Origin: an uncultured Carboxylicivirga sp.
GTDB lineage: Bacteria > Bacteroidota > Bacteroidia > Bacteroidales > Marinilabiliaceae
Reading direction: 5' to 3'
NCBI RefSeq assembly: GCF_963668385.1
Contig: NZ_OY764327.1
Span: 1,488,001-1,552,000, forward strand
Length of the DNA stretch: 64,000 nt
Numbering within the stretch: position 1 is the first letter of the stretch; every line of letters begins with the position of its first letter. The notes under the pieces were generated by a model. That model saw only the letters and a program-made list of their open reading frames with translations, did no database searches and was not told where the DNA came from. The position numbers were made by a program, and so were the translations under genes. Positions 1-64,000 of the stretch are shown piece by piece.

Positions 1-1011
1 CCCTCCATTGCAGAAGATGCCTCTAAATATTTTCTCATTTTTATCTTATCGTTACCTGCTCTTCAGCTCAATTTCTTAGCTGGCGCCATGCTCCGAAGTA
101 GTGGAAATATGCATGTCCCCAGTGTATTGAATGTATTGATGTGTGTGTTGGATGTAATCTTTAATTTCATTCTTATATTTCCATCTCGCGAAATGCATTT
201 GTTGGGATTTGATCTCTTTATTCCGGGTGCAGATTTAGGCGTTGTGGGAGCAGCATTAGGAACAGCAACGGCCTATTTGGTAACGGCCATTATGCTTCTG
301 TGGTATTTGTTTACCAAAGATAAAAACCTACGATTAACACATGAAAAGGGCAGCTTTCGTCCTGAAGCCCGAATATTACGAAAAGCATTCCGTATAAGTA
401 TCCCAATGACATTGGAACACTCCGTGATTATGGGAGCTCAGATTTTATCTACCGTTATTGTAGCTCCGTTAGGTGTGGCTTCTATTGCAGCCAACTCGTT
501 TGCTATAACAGCCGAAAGTTTGTGCTATATGCCTGGATACGGAATTGCCGAAGCTGCAACAACGCTTGTTGGACAAAGCTTTGGTGCTAAACAAAAACTC
601 TTGGCGAAGCGATTTGCTCACATCACTGTTTATTTAGGAATGATTGTAATGACTTTAATGGGAGCTATCATGTATGTGGCAGCTCCATTAATCATGGGAT
701 TTATGACTCCCGATGCTGAAATTCTAGACTTAGGTGTGATGGCTTTACGTATTGAAGCGTTTGCTGAACCTATGTTTGCTGCTTCCATTGTGGCTTACGG
801 TGTTTTTGTGGGAGTAGGAGATACCTTTATTCCAAGTATTATGAATTTTGGAAGTATATGGCTGGTTCGCTTATCTCTGGCGGCTATACTGGCTCCGATT
901 ATGGGCTTAAAAGGAGTTTGGATTGCCATGTGTGTTGAATTGTGTTTTAGAGGGCTTATCTTTCTTATCCGACTATATAAAGGCAAATGGTTGGATAAAC
1001 TTCCTGCTTAA
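1..1011 (+). CDS. MATE family multidrug/Na+ antiporter, 3' part
   Basis: The reading frame is open from the first base of the window, so the gene starts upstream and only the last 336 or so codons are present; MATE proteins are usually about 450 residues. The visible part has alternating hydrophobic segments typical of the C-terminal three quarters of the family, including the early motif LRSSGNMHVPSVLN and a second-half segment beginning RISIPMTLEHSVIMGAQ. MATE proteins are inner-membrane exporters that use an H+ or Na+ gradient to expel cationic drugs and metabolites. The substrate cannot be read from sequence. A strong hairpin terminator follows directly, so it is transcriptionally separate from the TetR efflux operon downstream. 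Confidence 0.9.
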   Translation, partial: PSIAEDASKYFLIFILSLPALQLNFLAGAMLRSSGNMHVPSVLNVLMCVLDVIFNFILIFPSREMHLLGFDLFIPGADLGVVGAALGTATAYLVTAIMLLWYLFTKDKNLRLTHEKGSFRPEARILRKAFRISIPMTLEHSVIMGAQILSTVIVAPLGVASIAANSFAITAESLCYMPGYGIAEAATTLVGQSFGAKQKLLAKRFAHITVYLGMIVMTLMGAIMYVAAPLIMGFMTPDAEILDLGVMALRIEAFAEPMFAASIVAYGVFVGVGDTFIPSIMNFGSIWLVRLSLAAILAPIMGLKGVWIAMCVELCFRGLIFLIRLYKGKWLDKLPA

Positions 1012-1023
1012 TTAGTATAAATT

Positions 1024-1057
1024 ACCAGTATTGTACAGCCTGTAAATACTGGTTTTT
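1024..1057 (+). terminator. Rho-independent terminator after MATE gene
   Basis: Perfect 9-bp stem (accagtatt at 1024-1032 with aatactggt at 1045-1053), 12-nt loop, followed by a T run. It lies 12 bp after the MATE stop codon. Confidence 0.8.
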
Positions 1058-1124
1058 CAATGCCTTTTTGAATTTAATTCTAAAAAAAGGGAACAGATTT
1101 TTCTCTTTATCACAATTTTATATC

Positions 1125-1132
1125 TAACTTTG
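1125..1132 (+). promoter_or_regulatory. Bacteroidota -7 box for the tetR efflux operon
   Basis: The octamer taactttg matches the Bacteroidota -7 consensus TAnnTTTG and lies 32 bp before the tetR start. No clear -33 TTG is visible at the usual distance. Transcription would start near 1138, giving a short leader carrying the AGGAGG ribosome-binding site at 1153-1158. Confidence 0.5.
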
Positions 1133-1163
1133 ACTAATTGAAAAAAAAAGTCAGGAGGTTTTG

Positions 1164-1772
1164 ATGAGTGAAATGACAAAACAGGCTGAAATAGTAAATG
1201 CGGCCCAGGAACTCTTTAATAGCTTTGGTTTTGAAAAAACAACCATGACAGATATTGCCAAGCGCTTAGGTATCTCAAAGGCATCGTTATATTATTATTT
1301 TAATGATAAGGAAAGCATCATTCGTTCGTTGGCAATTAAGGAGCAGGAACGATTTGTAACCGAACTTCAAAATATTATTTCAGAAGCAAGTAATACGTTG
1401 GAACGATTGTTAGCTTATGCTGATAAACGAGTTGAGTTATTACAGAAGAGTATGACATTGAGCAGTACAAACTCAATAACTCATAAATCAATCAGGTCGA
1501 TTTTTAGTGTAATACTTGCCAGTTTTTGGGAGCAGGAAATTGAGTTGGTTTCGCATATTTATAAACTCGGAATGGAAGCCGGCGATATCAAAGAAATTGA
1601 TATTCCTGAACATGCCGAATTGTTTCTAACGATTTTAAGAGGATTACGACGCAATGCCTTTTACAATTCTAACAAATTAGAATTGATACATCTTCCTGCC
1701 GAAGATATTGTTGTAATCAAACAGCAATCAAAACTTTTTACTGAGATTTTTTATAAAGGAATTTCAAAATAA
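1164..1772 (+). CDS. TetR/AcrR family transcriptional regulator
   Basis: This 202-residue protein has an N-terminal TetR helix-turn-helix (about residues 5-55; core TMTDIAKRLGISKASLYYYF) followed by a divergent all-helical ligand domain. TetR proteins are dimeric repressors released by a small ligand. It is the first gene of a tetR-tolC-emrA-emrB-like operon, with only 6 bp before the next gene, so it probably represses its own efflux operon. I place the start at ATG 1164 instead of the adjacent in-frame TTG at 1161, because AGGAGG ends 5 bp before the ATG. That Shine-Dalgarno match is unusually good for this phylum. Confidence 0.92.
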   Translation: MSEMTKQAEIVNAAQELFNSFGFEKTTMTDIAKRLGISKASLYYYFNDKESIIRSLAIKEQERFVTELQNIISEASNTLERLLAYADKRVELLQKSMTLSSTNSITHKSIRSIFSVILASFWEQEIELVSHIYKLGMEAGDIKEIDIPEHAELFLTILRGLRRNAFYNSNKLELIHLPAEDIVVIKQQSKLFTEIFYKGISK

Positions 1773-1778
1773 TCTACG

Positions 1779-3062
1779 ATGATACTATTTAAAAGAATCA
1801 TTAAACTATGGATTTTATCTGTGGTATTGTTGGTTAGTACCCAAATGTTTGGGCAGGCAATACAGCAAACGAGCCTTGATAGTTGTCTTCAACAGGCAAT
1901 GAAAAACTATCCACTTATTAGTCATGCCGGTTATATACAAGAGAGAAGCAATAATTCTATCAAAATGATTAATGCCGATCGATTGCCTCAGTTATCACTG
2001 GCTTCAGAAGCTACTTTTCAATCGGAAGCGATGGGGTTTGAAATTGAAGGTTTTCCGGCTATGGCAACACCAAAAGATAATTATAGCTTCGGCTTGCATT
2101 TGAATCAGGTGTTGTGCGATTTTGGAAAATTCAATCAGCAAAAGGCAGTAGAACGTGCTCAGGCCAACTCCGAAATTCAACGGAATGAAATTGATCTGTA
2201 TCGATTACGTTTTACCATTCTACAGCTGTATAGTCAGGTTTTGTTGAGTAAGGAAAATATCAAGATTCTGGATTCTTATATCGATAACATAGAAATCAGG
2301 TACAAGGATATGGAATCGGCTGTAGCTAATGGAGTTGTGTTGCAAAGTAATCTGGATATTCTTTATGCCGAAATGCAACGAACCAACCAGCGTTTAATAA
2401 ATGCTGAAGCAGATATGGTGTCAACAGAGCAAAAGTTGAGTTTATATACCCATACTCAATTTGATTCAGCTACTGTGTTTATGCCTATTAATCAATCGAA
2501 TCTATATGCTTCACAAACAGGCATGCGGCCCGAATTGAAACTTTACGATGCTCAACTTAAGGTACTAGATTCTCAAAAGTTATTGGAGAATCGTAATAAG
2601 GCACCGCGTTTGTATTTATTTGGCGAAGGAGCCTATGGGCGGCCAGGTTACGATCCGTTAAATGAGGATTTACGTTTGTATGGTACCATTGGCATCGGCC
2701 TCAGATGGAATTTAAATAGTTTTCATACTAATTCCATTGCTTCACAAAACTTAAATATCAATAAAAATATAGTGGAAGAACAACGTTCGTTGTTCCAGAT
2801 TCAGCAGAATTCAGATCTGATAGAGCAACAAAACAATATAAACAGATATAACAAGCTTATTGAAACTGACGCTTCCATACTTGATAAGCTGATAAGCATA
2901 ACTGAAACATCAGCCGATCAACTTGAAAATGGTATTATCACTTCAACCGATTATCTGACTCAGCTATACGCTCAAAAACAGGCCGAATTAAATAAGCAAA
3001 TACATATAATGCAATTGCAGCTGGCTATAACTGAATACAATCTAATAGCAGGAACAAATTAG
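1779..3062 (+). CDS. TolC-family outer-membrane efflux protein
   Basis: This 427-residue protein begins with a Sec signal peptide ending near GQAIQQ and contains two repeats of the outer-membrane efflux (OEP) domain: long amphipathic helices rich in Q, N and E that form the periplasmic tunnel. Its length matches the family. TolC-type trimers form the exit duct for tripartite pumps. It lies between the TetR regulator and the membrane-fusion protein, with spacings of 6 and 20 bp, so the three pump parts are co-transcribed. The substrate is not predictable from sequence. Confidence 0.92.
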   Translation: MILFKRIIKLWILSVVLLVSTQMFGQAIQQTSLDSCLQQAMKNYPLISHAGYIQERSNNSIKMINADRLPQLSLASEATFQSEAMGFEIEGFPAMATPKDNYSFGLHLNQVLCDFGKFNQQKAVERAQANSEIQRNEIDLYRLRFTILQLYSQVLLSKENIKILDSYIDNIEIRYKDMESAVANGVVLQSNLDILYAEMQRTNQRLINAEADMVSTEQKLSLYTHTQFDSATVFMPINQSNLYASQTGMRPELKLYDAQLKVLDSQKLLENRNKAPRLYLFGEGAYGRPGYDPLNEDLRLYGTIGIGLRWNLNSFHTNSIASQNLNINKNIVEEQRSLFQIQQNSDLIEQQNNINRYNKLIETDASILDKLISITETSADQLENGIITSTDYLTQLYAQKQAELNKQIHIMQLQLAITEYNLIAGTN

Positions 3063-3082
3063 AACCATCAAAGACCTCAATC

Positions 3083-4099
3083 ATGAATAAGAAAAATAAA
3101 ATAATAGTTGGTGTATTGGCTCTGGTAGTCATTATGGTGAGTGTAGGATTTTATGTATATTCTTTACGCTACGAAGATACCGACGATGCACAAATTGATA
3201 CAGATATTACCGCAGTTACTTCAAGAGTTTCGGGGTATATAGAGCAGGTAAATTTCGAAGACAATGTGTTTGTTAATGCCGGAGATACCCTGATTGTACT
3301 TGATGATAGAGAGTTGGCTTTAAACGAGGCAAGATCGAAAGTTTCACTCGAAAATGCAGAAGCCACTTTAGAAACTACCAAAGAAAATGCACGATCGGTT
3401 GAGCAAAGTGGAGCCAGTGCAAGTGTAAGAGTGGAAGAACTTCGTATTCGTGTGAAAAATGCAACAAAGGATTTTGATCGATACAGTAAAATGTATTCAA
3501 ATGGATCGGTTACACAGCAGGAATTTGATAAAATACGCACCGAAAAAGAAACATTGGAAAAGCAACTGGAAGCAGCCATTCTGTCCGAAAAAGAAATTCA
3601 TGCTCGAATTGAAGCTGCTAAACAGCAAATTGCTGTATCAGCAACAGTGGTAAAACAACGAAAAATAGAATTGGATTACGCACAGTTAAATCATTCATAT
3701 GCATATATAACTGCACCTTTTGATGGTAAAGTATCGCGAAAAAATGCTGTAAAAGGACAGTTGATTCAGGTTGGTCAAGCCTTGTGTTCGATTATAGCCA
3801 CGAATGATTTATGGGTGACAGCTAATTTTAAAGAGACGCAGATTAAAGAAATGAAGCCGGGTATGAGTGTGAAAATAGAAGTGGATGCTTTTCCGGATGA
3901 AATTATTGAAGGTAAACTTACTTCGTTTTCATCAGCTACCGGAGCAAAATTCTCGTTAATTCCACCGGATAATGCAACAGGTAACTTTGTAAAGGTGGTT
4001 CAACGTGTACCGGTTCGTATTGATCTGGATAAAAGTAGCCCGATTTACGGAAGTATAACTCCCGGAATGAACGTATTGGTTAAAGTTATTTTATACTAA
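3083..4099 (+). CDS. HlyD/EmrA-type membrane fusion protein
   Basis: This 338-residue protein has one N-terminal membrane anchor (about residues 5-27), a split biotinyl-lipoyl-like domain (AVTSRVSGYIEQVNFEDN and, after the hairpin, YAYITAPFDGKVSRKNAVKG), a coiled-coil hairpin of about 110 residues between the halves, and a beta-barrel domain near residues 235-320. This is the classic EmrA/HlyD layout. It bridges the inner-membrane MFS pump (5 bp downstream) and the TolC-like duct across the periplasm. An EmrA-like partner is preferred over an RND partner because the next gene is a DHA2 transporter. Confidence 0.92.
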   Translation: MNKKNKIIVGVLALVVIMVSVGFYVYSLRYEDTDDAQIDTDITAVTSRVSGYIEQVNFEDNVFVNAGDTLIVLDDRELALNEARSKVSLENAEATLETTKENARSVEQSGASASVRVEELRIRVKNATKDFDRYSKMYSNGSVTQQEFDKIRTEKETLEKQLEAAILSEKEIHARIEAAKQQIAVSATVVKQRKIELDYAQLNHSYAYITAPFDGKVSRKNAVKGQLIQVGQALCSIIATNDLWVTANFKETQIKEMKPGMSVKIEVDAFPDEIIEGKLTSFSSATGAKFSLIPPDNATGNFVKVVQRVPVRIDLDKSSPIYGSITPGMNVLVKVILY

Positions 4100-4104
4100 G
4101 AGTT

Positions 4105-5667
4105 ATGGCTGATTCTAAAATAGGATTGGATAAAATAGCCGTAATCATTACAGTTGTTTCTGCAGCATTATTGCAACTGATTGATTCGTCTATTGTGAAT
4201 GTTTCGCTTACTCAGATGATGGGTAACCTGGGAGCAACTTTGGGCGATGTAAGCTGGGTTGTAACCGGATATACAACATCAACCATTATAATGATTACAC
4301 TTTCGGGATGGTTAAGTGCTAAATTGGGGCGTAAAACCTATTTTACTGCTTCTATCATATTATTTACCATTGCTTCGGTTTTATGTGGATCGTCTACGAC
4401 CATCGAAGAATTAGTTTTCTTCAGAGTAATTCAGGGAATTGGTGGCGGAGGATTACTGTCTACAGCACAGGCTATTTTAATCGATACTTTTCCGCGTGAA
4501 CAGTTGAGCACAGCCAACGCCATTTTTGGTGTCGGTCTTATTTTTGGTCCATCTATTGGTCCTACTCTTGGTGGTTATATTACCGACCATTTATCGTGGC
4601 ACTGGATTTTCTTTATCAATATTCCGGTAGGTATTGTGGCATCTATACTATCCATCCTTTTTGTAAAAGATTCGAAAGACAGATTGCATGTGGGAAAACT
4701 GGATTGGTTGGCGTTGGCTTTGTTGATTCTTACCATCGCACCTCTGCAAATACTCTTGGAAAAGGGCGAAGAAAAAGATTGGTTTGAATCAAAGTTGATT
4801 ACCTATTTAACGCTAGTTTCAATCATTGCAGGAATCTTCTTTGTTTATCGTCAGTTGAAAGGTAACAATCCAATTTTGAATTTACGATTGTTGAAAAACA
4901 GGCAATATGCTGTTGGAACAACCTTTGGTTTGGTACAGGGGATTGGTTTGTATGCATCGGTATTTATTATTCCGGTTTTTTGCCAGAATATGCTGGGTTA
5001 CACAGCTGTTGATACTGGTTTGGTAATGCTTCCCGGAGGTTTAGCAGCAGGCTTAATGATGCCGGTGGTAGCCACTATTATGAAAAAAACGAAGATTCCG
5101 TCCATTGCACTTGCCGCTATGGGATTCTCATCATTCGTGGTTTTTGTTTGGTTGCTTTCGGGGATGAATGCAGATACCAATGCTGGTGATTTCTTTTGGC
5201 CTTTAATACTGCGAGGAGTGGGGTTGGGATTTTTATTTACACCATTATTAACTATTACTATATATCCAATTAAAAATAAGGATGTACCGCAGGCTACAGC
5301 TTTCATGACCATGGTTCGTCAGTTGGGAGGTTCGTTTGGAATTGCTTTGTCAACTACTTATTTAAGCGTGCGAAGTGCTTTCCATTACAGTAACCTGAGT
5401 GAACATGTTTCTGTTTTTAACAATGCCACCTACGAACGTTTACAGCATTATACTCATTTGTTTTTATCAAACGGAAGTGATCTGATAAAAGCTCAAACGC
5501 AAGCTGCTGCTGCATTGCATGGTAGTATAATGCAACAGGCTATGATTCTTACTTATAACGATGTATTTTTGATTGTAGGATTATTTTTTGCAGCATGCAT
5601 TCCTTTTTTGTTACTGTTAAAGACAAAAAAAGAGGATAATGGACTGATAGAAGTAGCATCAAAATAA
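4105..5667 (+). CDS. DHA2-family MFS drug transporter (EmrB-like)
   Basis: This 520-residue protein has about 14 hydrophobic segments, the DHA2 layout. Visible motifs include DSSIVNVSL in TM1, the loop 2-3 motif GWLSAKLGRKTYF, and the antiporter motif C region GLIFGPSIGPTLGGYI in TM5. It is a proton-driven inner-membrane exporter and the energised component of the tripartite pump with the two preceding genes. It ends the operon; no strong intrinsic terminator is visible in the 190 bp downstream. Confidence 0.93.
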   Translation: MADSKIGLDKIAVIITVVSAALLQLIDSSIVNVSLTQMMGNLGATLGDVSWVVTGYTTSTIIMITLSGWLSAKLGRKTYFTASIILFTIASVLCGSSTTIEELVFFRVIQGIGGGGLLSTAQAILIDTFPREQLSTANAIFGVGLIFGPSIGPTLGGYITDHLSWHWIFFINIPVGIVASILSILFVKDSKDRLHVGKLDWLALALLILTIAPLQILLEKGEEKDWFESKLITYLTLVSIIAGIFFVYRQLKGNNPILNLRLLKNRQYAVGTTFGLVQGIGLYASVFIIPVFCQNMLGYTAVDTGLVMLPGGLAAGLMMPVVATIMKKTKIPSIALAAMGFSSFVVFVWLLSGMNADTNAGDFFWPLILRGVGLGFLFTPLLTITIYPIKNKDVPQATAFMTMVRQLGGSFGIALSTTYLSVRSAFHYSNLSEHVSVFNNATYERLQHYTHLFLSNGSDLIKAQTQAAAALHGSIMQQAMILTYNDVFLIVGLFFAACIPFLLLLKTKKEDNGLIEVASK

Positions 5668-5792
5668 TTTCGAATGCAGCTAATATCCCAATTCCGTTAG
5701 GTAATGTTAAATAAGTCTATGAAATAAATACCTTAATATTGGCATATTTTGTGAATTGATAGTGTTTTTTAACCCTGTTTGATAAAATGATA

Positions 5793-5824
5793 TTGTAAGG
5801 ATACAATCCTAATATCTAATTTTG
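5793..5824 (+). promoter_or_regulatory. Bacteroidota promoter for the PAS kinase operon
   Basis: The -7 box taattttg (5817-5824) matches TAnnTTTG. A TTG at 5793-5795 lies 21 bp upstream as a plausible -33 element. The spacer holds a nested inverted repeat (gatatt at 5789-5794 with aatatc at 5811-5816; attgta with tacaat inside), which may be an operator. Confidence 0.5.
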
Positions 5825-5859
5825 CATTCTCTTCAAAGAACAAAAGGGGAAATTGTATA

Positions 5860-8637
5860 ATGGGGAAAAAAATGAGTAGGTTATTGGTAATCTTGCACGA
5901 TTTCTTTTATACCAATGTGGGTAGCGACCAAAACGAAAAATTTAAAAAGCTATTTAAAGGATTGATAGTATCAAATGCATTGTTAACTGTTTTTGATGCT
6001 GTATATGTTTCAATCATAGAACTGAAAGCGTTAGGCTTTTATCTCGCGGTGGCTGTACTTCTTAATGTTATTAGCTATGTTTTAAATCAAAAACACTATT
6101 TTAAACTAGCGGTTTACATTATAGTTATTTTAAATATTCTGATTTTTCCAATCAATACCTTATTATTTTCCGTTCACGAAGGATACTATTTCATCTCGGT
6201 TTTGGGAGGTATAATATTGGCTGTACATCTACCGTATTTGTACGAATTTGTTATTTCTTCAGTATTGGCTGTAATAATGTTTTTTATTGAGCGGAATTAT
6301 TTTGGAACAGTCATATTCCCGGATAAAATACATGCTGATTATCCTGTGTTATTTTATGTGCGAACAGTCTTAATGTTTGCAGTGTATTCGTATTGGCTTT
6401 ATTTGTATAAACGGAATCACTATTTGCATAGTAAAATTATTGCTGGCAAAGATTTATCTCTCCTTAAATATATGACGGCAGTTGATCAATCGGATGCTAC
6501 CATTCTAATAACGGATAAAGAAGGTAATATTGAATATGCAAATCCTCAAATTGAAAAATCAACGGGTTATAGTGTAGATGAAGTTATCGGTAAAAACCTG
6601 AGAATTTTTCAATCAGAAAAAACCACTAAAGACACTTTTGTAGAGCTACTTGAACAGCTAGAAAAAGGAGAGCCTTGGAAAGGTACCTTATTTAATCGCA
6701 AAAAGAACAAGGAAGAATGTGTTGTTCAGGCTATTATTTCGCCGGTTAAAAATCAACTGAATGAGGTGGTTAATTATGTAGCAATTAAGGAGGATGTAAC
6801 CGAACACTTAAAAATGCTTTCTGAACTTCAGGAAAGTAATGAGAAATATTTTCAATTAGCCGAGCAAACAAACGATATAATATTAGTTCTTGATATAAAG
6901 ACATTAACGGTTAGTTATATCAATTCGGCGATATTAAAAATTCAAGGCTTTTTACCCGAAGAAATTATTGGACATTCTTTAAAAAGAACCTTAACCAAAG
7001 AGTCATACGAGTGTATTGTTAATGATTTGGATACTCATCTTAAAGACTTTAAAAAAGGAGAGAAGAGCGTTTTTCGTCATACTTATCAGATGATTCATAA
7101 GAACAAGCAAATTATCGATATAGAAGTTTCAGCATTTTTCATTGTTGATTATATCGGTAATCCTATTGAAGTTCATGGTATTGTAAGGGATATTACACAG
7201 CAATTAAAACAGCAACGGGAATTAAGTTTCGCTAATCGTAATTTAAGAAGTAGTTTAAGTCAAACAACCGTAGAATATAAGCATTTGCTGAGTCAAATGA
7301 CCAATGTTTTAAATAGTGCTTCCAGTGCAATTTGTTTCTTCGAGATTAAGGAAAACGATATCTATTTTACCTCTTGTAATGAAAGATGGGCGAGTAATAT
7401 TGGTTATACTCCCAATGAATTGGTTGGCAAGAATATAGTTGATGTGGTCGATAAAGAAACATTAGCCCTATATCAAAAATTTGTAAATCAAGTATCTAGT
7501 AGTTCTTCTCCACTTTATGAAGAGATTTGGTGGAGAGAAATGTATTTGAATCTGAATATTTTTCCGATTAAAGAAAAGGATGGTAGAAAATATTGTTTAT
7601 GCTTTATTTATAATTTAACAGATAAAAAAAAGGTGGAAGTGCGTTGTCTTGAAACTGAGCAACGACTTATCAACGTTTTTAAAATCAGTAAAGAAGCAAT
7701 CATTCTTCTAAAACCTGATTTAACAATAGAACAGGCAAATGAGAGCTTTTATAAAATACTGAATATAAAAGAAGGGAAAAAGATTGATAACCTGGTTAAT
7801 GTTATTAGTTATAAGAATATTGAAAAGCTATATAGCCATATCGAAACATTGAAAACAGGTATCGCCTTTTGTCAGTTCGAAACAGAGGTACTTAGCTTAA
7901 ATGGTGATGTTGTTCCGGTAGAAATGAATTTATCACTAATAAAAGAATCACAACAACCATTGTTGTTATGTGTTATTAGAGATGTTTCTATTCGAAAAAA
8001 CTATGAAAAGAAAATAATTGGAGCAAGTATAAAAATCGATAGTCAGCATAGACAAAAGTTAGCAAGTGACCTTCATGATAATGTGGGTCCTTTGTTATCC
8101 AGTTTAAATATGTGTTTATCGTTATTAACACGAAAGCCCGAGGTAAAGAAGTATCAAAATGATATTGATGATATTAATAAAATACTAAAGGATTCAATTT
8201 TGGCAGTTCGGGAAATATCAAATAATTTAAGTCCCCGCGTACTGGCTAATCATGGATTGGTATCGGCTTTGGAAACCTTTTTTGAAACCAAACAAAAGCT
8301 GGTTAATATTGATTTTACGCATAATATTGGTTCTATACGGTTTGATGAAATAAAAGAGGCAATGATTTATAATGTGATAAAAGAAGTTTTTAATAACTCT
8401 TTAAAATACTCTCAATCATCAGAAATTGAATTGAAAATATCAAAGAGATTTAACTATATAGTTGTGAAGTATCAGGATTTTGGTGTAGGATTCGATTTTG
8501 ATGAAAAAGTAACACCTGCAAGTGATAATCTGGGATTGTTTAGTATGATTAATCGATTCAAAATTTTGGAGGGCGAATATCGTATTAAAACGGCTCCGGG
8601 CGAAGGATTTTTGTTAAATTTAATGTTCCCAATATAA
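5860..8637 (+). CDS. Membrane-bound multi-PAS sensor histidine kinase (HisKA_3)
   Basis: This 925-residue kinase starts with about five or six membrane segments (residues 35-185) and then has four PAS-type sensor domains (about 205-315, 330-450, 470-590, 605-710; for example ITDKEGNIEYANPQIEKSTG). A HisKA_3 dimerisation domain follows with the phospho-acceptor His739 in LASDLHDNVGPLLSS, and then a C-terminal HATPase domain with GVGFDF and NLGLFSM. HisKA_3 kinases pair with NarL/LuxR-type regulators, and one follows 6 bp downstream. The signal is unknown; stacked PAS domains suggest redox, light or small-ligand sensing by the membrane part or cytoplasm. Confidence 0.92.
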   Translation: MGKKMSRLLVILHDFFYTNVGSDQNEKFKKLFKGLIVSNALLTVFDAVYVSIIELKALGFYLAVAVLLNVISYVLNQKHYFKLAVYIIVILNILIFPINTLLFSVHEGYYFISVLGGIILAVHLPYLYEFVISSVLAVIMFFIERNYFGTVIFPDKIHADYPVLFYVRTVLMFAVYSYWLYLYKRNHYLHSKIIAGKDLSLLKYMTAVDQSDATILITDKEGNIEYANPQIEKSTGYSVDEVIGKNLRIFQSEKTTKDTFVELLEQLEKGEPWKGTLFNRKKNKEECVVQAIISPVKNQLNEVVNYVAIKEDVTEHLKMLSELQESNEKYFQLAEQTNDIILVLDIKTLTVSYINSAILKIQGFLPEEIIGHSLKRTLTKESYECIVNDLDTHLKDFKKGEKSVFRHTYQMIHKNKQIIDIEVSAFFIVDYIGNPIEVHGIVRDITQQLKQQRELSFANRNLRSSLSQTTVEYKHLLSQMTNVLNSASSAICFFEIKENDIYFTSCNERWASNIGYTPNELVGKNIVDVVDKETLALYQKFVNQVSSSSSPLYEEIWWREMYLNLNIFPIKEKDGRKYCLCFIYNLTDKKKVEVRCLETEQRLINVFKISKEAIILLKPDLTIEQANESFYKILNIKEGKKIDNLVNVISYKNIEKLYSHIETLKTGIAFCQFETEVLSLNGDVVPVEMNLSLIKESQQPLLLCVIRDVSIRKNYEKKIIGASIKIDSQHRQKLASDLHDNVGPLLSSLNMCLSLLTRKPEVKKYQNDIDDINKILKDSILAVREISNNLSPRVLANHGLVSALETFFETKQKLVNIDFTHNIGSIRFDEIKEAMIYNVIKEVFNNSLKYSQSSEIELKISKRFNYIVVKYQDFGVGFDFDEKVTPASDNLGLFSMINRFKILEGEYRIKTAPGEGFLLNLMFPI

Positions 8638-8643
8638 AAAGAT

Positions 8644-9273
8644 ATGGAGATTAAAATTGCAATTGTTGATGACCATTCTGTTTTAAGATTCGGTTTGAAT
8701 AAGTTAATAAGCTCTATTGAGGGAGTGAAAGTTATAATGGAAGCCAGTAATGGTAAAGAGTTTCTCAATCAGATTGATACGAATACACCTGATATAGCAT
8801 TTATTGATTTGAATATGCCTATCATGAACGGATTCGACGTAGTTAAGATGTTGAAAATTAAGTATTCAAATGTAAAAACTATTATATTGTCAATGAATGA
8901 TAATCAGCAAGATTTTAAGCTGTTAAATGATTTGGGTGTGGAGGGTTATTTACTTAAAGATGCAGATTTTGATGAAATAGAAAGAGCCATACATACTGTG
9001 TATGGTGGAGGGCAATATTTTTCGCAGGAACTATTATTAAAATTTATCCAATCAAGTGGATCAAAATCTGTAAGTATTGAATTAACTAATAGAGAAAAAG
9101 AGGTTTTAGAGTGTTTGTGTCAAGGACTCTCTGCAAAAGAATCTGCCGATCGCCTAAATATTAGTCCGCGTACAATTGAAAAGCATAGAACCGAGTTGTT
9201 TTCTAAAACAGGTACAAATTCCTCCATTTCATTAGTGGTATATGCTATGAAAAATGATTTGATAAGCTTTTAA
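8644..9273 (+). CDS. NarL/FixJ (LuxR-type) response regulator
   Basis: This 209-residue protein has an N-terminal receiver domain with acidic pocket residues near the start (AIVDDH), phospho-acceptor Asp55 in FIDLNMP and a conserved Lys in LLKDADFDE. A C-terminal LuxR helix-turn-helix follows (LTNREKEVLECLCQGLSAKE, then ISPRTIEKHRTELFSKTG). It is the partner of the HisKA_3 kinase 6 bp upstream. Targets are not evident, but the next operon (SiaC-like gene onwards) starts only 200 bp downstream on the same strand and is a reasonable candidate. Confidence 0.94.
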   Translation: MEIKIAIVDDHSVLRFGLNKLISSIEGVKVIMEASNGKEFLNQIDTNTPDIAFIDLNMPIMNGFDVVKMLKIKYSNVKTIILSMNDNQQDFKLLNDLGVEGYLLKDADFDEIERAIHTVYGGGQYFSQELLLKFIQSSGSKSVSIELTNREKEVLECLCQGLSAKESADRLNISPRTIEKHRTELFSKTGTNSSISLVVYAMKNDLISF

Positions 9274-9297
9274 ATCAGATTATATTATTTTATATAT

Positions 9298-9334
9298 AAA
9301 TCCCTTGAGTTGAGATATACTTAGGGGATTTTTT
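9298..9334 (+). terminator. Probable terminator after the response regulator
   Basis: A 7-bp stem pairs aaatccc (9298-9304) with gggattt (9325-9331) and is followed by a T run. The loop is large and part of the T run lies in the stem, so this is a moderate call. Confidence 0.5.
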
Positions 9335-9452
9335 GTCTTGTACCATCTAGTTGTACTTTATGGTATAAAGTGCGGAAATTACGTAGTTGATTATGCGTAA
9401 ATTCCTTTTTTTTTATAGCAAATACCCTGTCGATCATTTTTAATACCTCCTG

Positions 9453-9460
9453 TAGTTTTG
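9453..9460 (+). promoter_or_regulatory. Bacteroidota -7 box for the siaC operon
   Basis: The octamer tagttttg matches TAnnTTTG exactly. Transcription would start near 9466, so an in-frame TTG at 9471 would be nearly leaderless, whereas ATG 9495 has a leader of about 28 nt. This favours 9495 as the siaC start. Confidence 0.55.
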
Positions 9461-9494
9461 TAATCGAAAATTGAATCAAAAAATCCGGCTATAT

Positions 9495-9893
9495 ATGAAG
9501 CCATTAGTGATTGCAGAAACCTCAAACACACCATTTGTTTTTTTTAATCCAGATAAAGGAAAATTCTTTATTGGAGGTAAAAGTATACCTGAAAATGTAA
9601 GTGCATTTTATGGTTCTGTAATAAAATGGTTAGACAATTTTATGGAGGACTCATCGAACGAAGTTGAGTTGTATCTGATAATTGAGCAAATTAACACAGG
9701 TTCGATAGATTCCATATTCCAATTGCTAAAAATTCTGGATAAATACTATTTGAAGGGGAAAAAAATATTAGTGAAATGGTATTGCGAAGAAAGAGATGAA
9801 GATATGCTTAAGATAAGCTCATTTTTTAGAAAAAAACTGCAAATGCCAATTCAAGATATTAAAATCGATTTTATAGATAAAATAAACAACTAG
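9495..9893 (+). CDS. siaC: SiaC-family regulatory phosphoprotein (DUF1987)
   Basis: This protein of about 132 residues has the DUF1987/SiaC pattern: an early TPFVFFNPDKGKFFIGGKSI strand pair, IPENVSAFYGSVIKWLD, and then VKWYCEERDEDMLK near the end. In Pseudomonas, SiaC is reversibly phosphorylated by SiaB and SiaA and controls the diguanylate cyclase SiaD. Neither a SiaA/SiaB nor a GGDEF gene is present here; it instead heads an operon with a barrel protein, a PstS-like protein and a chemoreceptor (10-bp gap to the next gene). A TTG start at 9471 would add eight residues. The family assignment is firm; the role in this operon is inference. Confidence 0.85.
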   Translation: MKPLVIAETSNTPFVFFNPDKGKFFIGGKSIPENVSAFYGSVIKWLDNFMEDSSNEVELYLIIEQINTGSIDSIFQLLKILDKYYLKGKKILVKWYCEERDEDMLKISSFFRKKLQMPIQDIKIDFIDKINN

Positions 9894-9903
9894 AACAATT
9901 CAA

Positions 9904-10986
9904 ATGAAAAGATTTGAGATTTTAACGGTCGTTTTAATAATGACTATTACATCTGTATTGGGACAAGATGAAGCCTGGGAGGTTAGAAAACAGATGACAG
10001 GATATGTTGCCACCGAATTTAATTATTTCGATAATTTAAAAGGGTATGATAAAGATATTGCTGCATCGGTTGCTGAAGCTGGATTGCTATTTAATTATCA
10101 ACCATTAAGGAATTTAACGTTTAAGGCTGTTGCAGTATATCGGCCCAATGTTAACATTGATCAGCTAATAAACGAAATTAATGCAGAGTATAAAGTAAAT
10201 AATTATCTAAACGTTAAAGTAGGGCGTTTCTTAACTCCTTTAAGTCCGATAAATACATTCTACTATGCACCAGTAAACGTTAGTGCAACATTGCCGCTTA
10301 TTACTAATTTACATCAAGTGTTTCCTCTTAATATGGATGCCCTTTCATTAAATGGTAGTATTGGTAACGATTTTAAATTCGGATATGATCTTTTTGCCGG
10401 AGGTTATCGCAATTCTGTTAATATGAAAAGCGGTGCTATGGGATTCTTCGGAACAGAAAGTGATTATTTTGAGAACTTAAACGAAACACAGTTTAGTGTT
10501 GATTACGACAGTTTTAATTCGTCGCTAAACTTTGGTGGTGGAGGTCATATTCAGGCAAGCTATAAAGATGTTATCACCCTTGGTTTTAATATGTTCAAAG
10601 GACAAAAAGAAGCAATTAGCATTACGCTTCCTCAAATGGGTCAGTTCCCGAGCGAACTACAAAAGGAAGTTTGGGGTGTGAATTTCAATTTCAAGCATAA
10701 TAACTTAAATGTTGTTGCCGAATGGTGGGATAATGATATGACAATTATGGAACAAACTTATGACACATCTGATGCTTTAGTTATTGTGAGTAATACCTTC
10801 AATAAAGTAACTCCATATGTACGATATGAAAATCACGGAGCATTTGATTCTAATATTGAGCGGTATGCTGGAGGTATCAATTATAAGCCAATTTTTGAAA
10901 CCACTTTAAAATTGGAGTATCTGCATTATGACTATCATGATTATGACCTTAATGGGGTAGTTTTAGCTGTAATTTATTCATTTTAA
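9904..10986 (+). CDS. Outer-membrane beta-barrel (porin-like) protein
   Basis: This 360-residue protein has a Sec signal peptide ending near SVLGQ and then alternating amphipathic strands with aromatic girdles, ending in a terminal strand LNGVVLAVIYSF whose last residue is Phe, as expected for BAM-assembled barrels. No named family is certain; it resembles short porins found beside phosphate-binding-like proteins. It lies 10 bp after siaC and 12 bp before a PstS-like gene, which suggests a channel supplying a periplasmic ligand to the downstream binding protein and receptor. The function is inferred from context. Confidence 0.7.
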   Translation: MKRFEILTVVLIMTITSVLGQDEAWEVRKQMTGYVATEFNYFDNLKGYDKDIAASVAEAGLLFNYQPLRNLTFKAVAVYRPNVNIDQLINEINAEYKVNNYLNVKVGRFLTPLSPINTFYYAPVNVSATLPLITNLHQVFPLNMDALSLNGSIGNDFKFGYDLFAGGYRNSVNMKSGAMGFFGTESDYFENLNETQFSVDYDSFNSSLNFGGGGHIQASYKDVITLGFNMFKGQKEAISITLPQMGQFPSELQKEVWGVNFNFKHNNLNVVAEWWDNDMTIMEQTYDTSDALVIVSNTFNKVTPYVRYENHGAFDSNIERYAGGINYKPIFETTLKLEYLHYDYHDYDLNGVVLAVIYSF

Positions 10987-10998
10987 TAGAAATCAATC

Positions 10999-11418
10999 AT
11001 GAAAAAAATAGTAACGATCCTGGTTGTGTTGTTTTGTGTAATTGGTATAACGCATTCTCAGGGTTATAAAGTAATTGTAAATAGTAAAAATTCAATATCT
11101 AGCATTAGTAAAAAGGAGTTATCGCAGATATTCTATAAGAAGAAGAAAAAATGGGACGATGGACAACGAATTGAACCAGTTGATTTGTCATCATCATCTT
11201 CTGTGCGAGCTGATTTTACAAAAAATATTCATGGCAAATCGGTTGCAGCTGTTCGTAATTATTGGCAGCAGGCAGCTTTTACTGGTGCAGGAATTGCGCC
11301 AGTTGAAAAAGCATCGGATGAAGAAGTAGTAGAGTATGTAAAAGCTCATCCAGGTGCTATAGGTTATATTTCTGGTTCGGTAAAAACTGGTGACATTAAA
11401 ATAATTACAGTTCAATAA
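10999..11418 (+). CDS. Small PstS-like periplasmic substrate-binding protein
   Basis: This 139-residue exported protein (signal peptide ending near THSQG) matches half of a phosphate-type periplasmic binding protein: the SISKKELSQIFYKKKKKWDD start, the anion-site-like DLSSSSSVRADF, and the characteristic VKAHPGAIGYISG end. Full PstS proteins are about twice as long and sit with pstCAB. No ABC transporter is present, so it is more likely a ligand sensor or chaperone than a transport component. The chemoreceptor gene 58 bp downstream has a periplasmic domain that could read its state. Confidence 0.8.
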   Translation: MKKIVTILVVLFCVIGITHSQGYKVIVNSKNSISSISKKELSQIFYKKKKKWDDGQRIEPVDLSSSSSVRADFTKNIHGKSVAAVRNYWQQAAFTGAGIAPVEKASDEEVVEYVKAHPGAIGYISGSVKTGDIKIITVQ

Positions 11419-11476
11419 TAGATCATTTCTGCATTTTCAAGCGAATATTGTATGAAATAGATGATAATTATTTATT

Positions 11477-12976
11477 ATGAGTGTTTTGACAAATGTTAAA
11501 CTGAGAAGGAAAATTGCATTTCTACCAGTCATCTTCATTTTTGCTCTGGTTCTGATAATGGTTATGAATGGGGAGTTTACTCGTGAAAATGAGCATTTAA
11601 TTGATCAAATCCGAAATAAAGATTTGGTTTATACTGAAATGAGTAGCAATTTAAAATACGATTTAAATGAATTGTATCGAATGTTTCAGGATGCCGTTGC
11701 TGCTAGTGATGAGGATAAATTAATTGAAACTAAAGAAGTATTAGTCAAGATTGACAGCTTGGTAAATACAGCGAATACTTCGGTAGATGAGGGGAAGGAT
11801 ACACTTATTGTAGCCATTAAAAATCAGATAAAACAATATTACTCTGTAGCTTATAATACTTCATCAATGATGATCAATGGTGGTTATAATGATGATGTGG
11901 TTAAGCATATTCAAGAAATGATTTCGATCCATAAAGATTTGAATATCAATATTGATTTATTAAGGGAGAGTAGCGAAGATCAAATGTCAAGTTCATTTCA
12001 AACTATTTTAAGGTATTATAAATCAACAGCAATTATAATTTCATCTACAGTAGTTTTAATGATTATTGTTTCCATTATTGGAATTATGCAAATGAATAAG
12101 CTGATTACGAAACCCGTTGTATCTATTTCTTCTAATCTGAAAGAACTTGCAGAAGGAAATATAAATATTCGTTTGGATGAAGAGATTCTAAAAAGGAAAG
12201 ATGAAATTGGAGATATCTTTAAATCATATGATTATCTGGTAAATCGATTGTCAAATGTTGTTAATGATATTAACTCAGGTGCAAATGTAGTTTCTTCTGC
12301 CAGTAAAGATTTGGAATCTACAGCTGAGATAACAAATGAAAGTGCTACTAATCAGGCTGCTTCGTTAGAAGAAATTTCATCATCAATGGAAGAAATGAAT
12401 GCAACCATTTCTCAAAATAGAGATAATGCTGTTCATGCCAATAAAATAGCAGGTGATATAGCTAATAATATAGACGTTATTAGTCGTTCTTCTAAGGATA
12501 GTTTAGATGCAACTGTGCAGATTGCTGATAAACTTAAGGTGATTGATGACATTGCAATTCAAACAAATTTATTGGCATTGAATGCAGCGGTAGAAGCGGC
12601 ACGTGCAGGGGCCGAAGGTCGTGGGTTTAGCGTGGTGGCAGCCGAAGTGCGTAAACTTGCTGAAAGAAGCAGGGAAGCGGGTATTGAAATTAATGATATT
12701 GCTACCTTAACTGTTGAAAAAACTACCGAAGCAAATAGTTTGTTAATGAATATTGTACCTGAAATAACCAGTGCGGCTAACTTAATACAGGAAATTGCCA
12801 ATGCCAGCATTGAACAGAACAACGGTGTTGAACAAGTGAATATTTCGTTGCAGGAGATGAATAGAAGTACGCAGAATAATTCTGCCACATCAGAAGAATT
12901 ATCGAAGAAAGCTGAAATACTTACCGAGCATGCGAACAGCTTAAATGAAACTATAAGTTACTTCAAGTTAGCATAG
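11477..12976 (+). CDS. Methyl-accepting chemotaxis-type receptor
   Basis: This 499-residue protein has TM1 (about 12-31), a periplasmic helical domain of about 150 residues, TM2 (about 183-205), a HAMP domain (about 206-258) and a long cytoplasmic signalling hairpin. The hairpin tip is canonical: [20 protein letters not shown] and then [18 protein letters not shown] near residues 357-398. Such receptors normally control CheA through CheW, but no che or motility gene is in the window. It is the last gene of the siaC operon and is followed by a strong terminator. It may feed into a non-flagellar output such as gliding, biofilm formation or the SiaC switch. Confidence 0.93.
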
Positions 12977-13015
12977 TAATATACTGATAATAACTAATAA
13001 GTATTTCTCTTGATG

Positions 13016-13063
13016 TGCATGGATTTATGTAATTTACTTTACATAAATTCATGCATTTTTTTT
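13016..13063 (+). terminator. Rho-independent terminator after the chemoreceptor
   Basis: A 17-bp stem (13016-13032 with 13039-13055, one G-T pair) with a 6-nt loop is followed by eight T residues. It closes the siaC operon. Confidence 0.85.
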
Positions 13064-13101
13064 GTTGTGATTTGGTGTACATTAGGCCATAAAATACTGT
13101 T

Positions 13102-13170
13102 TCAGTAATATAGGTAAGTGTTTCAGTAACTTTGGGTAGTTATTTAATTCAATATCATCCATTTTTGTAT
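13102..13170 (+). promoter_or_regulatory. Twin-box operator and promoter, site 1 of 4
   Basis: Two direct repeats, tcagtaatataggtaa at 13102 and tcagtaactttgggta at 13123, are 21 bp apart. A tTTTGTAT -7 core follows, with TTTG at 13164, exactly 41 bp after the start of the second box. The same spacing recurs at 18453, 23154 and 37222. Here the GGTA of the second box is shifted by one base. The site drives cyclophilin-like gene 1. Binding by an AraC-type activator is inferred from two-turn spacing of direct repeats. Confidence 0.7.
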
Positions 13171-13272
13171 AAGTCAAATTGACTGGATTTTTCATTTTGA
13201 TTGTTAAAACATTACTGTTCCTTAAATTATCATTTATTTCAATATCAGATATTACAATTAAAACATCATACA

Positions 13273-13623
13273 TTGATAATAACTATTGGAAATACCCGAT
13301 TAACCGCCACTCTGGCCGATAATTCATCCGCAGAGGAATTGAAAAAAAAGCTGGCGAAAAAACCTATTACGGTTAAAATGCGCGATTATGCAAACATGGA
13401 AAAAGTGGGTTTCTTAAAACGATTTCTTCCAAAAAATGATGAGCCAATTACAACCCAACCCGGTGATCTCATTTTGTACCATGGTTGTATGTTGGTAATC
13501 TATTATGCACCTAACACATATAATTTTACGCGTTTAGGTAAGATTGATAATATAACCCGCGAAAGTCTGATGGAATTACTGGGCAAAGGCAAAGTAAAAG
13601 TAACACTGTCGTTGGAGGAATAA
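13273..13623 (+). CDS. Cyclophilin-like fold protein, copy 1 (cytoplasmic)
   Basis: This protein of about 117 residues is one of four related genes in 11 kb. It carries the family signature: TATLADNSSAEELKKKL, MRDYANMEKVGFL, TTQPGDLILYHGCMLVIYY and FTRLGKIDNIT. The match is to the cyclophilin-like domain family typified by small bacterial single-domain proteins; the biochemical activity is unknown. There is no ATG in frame. The open frame runs back to 13201, but homology with copy 2 begins at ITIGNT, so TTG 13273 is the likely start, and no signal peptide is present. It is transcribed from twin-box promoter site 1. Confidence 0.75.
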   Translation: MIITIGNTRLTATLADNSSAEELKKKLAKKPITVKMRDYANMEKVGFLKRFLPKNDEPITTQPGDLILYHGCMLVIYYAPNTYNFTRLGKIDNITRESLMELLGKGKVKVTLSLEE

Positions 13624-13851
13624 ACTGTGTGAAGATAAAATCAACGTTTATAGCATTGTTTTTAAGGTCAAAAGCGAAAAAAGTAAGCGTTGATTATTTT
13701 AGACACTGAGATTTCAATTAGTTTTAGCCTCATTGTTGTATTCATGTTTCTAAACTATTAATCAGAATTTTAAAGTTACAGTTTATTATGCCCGAAGTTT
13801 TGATGAAAATTAGGCAGACTTCAGAATGTAAATCTAATCCGTTATTTGTTT

Positions 13852-13859
13852 TAGTTTTG
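13852..13859 (+). promoter_or_regulatory. -7 box immediately before the LysE-family gene
   Basis: The octamer tagttttg matches TAnnTTTG and ends only 5 bp before the ATG at 13865. If it is used, transcription starts at or next to the start codon and the mRNA is leaderless. No good -33 element is visible. Confidence 0.4.
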
Positions 13860-13864
13860 CATTA

Positions 13865-14479
13865 ATGGAAAATTATCTGTTAAAAGGTTTGGTGGTTGGA
13901 TTAATCTTTGGAGTTCCAGCCGGAGCAATTGGAGCTTTAACTATTCAACGAGCAATGCAACGAGGTTTCGTTGCAGGATTAATAACTGGTTTCGGTTCGT
14001 CGATTGCCGATGTGTTGTATGCCTGCGTAGGTGTATTTGGTATCACTTTAATTTCCAATTTTTTGGAATCCAATCAACAAATGATAAAATTAATAGGAGG
14101 TTTTCTTTTAATTACCATAGCGATTCCTATCTTCTTCAGTAAAAGAAAACAACCCGAAGACGATAAAACAAATAGTCGGTTTGTGCTGTATTTTCTTTCA
14201 TCCTTTTCGGTGGCCATATTAAACCCCGCTACAGTATTATCTTTTGTGGTAGCTTTCTCGTCATTCGGAATTTTTGGGCAATTAAATCTTCAGCATGGAG
14301 CTCAGCTAATTATTGGAATATTAGTGAGTACAGTTTTGTGGTGGGCAATGCTAAGTGGTTTGGTATGTTTTTTTCGAAATCGTATAAATGATTCTATTTA
14401 TCAATGGCTGAATTACATTTTGGCAACTGGTTTGGCTGCTTTTGGCCTTATTGTTATTATACAGTCTTTATTACAATAA
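13865..14479 (+). CDS. LysE-family amino-acid/metabolite exporter
   Basis: This 204-residue protein has about six membrane segments and the LysE/RhtB N-terminus (GLIFGVPAGAIGALTIQRAM, near residues 13-32), followed by GFGSSIADVLYA and the mid-protein NPATVLSFV. LysE proteins are inner-membrane exporters of amino acids and related compounds. Its end lies 3 bp from the end of the convergent TMEM175-like gene. An upstream -7 box almost touches the start codon, and the next in-frame ATG would remove the first conserved segment, so 13865 is the most plausible start. Confidence 0.9.
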   Translation: MENYLLKGLVVGLIFGVPAGAIGALTIQRAMQRGFVAGLITGFGSSIADVLYACVGVFGITLISNFLESNQQMIKLIGGFLLITIAIPIFFSKRKQPEDDKTNSRFVLYFLSSFSVAILNPATVLSFVVAFSSFGIFGQLNLQHGAQLIIGILVSTVLWWAMLSGLVCFFRNRINDSIYQWLNYILATGLAAFGLIVIIQSLLQ

Positions 14480-14482
14480 AAG

Positions 14483-15106
14483 TCAGGATTCAAAATGTCT
14501 TTCATATCTCGAAATAAAGAGGTTAATAATAGATGAGGCAATTGGAATTCCCATTAAAATAAATGTAGCAAGTTTGGGTAAATAGATTGAAACTACTACA
14601 ACTAATCCCACAATACACAGAAGAACAATAAAAGGAATCCACGAATAATAAGGGTTGGAGATACGTCGCCGTTGAATCTTCTCTGTAATTTTTTGCACGC
14701 TTTTATGACTACTGCTTTGCATGACCAAACGGAAAATATACATACTAAAGTAAATCGTTATCAGAAATACAATATCATAACCAATTACAGGAATTAACGA
14801 GCCTTGATTTTGAATAACCCATTTAGTAAATAAGGGAATAAGTGATAGAAAAAACAGGAAGATAATATTTAACACCACCAATTTCTGATTAACCTTGTCA
14901 AGAAATATAAATGTTTTATGATGCTGGTTCCAGAATGCCCCTACAACTAAGAAACTGAGTAGATAGATAAATAAGGAGGAGCCAAAAGCCAGTAACTCCT
15001 TGATATCGAATGATGATGGCAATGGTATTGATAATACCATAATGGTTATAATTATAGCAATTACTCCATCGGTAAAAGCTTCTAAACGTTGTTTAGATAC
15101 GTACAT
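14483..15106 (-). CDS. TMEM175-family (DUF1211) membrane protein, putative K+ channel
   Basis: This 207-residue protein shows the TMEM175 signature at the start of TM1, RLEAFTDGVIAIIITIMVL, and about six membrane segments in total, one bacterial TMEM175 unit. Bacterial members form tetrameric potassium-permeable channels without the usual selectivity filter. It is convergent with the LysE-family gene and separated from the HxlR regulator by about 70 bp in the same direction, so read-through from that gene is possible. Confidence 0.88.
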   Translation of the reverse strand: MYVSKQRLEAFTDGVIAIIITIMVLSIPLPSSFDIKELLAFGSSLFIYLLSFLVVGAFWNQHHKTFIFLDKVNQKLVVLNIIFLFFLSLIPLFTKWVIQNQGSLIPVIGYDIVFLITIYFSMYIFRLVMQSSSHKSVQKITEKIQRRRISNPYYSWIPFIVLLCIVGLVVVVSIYLPKLATFILMGIPIASSIINLFISRYERHFES

Positions 15107-15174
15107 GATTAATGAATTGGTTTGTGTGACCTAATTTAATATGAAAACCATCTGTGCATTATATTTGAATAATG

Positions 15175-15525
15175 CTATTCTACAATCTCTGTTATTTCTT
15201 TATTTGTTTGAGCAGTTTCCATTCCCCATTTTGCCATGGCTTCTAAAAGAGGAATTAGGGTCTTTCCGAAATCGGTCAGCGAGTACTCAACTTTTAGTGG
15301 AGGTTTTGAGGTATAAACTTTACGGGCTATCAAACCATCCTCTTCCAGTTGTTTTAGTTGAAGACTGATTGTACGTTCGGTTACCATAGGAAGCAACTTA
15401 CGTAGCTCACTATAACGTTTTTTTTCAATTAATTGAATTAATATTACCGCTTTCCATTTGCCTCCTATGTATTTCATAGTTAGGCTTGTGCCGCACGGAA
15501 ATTCTTTGTTGTCTATACAATACAT
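15175..15525 (-). CDS. HxlR-family transcriptional regulator
   Basis: This 116-residue winged-helix regulator has the HxlR pattern: an N-terminal Cys (FPCGTSLTMKYIGGKW), KRYSELRKLLPMVTERTISL, LKQLEEDGLIARKVY, and EYSLTDFGKTLIPLLEAMAKW. The family often senses electrophiles or aldehydes, sometimes through the conserved Cys. It is divergent from the Gfo/Idh/MocA oxidoreductase gene, and an inverted-repeat operator lies in the 95-bp gap, so it probably controls both itself and the oxidoreductase. Confidence 0.93.
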   Translation of the reverse strand: MYCIDNKEFPCGTSLTMKYIGGKWKAVILIQLIEKKRYSELRKLLPMVTERTISLQLKQLEEDGLIARKVYTSKPPLKVEYSLTDFGKTLIPLLEAMAKWGMETAQTNKEITEIVE

Positions 15526-15565
15526 CTGATACTATCCATTTTGACCGTTATTGCGAAAGTAGTAA

Positions 15566-15600
15566 ACTATATTTATTTTCACAACTATAAAAAATATAGT
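15566..15600. promoter_or_regulatory. Probable HxlR operator
   Basis: A perfect 9-bp inverted repeat, actatattt (15566-15574) with aaatatagt (15592-15600), plus a third half-site actata at 15584-15589, lies between the divergent hxlR and oxidoreductase genes. HxlR-family dimers bind similar AT-rich inverted repeats. Confidence 0.55.
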
Positions 15601-15620
15601 AAGAGTAAAGAGTTGAAAAT

Positions 15621-16703
15621 ATGAATCAACAGAAAATAAGAGTGGGATTTATTGGTTTAAACCCCCATAGCCATTGGGCTGCAACAGCCCATGTTCCGGC
15701 CTTACAGTCGTTATCAAACGATTTTGAAATTGTAGGTGTTGCTAATAGTACTCACGAGAGTGCCAAAGCAACAGCCGGAGCTATGAACCTGCCATTTGCC
15801 TTTGAAAATGCACAGGCCTTAATAGCATCACCCGAAGTTGATTTGGTGGTGGTTACTGTTAAGGTACCTTATCATTTCGAGTATGTAAAAGCTGCATTAG
15901 AAGCTGGTAAACATGTTTACTGTGAGCATCCGTTGGGAAATGGTATAGAAGAAACCAGAGAATTGGCTGCATTGGCTGAGAAAGCGGGTGTAGTAGCGGT
16001 TGCCGGAACTCAAATGGTCAACGCTCCAGAAGTTCTTTACCTTAAGAAATTGATAGACGAAGGCTATGTTGGTAAAGTATTATCCACCACTTTGATTGGT
16101 TCGGGATGGAACTGGGCGAGCGAAACGGTTGAAGATTTATATTATTTGTTTGACAATGCCAATGGAGCCAATATGCTAACCATTCCGTTAGGACATACTT
16201 TGGCAGGAGTAACAAGTGTGTTGGGTGATTTTAAATCAGTAAAAGCAAATATGTATAATAACTATACAACAGTGAAAGTAGCTGATACAGGCGAAGAAAA
16301 ACCAAAGAATGCTGAGGATCAAATATTGGTTATTGGTCAGTTAGAGAGTGGAGCGGCTGCTTCGGTGCATTACAGAGGAGGATTGTCGAGAGGAACGAAT
16401 TTGCTATGGGAAATTAATGGTACCAAAGGCGATATTCAGGTAACGGCTGATAATGGTCATGGACAGATGATGCAACTTTCGTTAAAAGGAGCACAAGGAG
16501 AGGAAACGGAATTAAAACCATTAACTCCTCCAGCTGAAATGTATGAAGGACTACCTGATAATTCCGTTGCTCGAAATGTTGCCAAAGTTTATTCTTTATT
16601 GGCTGATGATATTCGCCATAATACGCGCACTGCACCAACATTTGCCAGAGAAGTACAACTTTTTGAATTATATACAGCCATTGAAAAATCGGCTAAAGAA
16701 TAA
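15621..16703 (+). CDS. Gfo/Idh/MocA-family oxidoreductase, Gal80-like
   Basis: This 360-residue protein has an N-terminal Rossmann domain (VGFIGLNPHSHWAATAHVPA) and the C-terminal alpha/beta domain of the family. The usual catalytic motif EKP is replaced by CEHPLG near residue 115, so the canonical Lys is missing. Gal80-like members carry an E-W-P-L-G variant at this point and can bind NAD(P) without ordinary dehydrogenase activity. It could be an active sugar or aldehyde oxidoreductase with another acid/base residue, or a nucleotide-binding regulator. It is divergent from an HxlR regulator that probably controls it. Confidence 0.88.
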   Translation: MNQQKIRVGFIGLNPHSHWAATAHVPALQSLSNDFEIVGVANSTHESAKATAGAMNLPFAFENAQALIASPEVDLVVVTVKVPYHFEYVKAALEAGKHVYCEHPLGNGIEETRELAALAEKAGVVAVAGTQMVNAPEVLYLKKLIDEGYVGKVLSTTLIGSGWNWASETVEDLYYLFDNANGANMLTIPLGHTLAGVTSVLGDFKSVKANMYNNYTTVKVADTGEEKPKNAEDQILVIGQLESGAAASVHYRGGLSRGTNLLWEINGTKGDIQVTADNGHGQMMQLSLKGAQGEETELKPLTPPAEMYEGLPDNSVARNVAKVYSLLADDIRHNTRTAPTFAREVQLFELYTAIEKSAKE

Positions 16704-16750
16704 AAACTTTCAACTTCGGTTCTGATCATCTAATTGATTGGGATATTAAT

Positions 16751-16798
16751 GCTTAACTATCCGGTATTACTGACCTTTGTACCGGGTGGTTAGCTTTT
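16751..16798 (+). terminator. Probable terminator hairpin
   Basis: A stem pairs 16751-16766 with 16780-16794 through several G-T pairs and one bulge, followed by four T residues. It lies between the oxidoreductase and the DMT transporter. The T run is short, so partial read-through is possible. Confidence 0.5.
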
Positions 16799-16834
16799 GG
16801 CACGTTCGTGCATCATTCTTTTCAACTTCTTATT

Positions 16835-17737
16835 ATGGATTTTAAACAAGGGAAAGGGCACATTTCCATTATTGTGTCGTGTATTATTTTTGCTACTAAT
16901 ATAATTCTTACCAATGCACTTGTTGGTACCTGGATGACTCCCATGGGATATACACTCACTCGTTTGGTATATGGAGCTGCGGTGCTATGGATTATGAGTC
17001 TTTTCTTTAAAAGAGAAAAAGTTTCAGGTAAGGATTTATTTGTGTTGGCAATAGGTGGTGTTTTGGGTTTTATTGTATCGCAATTTGCTTTTGCATTGTC
17101 ATTACGTTATACAACCCCGGTTAACTATTCGCTTATCATGGCCATGGTACCTGTTGTGGTTTTAGTTTTATCATTCTTCTTTTTAAAGGAGAAAATTACC
17201 AGCAATAAATCCATAGGTATTTTACTTAGTGTAATTGGAGCTACAGTAATTATTCTTCAGCGAAAAACAGGCTCAGAAGTGGGGACTAACAACATATTGG
17301 GTGTTTTAATTGCGTTTTTAAGTATGTCGAGTTATGGTATTTATTTGATGATTACACGTGAAGTAAGTCAAAAATACTCTTCCATTACTATTCTTAAATG
17401 GATGTTTTTGATTACAGCTATTCTTTTATTGCCCTTTGGATATAAAGAATTGATGGAGCAAAAAATTTATTCATCAAGTGTAACTATGGTTCCTATTGTT
17501 CAACTATTAACCATACTTATATTTGATGCCACTTTAGTCTACTTTTTATTGTTGATTGCTTTACGTAACCTGAAAGCAACCACGGTTAGTACTTATATGA
17601 ATTTCTTACCGGTATTTACTTCCGTGCTGGCGGTTATTGGCGGACAAGAATTATTTACTTTAAACAAAATGCTGGCAATTGTTTTAGTTATAGGAGGAGT
17701 TACTTTGGTTACACGAAGCAATGGCAAAACAAAGTAG
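16835..17737 (+). CDS. DMT-superfamily EamA transporter
   Basis: This 300-residue protein has ten hydrophobic segments arranged as two EamA repeats of five, each ending in the hallmark pattern (PVNYSLIMAMVPVVVLVLSF in repeat 1, FLPVFTSVLAVIGGQELF in repeat 2). These are inner-membrane metabolite exporters. I chose ATG 16835 over the in-frame GTG at 16808, because the extra residues add nothing conserved and TM1 follows MDFKQGKGHISI directly. Its 3' end overlaps an in-frame upstream extension of the next gene, and the two are probably co-transcribed. Confidence 0.9.
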   Translation: MDFKQGKGHISIIVSCIIFATNIILTNALVGTWMTPMGYTLTRLVYGAAVLWIMSLFFKREKVSGKDLFVLAIGGVLGFIVSQFAFALSLRYTTPVNYSLIMAMVPVVVLVLSFFFLKEKITSNKSIGILLSVIGATVIILQRKTGSEVGTNNILGVLIAFLSMSSYGIYLMITREVSQKYSSITILKWMFLITAILLLPFGYKELMEQKIYSSSVTMVPIVQLLTILIFDATLVYFLLLIALRNLKATTVSTYMNFLPVFTSVLAVIGGQELFTLNKMLAIVLVIGGVTLVTRSNGKTK

Positions 17738-17771
17738 TTGTCCTATATTTAATACTAAAAAAAAGAAATAT

Positions 17772-18431
17772 ATGAAAGTAATAATAATTGGAGCCAATGG
17801 TAAAATTGGAAGATTGACAGCGCAAAAGATGGCTTTATCAGATCAGTTTGAACCGACTGCTTTTATCAGGAAGGAAGAGCAAAAAGCTTATTTCGATTCG
17901 TTGGGCGTTACAACTGTTATAGCCAGTTTAGAAAGTACAGAACAGGAAATAGCTAATGTAATAAAGGAATTTGATGCCGTAGTATTTACAGCGGGTTCGG
18001 GAGGTGCCACCGGTTACGATAAAACCATTGAGATAGATTTGTTTGGAGCTGTAAAAGCTATCAATGCGTCATCCAAAGTGGGAGTAAAGCACTTTGTGAT
18101 GGTAAGTGCTGCATATGCCGATGTTCCTGAATTTTGGGATAAGAGTGGTATAAAACCTTACTATATAGCAAAACACTTGGCCGATAAAGAACTAAAGCAA
18201 AGTAGTCTGAATTATACCATTGTTCGTCCGGTTCGCTTAACTGATGATGAAGAAGCGGGTCAAATAAAAGTGGAATTAAATCCTGAGAATTTAAATCGTG
18301 AAATACCACGAACAGCAGTTGCTGAGGTTATTCTGAAAGTATTAAGTACGGCATCATCCAAGAATCAAATTCTGGAGATCAGTGAAGGTGATTTAAATAT
18401 TGATCAGGCAGTTGATGATTATTTGAGTTAA
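17772..18431 (+). CDS. NAD(P)-binding NmrA/SDR-like protein
   Basis: This 219-residue atypical short-chain dehydrogenase-like protein has the nucleotide-binding start MKVIIIGANGKIGRLTAQ, the strand VVFTAGSGGATG, and FVMVSAAYADVPEF followed by YYIAKHLADKEL (a YxxxK pair). Such proteins are often NADPH-dependent reductases or redox sensors. The ATG at 17772 begins exactly at the first Rossmann strand; an in-frame ATG at 17721 lies inside the preceding transporter gene and would add 17 unconserved residues. It lies 34 bp after the transporter. Confidence 0.88.
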   Translation: MKVIIIGANGKIGRLTAQKMALSDQFEPTAFIRKEEQKAYFDSLGVTTVIASLESTEQEIANVIKEFDAVVFTAGSGGATGYDKTIEIDLFGAVKAINASSKVGVKHFVMVSAAYADVPEFWDKSGIKPYYIAKHLADKELKQSSLNYTIVRPVRLTDDEEAGQIKVELNPENLNREIPRTAVAEVILKVLSTASSKNQILEISEGDLNIDQAVDDYLS

Positions 18432-18452
18432 TAATTTGTCTTAAAATCATAT

Positions 18453-18520
18453 TCTGTAATCTGGGTATGAGGCACCGTAATGCGGGTAGTTAGTTTCCAT
18501 TATAATGTCATTCTTTTGTA
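18453..18520 (+). promoter_or_regulatory. Twin-box operator and promoter, site 2 of 4
   Basis: Boxes tctgtaatctgggtat (18453) and accgtaatgcgggtag (18474) are 21 bp apart, and TTTGTA starts at 18515, exactly 41 bp after the second box start. The site precedes the DUF418 gene by about 90 bp and probably drives DUF418, the cyclophilin-like lipoprotein and the alpha/beta hydrolase up to the terminator at 21406. Confidence 0.72.
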
Positions 18521-18607
18521 TCCATGCGTCTGATGTTTATCAGACATGTTAAAGATTGATATTGATTTAAGTTACATTTCAATTAAAAAATAACAGAAGA
18601 GATCTTA

Positions 18608-19879
18608 ATGAGTATAAATAACCTTGCTAAAAAAGAAATAGCTCCAGTTAGTGGTAAGAATCGAATAGATTATATGGATCTGTTGAGGGGGATTGCTATT
18701 TTCTTTATTCTGATAGCTAATCTAAGGTGGTTTACATTGTATACTCCCGGTTTCGATGGCTATTTTGTTTTTCCGAAAATTGATCACTGGGTCCATCAAA
18801 TGCAACACGTATTTATTGAAGGCAAGTTTTACTCCATCTTCAGTTTGCTATTTGGATGGGGGATAGCACTTCAAATCAAAAGATCAAAAAAGGATGATGT
18901 ATCAACTGCCAAATTCTTACGCCGTCGATTGTCATTCATGTTGCTTTTAGGAGGTATTCATCTTTTCTTTATTTGGGAAGGCGATATAGTCTTTTTGTAC
19001 GGATTGGTTGGATTTGTGTTGGTTTCGCTTCGTAATTTTTCCAATCGAACCTTGCTTATTACCGGCATTCTATTGGTGTTATCACCCGTTTTATTGTACG
19101 TGCTAAAGATGAACCTACCATGGTTTAACTATCCATCAGAGTTTTTAACCCATATGGGAGAGAAGGTTTATCAGTTGAACGGATGGGTTGATCAGGATAC
19201 CAGCAGAACCGATGTGTTGCGAGATAGCAGAAGTATACTCACAACCATTGCCGTTACCTTGGCCGATGCTCCTTATCGTTTTGCTTATTTGTTTTTTGTG
19301 GGGCGCATACCAAAGGTTTTGGGAGCTATGTTGATTGGGTTTGTCATTGGTCGTGCCGAATTTTACTCAACCATTATGAAGCATAAGAAAGCAATGTTGT
19401 GGAGTAGCATAATTGGGTTACTCATTTTTGTTCCGTTGAATTATGTTTTGATTACCTATCTCGAAGACTCAACAGCCTATTATGCCTTGCAGATGAAAGG
19501 TTTTTATTATACAGCTGTATATGCTTTAAGTGTTTTTCCATTGGCCTTGGTATATATGATGATTATCGCCTTGTTGAATGAGGTACGAATTTTTCAAAAG
19601 TTATTTCACCCCGTTTTAGCAGTGGGGCGAACCGCTTTCACCAATTACATTATGCATAGTTTGGTTGGAATCGTTATCTTTTATGGGATTGGTTTTGGCA
19701 ATATGCAGCAATTAGGACCATTGGCCTGGACTATATTTGCAGTGATTTTGTTTGCTGTACAAATTGTGATAAGTAATGTGTGGTTGAAGTATTTCAAGTT
19801 TGGACCTGTAGAATGGCTTTGGCGTAGTATGACTTATCGAAAACTACAACTGATTGTAGTACAAAATGAGAATAAATAA
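18608..19879 (+). CDS. DUF418-family multi-pass membrane protein
   Basis: This 423-residue protein begins with the DUF418-associated segment YMDLLRGIAIFFILIANLRW and ends with the DUF418 domain (HPVLAVGRTAFTNYIMHSL near residue 340). There are about ten membrane segments. The family is related by hydropathy to acyltransferase-3-like membrane proteins, but its substrate is unknown. It is the first gene after twin-box promoter site 2 and lies 54 bp upstream of a cyclophilin-like lipoprotein gene, which ties it to the redox regulon. Confidence 0.88.
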   Translation: MSINNLAKKEIAPVSGKNRIDYMDLLRGIAIFFILIANLRWFTLYTPGFDGYFVFPKIDHWVHQMQHVFIEGKFYSIFSLLFGWGIALQIKRSKKDDVSTAKFLRRRLSFMLLLGGIHLFFIWEGDIVFLYGLVGFVLVSLRNFSNRTLLITGILLVLSPVLLYVLKMNLPWFNYPSEFLTHMGEKVYQLNGWVDQDTSRTDVLRDSRSILTTIAVTLADAPYRFAYLFFVGRIPKVLGAMLIGFVIGRAEFYSTIMKHKKAMLWSSIIGLLIFVPLNYVLITYLEDSTAYYALQMKGFYYTAVYALSVFPLALVYMMIIALLNEVRIFQKLFHPVLAVGRTAFTNYIMHSLVGIVIFYGIGFGNMQQLGPLAWTIFAVILFAVQIVISNVWLKYFKFGPVEWLWRSMTYRKLQLIVVQNENK

Positions 19880-19933
19880 AATTACTATATTTTACCTTAA
19901 CGAAGCGCCAGATTTTAACCTTATAAAAATTCA

Positions 19934-20446
19934 ATGGTCATGATAAAAAAAGCACTTTTTCTTTTCAGCACACTTATGATTTTAACAGCATCGTGCTCAG
20001 GGGAAGATAACAACTCGGTTATCGATGATGATAATAATGGAACAGAAGTGCCCGATGAGGATGGAGATAATGATAAAAACTCAAATAGTATGATACTTAC
20101 AATTGGTAACACAACCTTAACTGCAACTTTGGCCGATAATTCGTCGGTTGATGCTTTGGTTGAAGATTTAAAGAAAGGGCCTATTAGTGTGGATATGCGC
20201 GACTATGGCAATATGGAAAAAGTGGGTGATCTGGGTAAAAGCTATCCACGCAACGATGTATCTATCACCACTGAGCCCGGCGATATTATTTTATATCAGG
20301 GAAGTGCCCTGGTAATTTATTATGCACCTAACTCATGGAGTTTTACCCGCTTGGGTAAAATAGATGATATTACTCAGCAAGAGTTGAAAGATGTTTTGGG
20401 AAATGGTGATGTAACGGTTACTCTATCGCTATCCGACGAAGATTAG
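19934..20446 (+). CDS. Cyclophilin-like fold lipoprotein, copy 2
   Basis: This 170-residue protein has a lipoprotein signal peptide with lipobox TASC (Cys21), an acidic D/N-rich linker (about residues 24-55) of the kind that favours surface export of Bacteroidota lipoproteins, and then the cyclophilin-like domain: TATLADNSSVDALVEDL, MRDYGNMEKVGDL, TTEPGDIILYQGSALVIYY, FTRLGKIDDIT. It is closely related to copies 1 and 3 and less so to copy 4. ATG 19940 is an equally possible start. It lies between DUF418 and an exported hydrolase in one probable operon. Confidence 0.85.
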   Translation: MVMIKKALFLFSTLMILTASCSGEDNNSVIDDDNNGTEVPDEDGDNDKNSNSMILTIGNTTLTATLADNSSVDALVEDLKKGPISVDMRDYGNMEKVGDLGKSYPRNDVSITTEPGDIILYQGSALVIYYAPNSWSFTRLGKIDDITQQELKDVLGNGDVTVTLSLSDED

Positions 20447-20486
20447 TAATCAATAATGTAAAGTCTAACTTGAAATATATAGACAA

Positions 20487-21344
20487 ATGAAAAAATTCAA
20501 TCAATCAATACTCGTACTATTTTTAATATCAATCATGTTTAGCTGTACTAATAAACCACAAAAAAGCACTTCGGTTAATGGTTTACAAGCCGAAACCAAA
20601 GCGGTTGAAATCAATGGTGCTGTTGGTAAACTCAAAGCGATATTAGAAATACCTGAAGTAGAAAACGATGTATGTCCGTTGGTTATATTGATGCACGGTT
20701 TTATGTCATCTAAAAATGATCAGCTTATAACTGCTGTTGCAAATGAGCTAAAAGCAAAAGGTATGGCATCCATTCGTTTCGATTTTGACGGACATGGCGA
20801 GAGTGATGGTGAATTTGTTAAAATGACAGTGCCGTTGGAAGTTAAAGATGCTTTGGCAGTTTTTGAATATGCCAAAACACTGGATTTTGTTTCAGACATT
20901 AGCTTACTAGGACATTCTCAAGGTGGTGTTGTTACCTCGTTGGTGGCTGGCGAATTAAACGATGCCGTAAAAAGTGTTGTGTTAATGGCTCCTGCAGCTG
21001 TTTTGGTTGATGATGCAAAAAACGGAACTGTAATGGGGGTTAAGTACGATCCTGTTAATGTACCCGAATATGTTGACGTATATAATCATAAGTTAGGACG
21101 CGACTATATTCAATCGGCTCAACAATTGGATATTTATGGAAAGGCAGCAGGATACAAAGGAGTTGTTTGTTTGATTCATGGTAAGGCCGATCGTATAGTT
21201 CCTTTCTCATATAGCGAAAGATATAACGAGACTTACAACAATAGCACACTTCACTTATTCGAAAACGAAAACCATATGTTTAGTGTCAATACCAAGCTGG
21301 CTGTTGATACTGCTGTTGATTTTTTAGTGAATCAAAATAAATAG
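20487..21344 (+). CDS. Exported alpha/beta hydrolase, lipoprotein
   Basis: This 285-residue protein has a lipoprotein signal peptide (lipobox ending at FSC near residue 20) and an alpha/beta hydrolase fold: oxyanion region LMHGFMSSKND, DFDGHGESDGEF, nucleophile Ser in LLGHSQGG, Asp in HGKADRIVPF and His in ENENHMFS. It is a serine esterase or acylhydrolase of the envelope; the substrate is unknown. It is the last gene of the site-2 operon and is followed by a strong terminator. A second hydrolase of another subgroup closes the site-4 operon. Confidence 0.9.
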   Translation: MKKFNQSILVLFLISIMFSCTNKPQKSTSVNGLQAETKAVEINGAVGKLKAILEIPEVENDVCPLVILMHGFMSSKNDQLITAVANELKAKGMASIRFDFDGHGESDGEFVKMTVPLEVKDALAVFEYAKTLDFVSDISLLGHSQGGVVTSLVAGELNDAVKSVVLMAPAAVLVDDAKNGTVMGVKYDPVNVPEYVDVYNHKLGRDYIQSAQQLDIYGKAAGYKGVVCLIHGKADRIVPFSYSERYNETYNNSTLHLFENENHMFSVNTKLAVDTAVDFLVNQNK

Positions 21345-21405
21345 TAATTAAAGGAAATTTACTGTAAGAGTAGAATTGGGAATACATATTGTTTAACTTT
21401 CCTTG

Positions 21406-21443
21406 CCGGGTTGTATAGCGTTTATACAACCCGGTTCTTTTTA
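21406..21443 (+). terminator. Rho-independent terminator after hydrolase
   Basis: A perfect 12-bp GC-containing stem (ccgggttgtata at 21406-21417 with 21423-21434), a 5-nt loop and a T-rich tail. It ends the site-2 operon. Confidence 0.9.
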
Positions 21444-21533
21444 CTATCCGATATTTATGCTGGATTAAGTATTGCTTCATTTGGTTAATCATTACGTATT
21501 TTTATTCTCAGTCATGAATTTTTGACTCCCGAA

Positions 21534-21680
21534 CACCTATTTTTCATTTTCCGTTGGATAAAATGGTTTTCTGTCACCTATAAATGATTTTTCGTTGCCA
21601 GTTTGTCAAAATCCGATGCCGGAAAATCATTTTTGAGTGCAGTAAAATGAAAATTAGGTGCCGTAAAATGAAAAAGTAAT
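21534..21680. repeat. Cluster of degenerate 21-bp repeat units in two orientations
   Basis: Three consecutive 21-bp units (gccggaaaatcattttt.. at 21618, gcagtaaaatgaaaat.. at 21639, gccgtaaaatgaaaaa.. at 21660) face about three related units on the opposite strand (21534-21598). The outermost form a 17-bp inverted repeat with one mismatch (21534-21550 with 21644-21660). This fills most of the gene-free stretch 21345-21733, together with the terminator at 21406. The 21-bp period and the C(A/C)GTAAAA core resemble the twin-box operators, but no TTTG lies at the +41 position. Confidence 0.6.
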
Positions 21681-21725
21681 GAAGGAATGTCGTTTGCCAC
21701 TGATGGAAAACCAAATGATTGAGAT

Positions 21726-21733
21726 GCGCTGGA
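21726..21733. repeat. Left target-site duplication of the IS
   Basis: The octamer gcgctgga lies directly before the IS left end and is repeated exactly at 23102-23109. An 8-bp duplication fits IS256-family insertion. Confidence 0.9.
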
Positions 21734-21756
21734 GAGGGTGTTCAAATAACTGTGTC
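21734..21756 (+). repeat. IS left inverted repeat
   Basis: This 23-bp end matches the reverse complement of 23079-23101 at 18 positions; the differences are at positions 2, 4, 7, 13 and 14 from the outside. Confidence 0.85.
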
Positions 21757-21788
21757 ATGTAAAGTTTAATAAATTAAATTTACGTGAT

Positions 21789-22988
21789 ATGAAAAAAGAG
21801 TTTGATTACGAATCGTTTAAAGCAGAAGCCTTAGAAGGCTTAAAGTCTGGAAAGGGTCTAAGTGGATCAGATAATGTTTTAGCTCCCTTGCTAAAAGATT
21901 TGTTGGAAGGAGCTTTGGAAGGGGAGCTAGACTGTCATTTATCAGACAGAACAGTACCTAACCGGAGAAATGGAAAAACAAGTAAGATCGTTAAAACAGA
22001 CCATGGAAGTATTATTCTTGAGACACCTCGTGATAGAAACGGGGATTTTGCACCGGAGATCGTAAAGAAGCGTCAGACGACGATTGGAGAAGCCTTTGAG
22101 AATCGAATCCTATCACTTTATGGCAAAGGTCTTAGTTATGCAGACATTCAAGATCATTTACTCGATTTATATGGTTTAGATGTTTCAGTAGGTAAATTAA
22201 GTTCGATTACAGATAAGATAATACCCAAGATACAGGAATGGCAAGGACGACGGTTGGAGTCGGTATATGCCATTGTATGGCTTGATGCCATGCATTTTAA
22301 GGTAAAAGAAAATGGTCAAGTTGTTTCAAAAGCAGTCTACATTATTCTTGGACATAAGATGAATGGTAAAAAGGATTTATTGGGTATGTATATATCAGAA
22401 AGCGAAGGGGCTAAATTTTGGTTACAAGTACTCAGTGACCTTCAAAACAGAGGTGTTGATGATATATTAATTGCTTGTATGGATAACCTAAAAGGCTTTA
22501 CAGAGGCAGTTTTTCCAAAAGTAGACATCCAGCTTTGCATTATTCACCAACTCCGTAATTCATTTAAATATGTTGCCTTTAAGGATAGAAAAGAACTAGG
22601 TAACAATCTAAAAGCAATATATCAAGCATCAAATGCATCAGAAGCTGAGTTGGCTTTGGATCAGTTAGAGGATAAATGGAACCACAAATATCCTTTGGTG
22701 ATTAAATCCTGGAAGAAAAACTGGCACTACCTTACACGCTTTTTTGAATACTCAAAACACCTTCGCCGAATCATGTATACAACCAATACAATAGAGGGGT
22801 TTAATCGCCAGATCAGAAGGGTTACTAAACGCAAAGGAGCTTTCCAAAGTGAAATGGCATTGTTCAAAATACTATATCTGGCTCAAGAAGAAGTCACGCG
22901 ATCATGGCAGGCAAGTCCCGCATATTGGGGACAGGTTAAACAAGAATTAATCATTAAATTTGAAGACAGATGTGGTCAGTTCCAATAA
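21789..22988 (+). CDS. IS256-family (mutator-type) DDE transposase
   Basis: This 399-residue protein matches the usual length of the family. It contains the catalytic triad in the expected places: Asp166 in VWLDAMHFKV, Asp232 in ACMDNLKGF and Glu336 in TNTIEGFNRQIRR. The N-terminal part includes the typical LLEGALEGELDCHLSD segment and the PRDRNGDFAPEIV stretch. No frameshift or internal stop is present, so the enzyme is probably active. It acts on the terminal repeats of its own element. Confidence 0.97.
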   Translation: MKKEFDYESFKAEALEGLKSGKGLSGSDNVLAPLLKDLLEGALEGELDCHLSDRTVPNRRNGKTSKIVKTDHGSIILETPRDRNGDFAPEIVKKRQTTIGEAFENRILSLYGKGLSYADIQDHLLDLYGLDVSVGKLSSITDKIIPKIQEWQGRRLESVYAIVWLDAMHFKVKENGQVVSKAVYIILGHKMNGKKDLLGMYISESEGAKFWLQVLSDLQNRGVDDILIACMDNLKGFTEAVFPKVDIQLCIIHQLRNSFKYVAFKDRKELGNNLKAIYQASNASEAELALDQLEDKWNHKYPLVIKSWKKNWHYLTRFFEYSKHLRRIMYTTNTIEGFNRQIRRVTKRKGAFQSEMALFKILYLAQEEVTRSWQASPAYWGQVKQELIIKFEDRCGQFQ

Positions 22989-23078
22989 GTGTTGCCATTG
23001 AAATATTGATAACTTTTATCGTTCCTCCTAAAGTTATCAACATTCCAACAGCACATAATTATCATCAAAGTTGTAATT

Positions 23079-23101
23079 GACACAGTTTATTGAATACTCC
23101 C
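23079..23101 (-). repeat. IS right inverted repeat
   Basis: It is the inverted partner of 21734-21756 (18 of 23 matches). The copied target octamer follows at 23102-23109. Confidence 0.85.
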
Positions 23102-23109
23102 GCGCTGGA
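23102..23109. repeat. Right target-site duplication of the IS
   Basis: Exact second copy of gcgctgga. Removing the IS and one copy rejoins the original intergenic sequence. Confidence 0.9.
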
Positions 23110-23153
23110 AAAAATCATGAAACAACCCGTATTACTAATATAATACCTACAAA

Positions 23154-23221
23154 TCCGTAATCTTGGTAGATGCCTCCGTAATCTAGGTATATATCTTTTG
23201 TGTTTTCTAACGAAATTTGTA
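23154..23221 (+). promoter_or_regulatory. Twin-box operator and promoter, site 3 of 4
   Basis: Boxes tccgtaatcttggtag (23154) and tccgtaatctaggtat (23175) are 21 bp apart and match at 14 of 16 positions, the best-conserved pair. TTTGTA starts at 23216, exactly 41 bp after the second box start. The secreted cyclophilin-like gene begins 41 bp after that core. Confidence 0.75.
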
Positions 23222-23261
23222 ATGAGTCCTAATTTAAAGTAGCACCATTGAAGAAAATACA

Positions 23262-23933
23262 ATGAAAATTACTTACACCATTTTCTTATCCATTGCTTTC
23301 AGCTTTATAGCCAATTTAATTTCGGCTCAACAACAAAAAATCAAATTAACCATCAATAACCAAACCGAACTAACCGCAACAATGGTTGATAATTCATCAG
23401 TGGATGCTTTACTGGAACTGATAGAGAACGGTCCGCTGACCATAGCTATGAGTGATTATGGGAACATGGAAAAAGTTGGACCCATTGGCACTACCTTACC
23501 TCGTAATGATGAATCAATAACAACCGAGCCTGGCGACATTATCTTGTATCAGGGAAGTGCTTTAGTTATTTATTACAAACCTAACACTTGGAGTTTTACT
23601 CGACTTGGAAAAATTGATAATGTAACACAAACAGAATTGCAAAATATTTTGGGTACGGGAGATGTCACTGTTACATTAGAATTAGACGATTCAGCTACAC
23701 CTGTTGATGAGGTGCCTCAAAATCAGTTTCAGATTTATCCCAACCCTGTTGACAATTGGTTACAGGTATCCGGATCTTTTCAAAGCCTTTCAATCGTTGA
23801 TATTAGTGGTCAGGAGGTAATGAGATCTGTAAATGATCGGGTGAATGTAAGCGGACTAAAATCAGGATTGTATTTTTTGAAAATAGAAGTGAGCCATAAT
23901 GAAACGGTTATCCGGAGGTTTATTAAAAAATAG
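23262..23933 (+). CDS. Secreted cyclophilin-like fold protein with T9SS sorting domain, copy 3
   Basis: This 223-residue protein has a Sec signal peptide ending near NLISAQ, one cyclophilin-like domain (TATMVDNSSVDALLELI, MSDYGNMEKVGPI, TTEPGDIILYQGSALVIYY, FTRLGKIDNVT), and a C-terminal type A T9SS domain of about 75 residues (FQIYPNPVDNWLQVSG ... GLKSGLYFLKIEV ... ending RRFIKK). The Por/type IX system should export it to the cell surface or medium. It is driven by twin-box site 3. Having one domain as cytosolic, lipoprotein and T9SS-secreted forms is unusual and points to a function needed in several compartments. Confidence 0.88.
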   Translation: MKITYTIFLSIAFSFIANLISAQQQKIKLTINNQTELTATMVDNSSVDALLELIENGPLTIAMSDYGNMEKVGPIGTTLPRNDESITTEPGDIILYQGSALVIYYKPNTWSFTRLGKIDNVTQTELQNILGTGDVTVTLELDDSATPVDEVPQNQFQIYPNPVDNWLQVSGSFQSLSIVDISGQEVMRSVNDRVNVSGLKSGLYFLKIEVSHNETVIRRFIKK

Positions 23934-24045
23934 CCTTAACTTGAAGTATACCTTAAATAAAGAGGTGTTTGTTGATTTTTTTTGAGTATGCTATAAAAAT
24001 GGGCCTCATTAGATATGATTGATATTTTGAAATATTACTTTAGTA

Positions 24046-24096
24046 AGACCGGGAAGCTGAGAACGTGTTCGAAGATCACCCGGCCGCACTTAAGTG
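24046..24096. other. GC-rich structured island in intergenic stretch
   Basis: The gene-free stretch 23934-24247 contains a segment clearly richer in G+C than its surroundings. It has ccggg at 24049-24053 pairing with cccgg at 24079-24083, an inner gaac/gttc pair, and a perfect palindrome cacttaagtg at 24087-24096. I do not recognise it as a named RNA family. It could be a structured leader of the operon starting at 24248 or part of a dispersed repeat with the element at 24148. Confidence 0.4.
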
Positions 24097-24147
24097 ATAT
24101 AAAAAGAAGCAATTATATTTAATGTAGCCTTGACTTTCTTTGTTTCG

Positions 24148-24213
24148 TTTCTTGTGTCAAGACAAGAAATGAATTGAAAATTGGCGTAGCCAAAAGCCTC
24201 CGCGGCTTGAGCG
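24148..24213 (+). repeat. Dispersed REP-like hairpin element, copy A
   Basis: A hairpin (tttcttgt at 24148-24155 with acaagaaa at 24162-24169) is followed by a 31-bp motif at 24183-24213 containing gtagccaaaagcctccgcgg and ending ggcttgagcg. The 31-bp motif recurs at 30119-30149 with 26 of 31 identities. It contains an inner agcc/ggct pairing. This looks like a dispersed intergenic palindromic element. Confidence 0.55.
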
Positions 24214-24247
24214 GACATAATTGAAAAAATAATAATTACCATATAAA

Positions 24248-24601
24248 ATGAAGATTAAAATAACCATTAATAACAATGAATTCGCAGCAACATTGAACGA
24301 TAGTGAAGCTGCCAAAGATTTTGCCTCGTTATTTCCAATGACTGCCAAACTAAACGATTATGCACGAACCGAAAAGGTTTGTGATTTAAGCAAACGTCTT
24401 AGCACAGCTGGTTCACCATCGGGATGTTCTGCTAAAACGGGTGATATCACCTGCTATTCTCCATGGGGTAATCTGGCCATTTTTTATAAAAGCTTTGGTT
24501 ATGCTCAAGGGCTAATCAATTTAGGTAAGATAGATGGCGACATGAAGCAGTTTGCTTCGGCATGCGACAAAGGGGATGCAACATTTGAATTGATCGATTA
24601 A
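24248..24601 (+). CDS. Cyclophilin-like fold protein, copy 4 (cytoplasmic, divergent)
   Basis: This 117-residue protein starts directly with the first strand of the domain (MKIKITINNNEFAATLNDSE) and has no signal peptide. It keeps the family outline (LNDYARTEKVCDLSKRL, KTGDITCYSPWGNLAIFYKS, GLINLGKIDGDM) but has three extra Cys residues (in VCDLS, SGCSAK, ITCY) and a different C-terminal half, so it is the most diverged copy. Its stop overlaps the start of the acetyltransferase gene by one base, indicating translational coupling. It begins a long co-directional run of redox genes up to 28869. Confidence 0.83.
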   Translation: MKIKITINNNEFAATLNDSEAAKDFASLFPMTAKLNDYARTEKVCDLSKRLSTAGSPSGCSAKTGDITCYSPWGNLAIFYKSFGYAQGLINLGKIDGDMKQFASACDKGDATFELID

Positions 24602-25143
24602 TGATGGAAACAGTAACAAATTGTAAATTTCCTGAAGTAACATACGATGCCTTTGCACCCGAATTGGTTACCATGCGCAAAGAAGCTTCGTATCTGACTT
24701 TGAAATTCAATACTTCAGGCGACAAAAATTACCTTGAGCAGTTATTCGAACGCAACTTGGATGATGTAAATATCAACCCGCCTATTCATTGTAATTACGG
24801 GAGCGATAAAATAAAATTCGGCAAGAAAGTATTTATCAATTTCAACTGTACCTTTCAGCCATTTGGAGGTATCGAAATTGGCGATAATGCTTTTATCGGG
24901 CCTAATGTGCAAATGTACACAGCCATTCATCCAACCGATCCAGAGCTGAGAACAAAAGGTGATTCATCAACCAGTAAGATTGTAATTGGTAATGATGTTT
25001 GGATTGGTGGCGGTGCTGTTATTCTTCCGGGTGTAACCATTGGAGATGGTGCTTCAATAGGAGCAGGTAGCGTGGTGACTAAAAACATTCCTCCTCGTTC
25101 TGTGGCGGTAGGAAACCCTTGTAGAGTGATTAAAACAGTTTAA
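24601..25143 (+). CDS. Hexapeptide-repeat O-acetyltransferase, copy 1 (MAT-like)
   Basis: This 180-residue protein has an N-terminal helical cap, then left-handed beta-helix hexapeptide repeats (VFINFNCTFQPFGGIEIGDN, VWIGGGAVILPGVTIGDGAS) and the catalytic His in TAIHPTDPELR. It belongs to the maltose/galactoside O-acetyltransferase group (LbH-MAT), which transfers acetyl from acetyl-CoA to sugars or other hydroxyls. It is translationally coupled to the upstream cyclophilin-like gene through an overlapping stop and start; ATG 24604 is a possible alternative start. Confidence 0.9.
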   Translation: MMETVTNCKFPEVTYDAFAPELVTMRKEASYLTLKFNTSGDKNYLEQLFERNLDDVNINPPIHCNYGSDKIKFGKKVFINFNCTFQPFGGIEIGDNAFIGPNVQMYTAIHPTDPELRTKGDSSTSKIVIGNDVWIGGGAVILPGVTIGDGASIGAGSVVTKNIPPRSVAVGNPCRVIKTV

Positions 25144-25159
25144 ATTATAACCGTATATT

Positions 25160-25882
25160 ATGAAGATCAACAAAACTCAATTTCTGCTGATTCTCGCTAC
25201 TTTTTTTACCTTTTCGTGTACCGCAAATGCAAAAGAAGATCATTTGGATGCCAAGCAAAAGAACATGGTGGCTATTTCGAGCTACACTGCGCAAGGTAAG
25301 ATGCCTGAATTAACAAAAGCTTTAAACGATGGCCTTGATGCCGGACTTACCATTAACGAAATTAACGAAGCATTGGTGCAGCTATATGCCTATTGCGGAT
25401 TTCCTAGAAGTTTAAATGGAATTCATGCTTTGATGGGTGTTGTGAAAGACAGAGAAGCCAAAGGCATTACTGATGAGCAAGGGAAAGAAATACAGATGCA
25501 TAGTCAAACCGGCGATCGTTACGAAAGAGGGCGTTTGGTGTTGGAAGAACTAACAAAAACACCGCAAGCAAAACCAGCTCCCGGCTTTGGTGAGTTTTCG
25601 CCTCGTATTGATGCCTTTTTGAAAGAACATTTGTTTGCCGATATATTCGAAAGTGATGTACTAAGCTATCAACAGCGCGAGTTGATAACCAATGCCGCCT
25701 TGGCTTCTATGTCGGGCGCCGAATCGCAGTTGGGGGCTCATATTCATTTTGGAATAAATGTTGGCATTACCGAAGGGCAATTAAACGACATGTTTACTAT
25801 CATCGAAAAAACAGTTGGTAAAGACGAAGCCAACAGCGGAAGAGCCGTTTTAAGCAAAGTGCTTGAAATGAGAAATAAGTAA
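25160..25882 (+). CDS. Exported carboxymuconolactone decarboxylase-like protein (lipoprotein)
   Basis: This 240-residue protein has a lipoprotein-type signal peptide (FFTFSC near residue 20) and two CMD-like alpha-helical domains: residues about 35-100 with LNDGLDAGLTINEINEAL and YAYCGFPRSLNGI, and residues about 170-235 with QRELITNAALASMSG and LGAHIHFGINVGIT. The AhpD-type CxxC pair is absent, so a classical peroxidase-reductase role is unlikely. It is paired with an exported cupin 32 bp downstream, and the same pair occurs without signal peptides at 37344-38524. Confidence 0.88.
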   Translation: MKINKTQFLLILATFFTFSCTANAKEDHLDAKQKNMVAISSYTAQGKMPELTKALNDGLDAGLTINEINEALVQLYAYCGFPRSLNGIHALMGVVKDREAKGITDEQGKEIQMHSQTGDRYERGRLVLEELTKTPQAKPAPGFGEFSPRIDAFLKEHLFADIFESDVLSYQQRELITNAALASMSGAESQLGAHIHFGINVGITEGQLNDMFTIIEKTVGKDEANSGRAVLSKVLEMRNK

Positions 25883-25914
25883 CAAAACAATAACAACGAT
25901 AAATTAAAAAACAT

Positions 25915-26442
25915 ATGAAACGAAGTATATCAAATACCTTTTTAGCCTTAGGCGTACTGTTTATTGCCTACTCTTGTAATCAACCTACATCTAATACTCA
26001 AAGTACTGAAGTAACAGCAGAAGTTGTAAAAGAAATGGATCCAATCTTCACCCAAAATCCGGCACCCGAAGCTTTTATATCTAAATTCTTTACCGGAAAG
26101 GTAGGGGTAAATATGATGTTGAAAAACGACGAGAACAATGAGTATTCGATTGCTAATGTGGTTTTCGATCCTGAAGCACGTACCAATTGGCACACTCATC
26201 CTAAAGGACAAGTATTGTTAGTATTAGCGGGCGAAGGTTTTTACAAAGCCGAAGGTCAACCCGTTCAAAAACTAAAAAAGGGTGATGTGGTAAATATTCC
26301 TCCACATGTAAATCACTGGCATGGAGCTGCAGCAGGTAGTAAATTTGTTCATGTGGCACTTACCAATTATAAAGATGGTCAAAATGTTATCTGGGGTGAT
26401 GCGGTAAGCGACGAGGATTATACAAGTGTATTGGCTGAATAA
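25915..26442 (+). CDS. Exported cupin-domain lipoprotein
   Basis: This 175-residue protein has a lipoprotein signal (LFIAYSC near residue 21) and a single cupin with the metal-binding motif TNWHTHPKGQ (two His), the conserved Glu in AGEGFYKAEG, and the second motif His pair in VNHWHG. Small cupins of this type accompany CMD-like proteins in aldehyde and quinone detoxification clusters. Its cytosolic counterpart is at 38129, with matching KLKKGDVVNIPPHVNHWHGA versus KLNPGDTVNIPAGVNHWHGA. It is followed 6 bp later by flavodoxin. Confidence 0.9.
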   Translation: MKRSISNTFLALGVLFIAYSCNQPTSNTQSTEVTAEVVKEMDPIFTQNPAPEAFISKFFTGKVGVNMMLKNDENNEYSIANVVFDPEARTNWHTHPKGQVLLVLAGEGFYKAEGQPVQKLKKGDVVNIPPHVNHWHGAAAGSKFVHVALTNYKDGQNVIWGDAVSDEDYTSVLAE

Positions 26443-26448
26443 TCGATA

Positions 26449-26943
26449 ATGAGTTCAGAGACAAATAATGGCAATTGTTTGGTTGCTTATTTTTCGTGGA
26501 GTGGGAATACTTTTACTATTGCCAAACAAATTGCCGGACTGGTGGGTGGAGATCTTTTTGAGATTAAGCCCATCGATTCCTATTCGCAAAACTATGGTGA
26601 GGTTGTTAAGCGTGCCCGTCAGGAGATTAAAATGGGTGAAACACCTGAATTGGTGAAACAAAAAGAGCAGATAGAAAAATACGATGTTGTTTTTATCGGC
26701 TATCCTAATTGGTGTAATACTTTTCCAGCGCCTGTTTTAACATTTCTAACAACACATGATTTGAAGGATAAAAAGGTGATTCCGTTTTGCACGCACGGTG
26801 GAGGTGGAGTAGGACGAAGTTTTTCAGAGTTAGCAAAACAATGTATTGATTCAGAAGTTTTAAAAGGGATTTCTATTGATGGATACGCTGTTAATGATAA
26901 CAATGTTGAAGTAAAAGATTGGATTGAAAAATTAACCATATGA
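26449..26943 (+). CDS. Flavodoxin
   Basis: This 164-residue protein has the flavodoxin FMN-phosphate loop near its start (VAYFSWSGNTFTIAKQIA), the second FMN contact region VFIGYPNWCNTFPAPV, and the third FCTHGGGGVGRSFSEL. It belongs to the flavodoxin_4-like group common in redox operons with cupins and aldo/keto reductases. It supplies or accepts electrons in the cytoplasm. It overlaps the next gene by 4 bp, so coupling is likely. Confidence 0.92.
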   Translation: MSSETNNGNCLVAYFSWSGNTFTIAKQIAGLVGGDLFEIKPIDSYSQNYGEVVKRARQEIKMGETPELVKQKEQIEKYDVVFIGYPNWCNTFPAPVLTFLTTHDLKDKKVIPFCTHGGGGVGRSFSELAKQCIDSEVLKGISIDGYAVNDNNVEVKDWIEKLTI

Positions 26944-27497
26944 GTGAGACTATTTTTGAAAGAATGCAATCCGGTGAAGTGGTTCCGTTTGCCGATCCTC
27001 AGTATGCCGAGGTAAGTAAATCGGGAATTCGAACGCTTGAGTTGCTTGTAAAATATAATGCCACATCAGATCCTGACCAATTGAGAAAGCTATGGGGTGA
27101 ATTGTCTGGTGAGGCATTGGATGCCACAAGTTATATACAAATTCCTTTAATGGTCAATCATGCCGAATTTGTAAAGGTGGGTAAGAATGTATATATCAAT
27201 CATGCCTGTTCAATGTTGGCTTTGGGTACTATCACTGTAGAAGATGATGTGTTAATAGGGCCTAAATGTAACTTAATCACCGAAGGTCATCCGGTTGATC
27301 CAAACAATAGAAAGGCTTTGGAGGTGAAACCGGTGGTGATTAAGAAGAATGCCTGGTTGGGTGCAGGTGTAACTATTTTACCTGGAGTAACAGTTGGGGA
27401 GAATTCCATTGTTGCTGCCGGAGCCGTTGTTAATAAAGATGTTCCTGCCAATTCGGTTGTTGCAGGTATTCCTGCTAAAGTTATCAAAGAGATTTAA
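26940..27497 (+). CDS. Hexapeptide-repeat O-acetyltransferase, copy 2
   Basis: This 185-residue protein has an N-terminal helical cap (IFERMQSGEVVPFADPQYAE) followed by hexapeptide turns (VYINHACSMLALGTITVEDD, AWLGAGVTILPGVTVGENSI) and catalytic His in TEGHPVDPNNRK. It is an acetyl-CoA-dependent sugar O-acetyltransferase-like enzyme. It is a close tandem duplicate of the next gene and shares the same N-terminal cap, which copy 1 lacks. It overlaps flavodoxin by 4 bp. Confidence 0.9.
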   Translation: MSETIFERMQSGEVVPFADPQYAEVSKSGIRTLELLVKYNATSDPDQLRKLWGELSGEALDATSYIQIPLMVNHAEFVKVGKNVYINHACSMLALGTITVEDDVLIGPKCNLITEGHPVDPNNRKALEVKPVVIKKNAWLGAGVTILPGVTVGENSIVAAGAVVNKDVPANSVVAGIPAKVIKEI

Positions 27498-27519
27498 TAA
27501 GTATTACGCAATCAGCGTT

Positions 27520-28092
27520 ATGAAAAACAATCCATCTAAAAATATTTTTGATCGATTACAGGCCGGAGAGGCCGTTCCTTATTCCGATCCAAGTCATAGT
27601 CAGATAGCTGATGCAGCTGCTCGTACCACAAAGTTATTGATAGAACTTAATGCCACAGCCGACAATGATAAAGTACGCCAGTTATGGGGCGAAATGTCGG
27701 GCGAAGCATTGGATGATAGTAGCATGATTCAGATACCTGTTTACGTGAATATTGGCAAGTTTACGCGAATTGGCAAAAATGTGTATATCAATCATCTGTG
27801 TTCTATGCTTGATATGGGAACCATCACCATTGGAGACGATGTGTTGATTGGTCCCAAAGTGAATATACTAACCGAAGATCATCCTGTAAAACCATCGGAA
27901 CGTAAGGCTTTAATGGCAAGACCTGTGGTTATTAAAAACGGAGCGTGGATAGGTGCGGGGGCAACCATTTTACCCGGGGTAACAGTAGGTGAGAATTCGG
28001 TGGTGGCCGCAGTAGCTGTGGTAAACAAAGATGTGCCACCCAATACGGTAGTGGGTGGTATGCCGGCAAAAGTCATTAAAGAATTAGAATAA
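27520..28092 (+). CDS. Hexapeptide-repeat O-acetyltransferase, copy 3
   Basis: This 190-residue protein has the same cap (IFDRLQAGEAVPYSDPSHSQ) and repeats (VYINHLCSMLDMGTITIGDD, AWIGAGATILPGVTVGENSV) as copy 2, with His in TEDHPVKPSERK. The similarity along the whole length marks it as a tandem gene duplication. The start is ATG 27520; the open frame extends upstream into copy 2 but the homology begins here. The cluster therefore has three such enzymes in under 4 kb. Confidence 0.9.
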   Translation: MKNNPSKNIFDRLQAGEAVPYSDPSHSQIADAAARTTKLLIELNATADNDKVRQLWGEMSGEALDDSSMIQIPVYVNIGKFTRIGKNVYINHLCSMLDMGTITIGDDVLIGPKVNILTEDHPVKPSERKALMARPVVIKNGAWIGAGATILPGVTVGENSVVAAVAVVNKDVPPNTVVGGMPAKVIKELE

Positions 28093-28107
28093 GCAAATTA
28101 AGAGTTT

Positions 28108-28869
28108 ATGTCACGAGTATTTATAACAGGATCGACTGATGGATTAGGCCTTTTGGCTGCTCAAAAGTTAATAGATCATGGACACCAGGTAGTGTTGCAC
28201 GCCCGCAATGATAAACGAGCTAAGTCTGCAATTGATAAAGCACCAGGGGCTGAAAAAGTTCTAATTGGAGACTTGTCCTTTATAAATGAGACCAAGGAGT
28301 TGGCATATAAAGTAAATGAGTTAGGAAAGTTTGATGCTGTTATCCATAATGCAGGAATCTTGCATGTTGAAGAGAAAGCAAAAAGTAAGGATGGAGTTCC
28401 TCTTTTATTTGCTGTAAATACCATGGCACCATACATTCTTACAGCATTAATTCATCCTCCAAAAAGATTAGTTTACACCTGTTCGAGTATGCATCGGCAG
28501 GGTGATGCTCGCGAAACAAAATTGGAAGCGTTAGCTAATGGAAAAGCCTTTCCGAGTTATTCCGATACTAAGCTACACGATTTGATATTAGCATTGGCTG
28601 TTCAGCGTCAATGGCCTGATGTTGTTACAAATGCAGTAGATCCGGGTTGGGTACCTACCAAGATGGGCGGGGCTGGGGCTCGTGATGATTTACATAAAGG
28701 GTACGAAACACAAATTTGGTTAGCCACTTCTACAGATGAAAAGTCATTAAAAGGTGGTCGGCTATTGTTTCATCAAAAAGAAGTTGATTTTAATCCACAG
28801 GCAAAAGATATCATTATACAGAATAAATTACTGTCGGTATGTGAACAAATTTCAGGAGTGAAAATTTAG
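28108..28869 (+). CDS. Short-chain dehydrogenase/reductase
   Basis: This 253-residue protein is a classical-type SDR: cofactor loop FITGSTDGLGLLAAQ near the N-terminus, NAG motif in VIHNAGILHVEE, catalytic Ser in YTCSSMHRQ and the YxxxK pair in PSYSDTKLHD. An Arg in LHARNDKR after strand 2 suggests NADPH preference. It follows the acetyltransferases by 15 bp and precedes a Tat-signal alcohol dehydrogenase by 21 bp, so it is part of the same run of carbonyl-reducing enzymes. Confidence 0.93.
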   Translation: MSRVFITGSTDGLGLLAAQKLIDHGHQVVLHARNDKRAKSAIDKAPGAEKVLIGDLSFINETKELAYKVNELGKFDAVIHNAGILHVEEKAKSKDGVPLLFAVNTMAPYILTALIHPPKRLVYTCSSMHRQGDARETKLEALANGKAFPSYSDTKLHDLILALAVQRQWPDVVTNAVDPGWVPTKMGGAGARDDLHKGYETQIWLATSTDEKSLKGGRLLFHQKEVDFNPQAKDIIIQNKLLSVCEQISGVKI

Positions 28870-28890
28870 TATTCAATTAAAACACCAAAC

Positions 28891-30081
28891 ATGAAAGAAG
28901 ACAAAAAAAGTATTCAGGAAAATCAGCAATCCAGAAGAGATTTTATTAAAAAATCAGCCATTGCAGGTGTAGGTGCATCATTATTATTAAACAATCCGGT
29001 TCCGGTGTTTGGTAGTAATGCGAATAAGAATATTAAGTCGAAAGGTTATGCCGCGTTTGATACATCGGGTATATTAAAACCTTGGGAGTTTGAACGTCGA
29101 CCGGTTGGTGATAATGATGTTTTGATTGATGTAAAATATGCAAGTATTTGTCATTCCGATATTCATCAGATGAAAGGACACTGGGGACCACAGCAATATC
29201 CTCAGATACCTGGTCACGAAATTGTAGGTATTGTAGCAGCTGTTGGAAAAAATGTGACCAAGTTTAAAGTGGGTGATCGTGCCGGTGTAGGTTGTATGGT
29301 TGATAGCTGTATGGTGTGTGATAACTGTAAACACGGTGATGAGCATTACTGTGAGAACGGCCAAACACTATTTACATACGGATATCCCGATAAAAAATCG
29401 CCTACAGGAATTACACAAGGTGGATATGCAACCAATATTGTTGTGCGTGATCATTTTGCCGTTCATATTCCTGATCATATATCACTTCAGGAAGCTGCAC
29501 CACTGTTGTGTGCCGGTATTACTACTTATTCTCCTTTGATGAAGGCAGATTTTAAGATTGGCGATAAAGTAGGAGTAGCCGGAATTGGAGGACTAGGTCA
29601 TATGGCAGTTAAACTAGCTGTTTCAAAAGGAGCCGAAGTGTATGCCTTTACTACTTCGCCCGATAAAGTAGAAGATATCAAATCGTGGGGTGCAAAAGAA
29701 GTTATTGTTGTTGATAGCGCAGATAAATTGCAGCCTATGAGAGGAAAACTGGATTATATGATTTCAACAATCCCTTATGAATACGATATTTCATCATATG
29801 CTAGCTGTGTAAGACCCAATGGACATTATACGCAGGTTGGAGTTCCTGTAGGCGGACAGTTAACTATTAATACATTCAGTCTCATGTTCAGCCGTGTCAA
29901 CCTTAATGTTTCATTAATTGGAGGTATTCCTGAGACTCAGGAAGTGGTTCATTATTGTGCAGATAATGATGTTAAGCCTCAAATAGAAATGATTAGTGGA
30001 GAGCAGATTAATGAGGCATGGGAGAATGTTGTCAATAAGAAAGCCCGCTACCGCTATGTGATTGATACTGCAACTTTTTAA
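28891..30081 (+). CDS. Zinc-dependent alcohol dehydrogenase with Tat signal (YahK-like)
   Basis: This 396-residue protein is a medium-chain zinc alcohol dehydrogenase: catalytic zinc ligands in ASICHSDIHQMKGHWG and PGHEIVGIV, four structural-zinc Cys residues in CMVDSCMVCDNCKHGDEHYC, and the nucleotide loop GIGGLGHMAVKLAV. It resembles NADPH-dependent aldehyde reductases of the YahK/cinnamyl type. The unusual part is a long N-terminus with a twin-arginine signal (QSRRDFIKKSAIAGVGASLL), predicting export of the folded, cofactor-loaded enzyme. It follows the SDR by 21 bp. Confidence 0.92.
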   Translation: MKEDKKSIQENQQSRRDFIKKSAIAGVGASLLLNNPVPVFGSNANKNIKSKGYAAFDTSGILKPWEFERRPVGDNDVLIDVKYASICHSDIHQMKGHWGPQQYPQIPGHEIVGIVAAVGKNVTKFKVGDRAGVGCMVDSCMVCDNCKHGDEHYCENGQTLFTYGYPDKKSPTGITQGGYATNIVVRDHFAVHIPDHISLQEAAPLLCAGITTYSPLMKADFKIGDKVGVAGIGGLGHMAVKLAVSKGAEVYAFTTSPDKVEDIKSWGAKEVIVVDSADKLQPMRGKLDYMISTIPYEYDISSYASCVRPNGHYTQVGVPVGGQLTINTFSLMFSRVNLNVSLIGGIPETQEVVHYCADNDVKPQIEMISGEQINEAWENVVNKKARYRYVIDTATF

Positions 30082-30118
30082 TGAAATAAAACAAGCTTGG
30101 TCTCTATTGTGCCAGTTC

Positions 30119-30149
30119 GGCGAAGCCAAAAGCTTTTGCGGCTCGAGCG
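30119..30149 (+). repeat. Dispersed REP-like element, copy B
   Basis: This 31-bp motif is 26/31 identical to 24183-24213. Its core agccaaaagcttttgcggct is close to a perfect palindrome (stem aaaagc/gctttt). It lies in the gap between the alcohol dehydrogenase and aldo/keto reductase genes. Confidence 0.55.
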
Positions 30150-30297
30150 ATAAAAATAAAGTAAAAGATTGCTCTAGTACAATAACGGCGAGATATTAAA
30201 TAAAATATTAATCAAGTATGTTGATGTTTGCAGGTAAATTGCTGGAATAAACTTCTGCCTTCTGCCTGTAAAACTTACATATTTAAAACATTAAATT

Positions 30298-31164
30298 ATG
30301 ATTTTACAAGAAAAATATACTTTATCAAACGGAGTTGAAATTCCAAAATTAGGATTAGGAACCTGGTTTATTAGCGACGAAGATTCAGTACAAGCTGTAA
30401 AAGATGCAGTAGAGTTAGGCTATCGTCATATTGATACCGCTCAAGCTTATCAAAACGAGCGAGGTGTTGGCGAAGGCATCAGAACCTGTGGTGTTGCGCG
30501 CGAAGAGCTTTTTGTAACCACTAAGCTGGCAGCTGAGATTAAATCGTACGACGAAGCTGTGGCTTCCATCAATAATTCGTTAAAAGTAATGGGATTGGAT
30601 TACCTTGATATGATGATTATTCACAGTCCTAGACCATGGATGGAATTTCACGAAGAAGATCCATTCTTTGAGGGCAACCGCGAAGCATGGCGTGCTCTTG
30701 AAGATGCTTACAAAGCAGGAAAAATAAAAGCCATCGGTCTTTCTAATTTTCAGAAAGAAGATCTTGATAATATTCTTGAGTCGTGCACGGTTAAACCAAT
30801 GGTGAATCAGATTTTGGCTCACATTAGTAATACACCTAAAGAGTTGATTGCTTATTCTCAGGAAAAAGGAATGTTGGTGGAAGCCTATTCTCCGGTAGCT
30901 CATGGTGAGTTGATGAAAAATGAGGATGTGAAGAAAATGGCTGAGAAATATGGCGTTTCGGTTCCTCAGTTATCAATCCGCTATTGTTTGGAACTGGGCT
31001 TATTGCCTTTGCCAAAGACAGCTAATCCGGCACATATGCAAAACAATGCTGAACTGGATTTTGAAATTTCAAAAGAAGATATGGAAGTTTTAAAATCGGT
31101 AGAAACCATCAAAGACTACGGCGAATCGAGTATGTTTCCTGTCTACGGAGGAAAACTAAAATAA
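30298..31164 (+). CDS. Aldo/keto reductase (DkgA-like)
   Basis: This 288-residue NADPH-dependent reductase starts with PKLGLGTWFI and shows the catalytic residues Asp46 and Tyr51 in HIDTAQAYQNERGVGEGI, the Lys in TTKLAAEI and the His in MIIHSPRPW. The C-terminal cofactor region LPLPKTANPAHMQNNAE is also present. The family reduces aldehydes and ketones, including 2,5-diketogluconate and methylglyoxal. It is preceded by the REP-like element and followed by a hairpin, so it may be a single transcription unit in the redox region. Confidence 0.93.
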   Translation: MILQEKYTLSNGVEIPKLGLGTWFISDEDSVQAVKDAVELGYRHIDTAQAYQNERGVGEGIRTCGVAREELFVTTKLAAEIKSYDEAVASINNSLKVMGLDYLDMMIIHSPRPWMEFHEEDPFFEGNREAWRALEDAYKAGKIKAIGLSNFQKEDLDNILESCTVKPMVNQILAHISNTPKELIAYSQEKGMLVEAYSPVAHGELMKNEDVKKMAEKYGVSVPQLSIRYCLELGLLPLPKTANPAHMQNNAELDFEISKEDMEVLKSVETIKDYGESSMFPVYGGKLK

Positions 31165-31185
31165 ATAATCAAACAATAAATCTGG

Positions 31186-31216
31186 CAGCCTTTTGTTTTT
31201 GCAGAAGGCTGTTTTT
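31186..31216 (+). terminator. Terminator between reductase and tautomerase
   Basis: A 7-bp stem (cagcctt at 31186-31192 with aaggctg at 31205-31211) is followed by five T residues. Confidence 0.6.
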
Positions 31217-31228
31217 AATTAATAAACA

Positions 31229-31456
31229 ATGCCACATCTACAAATAAAACTATTGGAAGGAAAAACCGAAGAGCAAAAACAAGAGTTAGCTCAGGAATTG
31301 GTTAAAACTGCTCAAAGAGTAATCGGTTATGGTGAGGAGTCATTCTCTGTATCCATCGAGGATTTTACCCTGGAGCAATGGAAAAATAATGTTTATCCAA
31401 ACGAAATTATGGGGAAGAAGGATATTCTTTATAAAGAGCCCGGATATGAGATGTAA
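31229..31456 (+). CDS. 4-oxalocrotonate tautomerase-family protein
   Basis: This 75-residue protein begins MPHLQIKLLEGKTEEQKQEL, with Pro2 becoming the catalytic N-terminal residue after removal of Met. The family covers tautomerases and dehalogenases of 60-80 residues that act on enols and unsaturated acids. SFSVSIEDFTLEQW fits the second half of the fold. It starts 13 bp after a terminator-like hairpin and is followed by another, so its expression may come from read-through or from a promoter I cannot see. Confidence 0.88.
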   Translation: MPHLQIKLLEGKTEEQKQELAQELVKTAQRVIGYGEESFSVSIEDFTLEQWKNNVYPNEIMGKKDILYKEPGYEM

Positions 31457-31472
31457 TATCAAACAATAATGT

Positions 31473-31516
31473 TAATCTCGCTTCTTAATGTATTGTTTGG
31501 AAGCGGGATTATTTTT
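31473..31516 (+). terminator. Terminator after tautomerase
   Basis: A 12-bp stem with one G-T pair (31473-31484 with 31500-31511) is followed by a T run. Confidence 0.75.
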
Positions 31517-31598
31517 ATCAATTAACCTGTTATGTTTTAGTTTTTAAACATATTTGTAGTAAGATCTCTTAACAGCACTAAAACTAAATCAGGTAATT

Positions 31599-33014
31599 AT
31601 GACAAAAGTTGGATTATTCGGCATTGGGCTGGATACCTATTGGGCACAGTTTGATGGTTTATTAAACAAGCTGATGTCTTATCAGAATCAGATTAAAACC
31701 CGGATAAATAATTTCAATATTGAGGTGGTTGATGCCGGAATGGTTGATAATCCCATAAAAGCACGAGAAGCTGCTGACTATCTTAAAAAGAATGATGTAG
31801 AACTGGTCTTTTTATACGTTTCTACTTATGCACTTTCTTCAACAGTTTTACCTGTAGCTCAAAAATTAAAAGTTCCGGTTATAATATTAAATCTTCAGCC
31901 AACAGCTGCGTTGGATTATGATTCGTTCAACCAATTAAATGATAAAGGAAAGATGACTGGCTTATGGCTGGAGAACTGTCAGGCTTGCTCCGTACCAGAA
32001 ATTGCCAGTGTTTTTAACCGGTCATCAATCAAATATGATATTGTTACTGGTTATCTGGATGATGCAGTATCGTGGAATGAAATTCAGGGATGGACAGAGG
32101 CTGCTAAAGTATTGAATGCCGTTCGATTGAATCGCCTGGGTATTTTAGGTCATTATTATGGAGGAATGTTGGATGTTTATACCGACATCACCAAAATATC
32201 AGCGGTTTTTGGAACCCATATCGAAATGTTGGAGATGTGCGAGCTTAAAAAACTTCGCGATAAGGCAACAAGCGATGAAGTGAAGACAAAATTAGCAGAG
32301 TTCCATCAGGCTTTTGAAGTGGTTGATGAATGTGAAGTGGATGAGGTGGAGCGGGCTGCCCGAACATCCATAGCTTTGGATAAGTTGGTTGAACAGCATC
32401 AATTGGGATCAATGGCTTATTACTACGAGGGAGAGGCCGGTAACGAATACGAAAACATTGTAACCTCGGTGATAGCGGGTAATACATTATTAACCGGTAA
32501 GAATATTCCCATAGCCGGTGAGTGTGAGGTAAAAAACGCCATGGCGATGAAGATTATGGCTGAATTTGGAACCGGAGGTTCATTCTCCGAATTCTACCTG
32601 ATGGATTTTAATGATGATGTGGTAATGCTTGGCCACGATGGACCAGCTCACTTTGCCATTGCCGAAGGAAAGGTTAAGCTGGTTCCGCTGCCTGTATATC
32701 ATGGTAAACCCGGTAAAGGTCTATCCATTCAAATGACGGTTAAGCATGGACCGGTAACTTTACTTTCGGTTGTGGAAGGTAAGGAAGGTATTTTCTTACT
32801 TACCGCGGAGGGTGATTCGGTTGAAGGACCCGTTTTAGAAATAGGCAATACCAATAGCAGATATCGGTTTTCACTTGGTGCCCGCGAATTTATGAATCAA
32901 TGGAGCAAACAAGGACCGGCGCATCATTGTGCAATAGGAGTGGGACACATCGCTCATAAGATAGAAAAGCTGGGAGCTTTGTTAGATATTCCGGTTGTAA
33001 AGATTGAAATTTAA
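31599..33014 (+). CDS. L-fucose/L-arabinose isomerase-family protein
   Basis: This 471-residue protein has the AraA/FucI-like layout: an N-terminal Rossmann-like domain (VELVFLYVSTYALSST), a middle region and a C-terminal metal-binding barrel. Candidate metal ligands are Glu in GEAGNEYEN, Glu in GGSFSEFYLMDF, His in VMLGHDGPAHF and His in GPAHHCAIGVGH. Such enzymes interconvert aldoses and ketoses with Mn2+. It diverges clearly from standard AraA and has no kinase, epimerase or transporter beside it, so its sugar is uncertain. It is monocistronic. Confidence 0.82.
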   Translation: MTKVGLFGIGLDTYWAQFDGLLNKLMSYQNQIKTRINNFNIEVVDAGMVDNPIKAREAADYLKKNDVELVFLYVSTYALSSTVLPVAQKLKVPVIILNLQPTAALDYDSFNQLNDKGKMTGLWLENCQACSVPEIASVFNRSSIKYDIVTGYLDDAVSWNEIQGWTEAAKVLNAVRLNRLGILGHYYGGMLDVYTDITKISAVFGTHIEMLEMCELKKLRDKATSDEVKTKLAEFHQAFEVVDECEVDEVERAARTSIALDKLVEQHQLGSMAYYYEGEAGNEYENIVTSVIAGNTLLTGKNIPIAGECEVKNAMAMKIMAEFGTGGSFSEFYLMDFNDDVVMLGHDGPAHFAIAEGKVKLVPLPVYHGKPGKGLSIQMTVKHGPVTLLSVVEGKEGIFLLTAEGDSVEGPVLEIGNTNSRYRFSLGAREFMNQWSKQGPAHHCAIGVGHIAHKIEKLGALLDIPVVKIEI

Positions 33015-33117
33015 TAATAACACATATAATAGACACATTAGGATAACTTTTTTGTGGAGAACTCGTATTTTCATTCTATTCTAAGGAAAGAATATACATA
33101 CCACTTAACTCTAAAAT

Positions 33118-36100
33118 ATGAAATGTGCCAATTTAATTAGCATCATGATATTGATGTTTCTATTTGTAAATAATCTCAATGCACAGGATGAAGAAAAGCC
33201 ATATACCGATTTTGTTTTGCCTGAAAGCCATTTATGTCCAAACTCGTCTCTGACATTTATTAATTTGGGTGATCCTGCTAATACCTATCGTTGGGTTATT
33301 GATAGAAACGATACAATTGAGACTTATAATCTCCAAACAGAGTTTGAAACAGCAAATTATCACCGTATTGAGTTAATTTCCGATAGTGCAACTTATACCA
33401 ATAGTATTGCAAAATACATTGCAATCTATGATACTCCTTCTAATTATGTATCTAAAACCTTTAGTGATTCGGTGGTGTGTCGTGGAAGTGAAGTGAAGAT
33501 TACTTTAAATAATCCTGTTGGTACTACCTATTATGGTTTTTGGGATCAATTAGGTAATCTGGTTGAAGAGAAAAAAGCTGGTTATTATTCAAAGTTGTAT
33601 TTAAGTGGTGGACCCGTTGTGGATGATTGTTATCGAATTCTGACTGCTAAAAATCAGTGTGCTATGGTTGTGGTTGATACATTTGATATTAGAATTAAAT
33701 CATCACCAAAGGGTAATCTTGAATATGCGATGAAAGATTCGTTTTTTTGTAATCAAGGGCAACCTTTAATCGATGTTTTTAATTCTGAAACACAGGTTAA
33801 ATACTCTGTTAGTTATAAATACAAGGATAGATATACTCACACTTACACTTCGGATATTCAAAAAGGGAATGCCGATAAGTTGAGTTTTGAAATGCCGGAA
33901 ATAGATGCATCGAATCGATTTGATATTATTTGTGTTGATACCACAACCAATTGTAAGCTCACTTTTCATACAGATACAGTGGTAATTGATACTGTTAGGG
34001 CCGACTTTAAAGTAGCTTTGTTAAATGGATACATTAACGAACCCATTTTATTTAGTGATAATTCACTCTGTAGTCCCTCTCTCTCATGGTCTTTTCCTGA
34101 GACGGCTCAGATTCGTAATTCCTCTCAATCCGCACTCACCAATTCTTTTTCAACTATCGGAACTCATACAGTAAAGTTGTTAAATGAAACAAAACTTGGA
34201 TGTGTCGACTCTATTGAGCATACTGTATTTATTAATGATACTACTTATTTTCCTAAAGCAGGATGGGTGGTTACAGGAGGACGAAACGAAGGATGGGTTG
34301 GCACAAATCATGAACCGTGTTTTGATGTTGATGTCAATGGAAATGTATTCATTGCAGGTGATTTCAGAGCCATTGAATCCATGAGTACTGCATTTAATTC
34401 TACAAAGGGGATTGATTTAGATGAACAGCAGAAAGAAGGTTCATTTGTAGCTATGTATGATAAATTTGGCATGTTGCGTTGGTACAATCTTATACAAACC
34501 AACTATGGAGATAGAGCAGATATTCATTGCGTAAAAACCATTGATGGCTCAAAAATGCTGGTCAGTTCCAATGCACGCCTATTTCATTCAAGTAATGGGA
34601 AAATAATACCATGGAAGACAGGATGTTATGTAGCTGAATATGATAATCAGGGCTTACTGGTCGATACTATCCCTTCTCATGGTGCAGTGTATGCAATTGA
34701 ACAGGATATGAACCAAAACCTCTATTTGCTTTCTGTCTTATCAGATACTTGTTATATCACCAAGCGCGATACCGAAAAACAAATTCTTTGGACGGTTAAA
34801 TATCCTAATACATATACAAATGGATTTGTCCCACCTCGCATGGCTGTGGATAATGAAGGTAGTTTGTTAGTGGAAGGTTGCTTTACTAAGGATATGAATG
34901 TTTATGCGGTTAATAATACTTTTACACTAAACTATTCGAGAACGTATACGGGTAAATATGGTTACGATGATATTTACCTGATGAAGTTTAATACCGATGG
35001 GGAGTATCAATGGGGAAATATTGCTTTTACAGCTACTACCACTTCTGATTTTGATTATGGGATCGATGTTACTGTTGATGACGATTTGGGTGTTTATCTG
35101 GTTGGGAGACCGAGTACCAATAACAACATTATCCTTACCTCTTCTGATATGTCGCGCGATACCTTAGATGCTCAAAATTATTTTTTAGCAAAATATGATA
35201 AAGATGGTATGTATCAATGGAGTGTTGGTGCAAAGATGCAACCCGATAAATATCGGTATTGGGTACGGGGAGAGAGAATCATTACAGGTTTAAACAATAA
35301 CCTTTATGTGTTGGGCTATGTAAAGCACAATTGTACTTTTACATCAACAGATGTTTCCACGAACTTTTTATTTGATAAAGAAGATAAGGAGCATTTCTTT
35401 ATAGCTAACTATTCAAACGATGGGGTTTTGAAAAACGTTTGGCTATCACCCAAAAGCAATGTTAATACCGGTGATTTAGCTTTGGATAATGAAGGTAATT
35501 TTTTAATGCTAAGCTACAATATTAGTTATCAACGTGATTTTGAAATTTTAAACACCACCGTAAGTTTAAAAGAAGAAGAGTATCTATTGACTAAGCTTAA
35601 TCCTAAGTTTTCAAAGGATACCATTAGCATGGTTGATTTTAATACTGGGGAGTTTTGTAAAAATGATGCTTTTGATCTTAATTTTGAAACTAATACATCC
35701 TTAGCCGCTAAGCAACAATATGTGGTGGAATTGAGCGATCCTTTTGGGTCATTTAAGATGGCCAATGTGGTTGGTTCAATAATAACCGATAATGAAAGTA
35801 GTACTATCCAATGTCAGCTTCCAAATACAGTAGTTGAAGGTGATGCGTACCGACTACGTTTAGCTAATTTAACATCAGGTTCTATCAGTAAAAATAATGG
35901 TACTGATATCACAATACATACACTGGATGCCAATGTGAAGGAAGAGTCTTTATCAATCTGTAGTTATGATAGTGTGTTGATTAATAACCAGTATTTTAAG
36001 GAAGATGGTATTTATTTCGATACATTGGAAAGTACTTTGGGATGTGATACTCTTGTGGCAATTGATTTAAAGAAGATTGAGCTGGAAGCTAATATCATTG

Positions 36101-36546
36101 ATGAGGATAACATATTTGGTGTTGATGTAGATGATGCTGATGGTTATATGTGGGTTAGGTGTGATCATGATTATGAGGAAACCGGAGGATACGAACAACA
36201 ATTTCAACCTTTTACTTCCGGCGATTATGCTGCTATTGTTTATAACGATGGATGCGTGGATACAACTCAATGTGTTACCTATGTTAGTACTTTGATAGAG
36301 AAGAACAATACTCAAATAATTGCATATCCTAATCCTTCGGATGGGATTGTTCAATTTGAATTAAATAAGATGTATAACCGGTTGAGGGTAGATGTCTATA
36401 ATATATCAAACCAGCTGGTTGAAAATTATGAGTTTTCAGATAAAAGTCAATTTAAACTGAATTTATCACAGTACAGAGGAACCTATTTTGTTGTTTTAAG
36501 AAATGATGGTGGAATAGTACAAGTTTTTAAACTATTCTTGAAATAA
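33118..36546 (+). CDS. Large T9SS-secreted protein with beta-sandwich and beta-propeller-like repeats
   Basis: This 1142-residue protein has a Sec signal peptide ending NNLNAQ, an N-terminal part of about 350 residues resembling PKD/Ig-like repeats (Cys-containing strands such as CPNSSLTFINLGDP), a middle part (about 380-850) of SBBP-like repeats built around V(A/V)KYDKDGMYQWS, and a type A T9SS sorting domain at the end (IAYPNPSDGIVQFELN). The last residues, VFKLFLK, fit the T9SS terminus. It is probably a surface-attached adhesin or matrix protein. No enzyme motif was seen. Confidence 0.88.
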   Translation: MKCANLISIMILMFLFVNNLNAQDEEKPYTDFVLPESHLCPNSSLTFINLGDPANTYRWVIDRNDTIETYNLQTEFETANYHRIELISDSATYTNSIAKYIAIYDTPSNYVSKTFSDSVVCRGSEVKITLNNPVGTTYYGFWDQLGNLVEEKKAGYYSKLYLSGGPVVDDCYRILTAKNQCAMVVVDTFDIRIKSSPKGNLEYAMKDSFFCNQGQPLIDVFNSETQVKYSVSYKYKDRYTHTYTSDIQKGNADKLSFEMPEIDASNRFDIICVDTTTNCKLTFHTDTVVIDTVRADFKVALLNGYINEPILFSDNSLCSPSLSWSFPETAQIRNSSQSALTNSFSTIGTHTVKLLNETKLGCVDSIEHTVFINDTTYFPKAGWVVTGGRNEGWVGTNHEPCFDVDVNGNVFIAGDFRAIESMSTAFNSTKGIDLDEQQKEGSFVAMYDKFGMLRWYNLIQTNYGDRADIHCVKTIDGSKMLVSSNARLFHSSNGKIIPWKTGCYVAEYDNQGLLVDTIPSHGAVYAIEQDMNQNLYLLSVLSDTCYITKRDTEKQILWTVKYPNTYTNGFVPPRMAVDNEGSLLVEGCFTKDMNVYAVNNTFTLNYSRTYTGKYGYDDIYLMKFNTDGEYQWGNIAFTATTTSDFDYGIDVTVDDDLGVYLVGRPSTNNNIILTSSDMSRDTLDAQNYFLAKYDKDGMYQWSVGAKMQPDKYRYWVRGERIITGLNNNLYVLGYVKHNCTFTSTDVSTNFLFDKEDKEHFFIANYSNDGVLKNVWLSPKSNVNTGDLALDNEGNFLMLSYNISYQRDFEILNTTVSLKEEEYLLTKLNPKFSKDTISMVDFNTGEFCKNDAFDLNFETNTSLAAKQQYVVELSDPFGSFKMANVVGSIITDNESSTIQCQLPNTVVEGDAYRLRLANLTSGSISKNNGTDITIHTLDANVKEESLSICSYDSVLINNQYFKEDGIYFDTLESTLGCDTLVAIDLKKIELEANIIDEDNIFGVDVDDADGYMWVRCDHDYEETGGYEQQFQPFTSGDYAAIVYNDGCVDTTQCVTYVSTLIEKNNTQIIAYPNPSDGIVQFELNKMYNRLRVDVYNISNQLVENYEFSDKSQFKLNLSQYRGTYFVVLRNDGGIVQVFKLFLK

Positions 36547-36607
36547 TCTTAATTGACTAATTCCGATCTTTCTTGGAATTTTAGATAGATCAAAGGTAAT
36601 TGCATAA

Positions 36608-36661
36608 GAGGGTGTTAAAAATGTATATTTTGTATTCAAAAAATACTTTTTTAACACCCTC
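36608..36661. terminator. Bidirectional terminator hairpin between convergent genes
   Basis: A perfect 13-bp stem (gagggtgttaaaa at 36608-36620 with 36649-36661) has A-rich and T-rich flanks and an internal gtatt/aatac pair. It serves the T9SS gene on the plus strand and probably the oxidase-like gene on the minus strand. Confidence 0.75.
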
Positions 36662-36710
36662 ATTTTTGTGTCGCAGATTTATTAGAAAGTGTAATTATAC
36701 TACTTTGCAT

Positions 36711-37109
36711 TTACCCTATTTTCTTACCGGCCATTGGACCTGGTTTAAGGCTGTGAATCTCTTCTATATGAACCAAAACAACTCCTTTGGGTTTTGGCAT
36801 TCCCATTTTTAACGACATCTCGGCAGATTTTTCATAAATAGGTCCATCAGTTAATAACTCTGGTGTACCAATAAAACGATATCCATCTACCACATCACGA
36901 TTAACAACAGCCGTTACAATCTTAGATCCATCTAATATATTCTGATAGGTTCTTCCTCCAACACCCTCGCTAAAAATTAAGGTTTCATCATCAAAAACTC
37001 GTGTAGAACGTTTGGGAGCGTTGTTGGGGAAACCATCTTTACTAACCGTAGCATGAAAACACTGCTGCGACATAATCATCTCCTTCATTTCAGTTGTTAG
37101 TGTTGCCAT
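36711..37109 (-). CDS. Pyridoxamine 5'-phosphate oxidase-family protein
   Basis: This 132-residue protein has the split-barrel FMN-binding fold of small PNPOx-like proteins: CFHATVSKDGFPNNAPKRST at the start, then LIFSEGVGGRTYQNIL and VTAVVNRDVVDGYRFIGTPE. It is more likely an FMN- or F420-type oxidoreductase than a true PdxH, which is longer. It is divergent from the CMD/cupin/hydrolase operon, and the twin-box operator at 37222 lies in the shared 234-bp region, so it may belong to the same response. Confidence 0.87.
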   Translation of the reverse strand: MATLTTEMKEMIMSQQCFHATVSKDGFPNNAPKRSTRVFDDETLIFSEGVGGRTYQNILDGSKIVTAVVNRDVVDGYRFIGTPELLTDGPIYEKSAEMSLKMGMPKPKGVVLVHIEEIHSLKPGPMAGKKIG

Positions 37110-37221
37110 ATTTTGTCTTTTAAATTAAACGTATAAAGTTGAGTTCTAAGTTATGGCTTTTGATTTGTTTAGTTTTTTACAAATGATAAAAAAGACCTAA
37201 TCATGACTCTTTTTTCTGTAT

Positions 37222-37289
37222 TCAGTAAAAGTGGTAAGTCATTCCGTTAAAATGGTAAATCTATCCAATAGATTATTCTGACTTTTGTA
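37222..37289 (+). promoter_or_regulatory. Twin-box operator and promoter, site 4 of 4
   Basis: Boxes tcagtaaaagtggtaa (37222) and tccgttaaaatggtaa (37243) are 21 bp apart, and TTTGTA starts at 37284, exactly 41 bp after the second box start. The CMD-like gene begins 60 bp after the TTTG. Confidence 0.72.
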
Positions 37290-37343
37290 TTGTAATAGAA
37301 ATGCAAAGACGTAACTTATATATTCTTACAAAAGATAAAAGAA

Positions 37344-38102
37344 ATGAATCGAGTAGAATTAAGTGAAAAAAAATTTAAAGAGTTGTTTGGGAATCATGCC
37401 GGACCACTTGCCGAAACAGATCCCGATCTGCAGGAAATGCTGAATCGTTTCATCTTTGGTGAAGTATTTTATCAAGGATCATTAAGCGATAAATTGAGAG
37501 AATTGATTACGATTGTGGTTTTAACAACTAATCAAACCTTAGATCAGCTACAAGCCCATGTATTTGGTGCTTTAAATATAGGTGTGAGTCCTGTTGAAAT
37601 AAAAGAAGCCATATACCAATGTACACCTTATTTAGGATTTCCAAAAACACTAAATGCCATTAGTAAAACCAACGAAGTATTTAAGCAAGCTGGAATCTCG
37701 CTTCCTGTTGAAAGCCAGAAAACAGTGACTGAAGAATCGCGTTTTGATGATGGATTAAAAGTACAGAAAGATATTTTTGGTGAGGTGATTGATAAAATGC
37801 ATGCTAGTGCGCCTGAGAATCAAAAGCATATTCAAAACTATTTATCAGCATTTTGTTTTGGCGATATATATACACGCGGAACGTTAGATATGCAAACCCG
37901 CGAGTTGTTAACACTTTGTATACTTAGCGCTTTGGGAGGATGCGAAAATCAGGTTAAATCGCATGTAATGGGTAATGTTAAGGTAGGTAATACCAAAGAT
38001 ACTTTGCTGGAAGCGGTAACACAGTGCTTACCCTACATGGGCTTTCCTCGCACATTAAATGCATTAGGTTGCATTAATGAGATGATACCAGAAAATAAGT
38101 AA
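37344..38102 (+). CDS. Carboxymuconolactone decarboxylase-like protein (cytoplasmic)
   Basis: This 252-residue protein contains two CMD domains: LRELITIVVLTTNQTLDQLQ with YLGFPKTLNAI in the first, and TRELLTLCILSALGGCENQV with YMGFPRTLNAL in the second. There is no AhpD CxxC pair. It lacks a signal peptide and is the cytosolic counterpart of the exported protein at 25160. It is the first gene of the site-4 operon and lies 26 bp before a cupin. Confidence 0.92.
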   Translation: MNRVELSEKKFKELFGNHAGPLAETDPDLQEMLNRFIFGEVFYQGSLSDKLRELITIVVLTTNQTLDQLQAHVFGALNIGVSPVEIKEAIYQCTPYLGFPKTLNAISKTNEVFKQAGISLPVESQKTVTEESRFDDGLKVQKDIFGEVIDKMHASAPENQKHIQNYLSAFCFGDIYTRGTLDMQTRELLTLCILSALGGCENQVKSHVMGNVKVGNTKDTLLEAVTQCLPYMGFPRTLNALGCINEMIPENK

Positions 38103-38128
38103 AATTTAAAAATAAAGGAGATTGTAAA

Positions 38129-38524
38129 ATGAGTGAATTTAAACAACCATTCCCATTGGGACAGAAAAATGATGCTTATGCTCAATATTTTATTGGACAA
38201 AGCTATATATCAGTATTAACATTAGAAGGTGTTCCTTCATTTAACGTGACTTTCGAACCTGGATGCCGCAATAATTGGCATGTGCACCAGGGAGGCGGAC
38301 AAATCTTATTCTGTACAGCCGGTACAGGTTGGTATCAGGAAGAAGGTAAACCTGCTCAAAAACTGAATCCAGGCGATACCGTAAATATTCCAGCAGGAGT
38401 AAATCACTGGCACGGAGCTGCTAAAGATAGCTGGTTTGCACACATTGCTTTGTCAGTGCCGGTAGAAGGTTCAACAACAGAGTGGAATGGACCTGTTACG
38501 GACGAAGAGTATAACAAGTTATAA
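38129..38524 (+). CDS. Cupin-domain protein (cytoplasmic)
   Basis: This 131-residue single-domain cupin has metal ligands in CRNNWHVHQGGGQILFC (two His), Glu in EEGKPAQKL and His residues in VNHWHGAAKDSW. It has no signal peptide and closely resembles the domain of the exported cupin at 25915. It follows the CMD gene by 26 bp, repeating the order CMD then cupin. An AAAGGAG-like ribosome-binding site precedes the start. The role is probably detoxification or isomerisation of small carbonyl or aromatic compounds. Confidence 0.92.
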   Translation: MSEFKQPFPLGQKNDAYAQYFIGQSYISVLTLEGVPSFNVTFEPGCRNNWHVHQGGGQILFCTAGTGWYQEEGKPAQKLNPGDTVNIPAGVNHWHGAAKDSWFAHIALSVPVEGSTTEWNGPVTDEEYNKL

Positions 38525-38535
38525 AAGTAAAATAT

Positions 38536-39603
38536 ATGACTAAAGTAAAAACAATAACAATGATGTTGGCCGGAGTGGCTTTATTGATGACTCAGGCTTT
38601 TACTAATCCAGCGCAAGCTAAAAAGAAAGAAAAAATGAAAGATCAAGAAGAACACTATACATTTGAACTAAGTGAAAACGTTACAAGAGAAAGTGTAACA
38701 TTTAAAAATCGTTACGGAATTACATTAGCCGGAGATCTATATCTTCCTAAAAACAGAGGTAATGAAAAGTTAGCAGGTATTGCAGTAAGCGGACCTTATG
38801 GAGCTGTTAAAGAGCAAGCATCAGGTTTATATGCTAATGAATTGGCTCAACGTGGATTCGCAGTGGTGGCTTTCGATCCTTCATATACAGGCGAAAGTTC
38901 TGGCGAGCCTCGTAATGTTGCTTCACCGGATATTAACACCGAAGATTTTAGCGCAGCTATTGATTTCTTGGGAACACAAGATTTTATTGATAGAGAGAAA
39001 GTGGGTATCATGGGAATCTGTGGATTCGGTGGTATGGGATTAAATGCTGCTGCAGCTGATAAACGTGTTAAAGCAACAGCGGTTGCTAGTATGTACGACA
39101 TGTCTCGTGTTACAGCAAAAGGTTATTTTGATAGTATGACAGCTGAACAACGTGATGGTATGCTAAAACAATTAGGAGAGCAACGTTGGAAAGATGCTGA
39201 AGCAGGTGAACCAGCTTATGGTCCTAACGGATTACCTTCACCAGAACAATTAACAGGTGAAGAACCTGAGTTTGTTCAAGGGTATGTTAATTATTACAAG
39301 ACAGAAAGAGGTTTCCACCCACGTTCAATCAACTCAAACGGATCATGGACTATCACTAATTCATTATCTTTTATGAATATGCCTTTGTTGACATACATCA
39401 ACGAAATTTCTCCTCGTCCGATATTAATTATTGCTGGTGAAAAAGCTCACTCTCGTTATTTCAGCGAGGATGCATATAAAGCAGCTAATGAACCTAAGGA
39501 ATTGATGATTATTCCTGATGCAGTCCATACTGACTTGTATGATAAAGTGGATGTTATACCATTCGATAAATTAGAGCAATTCTTTAAAGAGAATTTGAAG
39601 TAA
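38536..39603 (+). CDS. Exported alpha/beta hydrolase with Cys nucleophile motif
   Basis: This 355-residue protein has a signal peptide ending near FTNPAQA and an alpha/beta hydrolase domain. The nucleophile elbow reads GICGFGGMGLNA, so Cys replaces the usual Ser, as in dienelactone hydrolase-like enzymes and in the YcjY-like group, which share the following MYDMSRV segment. Asp/His partners are probably in IIAGEKAHSRYF and IPDAVHTDLY. It is the last gene of the site-4 operon (11 bp after the cupin) and is followed by a terminator. Substrate unknown. Confidence 0.88.
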   Translation: MTKVKTITMMLAGVALLMTQAFTNPAQAKKKEKMKDQEEHYTFELSENVTRESVTFKNRYGITLAGDLYLPKNRGNEKLAGIAVSGPYGAVKEQASGLYANELAQRGFAVVAFDPSYTGESSGEPRNVASPDINTEDFSAAIDFLGTQDFIDREKVGIMGICGFGGMGLNAAAADKRVKATAVASMYDMSRVTAKGYFDSMTAEQRDGMLKQLGEQRWKDAEAGEPAYGPNGLPSPEQLTGEEPEFVQGYVNYYKTERGFHPRSINSNGSWTITNSLSFMNMPLLTYINEISPRPILIIAGEKAHSRYFSEDAYKAANEPKELMIIPDAVHTDLYDKVDVIPFDKLEQFFKENLK

Positions 39604-39622
39604 TAGCAAATAAATTATAATT

Positions 39623-39670
39623 AAAAAGGTTCTGATGGCTGTGTATATTGTTCATCAGAACCTTTTTTGT
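39623..39670 (+). terminator. Rho-independent terminator of the site-4 operon
   Basis: A perfect 15-bp stem (39623-39637 with 39653-39667) with a 15-nt loop and a T run. Confidence 0.9.
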
Positions 39671-39831
39671 TTTATTGATGTATGTTTTTCACAAAAGCAA
39701 TAATCAGTTCCGGATTTGTATTAAAAGAAGATATTAAAGGTGGACGATCGGGTAAAAAGTACTTAAGTATATCGTTTAGTCAAGTTTGGCCATTATATTT
39801 ACATTAGCGAAAGAGTTAAGTAAATTATATT

Positions 39832-42612
39832 ATGAGATTATCTAATTACATTTTCATTCTTTTATTGGGCTTATTTGTTAATAATATTAATGCTCAAAAA
39901 ACAGAAAAACAGATGCTTTCGGGTTATAGTGCCGATGATGGTGTAACCTGGGATTTTTATTGTACTGAAGGAAGAAATAGTGGTAAGTGGACAACCATAC
40001 GTGTTCCTTCGTGCTGGGAACAAGAGGGTTTTGGAACCTATAATTATGGTTACGAAAGAGATAAAGCTTCAGAAAAAGGTTTGTACCGAACAACGTTTGC
40101 CATTCCTGAGGCGTGGAAAAATAAAAGAATCTTTCTGGTGTTCGAAGGTTCGATGACTGATACAAAAGTTAAAGTAAACGGTAAGCAAGCCGGAGCTGTG
40201 CATCAAGGTTCATTTTATCGTTTTAAAAGAGAAATTACTGATTTGATATCAACTAAAACCGATAATAAGTTAGAGGTTGAAGTTAGTAAGATGTCATCCA
40301 ATGCAACGGTTAACAGTGCCGAACGCGATGCCGATTTTTGGGTCTTTGGTGGTATTTATCGTCCGGTATACATCGAAGCAGTTCCTAAAACATTTATCGA
40401 GTACACAGGCATTGATGCAAAGCAAGATGGTTCTTTCAATATGGAAGTGATCATGGATAAAGCCATTTCAAAAGCCGAAGTGGAGGTTGAAATCTTCGAA
40501 GCTGCTTCGGGTAAAAAAATATCGAACTTTAAAAATGCTGTAGAAGCTAAGAGCAAGAAGTTATTTGCATCATCGACCATTAATAACATTAAACCTTGGT
40601 CGGCCGAAACACCATACCTTTATAATGCTGTTATCACAGTGAGCCAAAAAGGTAAAGTGCTTCATTCGACGACAGAACGTTTTGGATTTCGAACAGTTGA
40701 AGTACGTCAGCGAGATGGTGTGTATGTCAATAATCAAAAAATCATGTTCAAAGGTGTTAACCATCACGATTTTTGGCCAAATACTGGGCGTACGGTTACC
40801 AAAGAGCAATGCATCAACGATGCTAAGCTGATTAAAGAAATGAACATGAATGCGGTTCGTATGGCTCATTATCCTCCTAATAAATACTTTTTGGATGCCT
40901 GCGATTCATTAGGATTGTATGTAATTGATGAATTGTGTGCATGGCAAAAGCCACCATACGAAACCAAAGTGGGTACTATTTTGGTGCATGAGATGCTACA
41001 ACGTGATTTGAATAGTCCATCAGTTGTTTTTTGGGCTAATGGTAACGAAGGTGGTTTTAATCGCGATTTAGATCCTCTTTTTAAAGAGTTAGATATTCAA
41101 AAACGTCCGGTTTTACATCCTTTTGGATTACATGATGGAATAAATACTACTCATTATATTTCTTATAATTCGGGTATTAAAAACATGTTTAACGGTCGTG
41201 ATATCTTTTTCCCAACAGAGAGTTTACATGGTTTGTACGATGGTGGTCATGGTGCCGGTTTAGATGATTACTGGAACCTGATGCTAAGCAATCCACTTTC
41301 GGGAGGTATGTTTTTATGGGATTTCTCCGATCAGGGAGTAGTTCGTACCGATAGAGACGGGGAATTGGATACTGATAAAGCGTCGGGAGCTGATGGCATA
41401 ATGGGGCCTTATCGCGAAAAAGAAGCAAGTTTCTATACTATCAAAGAAATCTGGTCGCCGGTTCATATCGAAAAGAAATACATTACACCAGCCTGGAATG
41501 GTCAGTTAACCATCGAAAACCGTTATGATTTCACCAATATCAATCAGTGTGGTTTTTCTTACGAATTACGAAAGTTTCATTCGTTGGATGGATCATTTTC
41601 GGATGCAAAAGGTAAAGTGGTTTCCCCAGATATCAAACCTTGGGAAAAAGGCTTAATCAATGTTTCGTTACCTCAAAACTGGAAGGAATTTGATGTGCTA
41701 TACCTGACAGCTACAGCTCCGGATGGAAATGAGATTTATACCTGGAGTTTTGAGTTAAACTCACCTGCCTTTTTTGCCGAAAGAATGTTGAAATCAGGAT
41801 CGACGCAGTCAGAAGTTAGTAAAAGAGAAAATGACTCAACTTATATTCTAAGTGCTTCGGGTATAACAGCAAAATTCAATAAGGCAACTGGTTTGTTAAC
41901 AGAAATTGAAAATGCAGATGGTCTTATTCCATTGGCCAATGGACCGGTTTTTATTACCGATCAGAATATTAAGCCAAAGGAAATAAAAATTTACAATGTT
42001 GATGGATTGTATCGTATTGATGCCATTTACAGTTATGAGAATGGTTGGGATGCATACCGCTTTAGCTGGACAATGCAGAAAGACGGAACGTTACAGTTAG
42101 ATTACGATTATCGTCCATGGGATAAGATTGTAATGAGCGGTGTTACTTTCGATTTTCCTGAAAAAGATATCAAAGGAGCTCAGCTATTTGCAAAAGGTCC
42201 GTATCGTGTATACAACAATCGTTTAAAAGGAGGAACTTTAAATGTTTGGGATAAAGAATACAACGATGGTATTACCGGCGAGGTATGGGAATATCCTGAA
42301 TTTAAAGGCTATTATTCATTGTTTTACGGATTGAAGCTGGACTGTCCAACGCCATTTGAGATCTACTGTGGGTCGGAAGATGTGTTCTTACATCTTTTCA
42401 CTCCATCTATTCAAAAGAATTACGACGCTAACCGAAACTTTACGAATCCTCCATATCCCGAAGGAAATATCTCGTTTATGGATGCAATTCCATCGGTTGG
42501 AACTAAGTTTCAAACTGCTGATAATTACGGACCACAATCGCAATTACACCGTTTTAAAGGTTTTAGCGAAACACCTAATATGATCAACAGAATTTATTTC
42601 AAGTTTAAGTAA
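39832..42612 (+). CDS. Glycoside hydrolase family 2, LacZ-type beta-galactosidase-like
   Basis: This 926-residue exported enzyme (signal ending NINAQ) has the full LacZ layout: sugar-binding domain (about 40-190), Ig-like domain (about 200-290), TIM barrel (about 295-590) and a C-terminal beta-sandwich like the Bgal small chain (about 670-926). The acid/base is Glu406 in WANGNEGGFN and the nucleophile is Glu463 in FPTESLHGLYDG. Substrate-binding elements GVNHHDFWPNTG and MAHYPPNKYFLDACD are present. The substrate is probably beta-galactose or a similar terminal sugar. It lies across from the HTCS gene and is part of the PUL. Confidence 0.92.
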   Translation: MRLSNYIFILLLGLFVNNINAQKTEKQMLSGYSADDGVTWDFYCTEGRNSGKWTTIRVPSCWEQEGFGTYNYGYERDKASEKGLYRTTFAIPEAWKNKRIFLVFEGSMTDTKVKVNGKQAGAVHQGSFYRFKREITDLISTKTDNKLEVEVSKMSSNATVNSAERDADFWVFGGIYRPVYIEAVPKTFIEYTGIDAKQDGSFNMEVIMDKAISKAEVEVEIFEAASGKKISNFKNAVEAKSKKLFASSTINNIKPWSAETPYLYNAVITVSQKGKVLHSTTERFGFRTVEVRQRDGVYVNNQKIMFKGVNHHDFWPNTGRTVTKEQCINDAKLIKEMNMNAVRMAHYPPNKYFLDACDSLGLYVIDELCAWQKPPYETKVGTILVHEMLQRDLNSPSVVFWANGNEGGFNRDLDPLFKELDIQKRPVLHPFGLHDGINTTHYISYNSGIKNMFNGRDIFFPTESLHGLYDGGHGAGLDDYWNLMLSNPLSGGMFLWDFSDQGVVRTDRDGELDTDKASGADGIMGPYREKEASFYTIKEIWSPVHIEKKYITPAWNGQLTIENRYDFTNINQCGFSYELRKFHSLDGSFSDAKGKVVSPDIKPWEKGLINVSLPQNWKEFDVLYLTATAPDGNEIYTWSFELNSPAFFAERMLKSGSTQSEVSKRENDSTYILSASGITAKFNKATGLLTEIENADGLIPLANGPVFITDQNIKPKEIKIYNVDGLYRIDAIYSYENGWDAYRFSWTMQKDGTLQLDYDYRPWDKIVMSGVTFDFPEKDIKGAQLFAKGPYRVYNNRLKGGTLNVWDKEYNDGITGEVWEYPEFKGYYSLFYGLKLDCPTPFEIYCGSEDVFLHLFTPSIQKNYDANRNFTNPPYPEGNISFMDAIPSVGTKFQTADNYGPQSQLHRFKGFSETPNMINRIYFKFK

Positions 42613-42633
42613 GAACTACAATCTTTGAAATAT

Positions 42634-42672
42634 AAAAACCTTGGTAAGAGTAATTTTGCCAAGGTTTTTTTT
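42634..42672. terminator. Bidirectional terminator between GH2 and HTCS genes
   Basis: An 11-bp stem (aaaaaccttgg at 42634-42644 with 42659-42669) has A residues before it and eight T residues after, so it can act on both strands. Confidence 0.85.
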
Positions 42673-42680
42673 GGTATATA

Positions 42681-45600
42681 TCAATCGTTAATGTACTGCG
42701 ATGCACTAACCCCAAATTGTTTCTTGAAGCAAACTCCAAAATAGCTTAAATCGCTGAATCCGCATTTATGTGCCACTTCCGAGATACTAAATTCTTTGGA
42801 TTGTAGTAATTGCTCAGCCCGGGTTAAACGATATTGTTTAATTGCTTCCAAAGGCGATGAACCTAACAGTTGGCGAGTTGTACGGTAAAGTTTGGAATTA
42901 CTCATTCCTAACTCAGAACAAATGGTTTTTACATTAAAGTCAGGATTTGAGATGTTTGCTTCTAAAATATGCCTGAATTCCTTGAGGAACTTTTCATCGC
43001 TATCACTTATTTGTACTTTATCTGGACGTATTTCCTTATTGGACGTATATTTTTCGATTAATTGTATGCGTTGCTGTAATAAGGTTTGTACTCTGGTAAT
43101 TAAAGTTTCAAAAGAAAATGGTTTGGTTATGAATGAATCAGCTCCGGCTTCGTATCCACGGGATCTATCTTCTTCCGAAATTTTTGCTGTAACCAAAATA
43201 ATCGGAATGTGCGATGTTGTATCGTTTTCTTTAATTTGGCGACATAATTCATATCCATCCATCTTTGGCATTAAAACATCAGAAACGATAATATCAATAG
43301 CTTTAGATTTTACTTTCTTAATAGCTTCTTCGCCGTTGGCAGCTTCACTCACTTTAAAATAAGCTTGAAGTTGCTCTTTCAATACTCCTCTGAAGTCATC
43401 GTTATCTTCAACTAATAATAAATGATAATCGGTAGCACGTTGTTGTTCCAGTTGATTTAAGATAGCAGTAGATCTCGCGGTTGAAATTGGATTAATTATT
43501 TCTTTTTGAACAATGTTTGGATGCTTTGTTACTATATCTGTTTCGTTATAGTATTTTCCATCAATAGGTATTTTTACTTTAAATTGTGCTCCTTTATTAA
43601 GTTCGCTTTTAACTTGTATCGAACCTTTGTGTAATTCGACATTGGCTTTGGTGAGAGATAAACCGATACCAAAGCCGGAAAAACTCGATTTATTGGATTT
43701 AACGGAATAAAAACGTTCGAAAATATGAGGGATGTGTTCTTTTGAAATTCCTTTACCAGAGTCTTTTACCGTAAAAGTCGCTATTGAATTTTTTATTCCA
43801 AGCTGTAAGTTAACGTTTCCATTTACCGGAGTAAACTTAATGGCATTGGATAATAAATTGTGTAAAATACTGTCTATTTTTTCATCATCAAACCATGCTT
43901 CATATTCAATTTCAGGAAGTTGGTAGGTGAATTTTACATTTTTGGTTTTAGCTAATTCGATAAAGTTTTCGCATAAAATTTGTGTGAAGGCAACAATTTT
44001 ATGTTTGCTGATTTTTAAACTCAACGTATTGGTTTCCGATTTTCTAAAGTTTAAGAATTGCTTTACCATTTGAGACAAGCGTGCTACATTACGCTGCATC
44101 AACTGTAACTTATGATTTTTCGGACTTTGTTTTATTTCATGTTCTAATAAAGAAGATAGTATGGTAATAGGAGTAAGAAATTCGTGTGATATATTGGTGA
44201 ATAACTGTTGTTTAAATTGATTTAATTTATCTGATTTATTTCGTTCGATGTGTTCAATTTCAAGTGCCCTTTTAAAGTTTTGACGTTGAAGCGAAATGTA
44301 AACAACAATACCTGTAACAGTAAAAAATAAGAAGATATAAATTAAGAATGCCCACCACCTTAAATAAGGGGGAGTTTCAACAAAAATACTTAATTCAGTA
44401 GGATTTGAATTCCATAGTCCCATACCATTCGAACCTTTAATTAGCAATGTATAGTTGCCAGGTCGTAGGTTGGCATAAGTAGCCGTACGCATATTGGCAT
44501 CAACATATCGCCATTTAGTATCGATATTTGCAAGTTTATATGCGTATTTATTGTTTGATGGATTAGAATAGGCAAGTGATGCAAATTCCACACTAAAACT
44601 ACTTTGATTGTATTTTATCACAAGGGTTGTATCTTGATATGATACTGGTTTGACAATTTCGTTGTTGACTCTAACACTACTAATTCTGATGGGAGGTATG
44701 TATTTATTTGAGTGAATGTTTTTAGGGTTAAAAGCATTAAATCCATTATAACCTCCAAAATAAATATTCTCAAAATGATCTTTATAGGCAGATCCTTTGA
44801 TATAGTTATAGCCTTGCAAGCCGTTTTCTTTTTGATAATGTTCAACGTTTTTAATGGAATCGTTGTAAATAAACTTCGTAATTCCTTTGTTTGATGATAA
44901 CCAAATGTTCTTATTATCGTCTTCGATTAGGTTATAGATAACCTGATTGTTATCAAGTACATTATCAAATGTTTGTAATGAATCGTTCCACAATAAGAGA
45001 CCTTTACCTGAAGTTGCAAACCATAAGTTTTGATTCGAATCTTCAAAAATGGAATTGATATTTTCTGATTGAATATGATTTTTGCCGCCAGGATTGTAAA
45101 GGTAATGTTCGAATACAAGTGGATAATGAACAGTTGGGGGACTAACGAGCTTATTTACGCCTTTATCAAAAGTAGAAACCCAAATGTTGTTTTTAGCATC
45201 TTCGTAAATAGAAGATATTAAGTTACTGCTTAAACTGGTTGAATCAGCTGGATCATTAAAGTAATGTAATGCATTGAAGCCTCTAAAATCATCAGAGAAT
45301 TCAACTATTTTATATAAACCTTGTTCAGTAGCAACCCAAATAAAACCACGGCGATCGGTATAAATGTCATTTACTTCGCGCGAAACAAAACCCATTTCAC
45401 CTGTTAGATTGCTTAATTCAAGATACCTCTTATTTTTAATGTCAACTTTAATAAGTCCGTTATATCGTGTTCCGAGCCACAAATAACCATTTTTATCCCA
45501 CTCAAAATACTTTACAGTATTAATGTCTTCATTGATAAATGAAAATAGCTCGGAATCTTTGTATGGTGTGTAGGCTTTCGTGTTTAGATTGTATATACCA

Positions 45601-46808
45601 AATCCACGACTTAAGCAACCTATTAATAGATGATCTTCATCCAGATTGGTAAATGATTGAATCGCCTGACTGTTAAATCCATTCGTCTGAGGTAGGTTAT
45701 AGGTCTCAAATTGCTTACGGATACCATCTATTATTTCAACACCTTTGCCCATGGTCCCGGCCCAAATTAAACCTTCTTTATCGCAAAATAACGATTGTGT
45801 AGAATTAAAAATATCGAATTCGTTACCTGTGCTAATCTCGCTATGGTTATGTATTTGATACGAAGAATCGTTTAGATTGAAGAAATCAACTCCATAGTTT
45901 GTGGCCACCCATAAGTTGTTTGTTAAATCAAGAGTTAGATCAAAAATAATATCACCCGATAGTCCATTGTTGACAGAATCTCCTCTGGAAACAATTTGAT
46001 TTACTGAATAATGATCGCTTTCTTTTTGAAGTTGAATAAGGTTTTGTTCCCAGCTTCCAATCCAAATATTACTATTATTGTCTTCTAAAAAAACAAAGGG
46101 AGTTAATATATTGAAAGTGCCTTGTTTATAAGGTAAGGTGGATATATGTTCTACTTTACTCAGGTCGCTGCTTACAATATTTAAACCACCGTCCCATGAT
46201 CCAACCCAGATATTATTTTGGCTATCAGGAAAAATTCGGGTAATCCAATCGGATGTAAATTTACTATTGGGTTGTATCGATTCAAAGTGTTTAAGATGTC
46301 CTTCTATGGGATGGATGACATCAATTCCATTCCCTGCCCAGCCAATCCAAATATTACCTTTTTTATCACAAGCCAGGCAATTGGCCCTCATTGAAAGCAA
46401 TGGTAGGAATTGATCATCCATATCAAAAAAGTGAAACAACTCTTTTGAAACATCAAACATGGCAACCCCTTTGTCGGTAGCTAACCAAAGATTATTATAC
46501 TGGTCTTCTGTTATATCAATAATGTTATTTGATAATAGGCCATTTTTTCGATGATTACCGGTAGAGTACAATTGTAAAGTGTAACCATCAAATTTAACGA
46601 GACCTTGAGGTGTTCCAATCCACATATAACCTTTTGAATCTTGTATTACACAACTTATGGCGTCACTTGGTAATCCTTTTTCTGTTCCCAGGTAACTAAT
46701 CGTGTATGATTTTTTGTTAGGTATATCTTTAATTGCGGCTTTGGAATTGAAACCAAAATAGGCGCAAATGAACAGAAAGATTCCTGTTATTAATCTGTTT
46801 ACCATCAT
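42681..46808 (-). CDS. Hybrid two-component system regulator (HTCS) of the PUL
   Basis: This 1375-residue protein has a short N-terminal signal/anchor and about 14 Reg_prop propeller repeats (motif W(I/V)GT..GL, up to about residue 690), a Y_Y_Y domain (about 735-800) and one TM segment (about 808-835). A HisKA domain follows with His875 (ISHEFLTPI), then HATPase_c, a receiver with Asp1177 (IIVSDVLMPKMDG), and a C-terminal AraC-type HTH (VAHKCGFSDLSYFGVCFKKQ). HTCS proteins bind an oligosaccharide in the periplasm and activate the neighbouring PUL. It is divergent from the GH30 gene across a 293-bp region in which I see no clear promoter. Confidence 0.96.
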   Translation of the reverse strand: MMVNRLITGIFLFICAYFGFNSKAAIKDIPNKKSYTISYLGTEKGLPSDAISCVIQDSKGYMWIGTPQGLVKFDGYTLQLYSTGNHRKNGLLSNNIIDITEDQYNNLWLATDKGVAMFDVSKELFHFFDMDDQFLPLLSMRANCLACDKKGNIWIGWAGNGIDVIHPIEGHLKHFESIQPNSKFTSDWITRIFPDSQNNIWVGSWDGGLNIVSSDLSKVEHISTLPYKQGTFNILTPFVFLEDNNSNIWIGSWEQNLIQLQKESDHYSVNQIVSRGDSVNNGLSGDIIFDLTLDLTNNLWVATNYGVDFFNLNDSSYQIHNHSEISTGNEFDIFNSTQSLFCDKEGLIWAGTMGKGVEIIDGIRKQFETYNLPQTNGFNSQAIQSFTNLDEDHLLIGCLSRGFGIYNLNTKAYTPYKDSELFSFINEDINTVKYFEWDKNGYLWLGTRYNGLIKVDIKNKRYLELSNLTGEMGFVSREVNDIYTDRRGFIWVATEQGLYKIVEFSDDFRGFNALHYFNDPADSTSLSSNLISSIYEDAKNNIWVSTFDKGVNKLVSPPTVHYPLVFEHYLYNPGGKNHIQSENINSIFEDSNQNLWFATSGKGLLLWNDSLQTFDNVLDNNQVIYNLIEDDNKNIWLSSNKGITKFIYNDSIKNVEHYQKENGLQGYNYIKGSAYKDHFENIYFGGYNGFNAFNPKNIHSNKYIPPIRISSVRVNNEIVKPVSYQDTTLVIKYNQSSFSVEFASLAYSNPSNNKYAYKLANIDTKWRYVDANMRTATYANLRPGNYTLLIKGSNGMGLWNSNPTELSIFVETPPYLRWWAFLIYIFLFFTVTGIVVYISLQRQNFKRALEIEHIERNKSDKLNQFKQQLFTNISHEFLTPITILSSLLEHEIKQSPKNHKLQLMQRNVARLSQMVKQFLNFRKSETNTLSLKISKHKIVAFTQILCENFIELAKTKNVKFTYQLPEIEYEAWFDDEKIDSILHNLLSNAIKFTPVNGNVNLQLGIKNSIATFTVKDSGKGISKEHIPHIFERFYSVKSNKSSFSGFGIGLSLTKANVELHKGSIQVKSELNKGAQFKVKIPIDGKYYNETDIVTKHPNIVQKEIINPISTARSTAILNQLEQQRATDYHLLLVEDNDDFRGVLKEQLQAYFKVSEAANGEEAIKKVKSKAIDIIVSDVLMPKMDGYELCRQIKENDTTSHIPIILVTAKISEEDRSRGYEAGADSFITKPFSFETLITRVQTLLQQRIQLIEKYTSNKEIRPDKVQISDSDEKFLKEFRHILEANISNPDFNVKTICSELGMSNSKLYRTTRQLLGSSPLEAIKQYRLTRAEQLLQSKEFSISEVAHKCGFSDLSYFGVCFKKQFGVSASQYIND

Positions 46809-47101
46809 CCTTTAAAAAAATACTCTCCAATTTCTTTCATATATCAAATATGAAGTTGGTAAAATATTGCGATTTATTCAAATTGTAAGAAAATTGCTGA
46901 ATTAAATTTAATATACCACTAAAGTGTAACTAAATCAAGTATAAAGATTGGTTTTGTGTGGTGTTTTTCTATGGTGTAATGATTAAAATGTAATATACTG
47001 TGGTTTAAATTTAATATCCTTTGAGGGCATCATGTTCTATTTTGCAAGTGTTAAAAAGAATTAATAAGAGCGTTGAATTGTTAATGATTGATTTCTGCAA
47101 A

Positions 47102-48694
47102 ATGGAGCTAAAAACATTTTTTATATGCGTTTTAATAGGGTTATATATTACTTCATGTAATACGGATAAAGGTATGTTGGTTGAAGTTGATACAAATCAA
47201 ACATACCAAACAATGCATAGTTTTGGTGCATCTGATGCTTGGCGATGTGAATATGTTGGTACTAATTGGCCTGACGCTAAAAAGGAACAAATAGCCGAAT
47301 GGCTTTTTAGCCGCGATTTTGATGAACAAGGGAATCCGAAAGGTATTGGTTTATCCTTATGGCGTTTTAACATAGGAGCGGGTAGTTATGAGCAAGGTGA
47401 TGCTTCGGGCATTACACATATATGGAGAAGAGCTGAGTGTTTTTTAGATTCAAATGGTAATTACGATTGGAGTAAGCAAGCCGGGCAGCAATGGTTTTTA
47501 AAGGAAGCACACAAATATGGGGTTGATTATACATTGGCTTTTACTATTGCCGCGCCAGTTCAGATGGCTGAAAATGGTAAAGCTTTTGCCGACAAGGGTT
47601 TCAAAAATTTAAATATTCAGAAGGATTCGTTAGGTGCATATGCTAAGTTTCTTGCTGATGTTTGTAAGCATTTCGAAAATCAAAATTTAGGATTTGATTA
47701 TTTAAGTCCGTTTAACGAACCTCAGTGGGATTGGAATGGACCTTCTCAGGAAGGTACACCAGCCTCAAATGAGGATTTATATTCGTTTACTAAGGCCTTG
47801 GATGCACAATTGTTGATTAAGGATGTGAAATCGAAAATTGCATTCGGAGAAGCAGCTGATATCCGATTCTTAACTAATGTATCTAAAGGTTACGAAGACA
47901 GATCAAATCAAATTAGCACATTCTTAGATGCAGAATCACCTTATTATATTGGTAATCTTCAATCATTATACCCTGTAGTAACTGGCCATAGCTATTTTAC
48001 AACCTGGCCCATCGATACACTTGTTTCAACTCGTAAGGCTTTACATACTAAACTAACAGACGTTAGTTCCACTACTAATTATTGGCAAAGCGAATTCTGT
48101 GTGTTAGAAAACAACGAAGAGATAGGTGGGGGTAATAAGCGCGACCTTGGAATGCCAACAGCTTTATATGTAGCGCGCGTTATTCATAATGATATAACTC
48201 TCGCCAATGCAAGTTCGTGGCAATGGTGGACAGCTCTTTCTCAATGCGATTATAAAGATGGATTAATCTATTTAGATAATGGTGATTCAGGAATTACTGA
48301 TCAAATGAGCGAAGATAATCGCTTGCTTATGAATGACGGTAATTACCATGATTCTAAACTGATGTGGGCATTGGGTAACTATTCACTTTTTGTACGTCCC
48401 GGTATGAAACGTATTAACATTAAAATACCATCGCTCAAAGACGAAGAAAGTGAAGCAAATACACTTATGGTTTCGGCATATAAAAATGAAACTAAAAATG
48501 AACTGGTCGCAGTAGTAATTAATACAACTGATAAAGGACAAAAGATTCATTTGCAAGGTTTCGAATCTGATAATGAGGTAAAAACCTATACTACATCAGA
48601 ACAAGCAAACCTGGCATTTAAAGCAGAAGATAAACGCAATCTTACATTAAAGGCAAAATCAGTAACAACATTAATATTTAAAATGAAACAGTGA
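47102..48694 (+). CDS. Glycoside hydrolase family 30 lipoprotein, copy 1
   Basis: This protein of about 530 residues has a lipobox YITSC near residue 19 and the GH30 catalytic barrel. Acid/base Glu206 lies in LSPFNEPQWDW and nucleophile Glu331 in YWQSEFCVLEN; the early HSFGASDAWRCEYVG and LSLWRFNIGAGSYEQ segments are typical of endo-beta-1,6-galactanase/xylanase-type GH30. The C-terminal beta-domain ends LTLKAKSVTTLIF. The start is ATG 47102, directly at the lipoprotein signal; the frame is open further upstream to 47021. It is a paralogue of the enzyme at 54978. It is the first gene downstream of the HTCS. Confidence 0.9.
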   Translation: MELKTFFICVLIGLYITSCNTDKGMLVEVDTNQTYQTMHSFGASDAWRCEYVGTNWPDAKKEQIAEWLFSRDFDEQGNPKGIGLSLWRFNIGAGSYEQGDASGITHIWRRAECFLDSNGNYDWSKQAGQQWFLKEAHKYGVDYTLAFTIAAPVQMAENGKAFADKGFKNLNIQKDSLGAYAKFLADVCKHFENQNLGFDYLSPFNEPQWDWNGPSQEGTPASNEDLYSFTKALDAQLLIKDVKSKIAFGEAADIRFLTNVSKGYEDRSNQISTFLDAESPYYIGNLQSLYPVVTGHSYFTTWPIDTLVSTRKALHTKLTDVSSTTNYWQSEFCVLENNEEIGGGNKRDLGMPTALYVARVIHNDITLANASSWQWWTALSQCDYKDGLIYLDNGDSGITDQMSEDNRLLMNDGNYHDSKLMWALGNYSLFVRPGMKRINIKIPSLKDEESEANTLMVSAYKNETKNELVAVVINTTDKGQKIHLQGFESDNEVKTYTTSEQANLAFKAEDKRNLTLKAKSVTTLIFKMKQ

Positions 48695-48726
48695 AATACT
48701 AACTAATTTAATTTAAACTGAGTTAA

Positions 48727-50163
48727 ATGAAAAAAGTCTATTTAGTGAGTACCTTTTTGATGATCGCATTTGCATCTTTATTTATAATAAGTTGCGATGA
48801 CGATGAAAAGGTTTGGGAGAGTAGCGGTAATCCTACAATAGAAATGGTTACTGCTGAAGTTCATACGGGGCAAGGTAGAACGATGAAGATCGAGGCTATC
48901 GTTAAAGATGGTGTAGGTATTAAATCTATTAATTTATTAAAAGAAGATTGGTTCTTGGATAGAACTATTGAATTTGTGCCTGATTCGATGGTAAAAGAGT
49001 ATAACTTAAGTTATAACTTTTTAGTACCTGTTGAGGCAGCAGATGATGCAACTAATTTAGTATTAACAGTAGAAAATCTTGGGGGAGATATAACTTCTAC
49101 AAATGTTGATATTTTCATGGACGAGGATTATACCAATCCTGTTTTAAGTATAGCTTCACCAATTGACGGGGTTACTTTACAACCTGTTAATCCTAATATG
49201 GTTGATATAACTTGTGAATTATCTGACGATAGAGCCTTAGGATATTTTGTGGTGAAAGAAGAAAAACTTGACATTTATGATAGTATTTCTTTTGTGGGTA
49301 CTACCCAATTAACCTATTCATATACAAATAGTGTTGATGTAGGAGGGGACCCTGAAACCTATACATTCCATTATGCCGTTGCCGATAGTGCTGGTAATGT
49401 TGTAAATCGTACAACTGTTGTAAAAGTGTCTTCTGATTTCGATAAATTATACTTGTCGGATGTTGAAACTGAAGACCAATTAACGAGCGATTTATTTGGA
49501 GTGCCAATGTTGATCGATAAAGTAGCGCCTTATACATTCCAGGCAAAATATTACTCAAGTGCGCCAGGTACTGAGGTTAAGTTTCTTCCTCAAAAAGCAA
49601 ACTTTACACCGCATTGTTATGGAATTGATCCTAATAATGAAAGCAAATTAATTAATAGTCCTGAAACAGCATTGCCAATTGTATTGCCTGAAAAAGGATA
49701 CTATGTAATTGATCTTAATCTGGAGACAATGGATTATTCATTTGAGAAATTTACTCCAACGGACGCTCCTTATAGTGAGAGTATTTACGAAAATGAGGAT
49801 GACATGAATAACTATGTTGGTCAACTATGTGTGATTGGTGCTGGTTGGACTGACTTCCAGAATACTACCGGATGGGGATGGGATGGACCGGATGCCAACC
49901 GTCAAATGACTGTTGATCCAGAGAATCCATATATCTATACCAGAGAAGAAGAGTTAGAAGGTAACTTCCAGATGATTTTTGGTCCTTATCACCCTTGGGG
50001 ATGGTGGATGAATCCTTACTGGAGATTTGATAATGCCTCTGATCCAGAAAAGACTGTTCCTCAGGGAGGTGATAATGTAAATATGGATGTTCCGGTTAAG
50101 GCAACTTATATTATAACATTCGATACTTATCTGAACCGTTGTAAAGTTGTTCTGAAAAATTAA
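48727..50163 (+). CDS. Surface glycan-binding lipoprotein (SusE/SGBP-like)
   Basis: This 478-residue protein has a lipoprotein signal (lipobox IISC) with an acidic DDDE export tag directly after the Cys, two or three Ig-like domains (about 35-240), and a C-terminal part with aromatic clusters suited to sugar stacking (GWGWDGPDANRQM, HPWGWWMNPYWRF). Such proteins sit on the cell surface and capture glycan for SusCD. It lies upstream of susC, whereas SGBP genes usually follow susD. It follows the GH30 gene by 32 bp. Confidence 0.8.
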   Translation: MKKVYLVSTFLMIAFASLFIISCDDDEKVWESSGNPTIEMVTAEVHTGQGRTMKIEAIVKDGVGIKSINLLKEDWFLDRTIEFVPDSMVKEYNLSYNFLVPVEAADDATNLVLTVENLGGDITSTNVDIFMDEDYTNPVLSIASPIDGVTLQPVNPNMVDITCELSDDRALGYFVVKEEKLDIYDSISFVGTTQLTYSYTNSVDVGGDPETYTFHYAVADSAGNVVNRTTVVKVSSDFDKLYLSDVETEDQLTSDLFGVPMLIDKVAPYTFQAKYYSSAPGTEVKFLPQKANFTPHCYGIDPNNESKLINSPETALPIVLPEKGYYVIDLNLETMDYSFEKFTPTDAPYSESIYENEDDMNNYVGQLCVIGAGWTDFQNTTGWGWDGPDANRQMTVDPENPYIYTREEELEGNFQMIFGPYHPWGWWMNPYWRFDNASDPEKTVPQGGDNVNMDVPVKATYIITFDTYLNRCKVVLKN

Positions 50164-50182
50164 TCTGAAAGTTAATTAAACA

Positions 50183-50217
50183 CAGGCACATCATTTGATT
50201 TGCAAAAAATGTGCCTG
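50183..50217 (+). promoter_or_regulatory. Hairpin in the susC leader
   Basis: A perfect 9-bp stem (caggcacat at 50183-50191 with atgtgcctg at 50209-50217), 17-nt loop, lies 35 bp before the susC ATG. There is no T run after it, so it is not a typical terminator. It could be an mRNA processing or stabilising structure that sets susC levels relative to the upstream genes. Confidence 0.45.
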
Positions 50218-50252
50218 CGTTAAATAACTTAACCATTGAAAAAAATAAGTAT

Positions 50253-53200
50253 ATGAATTCTAGATATATAAAATACTTCTTGCTTGTGTTTTTATCAATA
50301 GTTACTATTGGTAATGTATTTGCACAGCAAAAAACAGTAACCGGGGTTGTTAGTTCTCAAGGGGAGCCACTACCTGGTGTTAATGTGGTTATCGCTGGTA
50401 CTACCAACGGTACCATTACTGATATTATGGGTAACTATAGTATCTCTGTAGCTTCAACTGATGTTTTGCAGTTCTCTTTTATTGGATTTGATAATCAAGA
50501 AGTACCTGTTGGAGATCAGGTAGTAATCAATATTAACTTAGTGGAAAGTACAATGGCTTTAAACGAAGTTGTAGCCATTGGTTTTGGTAAAGCAAAAAAG
50601 GGAGACTTAACCAGTTCAATTACTTCTGTTACGGGTGAAGATATGAAAACCATGACAGTAGGTAACCCAACTGAAGCACTACAAGGAAAAGCCGCCGGTG
50701 TGCAGGTGGTTGCAGGTAGTGGAGCACCTGGTTCTCAACCAAAAGTTCTTATCCGTGGTATTTCTACTGTTAGCTTAAGTACCGATCCGTTATATGTTGT
50801 GGATGGAGTGCCTATGGGTAACAATATTAATTTCTTAAATACTAACGAAATTGAAAGCATGCAGGTGTTAAAAGATGCATCTGCCTCAGCAATTTATGGT
50901 AGTCGTGCTTCTAATGGTGTAATTTTAATTACCACCAAAAGAGGTAAAGAAGGAAAAACTACTTATTCAGCCGATGTTAGCTATGGAACACAGGTTTTTA
51001 AGAAACCATATGAAATGGCAAATGCAACTGAATATGCCCAAATAATGAATCAAAGTTTGGCAAACAGTGGTTTAGATGCACGTTTCCCTGATCCAGGATC
51101 GTTAGGTGCTGGTACCGATTGGTGGGGAGAAGGTGTAAATAAATTTTCGCCAACATTAAGCGCAGGTGTTCAAGCTAATGGAGGTACTGAAAAATATAAG
51201 TTTGCTTATAGCTTTAACTACTTCTCTCAGGAATCTTTCTACAATTCAGGAAACTGGGATAAGTTCACTGCTCGTATTAGTAATGATCTTAAAATTAACG
51301 ATTATATATCTGCTGGTTTTGTTTTAAATCCTCGTCGCGAGAAATGGCAAAATACACCAAACTGGTATCAGGATTATTTAGTAATTGATCCAATTACTCC
51401 AATTTTAGTTCCTGAAGCAGATAGAGACGGATTAAGTGAGTTCGATATTTACCAACGTTCATACTATACTTATACCTGGAACCCCATTGGGCGAGATGCT
51501 CGTAATTTTAATGAATCGGGTAATTATGCATTGGGATATAATGCAAATATTACGATTACACCAATTAAAAATTTAGAGATTAAGTCTCAATTGGGCGGTG
51601 ATTTACAATTTAATCACTCTGATAGTTTTAACCCTGAGTTTTCTATTGATGAGGCTCACGAATCAAATAAAATTAATCAGGTAAGTAGAAATAAATCGCA
51701 GGATAACTACTGGAACTGGACTAATACTGCCACTTATGAATTCAATTATTCAGAGCATAAACTCTCTGCAATGATTGGTAATACATTGGAGAAATGGACA
51801 GGAAGCGATTTGTGGGCAACTAAAGAAGGAACTCCTAACAATACAGATCTACTTCGTGAGTTAAATGCTGCAACTTCAAATCCATTAAATGGTGGTACTA
51901 GCTATGAAAATACAGTACAGTCGTATTTAGGTCGTTTATCGTATAATTTAAAAGATAAGTATTACTTAACGGCTACTTATCGTACTGATGGATCTTCAAA
52001 ATTTTTAGCTAACAATAAGTGGGCAGCTTTCCCTTCAGCTTCATTTGCATGGCGTGTGTCAAAAGAGAGTTTTATGGATGGAGTTGATTTTGTTGATGAT
52101 TTAAAATTCAGAGCTGGTTGGGGACGAGTAGGTAACCAGAGTTTGCCAGCTGATGTGTATTCATCAAGACTTGGTCAGTATTATTACGTTTTCGGACCGG
52201 GTGAAGGATCATTGGTTAATACCAGCTATCCATCAAGCATGAAAAATGAGGATATCAAATGGGAAACTGTTGAAGATGTCAACTTAGGATTGGACTGGAC
52301 CTTATTTAACAGTGCTTTAAGTGGTTCTTTTGAATATTACCAGAAGAAAACAAAAGATATGATTTTCCAGAAACGTTATCCAAATTATAGTGGATACCCA
52401 TCTAATGCAAGCATTTATACTAACGTAGGTAATATGCAGAGTAAAGGTTGGGAAGTATCTGTAAACTATCAGGGAATTGTATCTAAATTTAAATACAATG
52501 TAGGAGTTACATTAACTACTGTTGATGTGGAAATGACAAATCTTCCAGACTCTCCATTATGGGGTAACGGCGAAAAAACACAAACTATTGAAGGAGATGT
52601 TCCGGGTTACTTCTTTGGATATAAAACGGAAGGTATTTTCCAAAATCAAACAGAGATTAACTCACATGCTTCAGAGCACGGTACGTTAATGCAACCCTAT
52701 GCAAAACCTGGAGATGTTCGCTTTGTTGACACCAACAACGATGGCTTAATTAATAATGATGACCGTGTAAAAATTGGTTCTCCATGGCCTGATTTTACAG
52801 GTGGTTTAAATGTAAGCCTGGGTTATTCTAATTTTGATTTAGTAGCCAACGTATACTTTAGTGTAGGTAATGATTTGGTTAACGAAACAAAATCGGCGTT
52901 GTATAGCACTACCGGTTCCGATAATAATGTTTTATCAGGATTATTAGACGAGGCTTGGCATGGTGAAGGTACTTCTAATACAATTCCACGTGTATCGCAC
53001 GATGATCAAAATGAAAACTTCACTCGTTTTAGCGATTTCTACATTGAAGATGGCTCATTTGCTCGATTGAAAAACATTCAGGTAGGATATACTTTACCTA
53101 ATGATGTTGCTGGGAAAATGAAATTAAGCAAATGTAGAGTTTATGTATCCGGACAAAACATTTTAACACTTACCGGCTACGAAGGAATGGATCCTGAAGT

Positions 53201-53288
53201 AGGTGGTGGCGTAACTAGTTTTGGTTTTGGTGGATGGAATTATCCTGTATTGCCAACTTATTTAGTAGGTGTTAATCTGGTATTTTAA
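50253..53288 (+). CDS. susC: SusC-family TonB-linked outer-membrane transporter
   Basis: This protein of about 1011 residues has a signal peptide ending VFAQQ, an N-terminal carboxypeptidase-like domain (TVTGVVSSQGEPLPGVNVVI), a TonB box region, the plug (PTEALQGKAAGVQVVAGSGA, IRGISTVSLSTDPLYVVDG) and a long beta-barrel. It imports oligosaccharides with TonB energy through a barrel lidded by SusD. ATG 50253 is the start; the open frame extends to GTG 50211, but that overlaps the leader hairpin. It is followed after 23 bp by susD. Confidence 0.97.
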   Translation: MNSRYIKYFLLVFLSIVTIGNVFAQQKTVTGVVSSQGEPLPGVNVVIAGTTNGTITDIMGNYSISVASTDVLQFSFIGFDNQEVPVGDQVVININLVESTMALNEVVAIGFGKAKKGDLTSSITSVTGEDMKTMTVGNPTEALQGKAAGVQVVAGSGAPGSQPKVLIRGISTVSLSTDPLYVVDGVPMGNNINFLNTNEIESMQVLKDASASAIYGSRASNGVILITTKRGKEGKTTYSADVSYGTQVFKKPYEMANATEYAQIMNQSLANSGLDARFPDPGSLGAGTDWWGEGVNKFSPTLSAGVQANGGTEKYKFAYSFNYFSQESFYNSGNWDKFTARISNDLKINDYISAGFVLNPRREKWQNTPNWYQDYLVIDPITPILVPEADRDGLSEFDIYQRSYYTYTWNPIGRDARNFNESGNYALGYNANITITPIKNLEIKSQLGGDLQFNHSDSFNPEFSIDEAHESNKINQVSRNKSQDNYWNWTNTATYEFNYSEHKLSAMIGNTLEKWTGSDLWATKEGTPNNTDLLRELNAATSNPLNGGTSYENTVQSYLGRLSYNLKDKYYLTATYRTDGSSKFLANNKWAAFPSASFAWRVSKESFMDGVDFVDDLKFRAGWGRVGNQSLPADVYSSRLGQYYYVFGPGEGSLVNTSYPSSMKNEDIKWETVEDVNLGLDWTLFNSALSGSFEYYQKKTKDMIFQKRYPNYSGYPSNASIYTNVGNMQSKGWEVSVNYQGIVSKFKYNVGVTLTTVDVEMTNLPDSPLWGNGEKTQTIEGDVPGYFFGYKTEGIFQNQTEINSHASEHGTLMQPYAKPGDVRFVDTNNDGLINNDDRVKIGSPWPDFTGGLNVSLGYSNFDLVANVYFSVGNDLVNETKSALYSTTGSDNNVLSGLLDEAWHGEGTSNTIPRVSHDDQNENFTRFSDFYIEDGSFARLKNIQVGYTLPNDVAGKMKLSKCRVYVSGQNILTLTGYEGMDPEVGGGVTSFGFGGWNYPVLPTYLVGVNLVF

Positions 53289-53311
53289 TCTGTAAACAAT
53301 AAAACAGAATA

Positions 53312-54919
53312 ATGATGAGAAAAATATATAATATAGCACTTACACTAATAGCTGCAATTGCTTTTAGTAGCTGCGACGATTTTATTGAAGTAGAGACAAG
53401 AGGCCAACAGGATCTTGATAACTATTTTCAAACAGAAACCGAGTGTGTGAACTTTGTAAATGGTTGTTACGCCGGATTTGCAAATGTTGAAGATTGGTGG
53501 CAACAATGGTTACGTCTATCAAACCAAATGGCAACAGACGATGCCTGGATGGGTAACCTTACTCAGGATAACAGCCACTCATATGCATTGGCACATTATA
53601 CAGTAAATGCTTCTAATGCACCCGATGCAATTGTTAACTTTTATACTTATAAGTATTACGATATTTCGAGGTGTAACATTGCCATTAACAGAATACCGGA
53701 TGCTCCTATAGCTGAAAGCATAAAAGCAAGATTGGTTGGTGAAGCTAAGTTCCTAAGAGCTTATAATTACTGGGAGTTAGTTCAGAACTTTGGTGATGTA
53801 GTGTTAACATTGGAACAAACGGGTACTGCAGGTTTAACTCTTGCGCGTTCTCCAAAAGAAATGGTATATGCTCAAATCATTCAGGATTTGAAAGATGCAG
53901 CAGCAGTTTTACCAGCAGCATATGAAACATCAGAATTGGGAAGAGCAACCAAAGGAGCATGTTTAGCTTTATTAGCTCGTACTTATTTATTTACCGAAGA
54001 TTATCAAAATGCATATACATATGCTGATTCTGTAATCACACAGTTCGACTACCAGTTAGAACCTAATTTTGTTGATGTTTGGAGTGTTTACAATCACAAC
54101 GGAGTTGAGTCTATTTTCGAATGGCAGTCTAACAGCGATCAGTCATTTACAGTTGGTAGCCGTTTTGCTATTATTATGCAGGCTCGTGGACAAGTTTGGG
54201 ATGATCCTGAAAATAGCATGGACGGATGGGGATGGTGTGTTCCAACATCAGACTTAGAAAACGCCTACTTGTCAGAAGGTGATGATATTCGTCGATTAAG
54301 CACCATTTGTAGAATGAATGAGCCTGTTTATGGCGATGAAGAAGCAAATCCTGCTTATAATTTTGCAGATAATCAGCATAAATCAAATCGTGTTTGGCGT
54401 AAGTTTTATGTGCCTATCGCAATGCGTCGTAGCCTGATAAAAGAGGATCAACACGTACCACTTCCATTTATCTTTATTCGTTTGGCCGAAATGTATTTGA
54501 CTCGTGCCGAAGCGGCTTATCATTTGAATAATCCTTCGCAGGCTTTAAGTGATATTAACTTCATCAGAGCACGCGTAAATTTAGAACCTAAAGAAGGTTT
54601 AACAGGAAGTAACCTGTTGTATGCAATATGGAAAGAACGTCGTTTGGAGTTAGCCAACGAAGGTATGCGTTTGTACGATTTACGACGTCAGATTGATCCG
54701 ATTGCAAACAAACCACGTATCGCTGTAATTATGGGAGCTAACGGAACATTTGTTCGTTATAATACGGTTGAGAGCACTGATGAATGGGAATTAAGTCATC
54801 CTGAGGAGCGTCAGGATAAGGGTGTTATGTTCGAAGAAGGGAAACATGAACTTTGGCCAATTCCACAATCAGAAATCGACCTTAGTAATGGTGTGGTAAC
54901 TCAGAATGATGGTTATTAA
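53312..54919 (+). CDS. susD: SusD/RagB-family nutrient-binding lipoprotein
   Basis: This 535-residue lipoprotein (lipobox FSSC near residue 21, followed by DDF) has the SusD TPR-like helical fold: YFQTETECVNFVNGCYAGFA, RLVGEAKFLRAYNYWELVQN, and the C-terminal RagB/SusD part with FIRLAEMYLTRAEAAYHLN and WKERRLELANEGMRLYDLRR. It is the lid of the SusC barrel and binds glycan at the surface. Two adjacent ATG codons (53312, 53315) are possible starts. A strong terminator follows, separating it from the next two enzyme genes. Confidence 0.97.
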   Translation: MMRKIYNIALTLIAAIAFSSCDDFIEVETRGQQDLDNYFQTETECVNFVNGCYAGFANVEDWWQQWLRLSNQMATDDAWMGNLTQDNSHSYALAHYTVNASNAPDAIVNFYTYKYYDISRCNIAINRIPDAPIAESIKARLVGEAKFLRAYNYWELVQNFGDVVLTLEQTGTAGLTLARSPKEMVYAQIIQDLKDAAAVLPAAYETSELGRATKGACLALLARTYLFTEDYQNAYTYADSVITQFDYQLEPNFVDVWSVYNHNGVESIFEWQSNSDQSFTVGSRFAIIMQARGQVWDDPENSMDGWGWCVPTSDLENAYLSEGDDIRRLSTICRMNEPVYGDEEANPAYNFADNQHKSNRVWRKFYVPIAMRRSLIKEDQHVPLPFIFIRLAEMYLTRAEAAYHLNNPSQALSDINFIRARVNLEPKEGLTGSNLLYAIWKERRLELANEGMRLYDLRRQIDPIANKPRIAVIMGANGTFVRYNTVESTDEWELSHPEERQDKGVMFEEGKHELWPIPQSEIDLSNGVVTQNDGY

Positions 54920-54928
54920 TAAATAGGT

Positions 54929-54965
54929 GGTGAGCGGAAACGTAATGTTTCCCTCACCTTTTTTT
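54929..54965 (+). terminator. Intrinsic terminator/attenuator inside the PUL
   Basis: A 12-bp stem with one bulged base (ggtgagcggaaac at 54929-54941 with gtttccctcacc at 54947-54958), 5-nt loop, followed by seven T residues. It lies 10 bp after the susD stop and 13 bp before the second GH30 gene, so it should reduce expression of the downstream enzymes relative to SusCD. Confidence 0.85.
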
Positions 54966-54977
54966 AAAATATCTTCT

Positions 54978-56606
54978 ATGACTCTATTTGGAAAGATTTC
55001 CGTATTTGTTTCATTTCTTTTATTATTTGCCTGCGCAGATGATGGTGTTGGCGACGATTCTAACAAACAGCTATCTGGCGATAGAATTTTTATTAATCCT
55101 GATACCGAGTATCAAACCATAGATGGTTTTGGAGCTTCTGATGCATGGAGATGTAAAAATGTTGGAAAAAACTGGCCTTTAGAAAAGCGTGAGGCAATTG
55201 CCGATTTACTTTTTAGTCAGGATACAGATGAAGACGGAAATCCCGAAGGAATAGGACTGTCATTATGGAGATTTTATATTGGAGCAGGGAGTGAGGAGCA
55301 AGGAGCAGGAAGCGATTTGCCTAACGATTGGCGAAGAGCCGAATGCTTCTTAAATCCAGATGGTACTTATGATTGGAGTAAGCAACAGGGGCAACAATGG
55401 TTTTTAAATGCTGCAAAAGAACGGGGAGTAAATCAATTTTTGGCATTTTCCATTTCTGCACCTGTGCATTACACCAACAACGGCAAAGCATATGCCTCTG
55501 AAGATTATAACATGAATATCAAACCGGGTATGATGGATGATTATGCCGACTTTATGGTGAATGTGGTGGATCATTTTAACTCGGAAGGTATTCATTTTAA
55601 TTATTTAAGTCCGGTTAACGAAACGCAGTACGATTGGGGAAGTTCTGGTCAGGAAGGGACACCGGCAAGCAATGACGAAATTGCGCAATTAACAGGATAT
55701 TTATCTGATAAATTATCTGCAAAAGGCTTGCAAACTGAAATTGTACTTTCCGAAGCAGCCAATATTAAGTACTTATATTCAAATGAAGATAAATCAGGAA
55801 GAGCCAATCAGGTGGAAGACTTTTTTGCTCCCTATTCAACAAATTATGTTGGCGATTTAGAGAATGTTAAAAATACAATTTCAGCGCACAGTTATTGGAC
55901 AACAGCTAACCTATCGGATTTAGTGAGTGTGCGACAAAATGCAAATAGCAAAATAAAATCAATTGGTAATGATTTAGGTTTCTGGCAATCGGAATATTCG
56001 ATGCTTGAAAATACTCAGGATATTGGCGGAGGATGGGATCGCGATTTAGGTATAAATACAGCCTTGTATATCGCACGCGTTATTCACGCCGATTTGTATT
56101 ATGCCAATGCTCAGGCTTGGCAGTGGTGGACAGCTATTAGTCAGTATGACTATAAAGATGGCTTGATCTACATCGATAATGGCAACAATGGAATCAGAAG
56201 TTCTAATGATCCAGATTCTGAAAATCTGAAATACGATGGTTTCGTTCGTGATTCAAAAACTTTGTGGGCTTTAGGGAATTATTCAAGATTTATTCGCCCG
56301 GGAGCAAAACGTATTCAGTCAGGTTTTTCAATCCCTAAAGGAGATGAGCAACAAATGCAATCGCTCATGTTTTCAGCTTATAAGGATGAGAGTACTCAGC
56401 AAATGATTATTGTTTTTGTGAATTATTCTTCATCCTCAAAAGATATTGTGTTAGGTAGTTTAGGAACGAATTTTAATATTGAAAATAATACTTTTACTAC
56501 ATTTACAACCTCAGAGAATTCAAATCTCGCAAAGGGAACAACCAATGCTGATCAATTTAGCATTCCGGCAAGGTCTGTAGTTACATTAGTAGGTAAATAT
56601 TATTAG
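54978..56606 (+). CDS. Glycoside hydrolase family 30 lipoprotein, copy 2
   Basis: This 542-residue paralogue of the enzyme at 47102 has a lipobox LFAC near residue 17, an acidic DDGVGDD export tag, acid/base Glu215 in LSPVNETQYDW and nucleophile Glu339 in FWQSEYSMLEN. The same landmarks occur (DGFGASDAWRCKNVG, LSLWRFYIGAGSEEQ). The active-site neighbourhood differs from copy 1 (NET-QYDW against NEP-QWDW), suggesting different chain length or branching preference. ATG 54978 starts the lipoprotein signal; upstream in-frame codons overlap the terminator hairpin. Confidence 0.9.
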   Translation: MTLFGKISVFVSFLLLFACADDGVGDDSNKQLSGDRIFINPDTEYQTIDGFGASDAWRCKNVGKNWPLEKREAIADLLFSQDTDEDGNPEGIGLSLWRFYIGAGSEEQGAGSDLPNDWRRAECFLNPDGTYDWSKQQGQQWFLNAAKERGVNQFLAFSISAPVHYTNNGKAYASEDYNMNIKPGMMDDYADFMVNVVDHFNSEGIHFNYLSPVNETQYDWGSSGQEGTPASNDEIAQLTGYLSDKLSAKGLQTEIVLSEAANIKYLYSNEDKSGRANQVEDFFAPYSTNYVGDLENVKNTISAHSYWTTANLSDLVSVRQNANSKIKSIGNDLGFWQSEYSMLENTQDIGGGWDRDLGINTALYIARVIHADLYYANAQAWQWWTAISQYDYKDGLIYIDNGNNGIRSSNDPDSENLKYDGFVRDSKTLWALGNYSRFIRPGAKRIQSGFSIPKGDEQQMQSLMFSAYKDESTQQMIIVFVNYSSSSKDIVLGSLGTNFNIENNTFTTFTTSENSNLAKGTTNADQFSIPARSVVTLVGKYY

Positions 56607-56696
56607 AAACGAACTATCATAATAATTTCTTCATTGATAATATAATGAAGATGTTGATTTTGTGTGTATTGGTAGAGTTGAATAAAACAGAAATAG

Positions 56697-59483
56697 ATGA
56701 AAAACAAATTAACGGTCTTTTGTATCATAGCAGCCAGTTTAATGGGTGTTGTATTTAGTAGTTGTAATTCTAGTAAGAGAACAGATGCAATAGATTTGAA
56801 GGGAGAATGGGTTGTAAAATTAGACCCTAATGATGAAGGAGAGTCAGGACAATGGTTTAATCATCCGGTAAAAGATGGTTTACCAATTACGTTGCCATCA
56901 ACACTTGATGAAGCCGCAATTGGTAAAAAATCGGAAGCTAAAGCTACTTTGGATAAAGAAACATTGTACCAACTAACACGGAAGTATAGTTATATAGGAG
57001 CTGCCTGGTATCAAAAAGAAATTCAAGTTCCAGCTAATCTTGCCGATAAAGAAATGGTTCTGAAAATGGAAAGAGTCATTTGGAAATCACAAGTATGGAT
57101 TGATGGTACATACAAAGGAACAGACAATAGCCTGGTTACCGCTCATGAAATTAATTTAGGAAAACTAAGTGAAGGAAAACATTTGGTAACTATTTGTATT
57201 GATAATAGACAGCAATATGATTTGTTTGATAATGCTCAAGAACGATCATTAACACATTCTTACACCGAAACAACGCAAACCATTTGGAATGGCGTTTTAG
57301 GAGATTTTGAGATTGTTGCTATGGAGGCATATTCGGTAAATAACTTGCAGGTATATCCTGATGTTGCATCTAAATCAATTTCGATCAAAGCTAAAGGTGA
57401 TAACACAGCAGCTAATAGCGAAAAAATTACTGTTGAGGTTCTTGATTGTAATGGAAAAGTGATTGAATCAAAGAAATTGGCCGAACAGGAAGATATTAGC
57501 ATTGAGATTAAACACGATTTTGAGTTATGGGATGAGCATAATCCAGTATTGTATAGTGTAAAAATTAAAAATACAGCAGGTATCGTACTAGCTCAAACCA
57601 AATTTGGAATGAGACAATTAGAGTCGGTTGAAAATAACCTGATGTTGAATGGAAAACGTTTATTCCTAAGAGGAACATTGGAGTGTAATATTTTCCCATT
57701 GTTAGGTCATCCTCCTTTGGATGAGCACGATTGGTTAAAAGTGTTTGCAACTGCCAAGTCCTACGGATTAAATCACCTGCGTTTTCACTCATGGTGTCCA
57801 CCTCAGGCAGCATTTAATGTGGCTGATAGTTTAGGTTTTTATCTTCAGGTTGAAATGCCAAACTGGTCACTTAAATACGGTACTGAGCCTGATATGGTGA
57901 AATGGATGGAAAATGAAGGTCGAAGAATGATTCGCAATTATGGTAATCATCCATCGTTTTGTATGATGGCACTAGGTAATGAGTTGGAAGGAGATTATGA
58001 GTTGCTTGCCAATTTTGTGCGCGAACTAAAATCAACAGATCAACGTCACTTGTATACCATTACAGCTTTTACTTTTCAGAAACCATATACTTCGGAACCT
58101 GATGAAGTAGATCAATTTTGGATTACTCAATGGACAAAAGATGGTTGGGTAAGAGGACAAGGTGTGTTTGATGAGTATCCTCCATCATTCGATAAAGATT
58201 ATCGTTCAAGTATTGAATTTTTGGATATTCCATTGATCACGCATGAGATTGGACAATATTCGGTTTATCCTAATTTGAAGGAGATTAGTAAATACACAGG
58301 TGTTTTAGAACCATTGAACTTCGAAGCAATCAGAAATGACTTAAAAGCAAAAGGTCGTTTAGATAAAGCTGAAGATTATTTATTAGCTTCTGGCCATCTG
58401 GCTAAAATATTGTACAAAGAAGAAGTTGAAAGAGCATTAAAAACTCCGGGTATCAGTGGATTCCAATTGTTGGATCTACATGATTTTCCTGGTCAAGGAA
58501 CTGCTTTGGTAGGTATGTTGGATGCATTTTGGGATTCAAAAGGAATTGTAACCGGCCAAGAATTTAAACAGTTTTGTAGCGAGTTAGTGCCATTACTTAA
58601 ATTCGAAAAAGCGGTTTATACCAACGATGAGGTATTTGCCGCAACAGCTGAGGTAGCTAATTACTGGAAAACCCTTGATAATGCAGTTTTTGATTGGACT
58701 ATATCAAAAGGTGGCGAACAATTAAAGGCTGGCGAATTAAAAGTGGCTAATATCAATCAAGGAAGTTACCAATCTTTGGGTGATTTTAATTTTGATTTAA
58801 AAGATGTGGCCGAGCCATCAAAACTTGATATCACACTAAGTTTGAAAGGAACAGATTACAAAAATAACTGGTCTGTTTGGGTGTACCCAACCAATCAAAA
58901 AGTAAATGCAGAAGGTGTTGTTGTTACTACCAATTGGAAAGAAGCTGAAAAAGCTTTGGCTGAAGGTGGAAAAGTATTGTTCACACCTGCTTTAGAGGAG
59001 GTTGAAGGAATTGAAGGTAAGTTCGTACCTGTATTCTGGAGTCCGGTACACTTTCCAAATCAACCAGGTAGTATGGGGCTGTTGATCGATAATAAGAATG
59101 CAGCATTTAAATCGTTCCCAACCGAATATTATACTAATTGGCAATGGTGGGATTTATGCAAAAAATCGAAATCGCTTAATGTAGAAGATGTAAATGCTAA
59201 ACCAATTGTAACGGTGGTAGATAATTTCTTCAAAAACCGTGATTTGTCTAATTTATTTGAAGCTAAAGTAGGCAAGGGAACATTGGTGTTTAGTGGTATC
59301 GACCTTAATTCAGATTTGAATAACCGAATAACAGCGAAAGCCTTACTAAATAGTATTTTGAATTATATGCGATCGCCGGAATTTAAACCTGAAAACAAAG
59401 TGACTTTCGATCAGTTGAAATCACAATTTCAACGCGATGCAAATCAGAAGGACAAAGAAAAGAAAAGTATCTACGATAATTAA
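56697..59483 (+). CDS. Glycoside hydrolase family 2 lipoprotein
   Basis: This 928-residue lipoprotein (VVFSSC near residue 23) has a sugar-binding domain (about 30-215), an Ig-like domain (about 220-310), a TIM barrel with acid/base Glu429 in ALGNELEGDYE and nucleophile Glu517 in LITHEIGQYSVYPN, and a long C-terminal region. THEIGQ is a different nucleophile context from the GH2 at 39832, so the two probably remove different terminal sugars (beta-galactosyl, glucuronosyl or mannosyl types are all possible). It follows GH30 copy 2 by 90 bp in the same transcription unit and is closed by a terminator. Confidence 0.88.
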   Translation: MKNKLTVFCIIAASLMGVVFSSCNSSKRTDAIDLKGEWVVKLDPNDEGESGQWFNHPVKDGLPITLPSTLDEAAIGKKSEAKATLDKETLYQLTRKYSYIGAAWYQKEIQVPANLADKEMVLKMERVIWKSQVWIDGTYKGTDNSLVTAHEINLGKLSEGKHLVTICIDNRQQYDLFDNAQERSLTHSYTETTQTIWNGVLGDFEIVAMEAYSVNNLQVYPDVASKSISIKAKGDNTAANSEKITVEVLDCNGKVIESKKLAEQEDISIEIKHDFELWDEHNPVLYSVKIKNTAGIVLAQTKFGMRQLESVENNLMLNGKRLFLRGTLECNIFPLLGHPPLDEHDWLKVFATAKSYGLNHLRFHSWCPPQAAFNVADSLGFYLQVEMPNWSLKYGTEPDMVKWMENEGRRMIRNYGNHPSFCMMALGNELEGDYELLANFVRELKSTDQRHLYTITAFTFQKPYTSEPDEVDQFWITQWTKDGWVRGQGVFDEYPPSFDKDYRSSIEFLDIPLITHEIGQYSVYPNLKEISKYTGVLEPLNFEAIRNDLKAKGRLDKAEDYLLASGHLAKILYKEEVERALKTPGISGFQLLDLHDFPGQGTALVGMLDAFWDSKGIVTGQEFKQFCSELVPLLKFEKAVYTNDEVFAATAEVANYWKTLDNAVFDWTISKGGEQLKAGELKVANINQGSYQSLGDFNFDLKDVAEPSKLDITLSLKGTDYKNNWSVWVYPTNQKVNAEGVVVTTNWKEAEKALAEGGKVLFTPALEEVEGIEGKFVPVFWSPVHFPNQPGSMGLLIDNKNAAFKSFPTEYYTNWQWWDLCKKSKSLNVEDVNAKPIVTVVDNFFKNRDLSNLFEAKVGKGTLVFSGIDLNSDLNNRITAKALLNSILNYMRSPEFKPENKVTFDQLKSQFQRDANQKDKEKKSIYDN

Positions 59484-59495
59484 TGAAATAGGAAT

Positions 59496-59528
59496 AGAGG
59501 TTGTCAATATTGGCAACCTCTTTTTTTG
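59496..59528. terminator. Terminator after the second GH2 gene
   Basis: An almost perfect palindrome (gaggttg.../...caacctc, 59497-59520) is followed by seven or more T residues. It ends the PUL enzyme operon before the convergent araC-like gene. Confidence 0.85.
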
Positions 59529-59594
59529 TATTATTATCCATGGAGTATTAATCAATACTAGGATATTATTATTGAATCTGGTTAACCATTAAAT

Positions 59595-60473
59595 CTACCC
59601 TTTCAAATTATTTCGATATTCTCTCGGCGAAATATTCATCACCTTTTTAAAAATGCGCGAAAAGTAATAAGCATCATCATATCCCACCTGGTTGGCTATT
59701 TGTTTGATGTTATAACTGCTGTGGTCCAGTAACTGACATGCGGCTTGTATCTTTAGTTGAATCAAATAATCTAATGGCGATTGTTGGGTTTTCTTTTTAA
59801 AAATCATGGAGTAGTGTGATGTCGATAGATTAGCTTGTTGAGCCAGATCATCCAAGGTCATTTTTTCACCTATTTGTTCTTTCATAAATAAGATGGAGCT
59901 TTCGATTACATCTTTGCTTTTACTCTTGCGAAACTGCCTGAATTGCCCCAAATACCGGATAGAAGCCAGAAAGTGCAGTAGACATACATTGGCATATACC
60001 ACATTGTCAAAACTGTATCCCATTTCCAGATTAAGCAATATCTCTTCAAATAGCTGCAAACGATCTTCAATACGATCGATAGAAGATGGAATAATGTTTT
60101 GGGCAGCCTCAAAATTATCTGAAAAATAAGAAGCCTGTTCTCCTGCATAGTGAATCCAATAAATTGTCCATGGATCATGCTCATTAGATGCATAGGAATG
60201 GGGGGTGTTTGCTGGAATAATGAAATACTGATTGGAATGTATCCTTATTTTCTGACTGTTAATAGAAATCCATCCACTTCCATTGATGCAGTAAATCAAA
60301 ATGAATTGATTAATTCCTTTAGGACGAGAACGATAATGTTCTTCGGCATTTGGATAATAGCCAATATCTGTTAAGTATAGATTTGAACTTAAGGAATCAT
60401 CTTTAATTTTTTGAAGAATATATTCTGGAATAACAAACGTTCGTTGCCCTGTAAAACCTTCTTCTCTTTTCAT
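59595..60473 (-). CDS. AraC-family transcriptional regulator
   Basis: This 292-residue protein has an N-terminal cupin-like effector domain (about 40-150; NQYFIIPANTPHSYASNEHD) and a C-terminal pair of AraC HTH motifs (MTLDDLAQQANLSTSHYSMI and IANQVGYDDAYYFSRIFKKV). AraC-family members with this layout sense sugars. It is divergent from the sugar symporter gene at 60613 across 139 bp, which it probably activates. A sequence shared with the GH2 upstream region (atcgggtaaaa at 60494) lies in this gap. Confidence 0.93.
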   Translation of the reverse strand: MKREEGFTGQRTFVIPEYILQKIKDDSLSSNLYLTDIGYYPNAEEHYRSRPKGINQFILIYCINGSGWISINSQKIRIHSNQYFIIPANTPHSYASNEHDPWTIYWIHYAGEQASYFSDNFEAAQNIIPSSIDRIEDRLQLFEEILLNLEMGYSFDNVVYANVCLLHFLASIRYLGQFRQFRKSKSKDVIESSILFMKEQIGEKMTLDDLAQQANLSTSHYSMIFKKKTQQSPLDYLIQLKIQAACQLLDHSSYNIKQIANQVGYDDAYYFSRIFKKVMNISPREYRNNLKG

Positions 60474-60612
60474 ATTGTTGAGTATCTAAATATATCGGGT
60501 AAAATAGTAAAATAATCCATCTATATAATGATAACTTCCATTTTTATTTGAATGGAAAGTCTCGTAATTTGCTATTATTAAAACTAATTAAATCACGAAA
60601 AAGTCATCTTAT

Positions 60613-62004
60613 ATGAACCAAGTGAAATACAATACAAAATACATTTTAGCCATCTCAATGGTTTCGGCCTTGGGTGGTTTGTTATTTGGATACGATTGGG
60701 TTGTGATCGGAGGAGCAAAACCTTTTTACGAACAATTCTTTCAGATTGCGAATCAGCCAACCATGCAAGGGTGGGCAATGAGTAGTGCTTTGATAGGATG
60801 TTTGGTTGGTGCCGCATTATCAGGTATGTTAAGTGATAAATACGGACGAAAAAAATTGCTGATTTTTGCAGCTTTCATGTTTACTTTATCAGCAATAGGT
60901 ACCGGAGCAACTGATAATTTTACCATTTTCATTATTTATCGTTTGATTGGTGGTGTTGGAATTGGGTTAGCATCTACATTATCTCCAATGTATATTGCTG
61001 AGGTAGCACCAGCAGAAATGCGTGGTAAGTTTGTTTCATTAAATCAGCTAACAATTGTATTAGGTATACTAGCTGCTCAAATTGCCAACTGGCAAATCGC
61101 AGAACCTGTACCAGCACATTTTACCGAAGCAGATATTTTAGCATCGTGGAATGGACAAATGGGTTGGAGATGGATGTTTTGGGCTGAGACACTACCTGCT
61201 GGTATTTTCTTCCTTTTAATGTTTTTAGTTCCTGAAAGTCCTAGATGGTTAGCAAAATCAGGAAAAGAATCAAAAGTAGAAGCAATTCTTAAGAAAATTG
61301 GTAATGCTGAATACGCGCACCAGGAGTATACTAATATCAGAGCAACTCTAAACACTAAAGAAGAAGATCTTGGTTTTCGTAATTTATTTAAACCAGGACT
61401 AAGAAAAGTAATAGTCATTGGTGTAGTTATTGCTGCTTTCCAACAGTGGTGTGGTATTAATGTAATCTTCAATTATGCCGAAGAGGTGTTTAAAGCGGCT
61501 GGCTTTGGTGTTTCTGATATCTTAATGAATATTGTTATTACGGGTATCATCAATGTGGTATTTACGTTCGTGGCCATTTTTACGGTTGATAAGTTAGGTC
61601 GTAGAACTCTGATGTTAATTGGTTCAATAGGTTTGGCTTTTGTATATATATTTATTGGAGCTGCCTATTTCTTTAACATCTCAGGATGGGTATTATTGGT
61701 AATGGTATTGGTAGCTATCGCTACTTATGCTATGTCGTTGGCACCTATTGTGTGGGTGGTAATTTCTGAGATATTCCCTAATAGAGTAAGAGGTGCAGCA
61801 ATGGCAATTTCAACCATTGCCTTATGGACTGCCAGCTTCTTGTTGACTTATACATTCCCTCTTTTGAACGAGGCTTTAGGAGCTGCAGGAACCTTCTGGT
61901 TGTACGGATTGATTTGTTTGGCAGGTTTCTTCTTTATTAAAAAGCAGTTGCCAGAGACCAAAGGAAAATCATTGGAAGAAATTGAAAAAGAAATAATCAA
62001 GTAA
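60613..62004 (+). CDS. MFS sugar/H+ symporter (sugar porter family)
   Basis: This 463-residue, 12-segment transporter has all the sugar-porter signatures: GGLLFGYDWVVIGG in TM1, MLSDKYGRKKLL in loop 2-3, VPESPRWL before the central loop, DKLGRRTLM in loop 8-9 and LPETKGKSLEEIEKE at the C-terminus. It resembles XylE/AraE-type proton symporters for pentoses or hexoses. It takes up monosaccharides released by the PUL enzymes. It is divergent from the AraC regulator and lies 79 bp upstream of the DUF5107 gene. Confidence 0.94.
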   Translation: MNQVKYNTKYILAISMVSALGGLLFGYDWVVIGGAKPFYEQFFQIANQPTMQGWAMSSALIGCLVGAALSGMLSDKYGRKKLLIFAAFMFTLSAIGTGATDNFTIFIIYRLIGGVGIGLASTLSPMYIAEVAPAEMRGKFVSLNQLTIVLGILAAQIANWQIAEPVPAHFTEADILASWNGQMGWRWMFWAETLPAGIFFLLMFLVPESPRWLAKSGKESKVEAILKKIGNAEYAHQEYTNIRATLNTKEEDLGFRNLFKPGLRKVIVIGVVIAAFQQWCGINVIFNYAEEVFKAAGFGVSDILMNIVITGIINVVFTFVAIFTVDKLGRRTLMLIGSIGLAFVYIFIGAAYFFNISGWVLLVMVLVAIATYAMSLAPIVWVVISEIFPNRVRGAAMAISTIALWTASFLLTYTFPLLNEALGAAGTFWLYGLICLAGFFFIKKQLPETKGKSLEEIEKEIIK

Positions 62005-62083
62005 TTATCATAAAAGTCTGTTTTCTGATTGATGTGTTCCCGCAGGAATACATGCTTGGGAGAATAATCAAAATAGTAAAGAA

Positions 62084-64000
62084 ATGGAATCAGTTAAAGC
62101 GTGGCAAGAAAAGTTGACCATTCCTACTTACGAGTTAGGAAAGTCAGAAATTAATCCTGTTTTTTTTGAGAAAAGAGTTTATCAGGGTTCGTCGGGTAAA
62201 GTGTATCCTGTTCCTTTTATCGACAAGGTGTATGACCATAAAGTGGATAAAAAATATCAGGCAGCAATGCTAGAAAATGAGTTTGTAAAATTAGTGATGT
62301 TACCTGAGATTGGGGGACGTATTTTTGAAGCTCAGGATAAGACTAACAAAGATTATAATTTCTTTTATCAACAAAAAGTTATTAAGCCTGCTTTGGTTGG
62401 TTTAGCTGGTCCCTGGATTAGTGGAGGGGTTGAGTTTAACTGGCCTCAGCACCACCGTCCTGGTACTTACTTGCCAACTGATGTATATATTGAAGAAGAA
62501 GCTGATGGAGCCAGAACTATCTGGATGTCGGAATACGATCCAATGTACCGTTTAAAAGGTATGCATGGTATTCGCATTCGTCCAAACAGTTCATTAATTG
62601 AATTACGTGGTCGCTTGTTTAACCGAACACCATTAACGCAAACTTTCTTGTGGTGGGCCAACGTTGCGGTTGAAGTTCATAAAGATTACCAAAGCTTCTT
62701 TCCACCTGATGTGCATTATGTTGCCGATCATGCAGTACGTGCACAGAGTAGTTTCCCATTTGCTGAAAACGATTACTACGGTATTCCTTATCACGAAAGA
62801 CCAGGGAAAAACGATTTACGTAACTACAATAACATTCCGGTTCCAACCAGTTACATGGTTTGTGACACTAAATACGATTTCTTCGGAGGATATGATTTTA
62901 AAGCCGATGGAGGATTTATTCACGTGGCTAACCGTCATATTGCACCGGGTAAAAAACAATGGACTTGGGGTAGCGAAGACTTTGGTCGTGCATGGGATCG
63001 CGAGTTAACCGACGAAGGCGGACCATACTTTGAGTTGATGGCAGGTGTTTATACCGATAATCAACCTGACTTTACATACTTGTTACCATACGAGACAAAA
63101 ACATTCTCGCAATTCTGGTGGAGTTATAAAAACTTAGGTCCGGTACAAAATGCCAATAAAGATTTGGCTATTCGTTTGGAGATTCAACAAGGAAATAAAT
63201 TGGATTTAGGAGTAGCTTCGAGCAGTAAATTCGAAAATCTGAAGTTTGTATTGTTGATTGGAAACGAGAAGAAGATATTTGAAAATAAAACTGTATCGCC
63301 TGATTCACCTTGGAAAGATAACAGTATTCAGATAGAAGCGGGACAAGAAAACACTGTTTCTCTTATTGTATTGAACGAGGCCGGTAAAGAGTTAATTGCT
63401 TACCATCATCGCGAAGTAAGCAAAGAACGCAACCGTAAGCTTGCCTTTGAACCAAAACAACCAGAAGAGGTTGAAAGTGCTAACGAATTGGAATTAATTG
63501 GTGAGCACCTTGAGTTGTATCGTCACCCAACACGTTACCCTGAGCCATACTGGAAAGAAGCGATTAAGCGCGATCCTAAAAGCTACAAATCATACATTGC
63601 CTTAGGCCGTGTTGAATTGAAAAACGGTAAGTTTGCCGAGGCCGAGAAAAACTTCAGAACAGCAATAGATATTCAAACTACTTATCATCCTAATCCGGCA
63701 TCGGGCGAGGCACTTTATTTCTGTGGTTTGGCATGTTCGTTCCAGGGTAAAAAGGATGAAGCATATGCATTGTTCTACAAATCAACGTGGAATTCAGAAT
63801 GGCGAGCATCAGCTTATTATCAGGTAGCAACTTTGGATTGTTTGAAAGGTGATTACGAAACAGCTTTAGAACATATTGAAGCATCGTTGGACACTAATCG
63901 TCAGAATAACAAAGCTTTTATATTAAAAGCTGCGGTTCTAAAAAATCAAGGCAAAAAAGAGGCTGCTCAACAAGTAATTGATGAGTTGTTTAAAACAGAT
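62084..64000 (+). CDS. DUF5107-TPR protein, 5' part (cut by the window end)
   Basis: A continuous frame of 639 codons runs from ATG 62084 to the last base with no stop. The N-terminal two thirds match the DUF5107 domain pattern, with KLVMLPEIGGRIFEAQDKTN and SGGVEFNWPQHHRPGTYLPT; this recalls galactose-mutarotase-like beta-sandwich proteins. From about residue 470 it becomes TPR-like repeats (LGRVELKNGKFAEAEKNFRT, LDCLKGDYETALEHIEASLD). There is no signal peptide, so it is cytoplasmic. It follows a sugar symporter and is typical of PUL-associated DUF5107 genes of about 1000 residues. A carbohydrate-active role is inferred; the reaction is unknown to me. Confidence 0.82.
   Translation, partial: MESVKAWQEKLTIPTYELGKSEINPVFFEKRVYQGSSGKVYPVPFIDKVYDHKVDKKYQAAMLENEFVKLVMLPEIGGRIFEAQDKTNKDYNFFYQQKVIKPALVGLAGPWISGGVEFNWPQHHRPGTYLPTDVYIEEEADGARTIWMSEYDPMYRLKGMHGIRIRPNSSLIELRGRLFNRTPLTQTFLWWANVAVEVHKDYQSFFPPDVHYVADHAVRAQSSFPFAENDYYGIPYHERPGKNDLRNYNNIPVPTSYMVCDTKYDFFGGYDFKADGGFIHVANRHIAPGKKQWTWGSEDFGRAWDRELTDEGGPYFELMAGVYTDNQPDFTYLLPYETKTFSQFWWSYKNLGPVQNANKDLAIRLEIQQGNKLDLGVASSSKFENLKFVLLIGNEKKIFENKTVSPDSPWKDNSIQIEAGQENTVSLIVLNEAGKELIAYHHREVSKERNRKLAFEPKQPEEVESANELELIGEHLELYRHPTRYPEPYWKEAIKRDPKSYKSYIALGRVELKNGKFAEAEKNFRTAIDIQTTYHPNPASGEALYFCGLACSFQGKKDEAYALFYKSTWNSEWRASAYYQVATLDCLKGDYETALEHIEASLDTNRQNNKAFILKAAVLKNQGKKEAAQQVIDELFKTD

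Follow-up and report, generated by a model that had tools for sequence, protein, structure and literature searches.

Twin direct repeats in a Carboxylicivirga genome as putative operators of an AraC-family activator

Introduction

The AraC protein of Escherichia coli has a direct-repeat operator with a spacing of about 21 bp, next to the promoter. MarA and SoxS are small activators without a sensor domain, and the E. coli aldehyde reductase gene yqhD is of the Fe-type. MarA-type promoters fall into two classes: in class II a forward site lies over the -35 region and the -35 element is lost, and in class I a reverse site lies further upstream (PMC10268841). YqhC of E. coli is an AraC-type activator encoded beside yqhD and the aldo/keto reductase gene dkgA, and it carries an AraC-N type region (PMC8262776). 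TAnnTTTG at -7 is given as the housekeeping-type element in PMC7366714. Here we describe a set of paired boxes that may be the operators of one AraC-family activator. A first-pass annotation of this DNA had called the regulon undescribed, and indeed no account of it was found among the open-licence PMC papers searched.

Four twin boxes and their putative targets

The window (the whole stretch of 64,000 nt analysed here) has four twin-box sites on its forward strand, at 13102, 18453, 23154 and 37222 (coordinates re-checked). All four follow the pattern TCNGTAA-N4-GGTA with the two boxes 21 bp apart, with TTTGTA, in all four, placed 41 bp from the first base of box 2 (at 13164, 18515, 23216, and 37284). 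They are intergenic, between plausible-gene ORFs of at least 80 aa. This much had been claimed before and holds at 4/4 sites. The earlier pattern, however, had a 5-nt spacer between GTAA and GGTA; the spacer is 4 nt, and the 5-nt version has zero matches genome-wide.

Twin box 1 (13102..13138, + strand, forward orientation; boxes 13102-13117 and 13123-13138) scores 45.4 bits, and its box at 13123 is the sole one with GGTA shifted by one. It is followed by the -7 element CAttTTTG (13160..13167, +). Twin box 2 (18453..18489, +; boxes 18453-18468 and 18474-18489) scores 42.7 bits; here the box at 18474 starts with ACC, and the -7 element is TTctTTTG (18511..18518, +). Twin box 3 (23154..23190, +; boxes 23154-23169 and 23175-23190) is the top match of the window at 47.3 bits and precedes GAaaTTTG (23212..23219, +). 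Twin box 4 (37222..37258, +; boxes 37222-37237 and 37243-37258), at 44.7 bits, has GTTA in the box at 37243 and precedes GActTTTG (37280..37287, +). The offset is 41 in each case.

It is clear that these sites are far above chance. With leave-one-out matrices, each built from three sites, none of the 127,924 non-site positions in the window scores as high as the held-out site. When all four sites make up the matrix, they score 34.4-44.2, the top non-site place at spacing 21 scores 9.5 in the window, and the maximum over 60 synthetic Markov-1 windows is 13.1. With this matrix all other spacings between 17 and 26 stay below a score of 20 in the window, and no pair at spacings 10, 11, 31 or 32 exceeds 13 in the window and eight scanned stretches.

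What do the twin boxes precede? Behind twin box 1 is a cyclophilin-like gene (PF18050; 13201..13623, +). Behind twin box 2 is a unit of three genes (18608..21344, +), assumed to be co-transcribed, that encode a DUF418 protein (18608-19879, +), a cyclophilin-like protein (19934-20446, +) and an alpha/beta hydrolase (20487-21344, +). Behind twin box 3 is the gene for a cyclophilin-like protein with a T9SS sorting tail (23262..23933, +). The genes that follow it (24248..31164, +) encode cyclophilin-like, acetyltransferase, CMD-like, cupin, flavodoxin, SDR, zinc-ADH-like and aldo/keto reductase proteins; the name rests on Pfam for 24248-24601 and on the translations for the rest. The window scan found no twin box ahead of 24248, and read-through from 23154 into these genes is possible. 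The unit behind twin box 4 (37344..39603, +) consists of CMD (37344-38102), cupin (38129-38524) and S15/alpha-beta hydrolase (38536-39603) genes. The first-pass annotation had listed three cyclophilin-like units and a CMD/cupin/hydrolase operon, which is correct except that the unit behind 18453 opens with DUF418 and has its cyclophilin-like gene second.

Sites across the genome and two promoter geometries

A genome-wide scan, which the first-pass annotation had proposed as a check, bears the pattern out. With at most one mismatch the pattern matches at 13 places genome-wide and its reversed control at 1. Four of these 13 lie inside long ORFs and lack TTTG at offset 41 or 42, and therefore look like chance. 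Allowing three mismatches is too loose: it gives 79 + 97 matches, fewer than the 152 + 150 of the control. The search was therefore made with patterns of up to 1-2 mismatches and then with a 69-position model. This yields 13 twin-box sites in the genome, 10 of them within 62 kb. The 13th site has E=1.5e-4 and the following match 0.014, a gap to be read with the knowledge that 11 of the 13 sites trained the model. The four units first proposed are thus only part of the set.

Nor is there a single promoter architecture. The forward geometry holds at all four window sites, but genome-wide there are two. At forward sites the distance between the box 2 start and the -7 element is 41-42 bp, and the element mostly reads [G/C]AnnTTTG. 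In the reverse orientation, seen at the genome's own araC gene (below) and at one Fe-dehydrogenase gene, a consensus TAnnTTTG lies 42-43 bp past the site edge. The fourth base before TTTG is G/C in 9/11 forward cases and T in 2/2 reverse cases; the rule is broken at 18453 and 5571550. The latter site overlaps one gene at its end and is followed by the gene of a cobalt-type ABC ATPase, which would be an unexpected target. Site 1483616 belongs to the Fe-dehydrogenase gene and has no forward TTTG. Site 1485377 lies 30 bp past a second AraC gene (1484559-1485347).

The forward geometry supports a placement of box 2 at the presumed -33 element position. By position, and with transcription starts assumed, forward sites over the -35/-33 position and reverse sites upstream agree with the MarA-type rules for class II and class I. 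Direct repeats about two turns apart that abut a promoter are also what is expected of AraC/XylS-family operators.

A candidate regulator

The first-pass annotation suspected AraC-type control of one regulon and advised a search for an AraC-family gene beside other sites. The suspicion is supported. However, the annotation, made from the letters of the window alone, also held that the regulator was not encoded nearby, which does not stand. A gene for a 298-aa AraC-family protein (genome G000:C1:1480680-1481576, - strand) lies outside the window, 6.4 kb to its left and ~20 kb from the first window site. It has its own twin box just upstream of its start (genome 1481641-1481676), a pairing kept in orthologs phylum-wide, and a second twin box directly downstream. 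Its own operator has a 20-bp spacing, from which the other 12 sites differ, and no forward TTTG. This putative regulator is most likely the one that acts at all twin boxes.

The protein has a C-terminal double helix-turn-helix (HTH_18) at 75.1 bits against a cut-off of 33.6, and HTH_18 is found in 7/7 members examined. Its N-terminal region has no Pfam match above cut-off; AraC_binding appears in 3/7 members, with a best E of 0.0046. A model of one ortholog (L070; pLDDT 82.6, pTM 0.60) predicts a cupin-like regulatory domain and a double HTH. Compared with the regulatory domains of RhaR and AraC it gives a target-normalised TM of 0.58-0.74. The top fold-search matches, full-length Rns, CsvR and ToxT, have a TM of about 0.3, which indicates shared architecture only. 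Cys56 of the predicted cupin-like domain is near-invariant (80/81 sequences) and may be a sensor residue. Membership of the YqhC subfamily was considered and rejected: the AraC-N type region of YqhC, which we take to be PF06719, is absent in 7/7 members even at E<=1.

Conservation in the Bacteroidota

Among 80 orthologous loci in named Bacteroidota genomes, 68 have an above-threshold twin box within 500 bp upstream of araC, by a matrix trained on 12 own-genome sites only. Eleven of the remaining 12 have a weaker twin box 62-84 bp upstream of araC, and in the twelfth the contig ends there. The boxes also follow the ortholog. Among 60 genomes, counting our own, 7 have an ortholog with 58% identity or more, and 7/7 of these contain sites at E<=1e-4, as against 1/53 of the rest; G040 has a site yet no ortholog at E<=1e-40. 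In relatives, 30 of 44 AraC matches were made into loci, 23 of them below 58% identity; among these more distant copies 2/23 (L049 and L058) reach a score of 18 with the matrix. Inspection upstream of 18 distant loci (43-55% identity) showed weak boxes by eye in L046, L049 and L058. On plasmids, with 61 matching records, four loci were fetched; the box is present in 4/4, each time with TTTG at 42. A Spirosoma plasmid has araC within the gene row behind a forward box, and a Parabacteroides plasmid has araC faced by one.

The two geometries recur in these loci. Of the 68 near-araC sites, 53 have TTTG on the target side at 41-42 (15 lack a forward TTTG) and 50 have it on the araC side at 42-43 (18 lack a reverse one); 41 have both and 6 have neither. 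The random expectation at either of two offsets is 0.0146. Other twin boxes in ortholog loci have a forward TTTG in 16/17 cases. The fourth base before TTTG is G/C in 48/53 forward and T in 50/50 reverse cases. In many relatives one operator sits between araC and a target gene. Neighbours homologous to own-genome targets are also frequent (AKR in 54 of the 80 loci, cupin in 39, CMD in 30).

Proposed mechanism and alternatives

We consider it likely that a single AraC-family activator, the product of 1480680-1481576, uses the twin boxes as its operators, with class II forward targets and a class I reverse araC under positive autoregulation. The sites, their geometry, the tracking of araC and the identity of its neighbours come from sequence; binding, the dimer, activation and the inducer we infer. 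The protein would bind as a dimer, with each subunit on one of the two direct repeats. In the forward orientation it would take over the -33 contact and recruit polymerase to the degraded -7 element (mostly [G/C]AnnTTTG), because box 2 sits at the -33 element position, and the result would be class II promoters for the detoxification enzymes. In the reverse orientation the operator would act from further upstream of a consensus TAnnTTTG promoter, class I-like, at araC and the one Fe-dehydrogenase gene. Since that operator would serve the promoter of araC itself, positive autoregulation would follow. Many relatives have just one operator between araC and a neighbouring target gene, and there it would serve the promoters on both sides.

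An aldehyde or another electrophile is the probable inducer, and the predicted cupin-like domain at the N-terminus would bind it. The target enzymes (aldo/keto reductases, Fe-dehydrogenase, CMD, cupin, hydrolases, and cyclophilin-like proteins) suggest aldehyde or electrophile detoxification. The response suspected earlier thus fits the targets, but its inducer is a guess.

Might this be a Bacteroidota-wide electrophile response? Tentatively, and with the balance somewhat against it, one operator would fire two divergent promoters at once, its orientation deciding how far away the -7 element lies and with which base that element begins (G/C at class II targets, T at class I araC), with Cys56 maybe the sensor. 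Targets would then be wholly activator-dependent, and araC would keep a basal level and then amplify itself.

What if the same AraC protein acts on the same sites, but represses araC from the reverse placement and activates at forward promoters only? Class I and class II are told apart here by position, and an operator in the reverse placement might just as well repress. In E. coli, AraC is a repressor at the promoter of its own gene, and regulators of this family often repress themselves; the consensus -7 element in front of araC (50/50) could fire unaided. However, 50/68 loci keep the 42-43 bp, even though the ATG lies at varying distances from the site (57 to 83 bp in 67/68, 165 in the remaining one), and this suits polymerase contact better than plain blocking. 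Both plasmid arrangements, araC in a row behind a forward box and araC facing one, suggest positive autoregulation, and the Fe-dehydrogenase gene also uses the reverse form. Repression of araC is therefore unlikely.

Very improbable is another regulator on the boxes, be it the second AraC (genome 1484559-1485347), the AraC of the window (59595-60473) or an HxlR protein (15175-15525). All three are near the cluster, and the second AraC gene has site 1485377 just behind it. However, the two AraC genes were set aside at just 21% and 19% identity to the candidate, the boxes track the candidate's orthologs through the phylum, and to our knowledge HxlR proteins are not expected on long direct repeats. 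That a special sigma factor recognises the boxes as promoter elements is hardly credible: the fixed distance from box to -7 element would fit, but an activator is better suited by two whole direct repeats 21 bp apart, by one element used in both orientations at different distances and by a housekeeping-type TTTG (PMC7366714 gives TAnnTTTG at -7). Functionless copies left by gene duplication deserve next to no weight, for although three of the four units have related cyclophilin-like genes, spacers and flanks differ while boxes and geometry are kept, and unrelated target families share the boxes.

The preferred reading, an activator at both placements, would connect a gene set seen in many Bacteroidota, where activators are poorly known, with a regulator, its operator and a list of targets. 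It offers a readable rule for the activator dependence of the Bacteroidota promoter. With G/C replacing the first T of TAnnTTTG, the need for that base is directly testable. It also gives a concrete stress context for uncharacterised cyclophilin-like (PF18050), DUF418 and DUF3737 proteins.

Comparison with known systems

The candidate resembles E. coli AraC (araC-araBAD) in its divergent promoters, in direct repeats spaced by about 21 bp beside the promoter, and in a double HTH joined to what is predicted to be a cupin-like N-domain. However, the fold matches of its ortholog to E. coli AraC are partial, domain by domain, and it scores 46.9 bits on the NCBIfam AraC equivalog against a cut-off of 208. 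It is like YqhC in being a putative AraC-type activator beside such reductases (PMC8262776), but the regulon here is larger. The likeness to MarA/SoxS is in placement, with a forward site at the -35/-33 position and a reverse site further upstream, and in the lost -35 element of class II (PMC10268841). MarA and SoxS use single boxes and sigma-70, whereas here the boxes are paired and a regulator of predicted cupin type is combined with the Bacteroidota -7 element. Also unlike MarA/SoxS, the -7 element itself differs between the orientations, and often one operator stands for two promoters.

Twin boxes in the window and across the genome

The twin-box set is a real regulon. The first-pass annotation had described four promoters in the window, at 13102, 18453, 23154 and 37222, each with two direct boxes 21 bp apart and TTTGTA starting 41 bp past the start of box 2. 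All four positions are confirmed in the sequence, as are this geometry and the restriction to intergenic DNA. The exact unit is TCNGTAA-N4-GGTA in a 21-bp repeat. When each site in turn was scored with a matrix from the other three, it topped all 127,924 non-site window positions. The four-site matrix gives the sites 34.4-44.2 versus 9.5 for the next place at the same spacing; its best score in 60 Markov-1 synthetic windows was 13.1, and among spacings 17-26 only 21 yields scores of 20 or more. An IS256-family transposase gene (window 21789-22988) lies inside the cluster, between hydrolase 20487-21344 and site 23154.

Across the 6.27-Mb genome, in which the window spans C1:1488001-1552000, the boxes-only pattern with at most one mismatch matches 13 times, versus once for a reversed control. 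Nine matches were accepted as sites; one of them, 5571550, shares its position with the final bases of a gene. Four, all within long ORFs and lacking TTTG at 41 or 42, were rejected. A 69-position model finds 13 sites at E<=1.5e-4, the next match coming only at 0.014; it was built from 11 sites, so that 11 of the 13 match by construction and only 1483616 and 1481641 are outside the training set. Ten sites fall within 1463-1525 kb and three at 5.33-5.58 Mb.

In the window, the genes directly downstream are cyclophilin-like (13201 and 23262), DUF418/cyclophilin-like/hydrolase (18608) and CMD/cupin/hydrolase (37344). Elsewhere, the site at 1463 kb precedes the gene of a metallo-beta-lactamase-fold protein, those at 1468 and 5577 kb each an aldo/keto reductase gene, and that at 1480 kb genes for an Fe-dehydrogenase and an aldo/keto reductase. 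At 1485 kb the target is DUF3737 and the genes after it, at 5333 kb an alpha/beta hydrolase, and at 5571 kb a cobalt-type ABC ATPase together with a drug-efflux-like MFS protein; the names at 5333, 5571 and 5577 kb were read from translations. The remaining two sites front an araC gene and a second Fe-dehydrogenase gene (1482348-1483517). The gene overlapped by the 5571-kb twin box (L035 9482-9550) is CbiQ-like, and the ABC ATPase and MFS efflux-like genes in front of this box, all named by reading, are unlike the other targets. At the 1485-kb site (L032), a second, distant AraC-family gene (14559-15347) ends 30 bp ahead of the twin box at 15377, which faces a DUF3737 gene and then MalY-like and MATE-like genes (the last two named by reading).

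The probable regulator and its relatives

The genome has 38 HTH_18 matches. It had been proposed that the regulator is not encoded near the sites, and this proposal has to be abandoned. The araC gene (genome 1480680-1481576, minus strand) lies 6.4 kb left of the window. Some 65 bp ahead of its start stands a twin box of its own, spaced at 20 bp (1481641-1481676); another lies between araC and the Fe-dehydrogenase gene that it precedes. Judged by conservation, its product is most likely the regulon's regulator. Orthologs with 55-81% identity, the best 80 of at least 584 relatives, come from genomes including Mangrovibacterium, Mucilaginibacter, Chryseobacterium, Flavobacterium, Bacteroides and Alistipes. 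When scored with a matrix built solely from sites of the own genome, 68 of these best 80 have a twin box above 20 within 500 bp upstream of araC. Eleven of the 12 below threshold have their best upstream match (10.9-19.8) in the same place, at 62-84 bp; at the twelfth, L085, no upstream sequence is present. At 58 of the 80 loci, a divergent gene within 800 bp encodes a homolog of a protein from the own-genome regulon; in 39 of the 58 this is an aldo/keto reductase. Because the gene across the site varies, the twin box tracks araC rather than one target.

In 60 genomes, own included and possibly of the same species in part, all 7 whose araC ortholog reaches 58% identity have sites at E<=1e-4, as does 1 of the other 53, under a model trained on own-genome sites plus ortholog loci and stricter filters that lose weak matches. 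The exception, genome G040, has a site with TTTG at 41 fronting a hydrolase 72% identical to the window 38536 product. All four plasmid araC loci examined, of 61 matching records, have a twin box. The araC system is patchy within the genus: among 13 congeners (G001-G013), an ortholog reaching 58% identity is present in G006 alone, while the copies in ten are all at 52% or less and two have none at 1e-40.

A proposed two-way operator

By its sequence, the twin box reads as a two-way operator with a promoter grammar specific to orientation. On the target side (forward), TTTG starts 41 bp (7 loci) or 42 bp (46 loci) from the start of box 2, a total of 53 out of 68. In the reverse direction, towards araC, it starts 42 bp (44 loci) or 43 bp (6 loci) past the outer edge of box 1, or 50 of 68. 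Both spacings are found at 41 of the 68 loci and neither at 6; chance expectation for TTTG at either of two offsets is 0.0146. Site-to-ATG distance is more variable (57-83 bp in 67 loci, 165 in one). Of the 13 own-genome sites, 11 are forward (offset 41 in 10, 42 in 1), and the two reverse sites, those of araC and Fe-dehydrogenase 1482348-1483517, both have offset 43. The fourth base before TTTG is G or C in forward -7 elements (48/53 relatives, 9/11 own sites) and T in reverse ones (50/50 and 2/2). With loci that share ancestry, the Fisher value for this contrast makes them look more independent than they are. Locus L202, on a Parabacteroides plasmid, carries two back-to-back twin boxes (3825-3937; scores 33.3 and 17.5), one per direction, which separate araC from a hydrolase/DUF3737/MalY gene row and both have TTTG at 42.

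The Bacteroidota promoter is described in PMC7366714 as TAnnTTTG at -7 with TTTG near -33; the paper adds that Flavobacterium johnsoniae yielded no -33 motif. If the transcription start is placed 7 nt past the T that opens TTTG, as in the first-pass annotation, a forward box 2 occupies roughly -48 to -33 and a reverse site roughly -51 to -87. In the forward form, box 2 would take over the -33 contact, and the AraC protein would activate from both positions. It is possible that the reverse site represses araC. On a Spirosoma plasmid a single forward box precedes the gene row MBL-araC-CMD-AKR, and on a Parabacteroides plasmid a forward box faces araC; these arrangements support positive autoregulation of araC.

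The probable signal

The targets include aldo/keto reductases, Fe-dehydrogenases, CMD and cupin proteins, which by analogy suggests aldehydes or other electrophiles as the signal, as in the YqhC-yqhD-dkgA system outlined in PMC8262776. Going by its domains, the protein is not a YqhC, and no NCBIfam family reaches its cut-off among the 25 matches listed of 30. In the predicted model of the Mangrovibacterium ortholog the N-domain is rich in beta structure, there are long helices, and the C-terminal domain, which is helical, matches AraC-type HTH structures. Of the 81 sequences compared, 80 have the N-domain residue Cys56, 73 have Cys141 and 75 have Cys172, a pattern with which thiol sensing would be compatible.

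Comparison with known systems

AraC-type activation is a known kind of regulation. Within reach of a search of the open-licence PMC literature, no description came up of the combination of features or of its spread through Bacteroidota, which is consistent with calling the regulon undescribed. A close parallel is with MarA/SoxS/RamA. As set out in PMC10268841, class II promoters have forward sites over a -35 element that is lost, class I promoters have reverse sites further upstream, and 17 of 36 promoters belong to neither class. By position, the twin-box regulon follows the same rule of orientation and distance, forward near the promoter and reverse further upstream.
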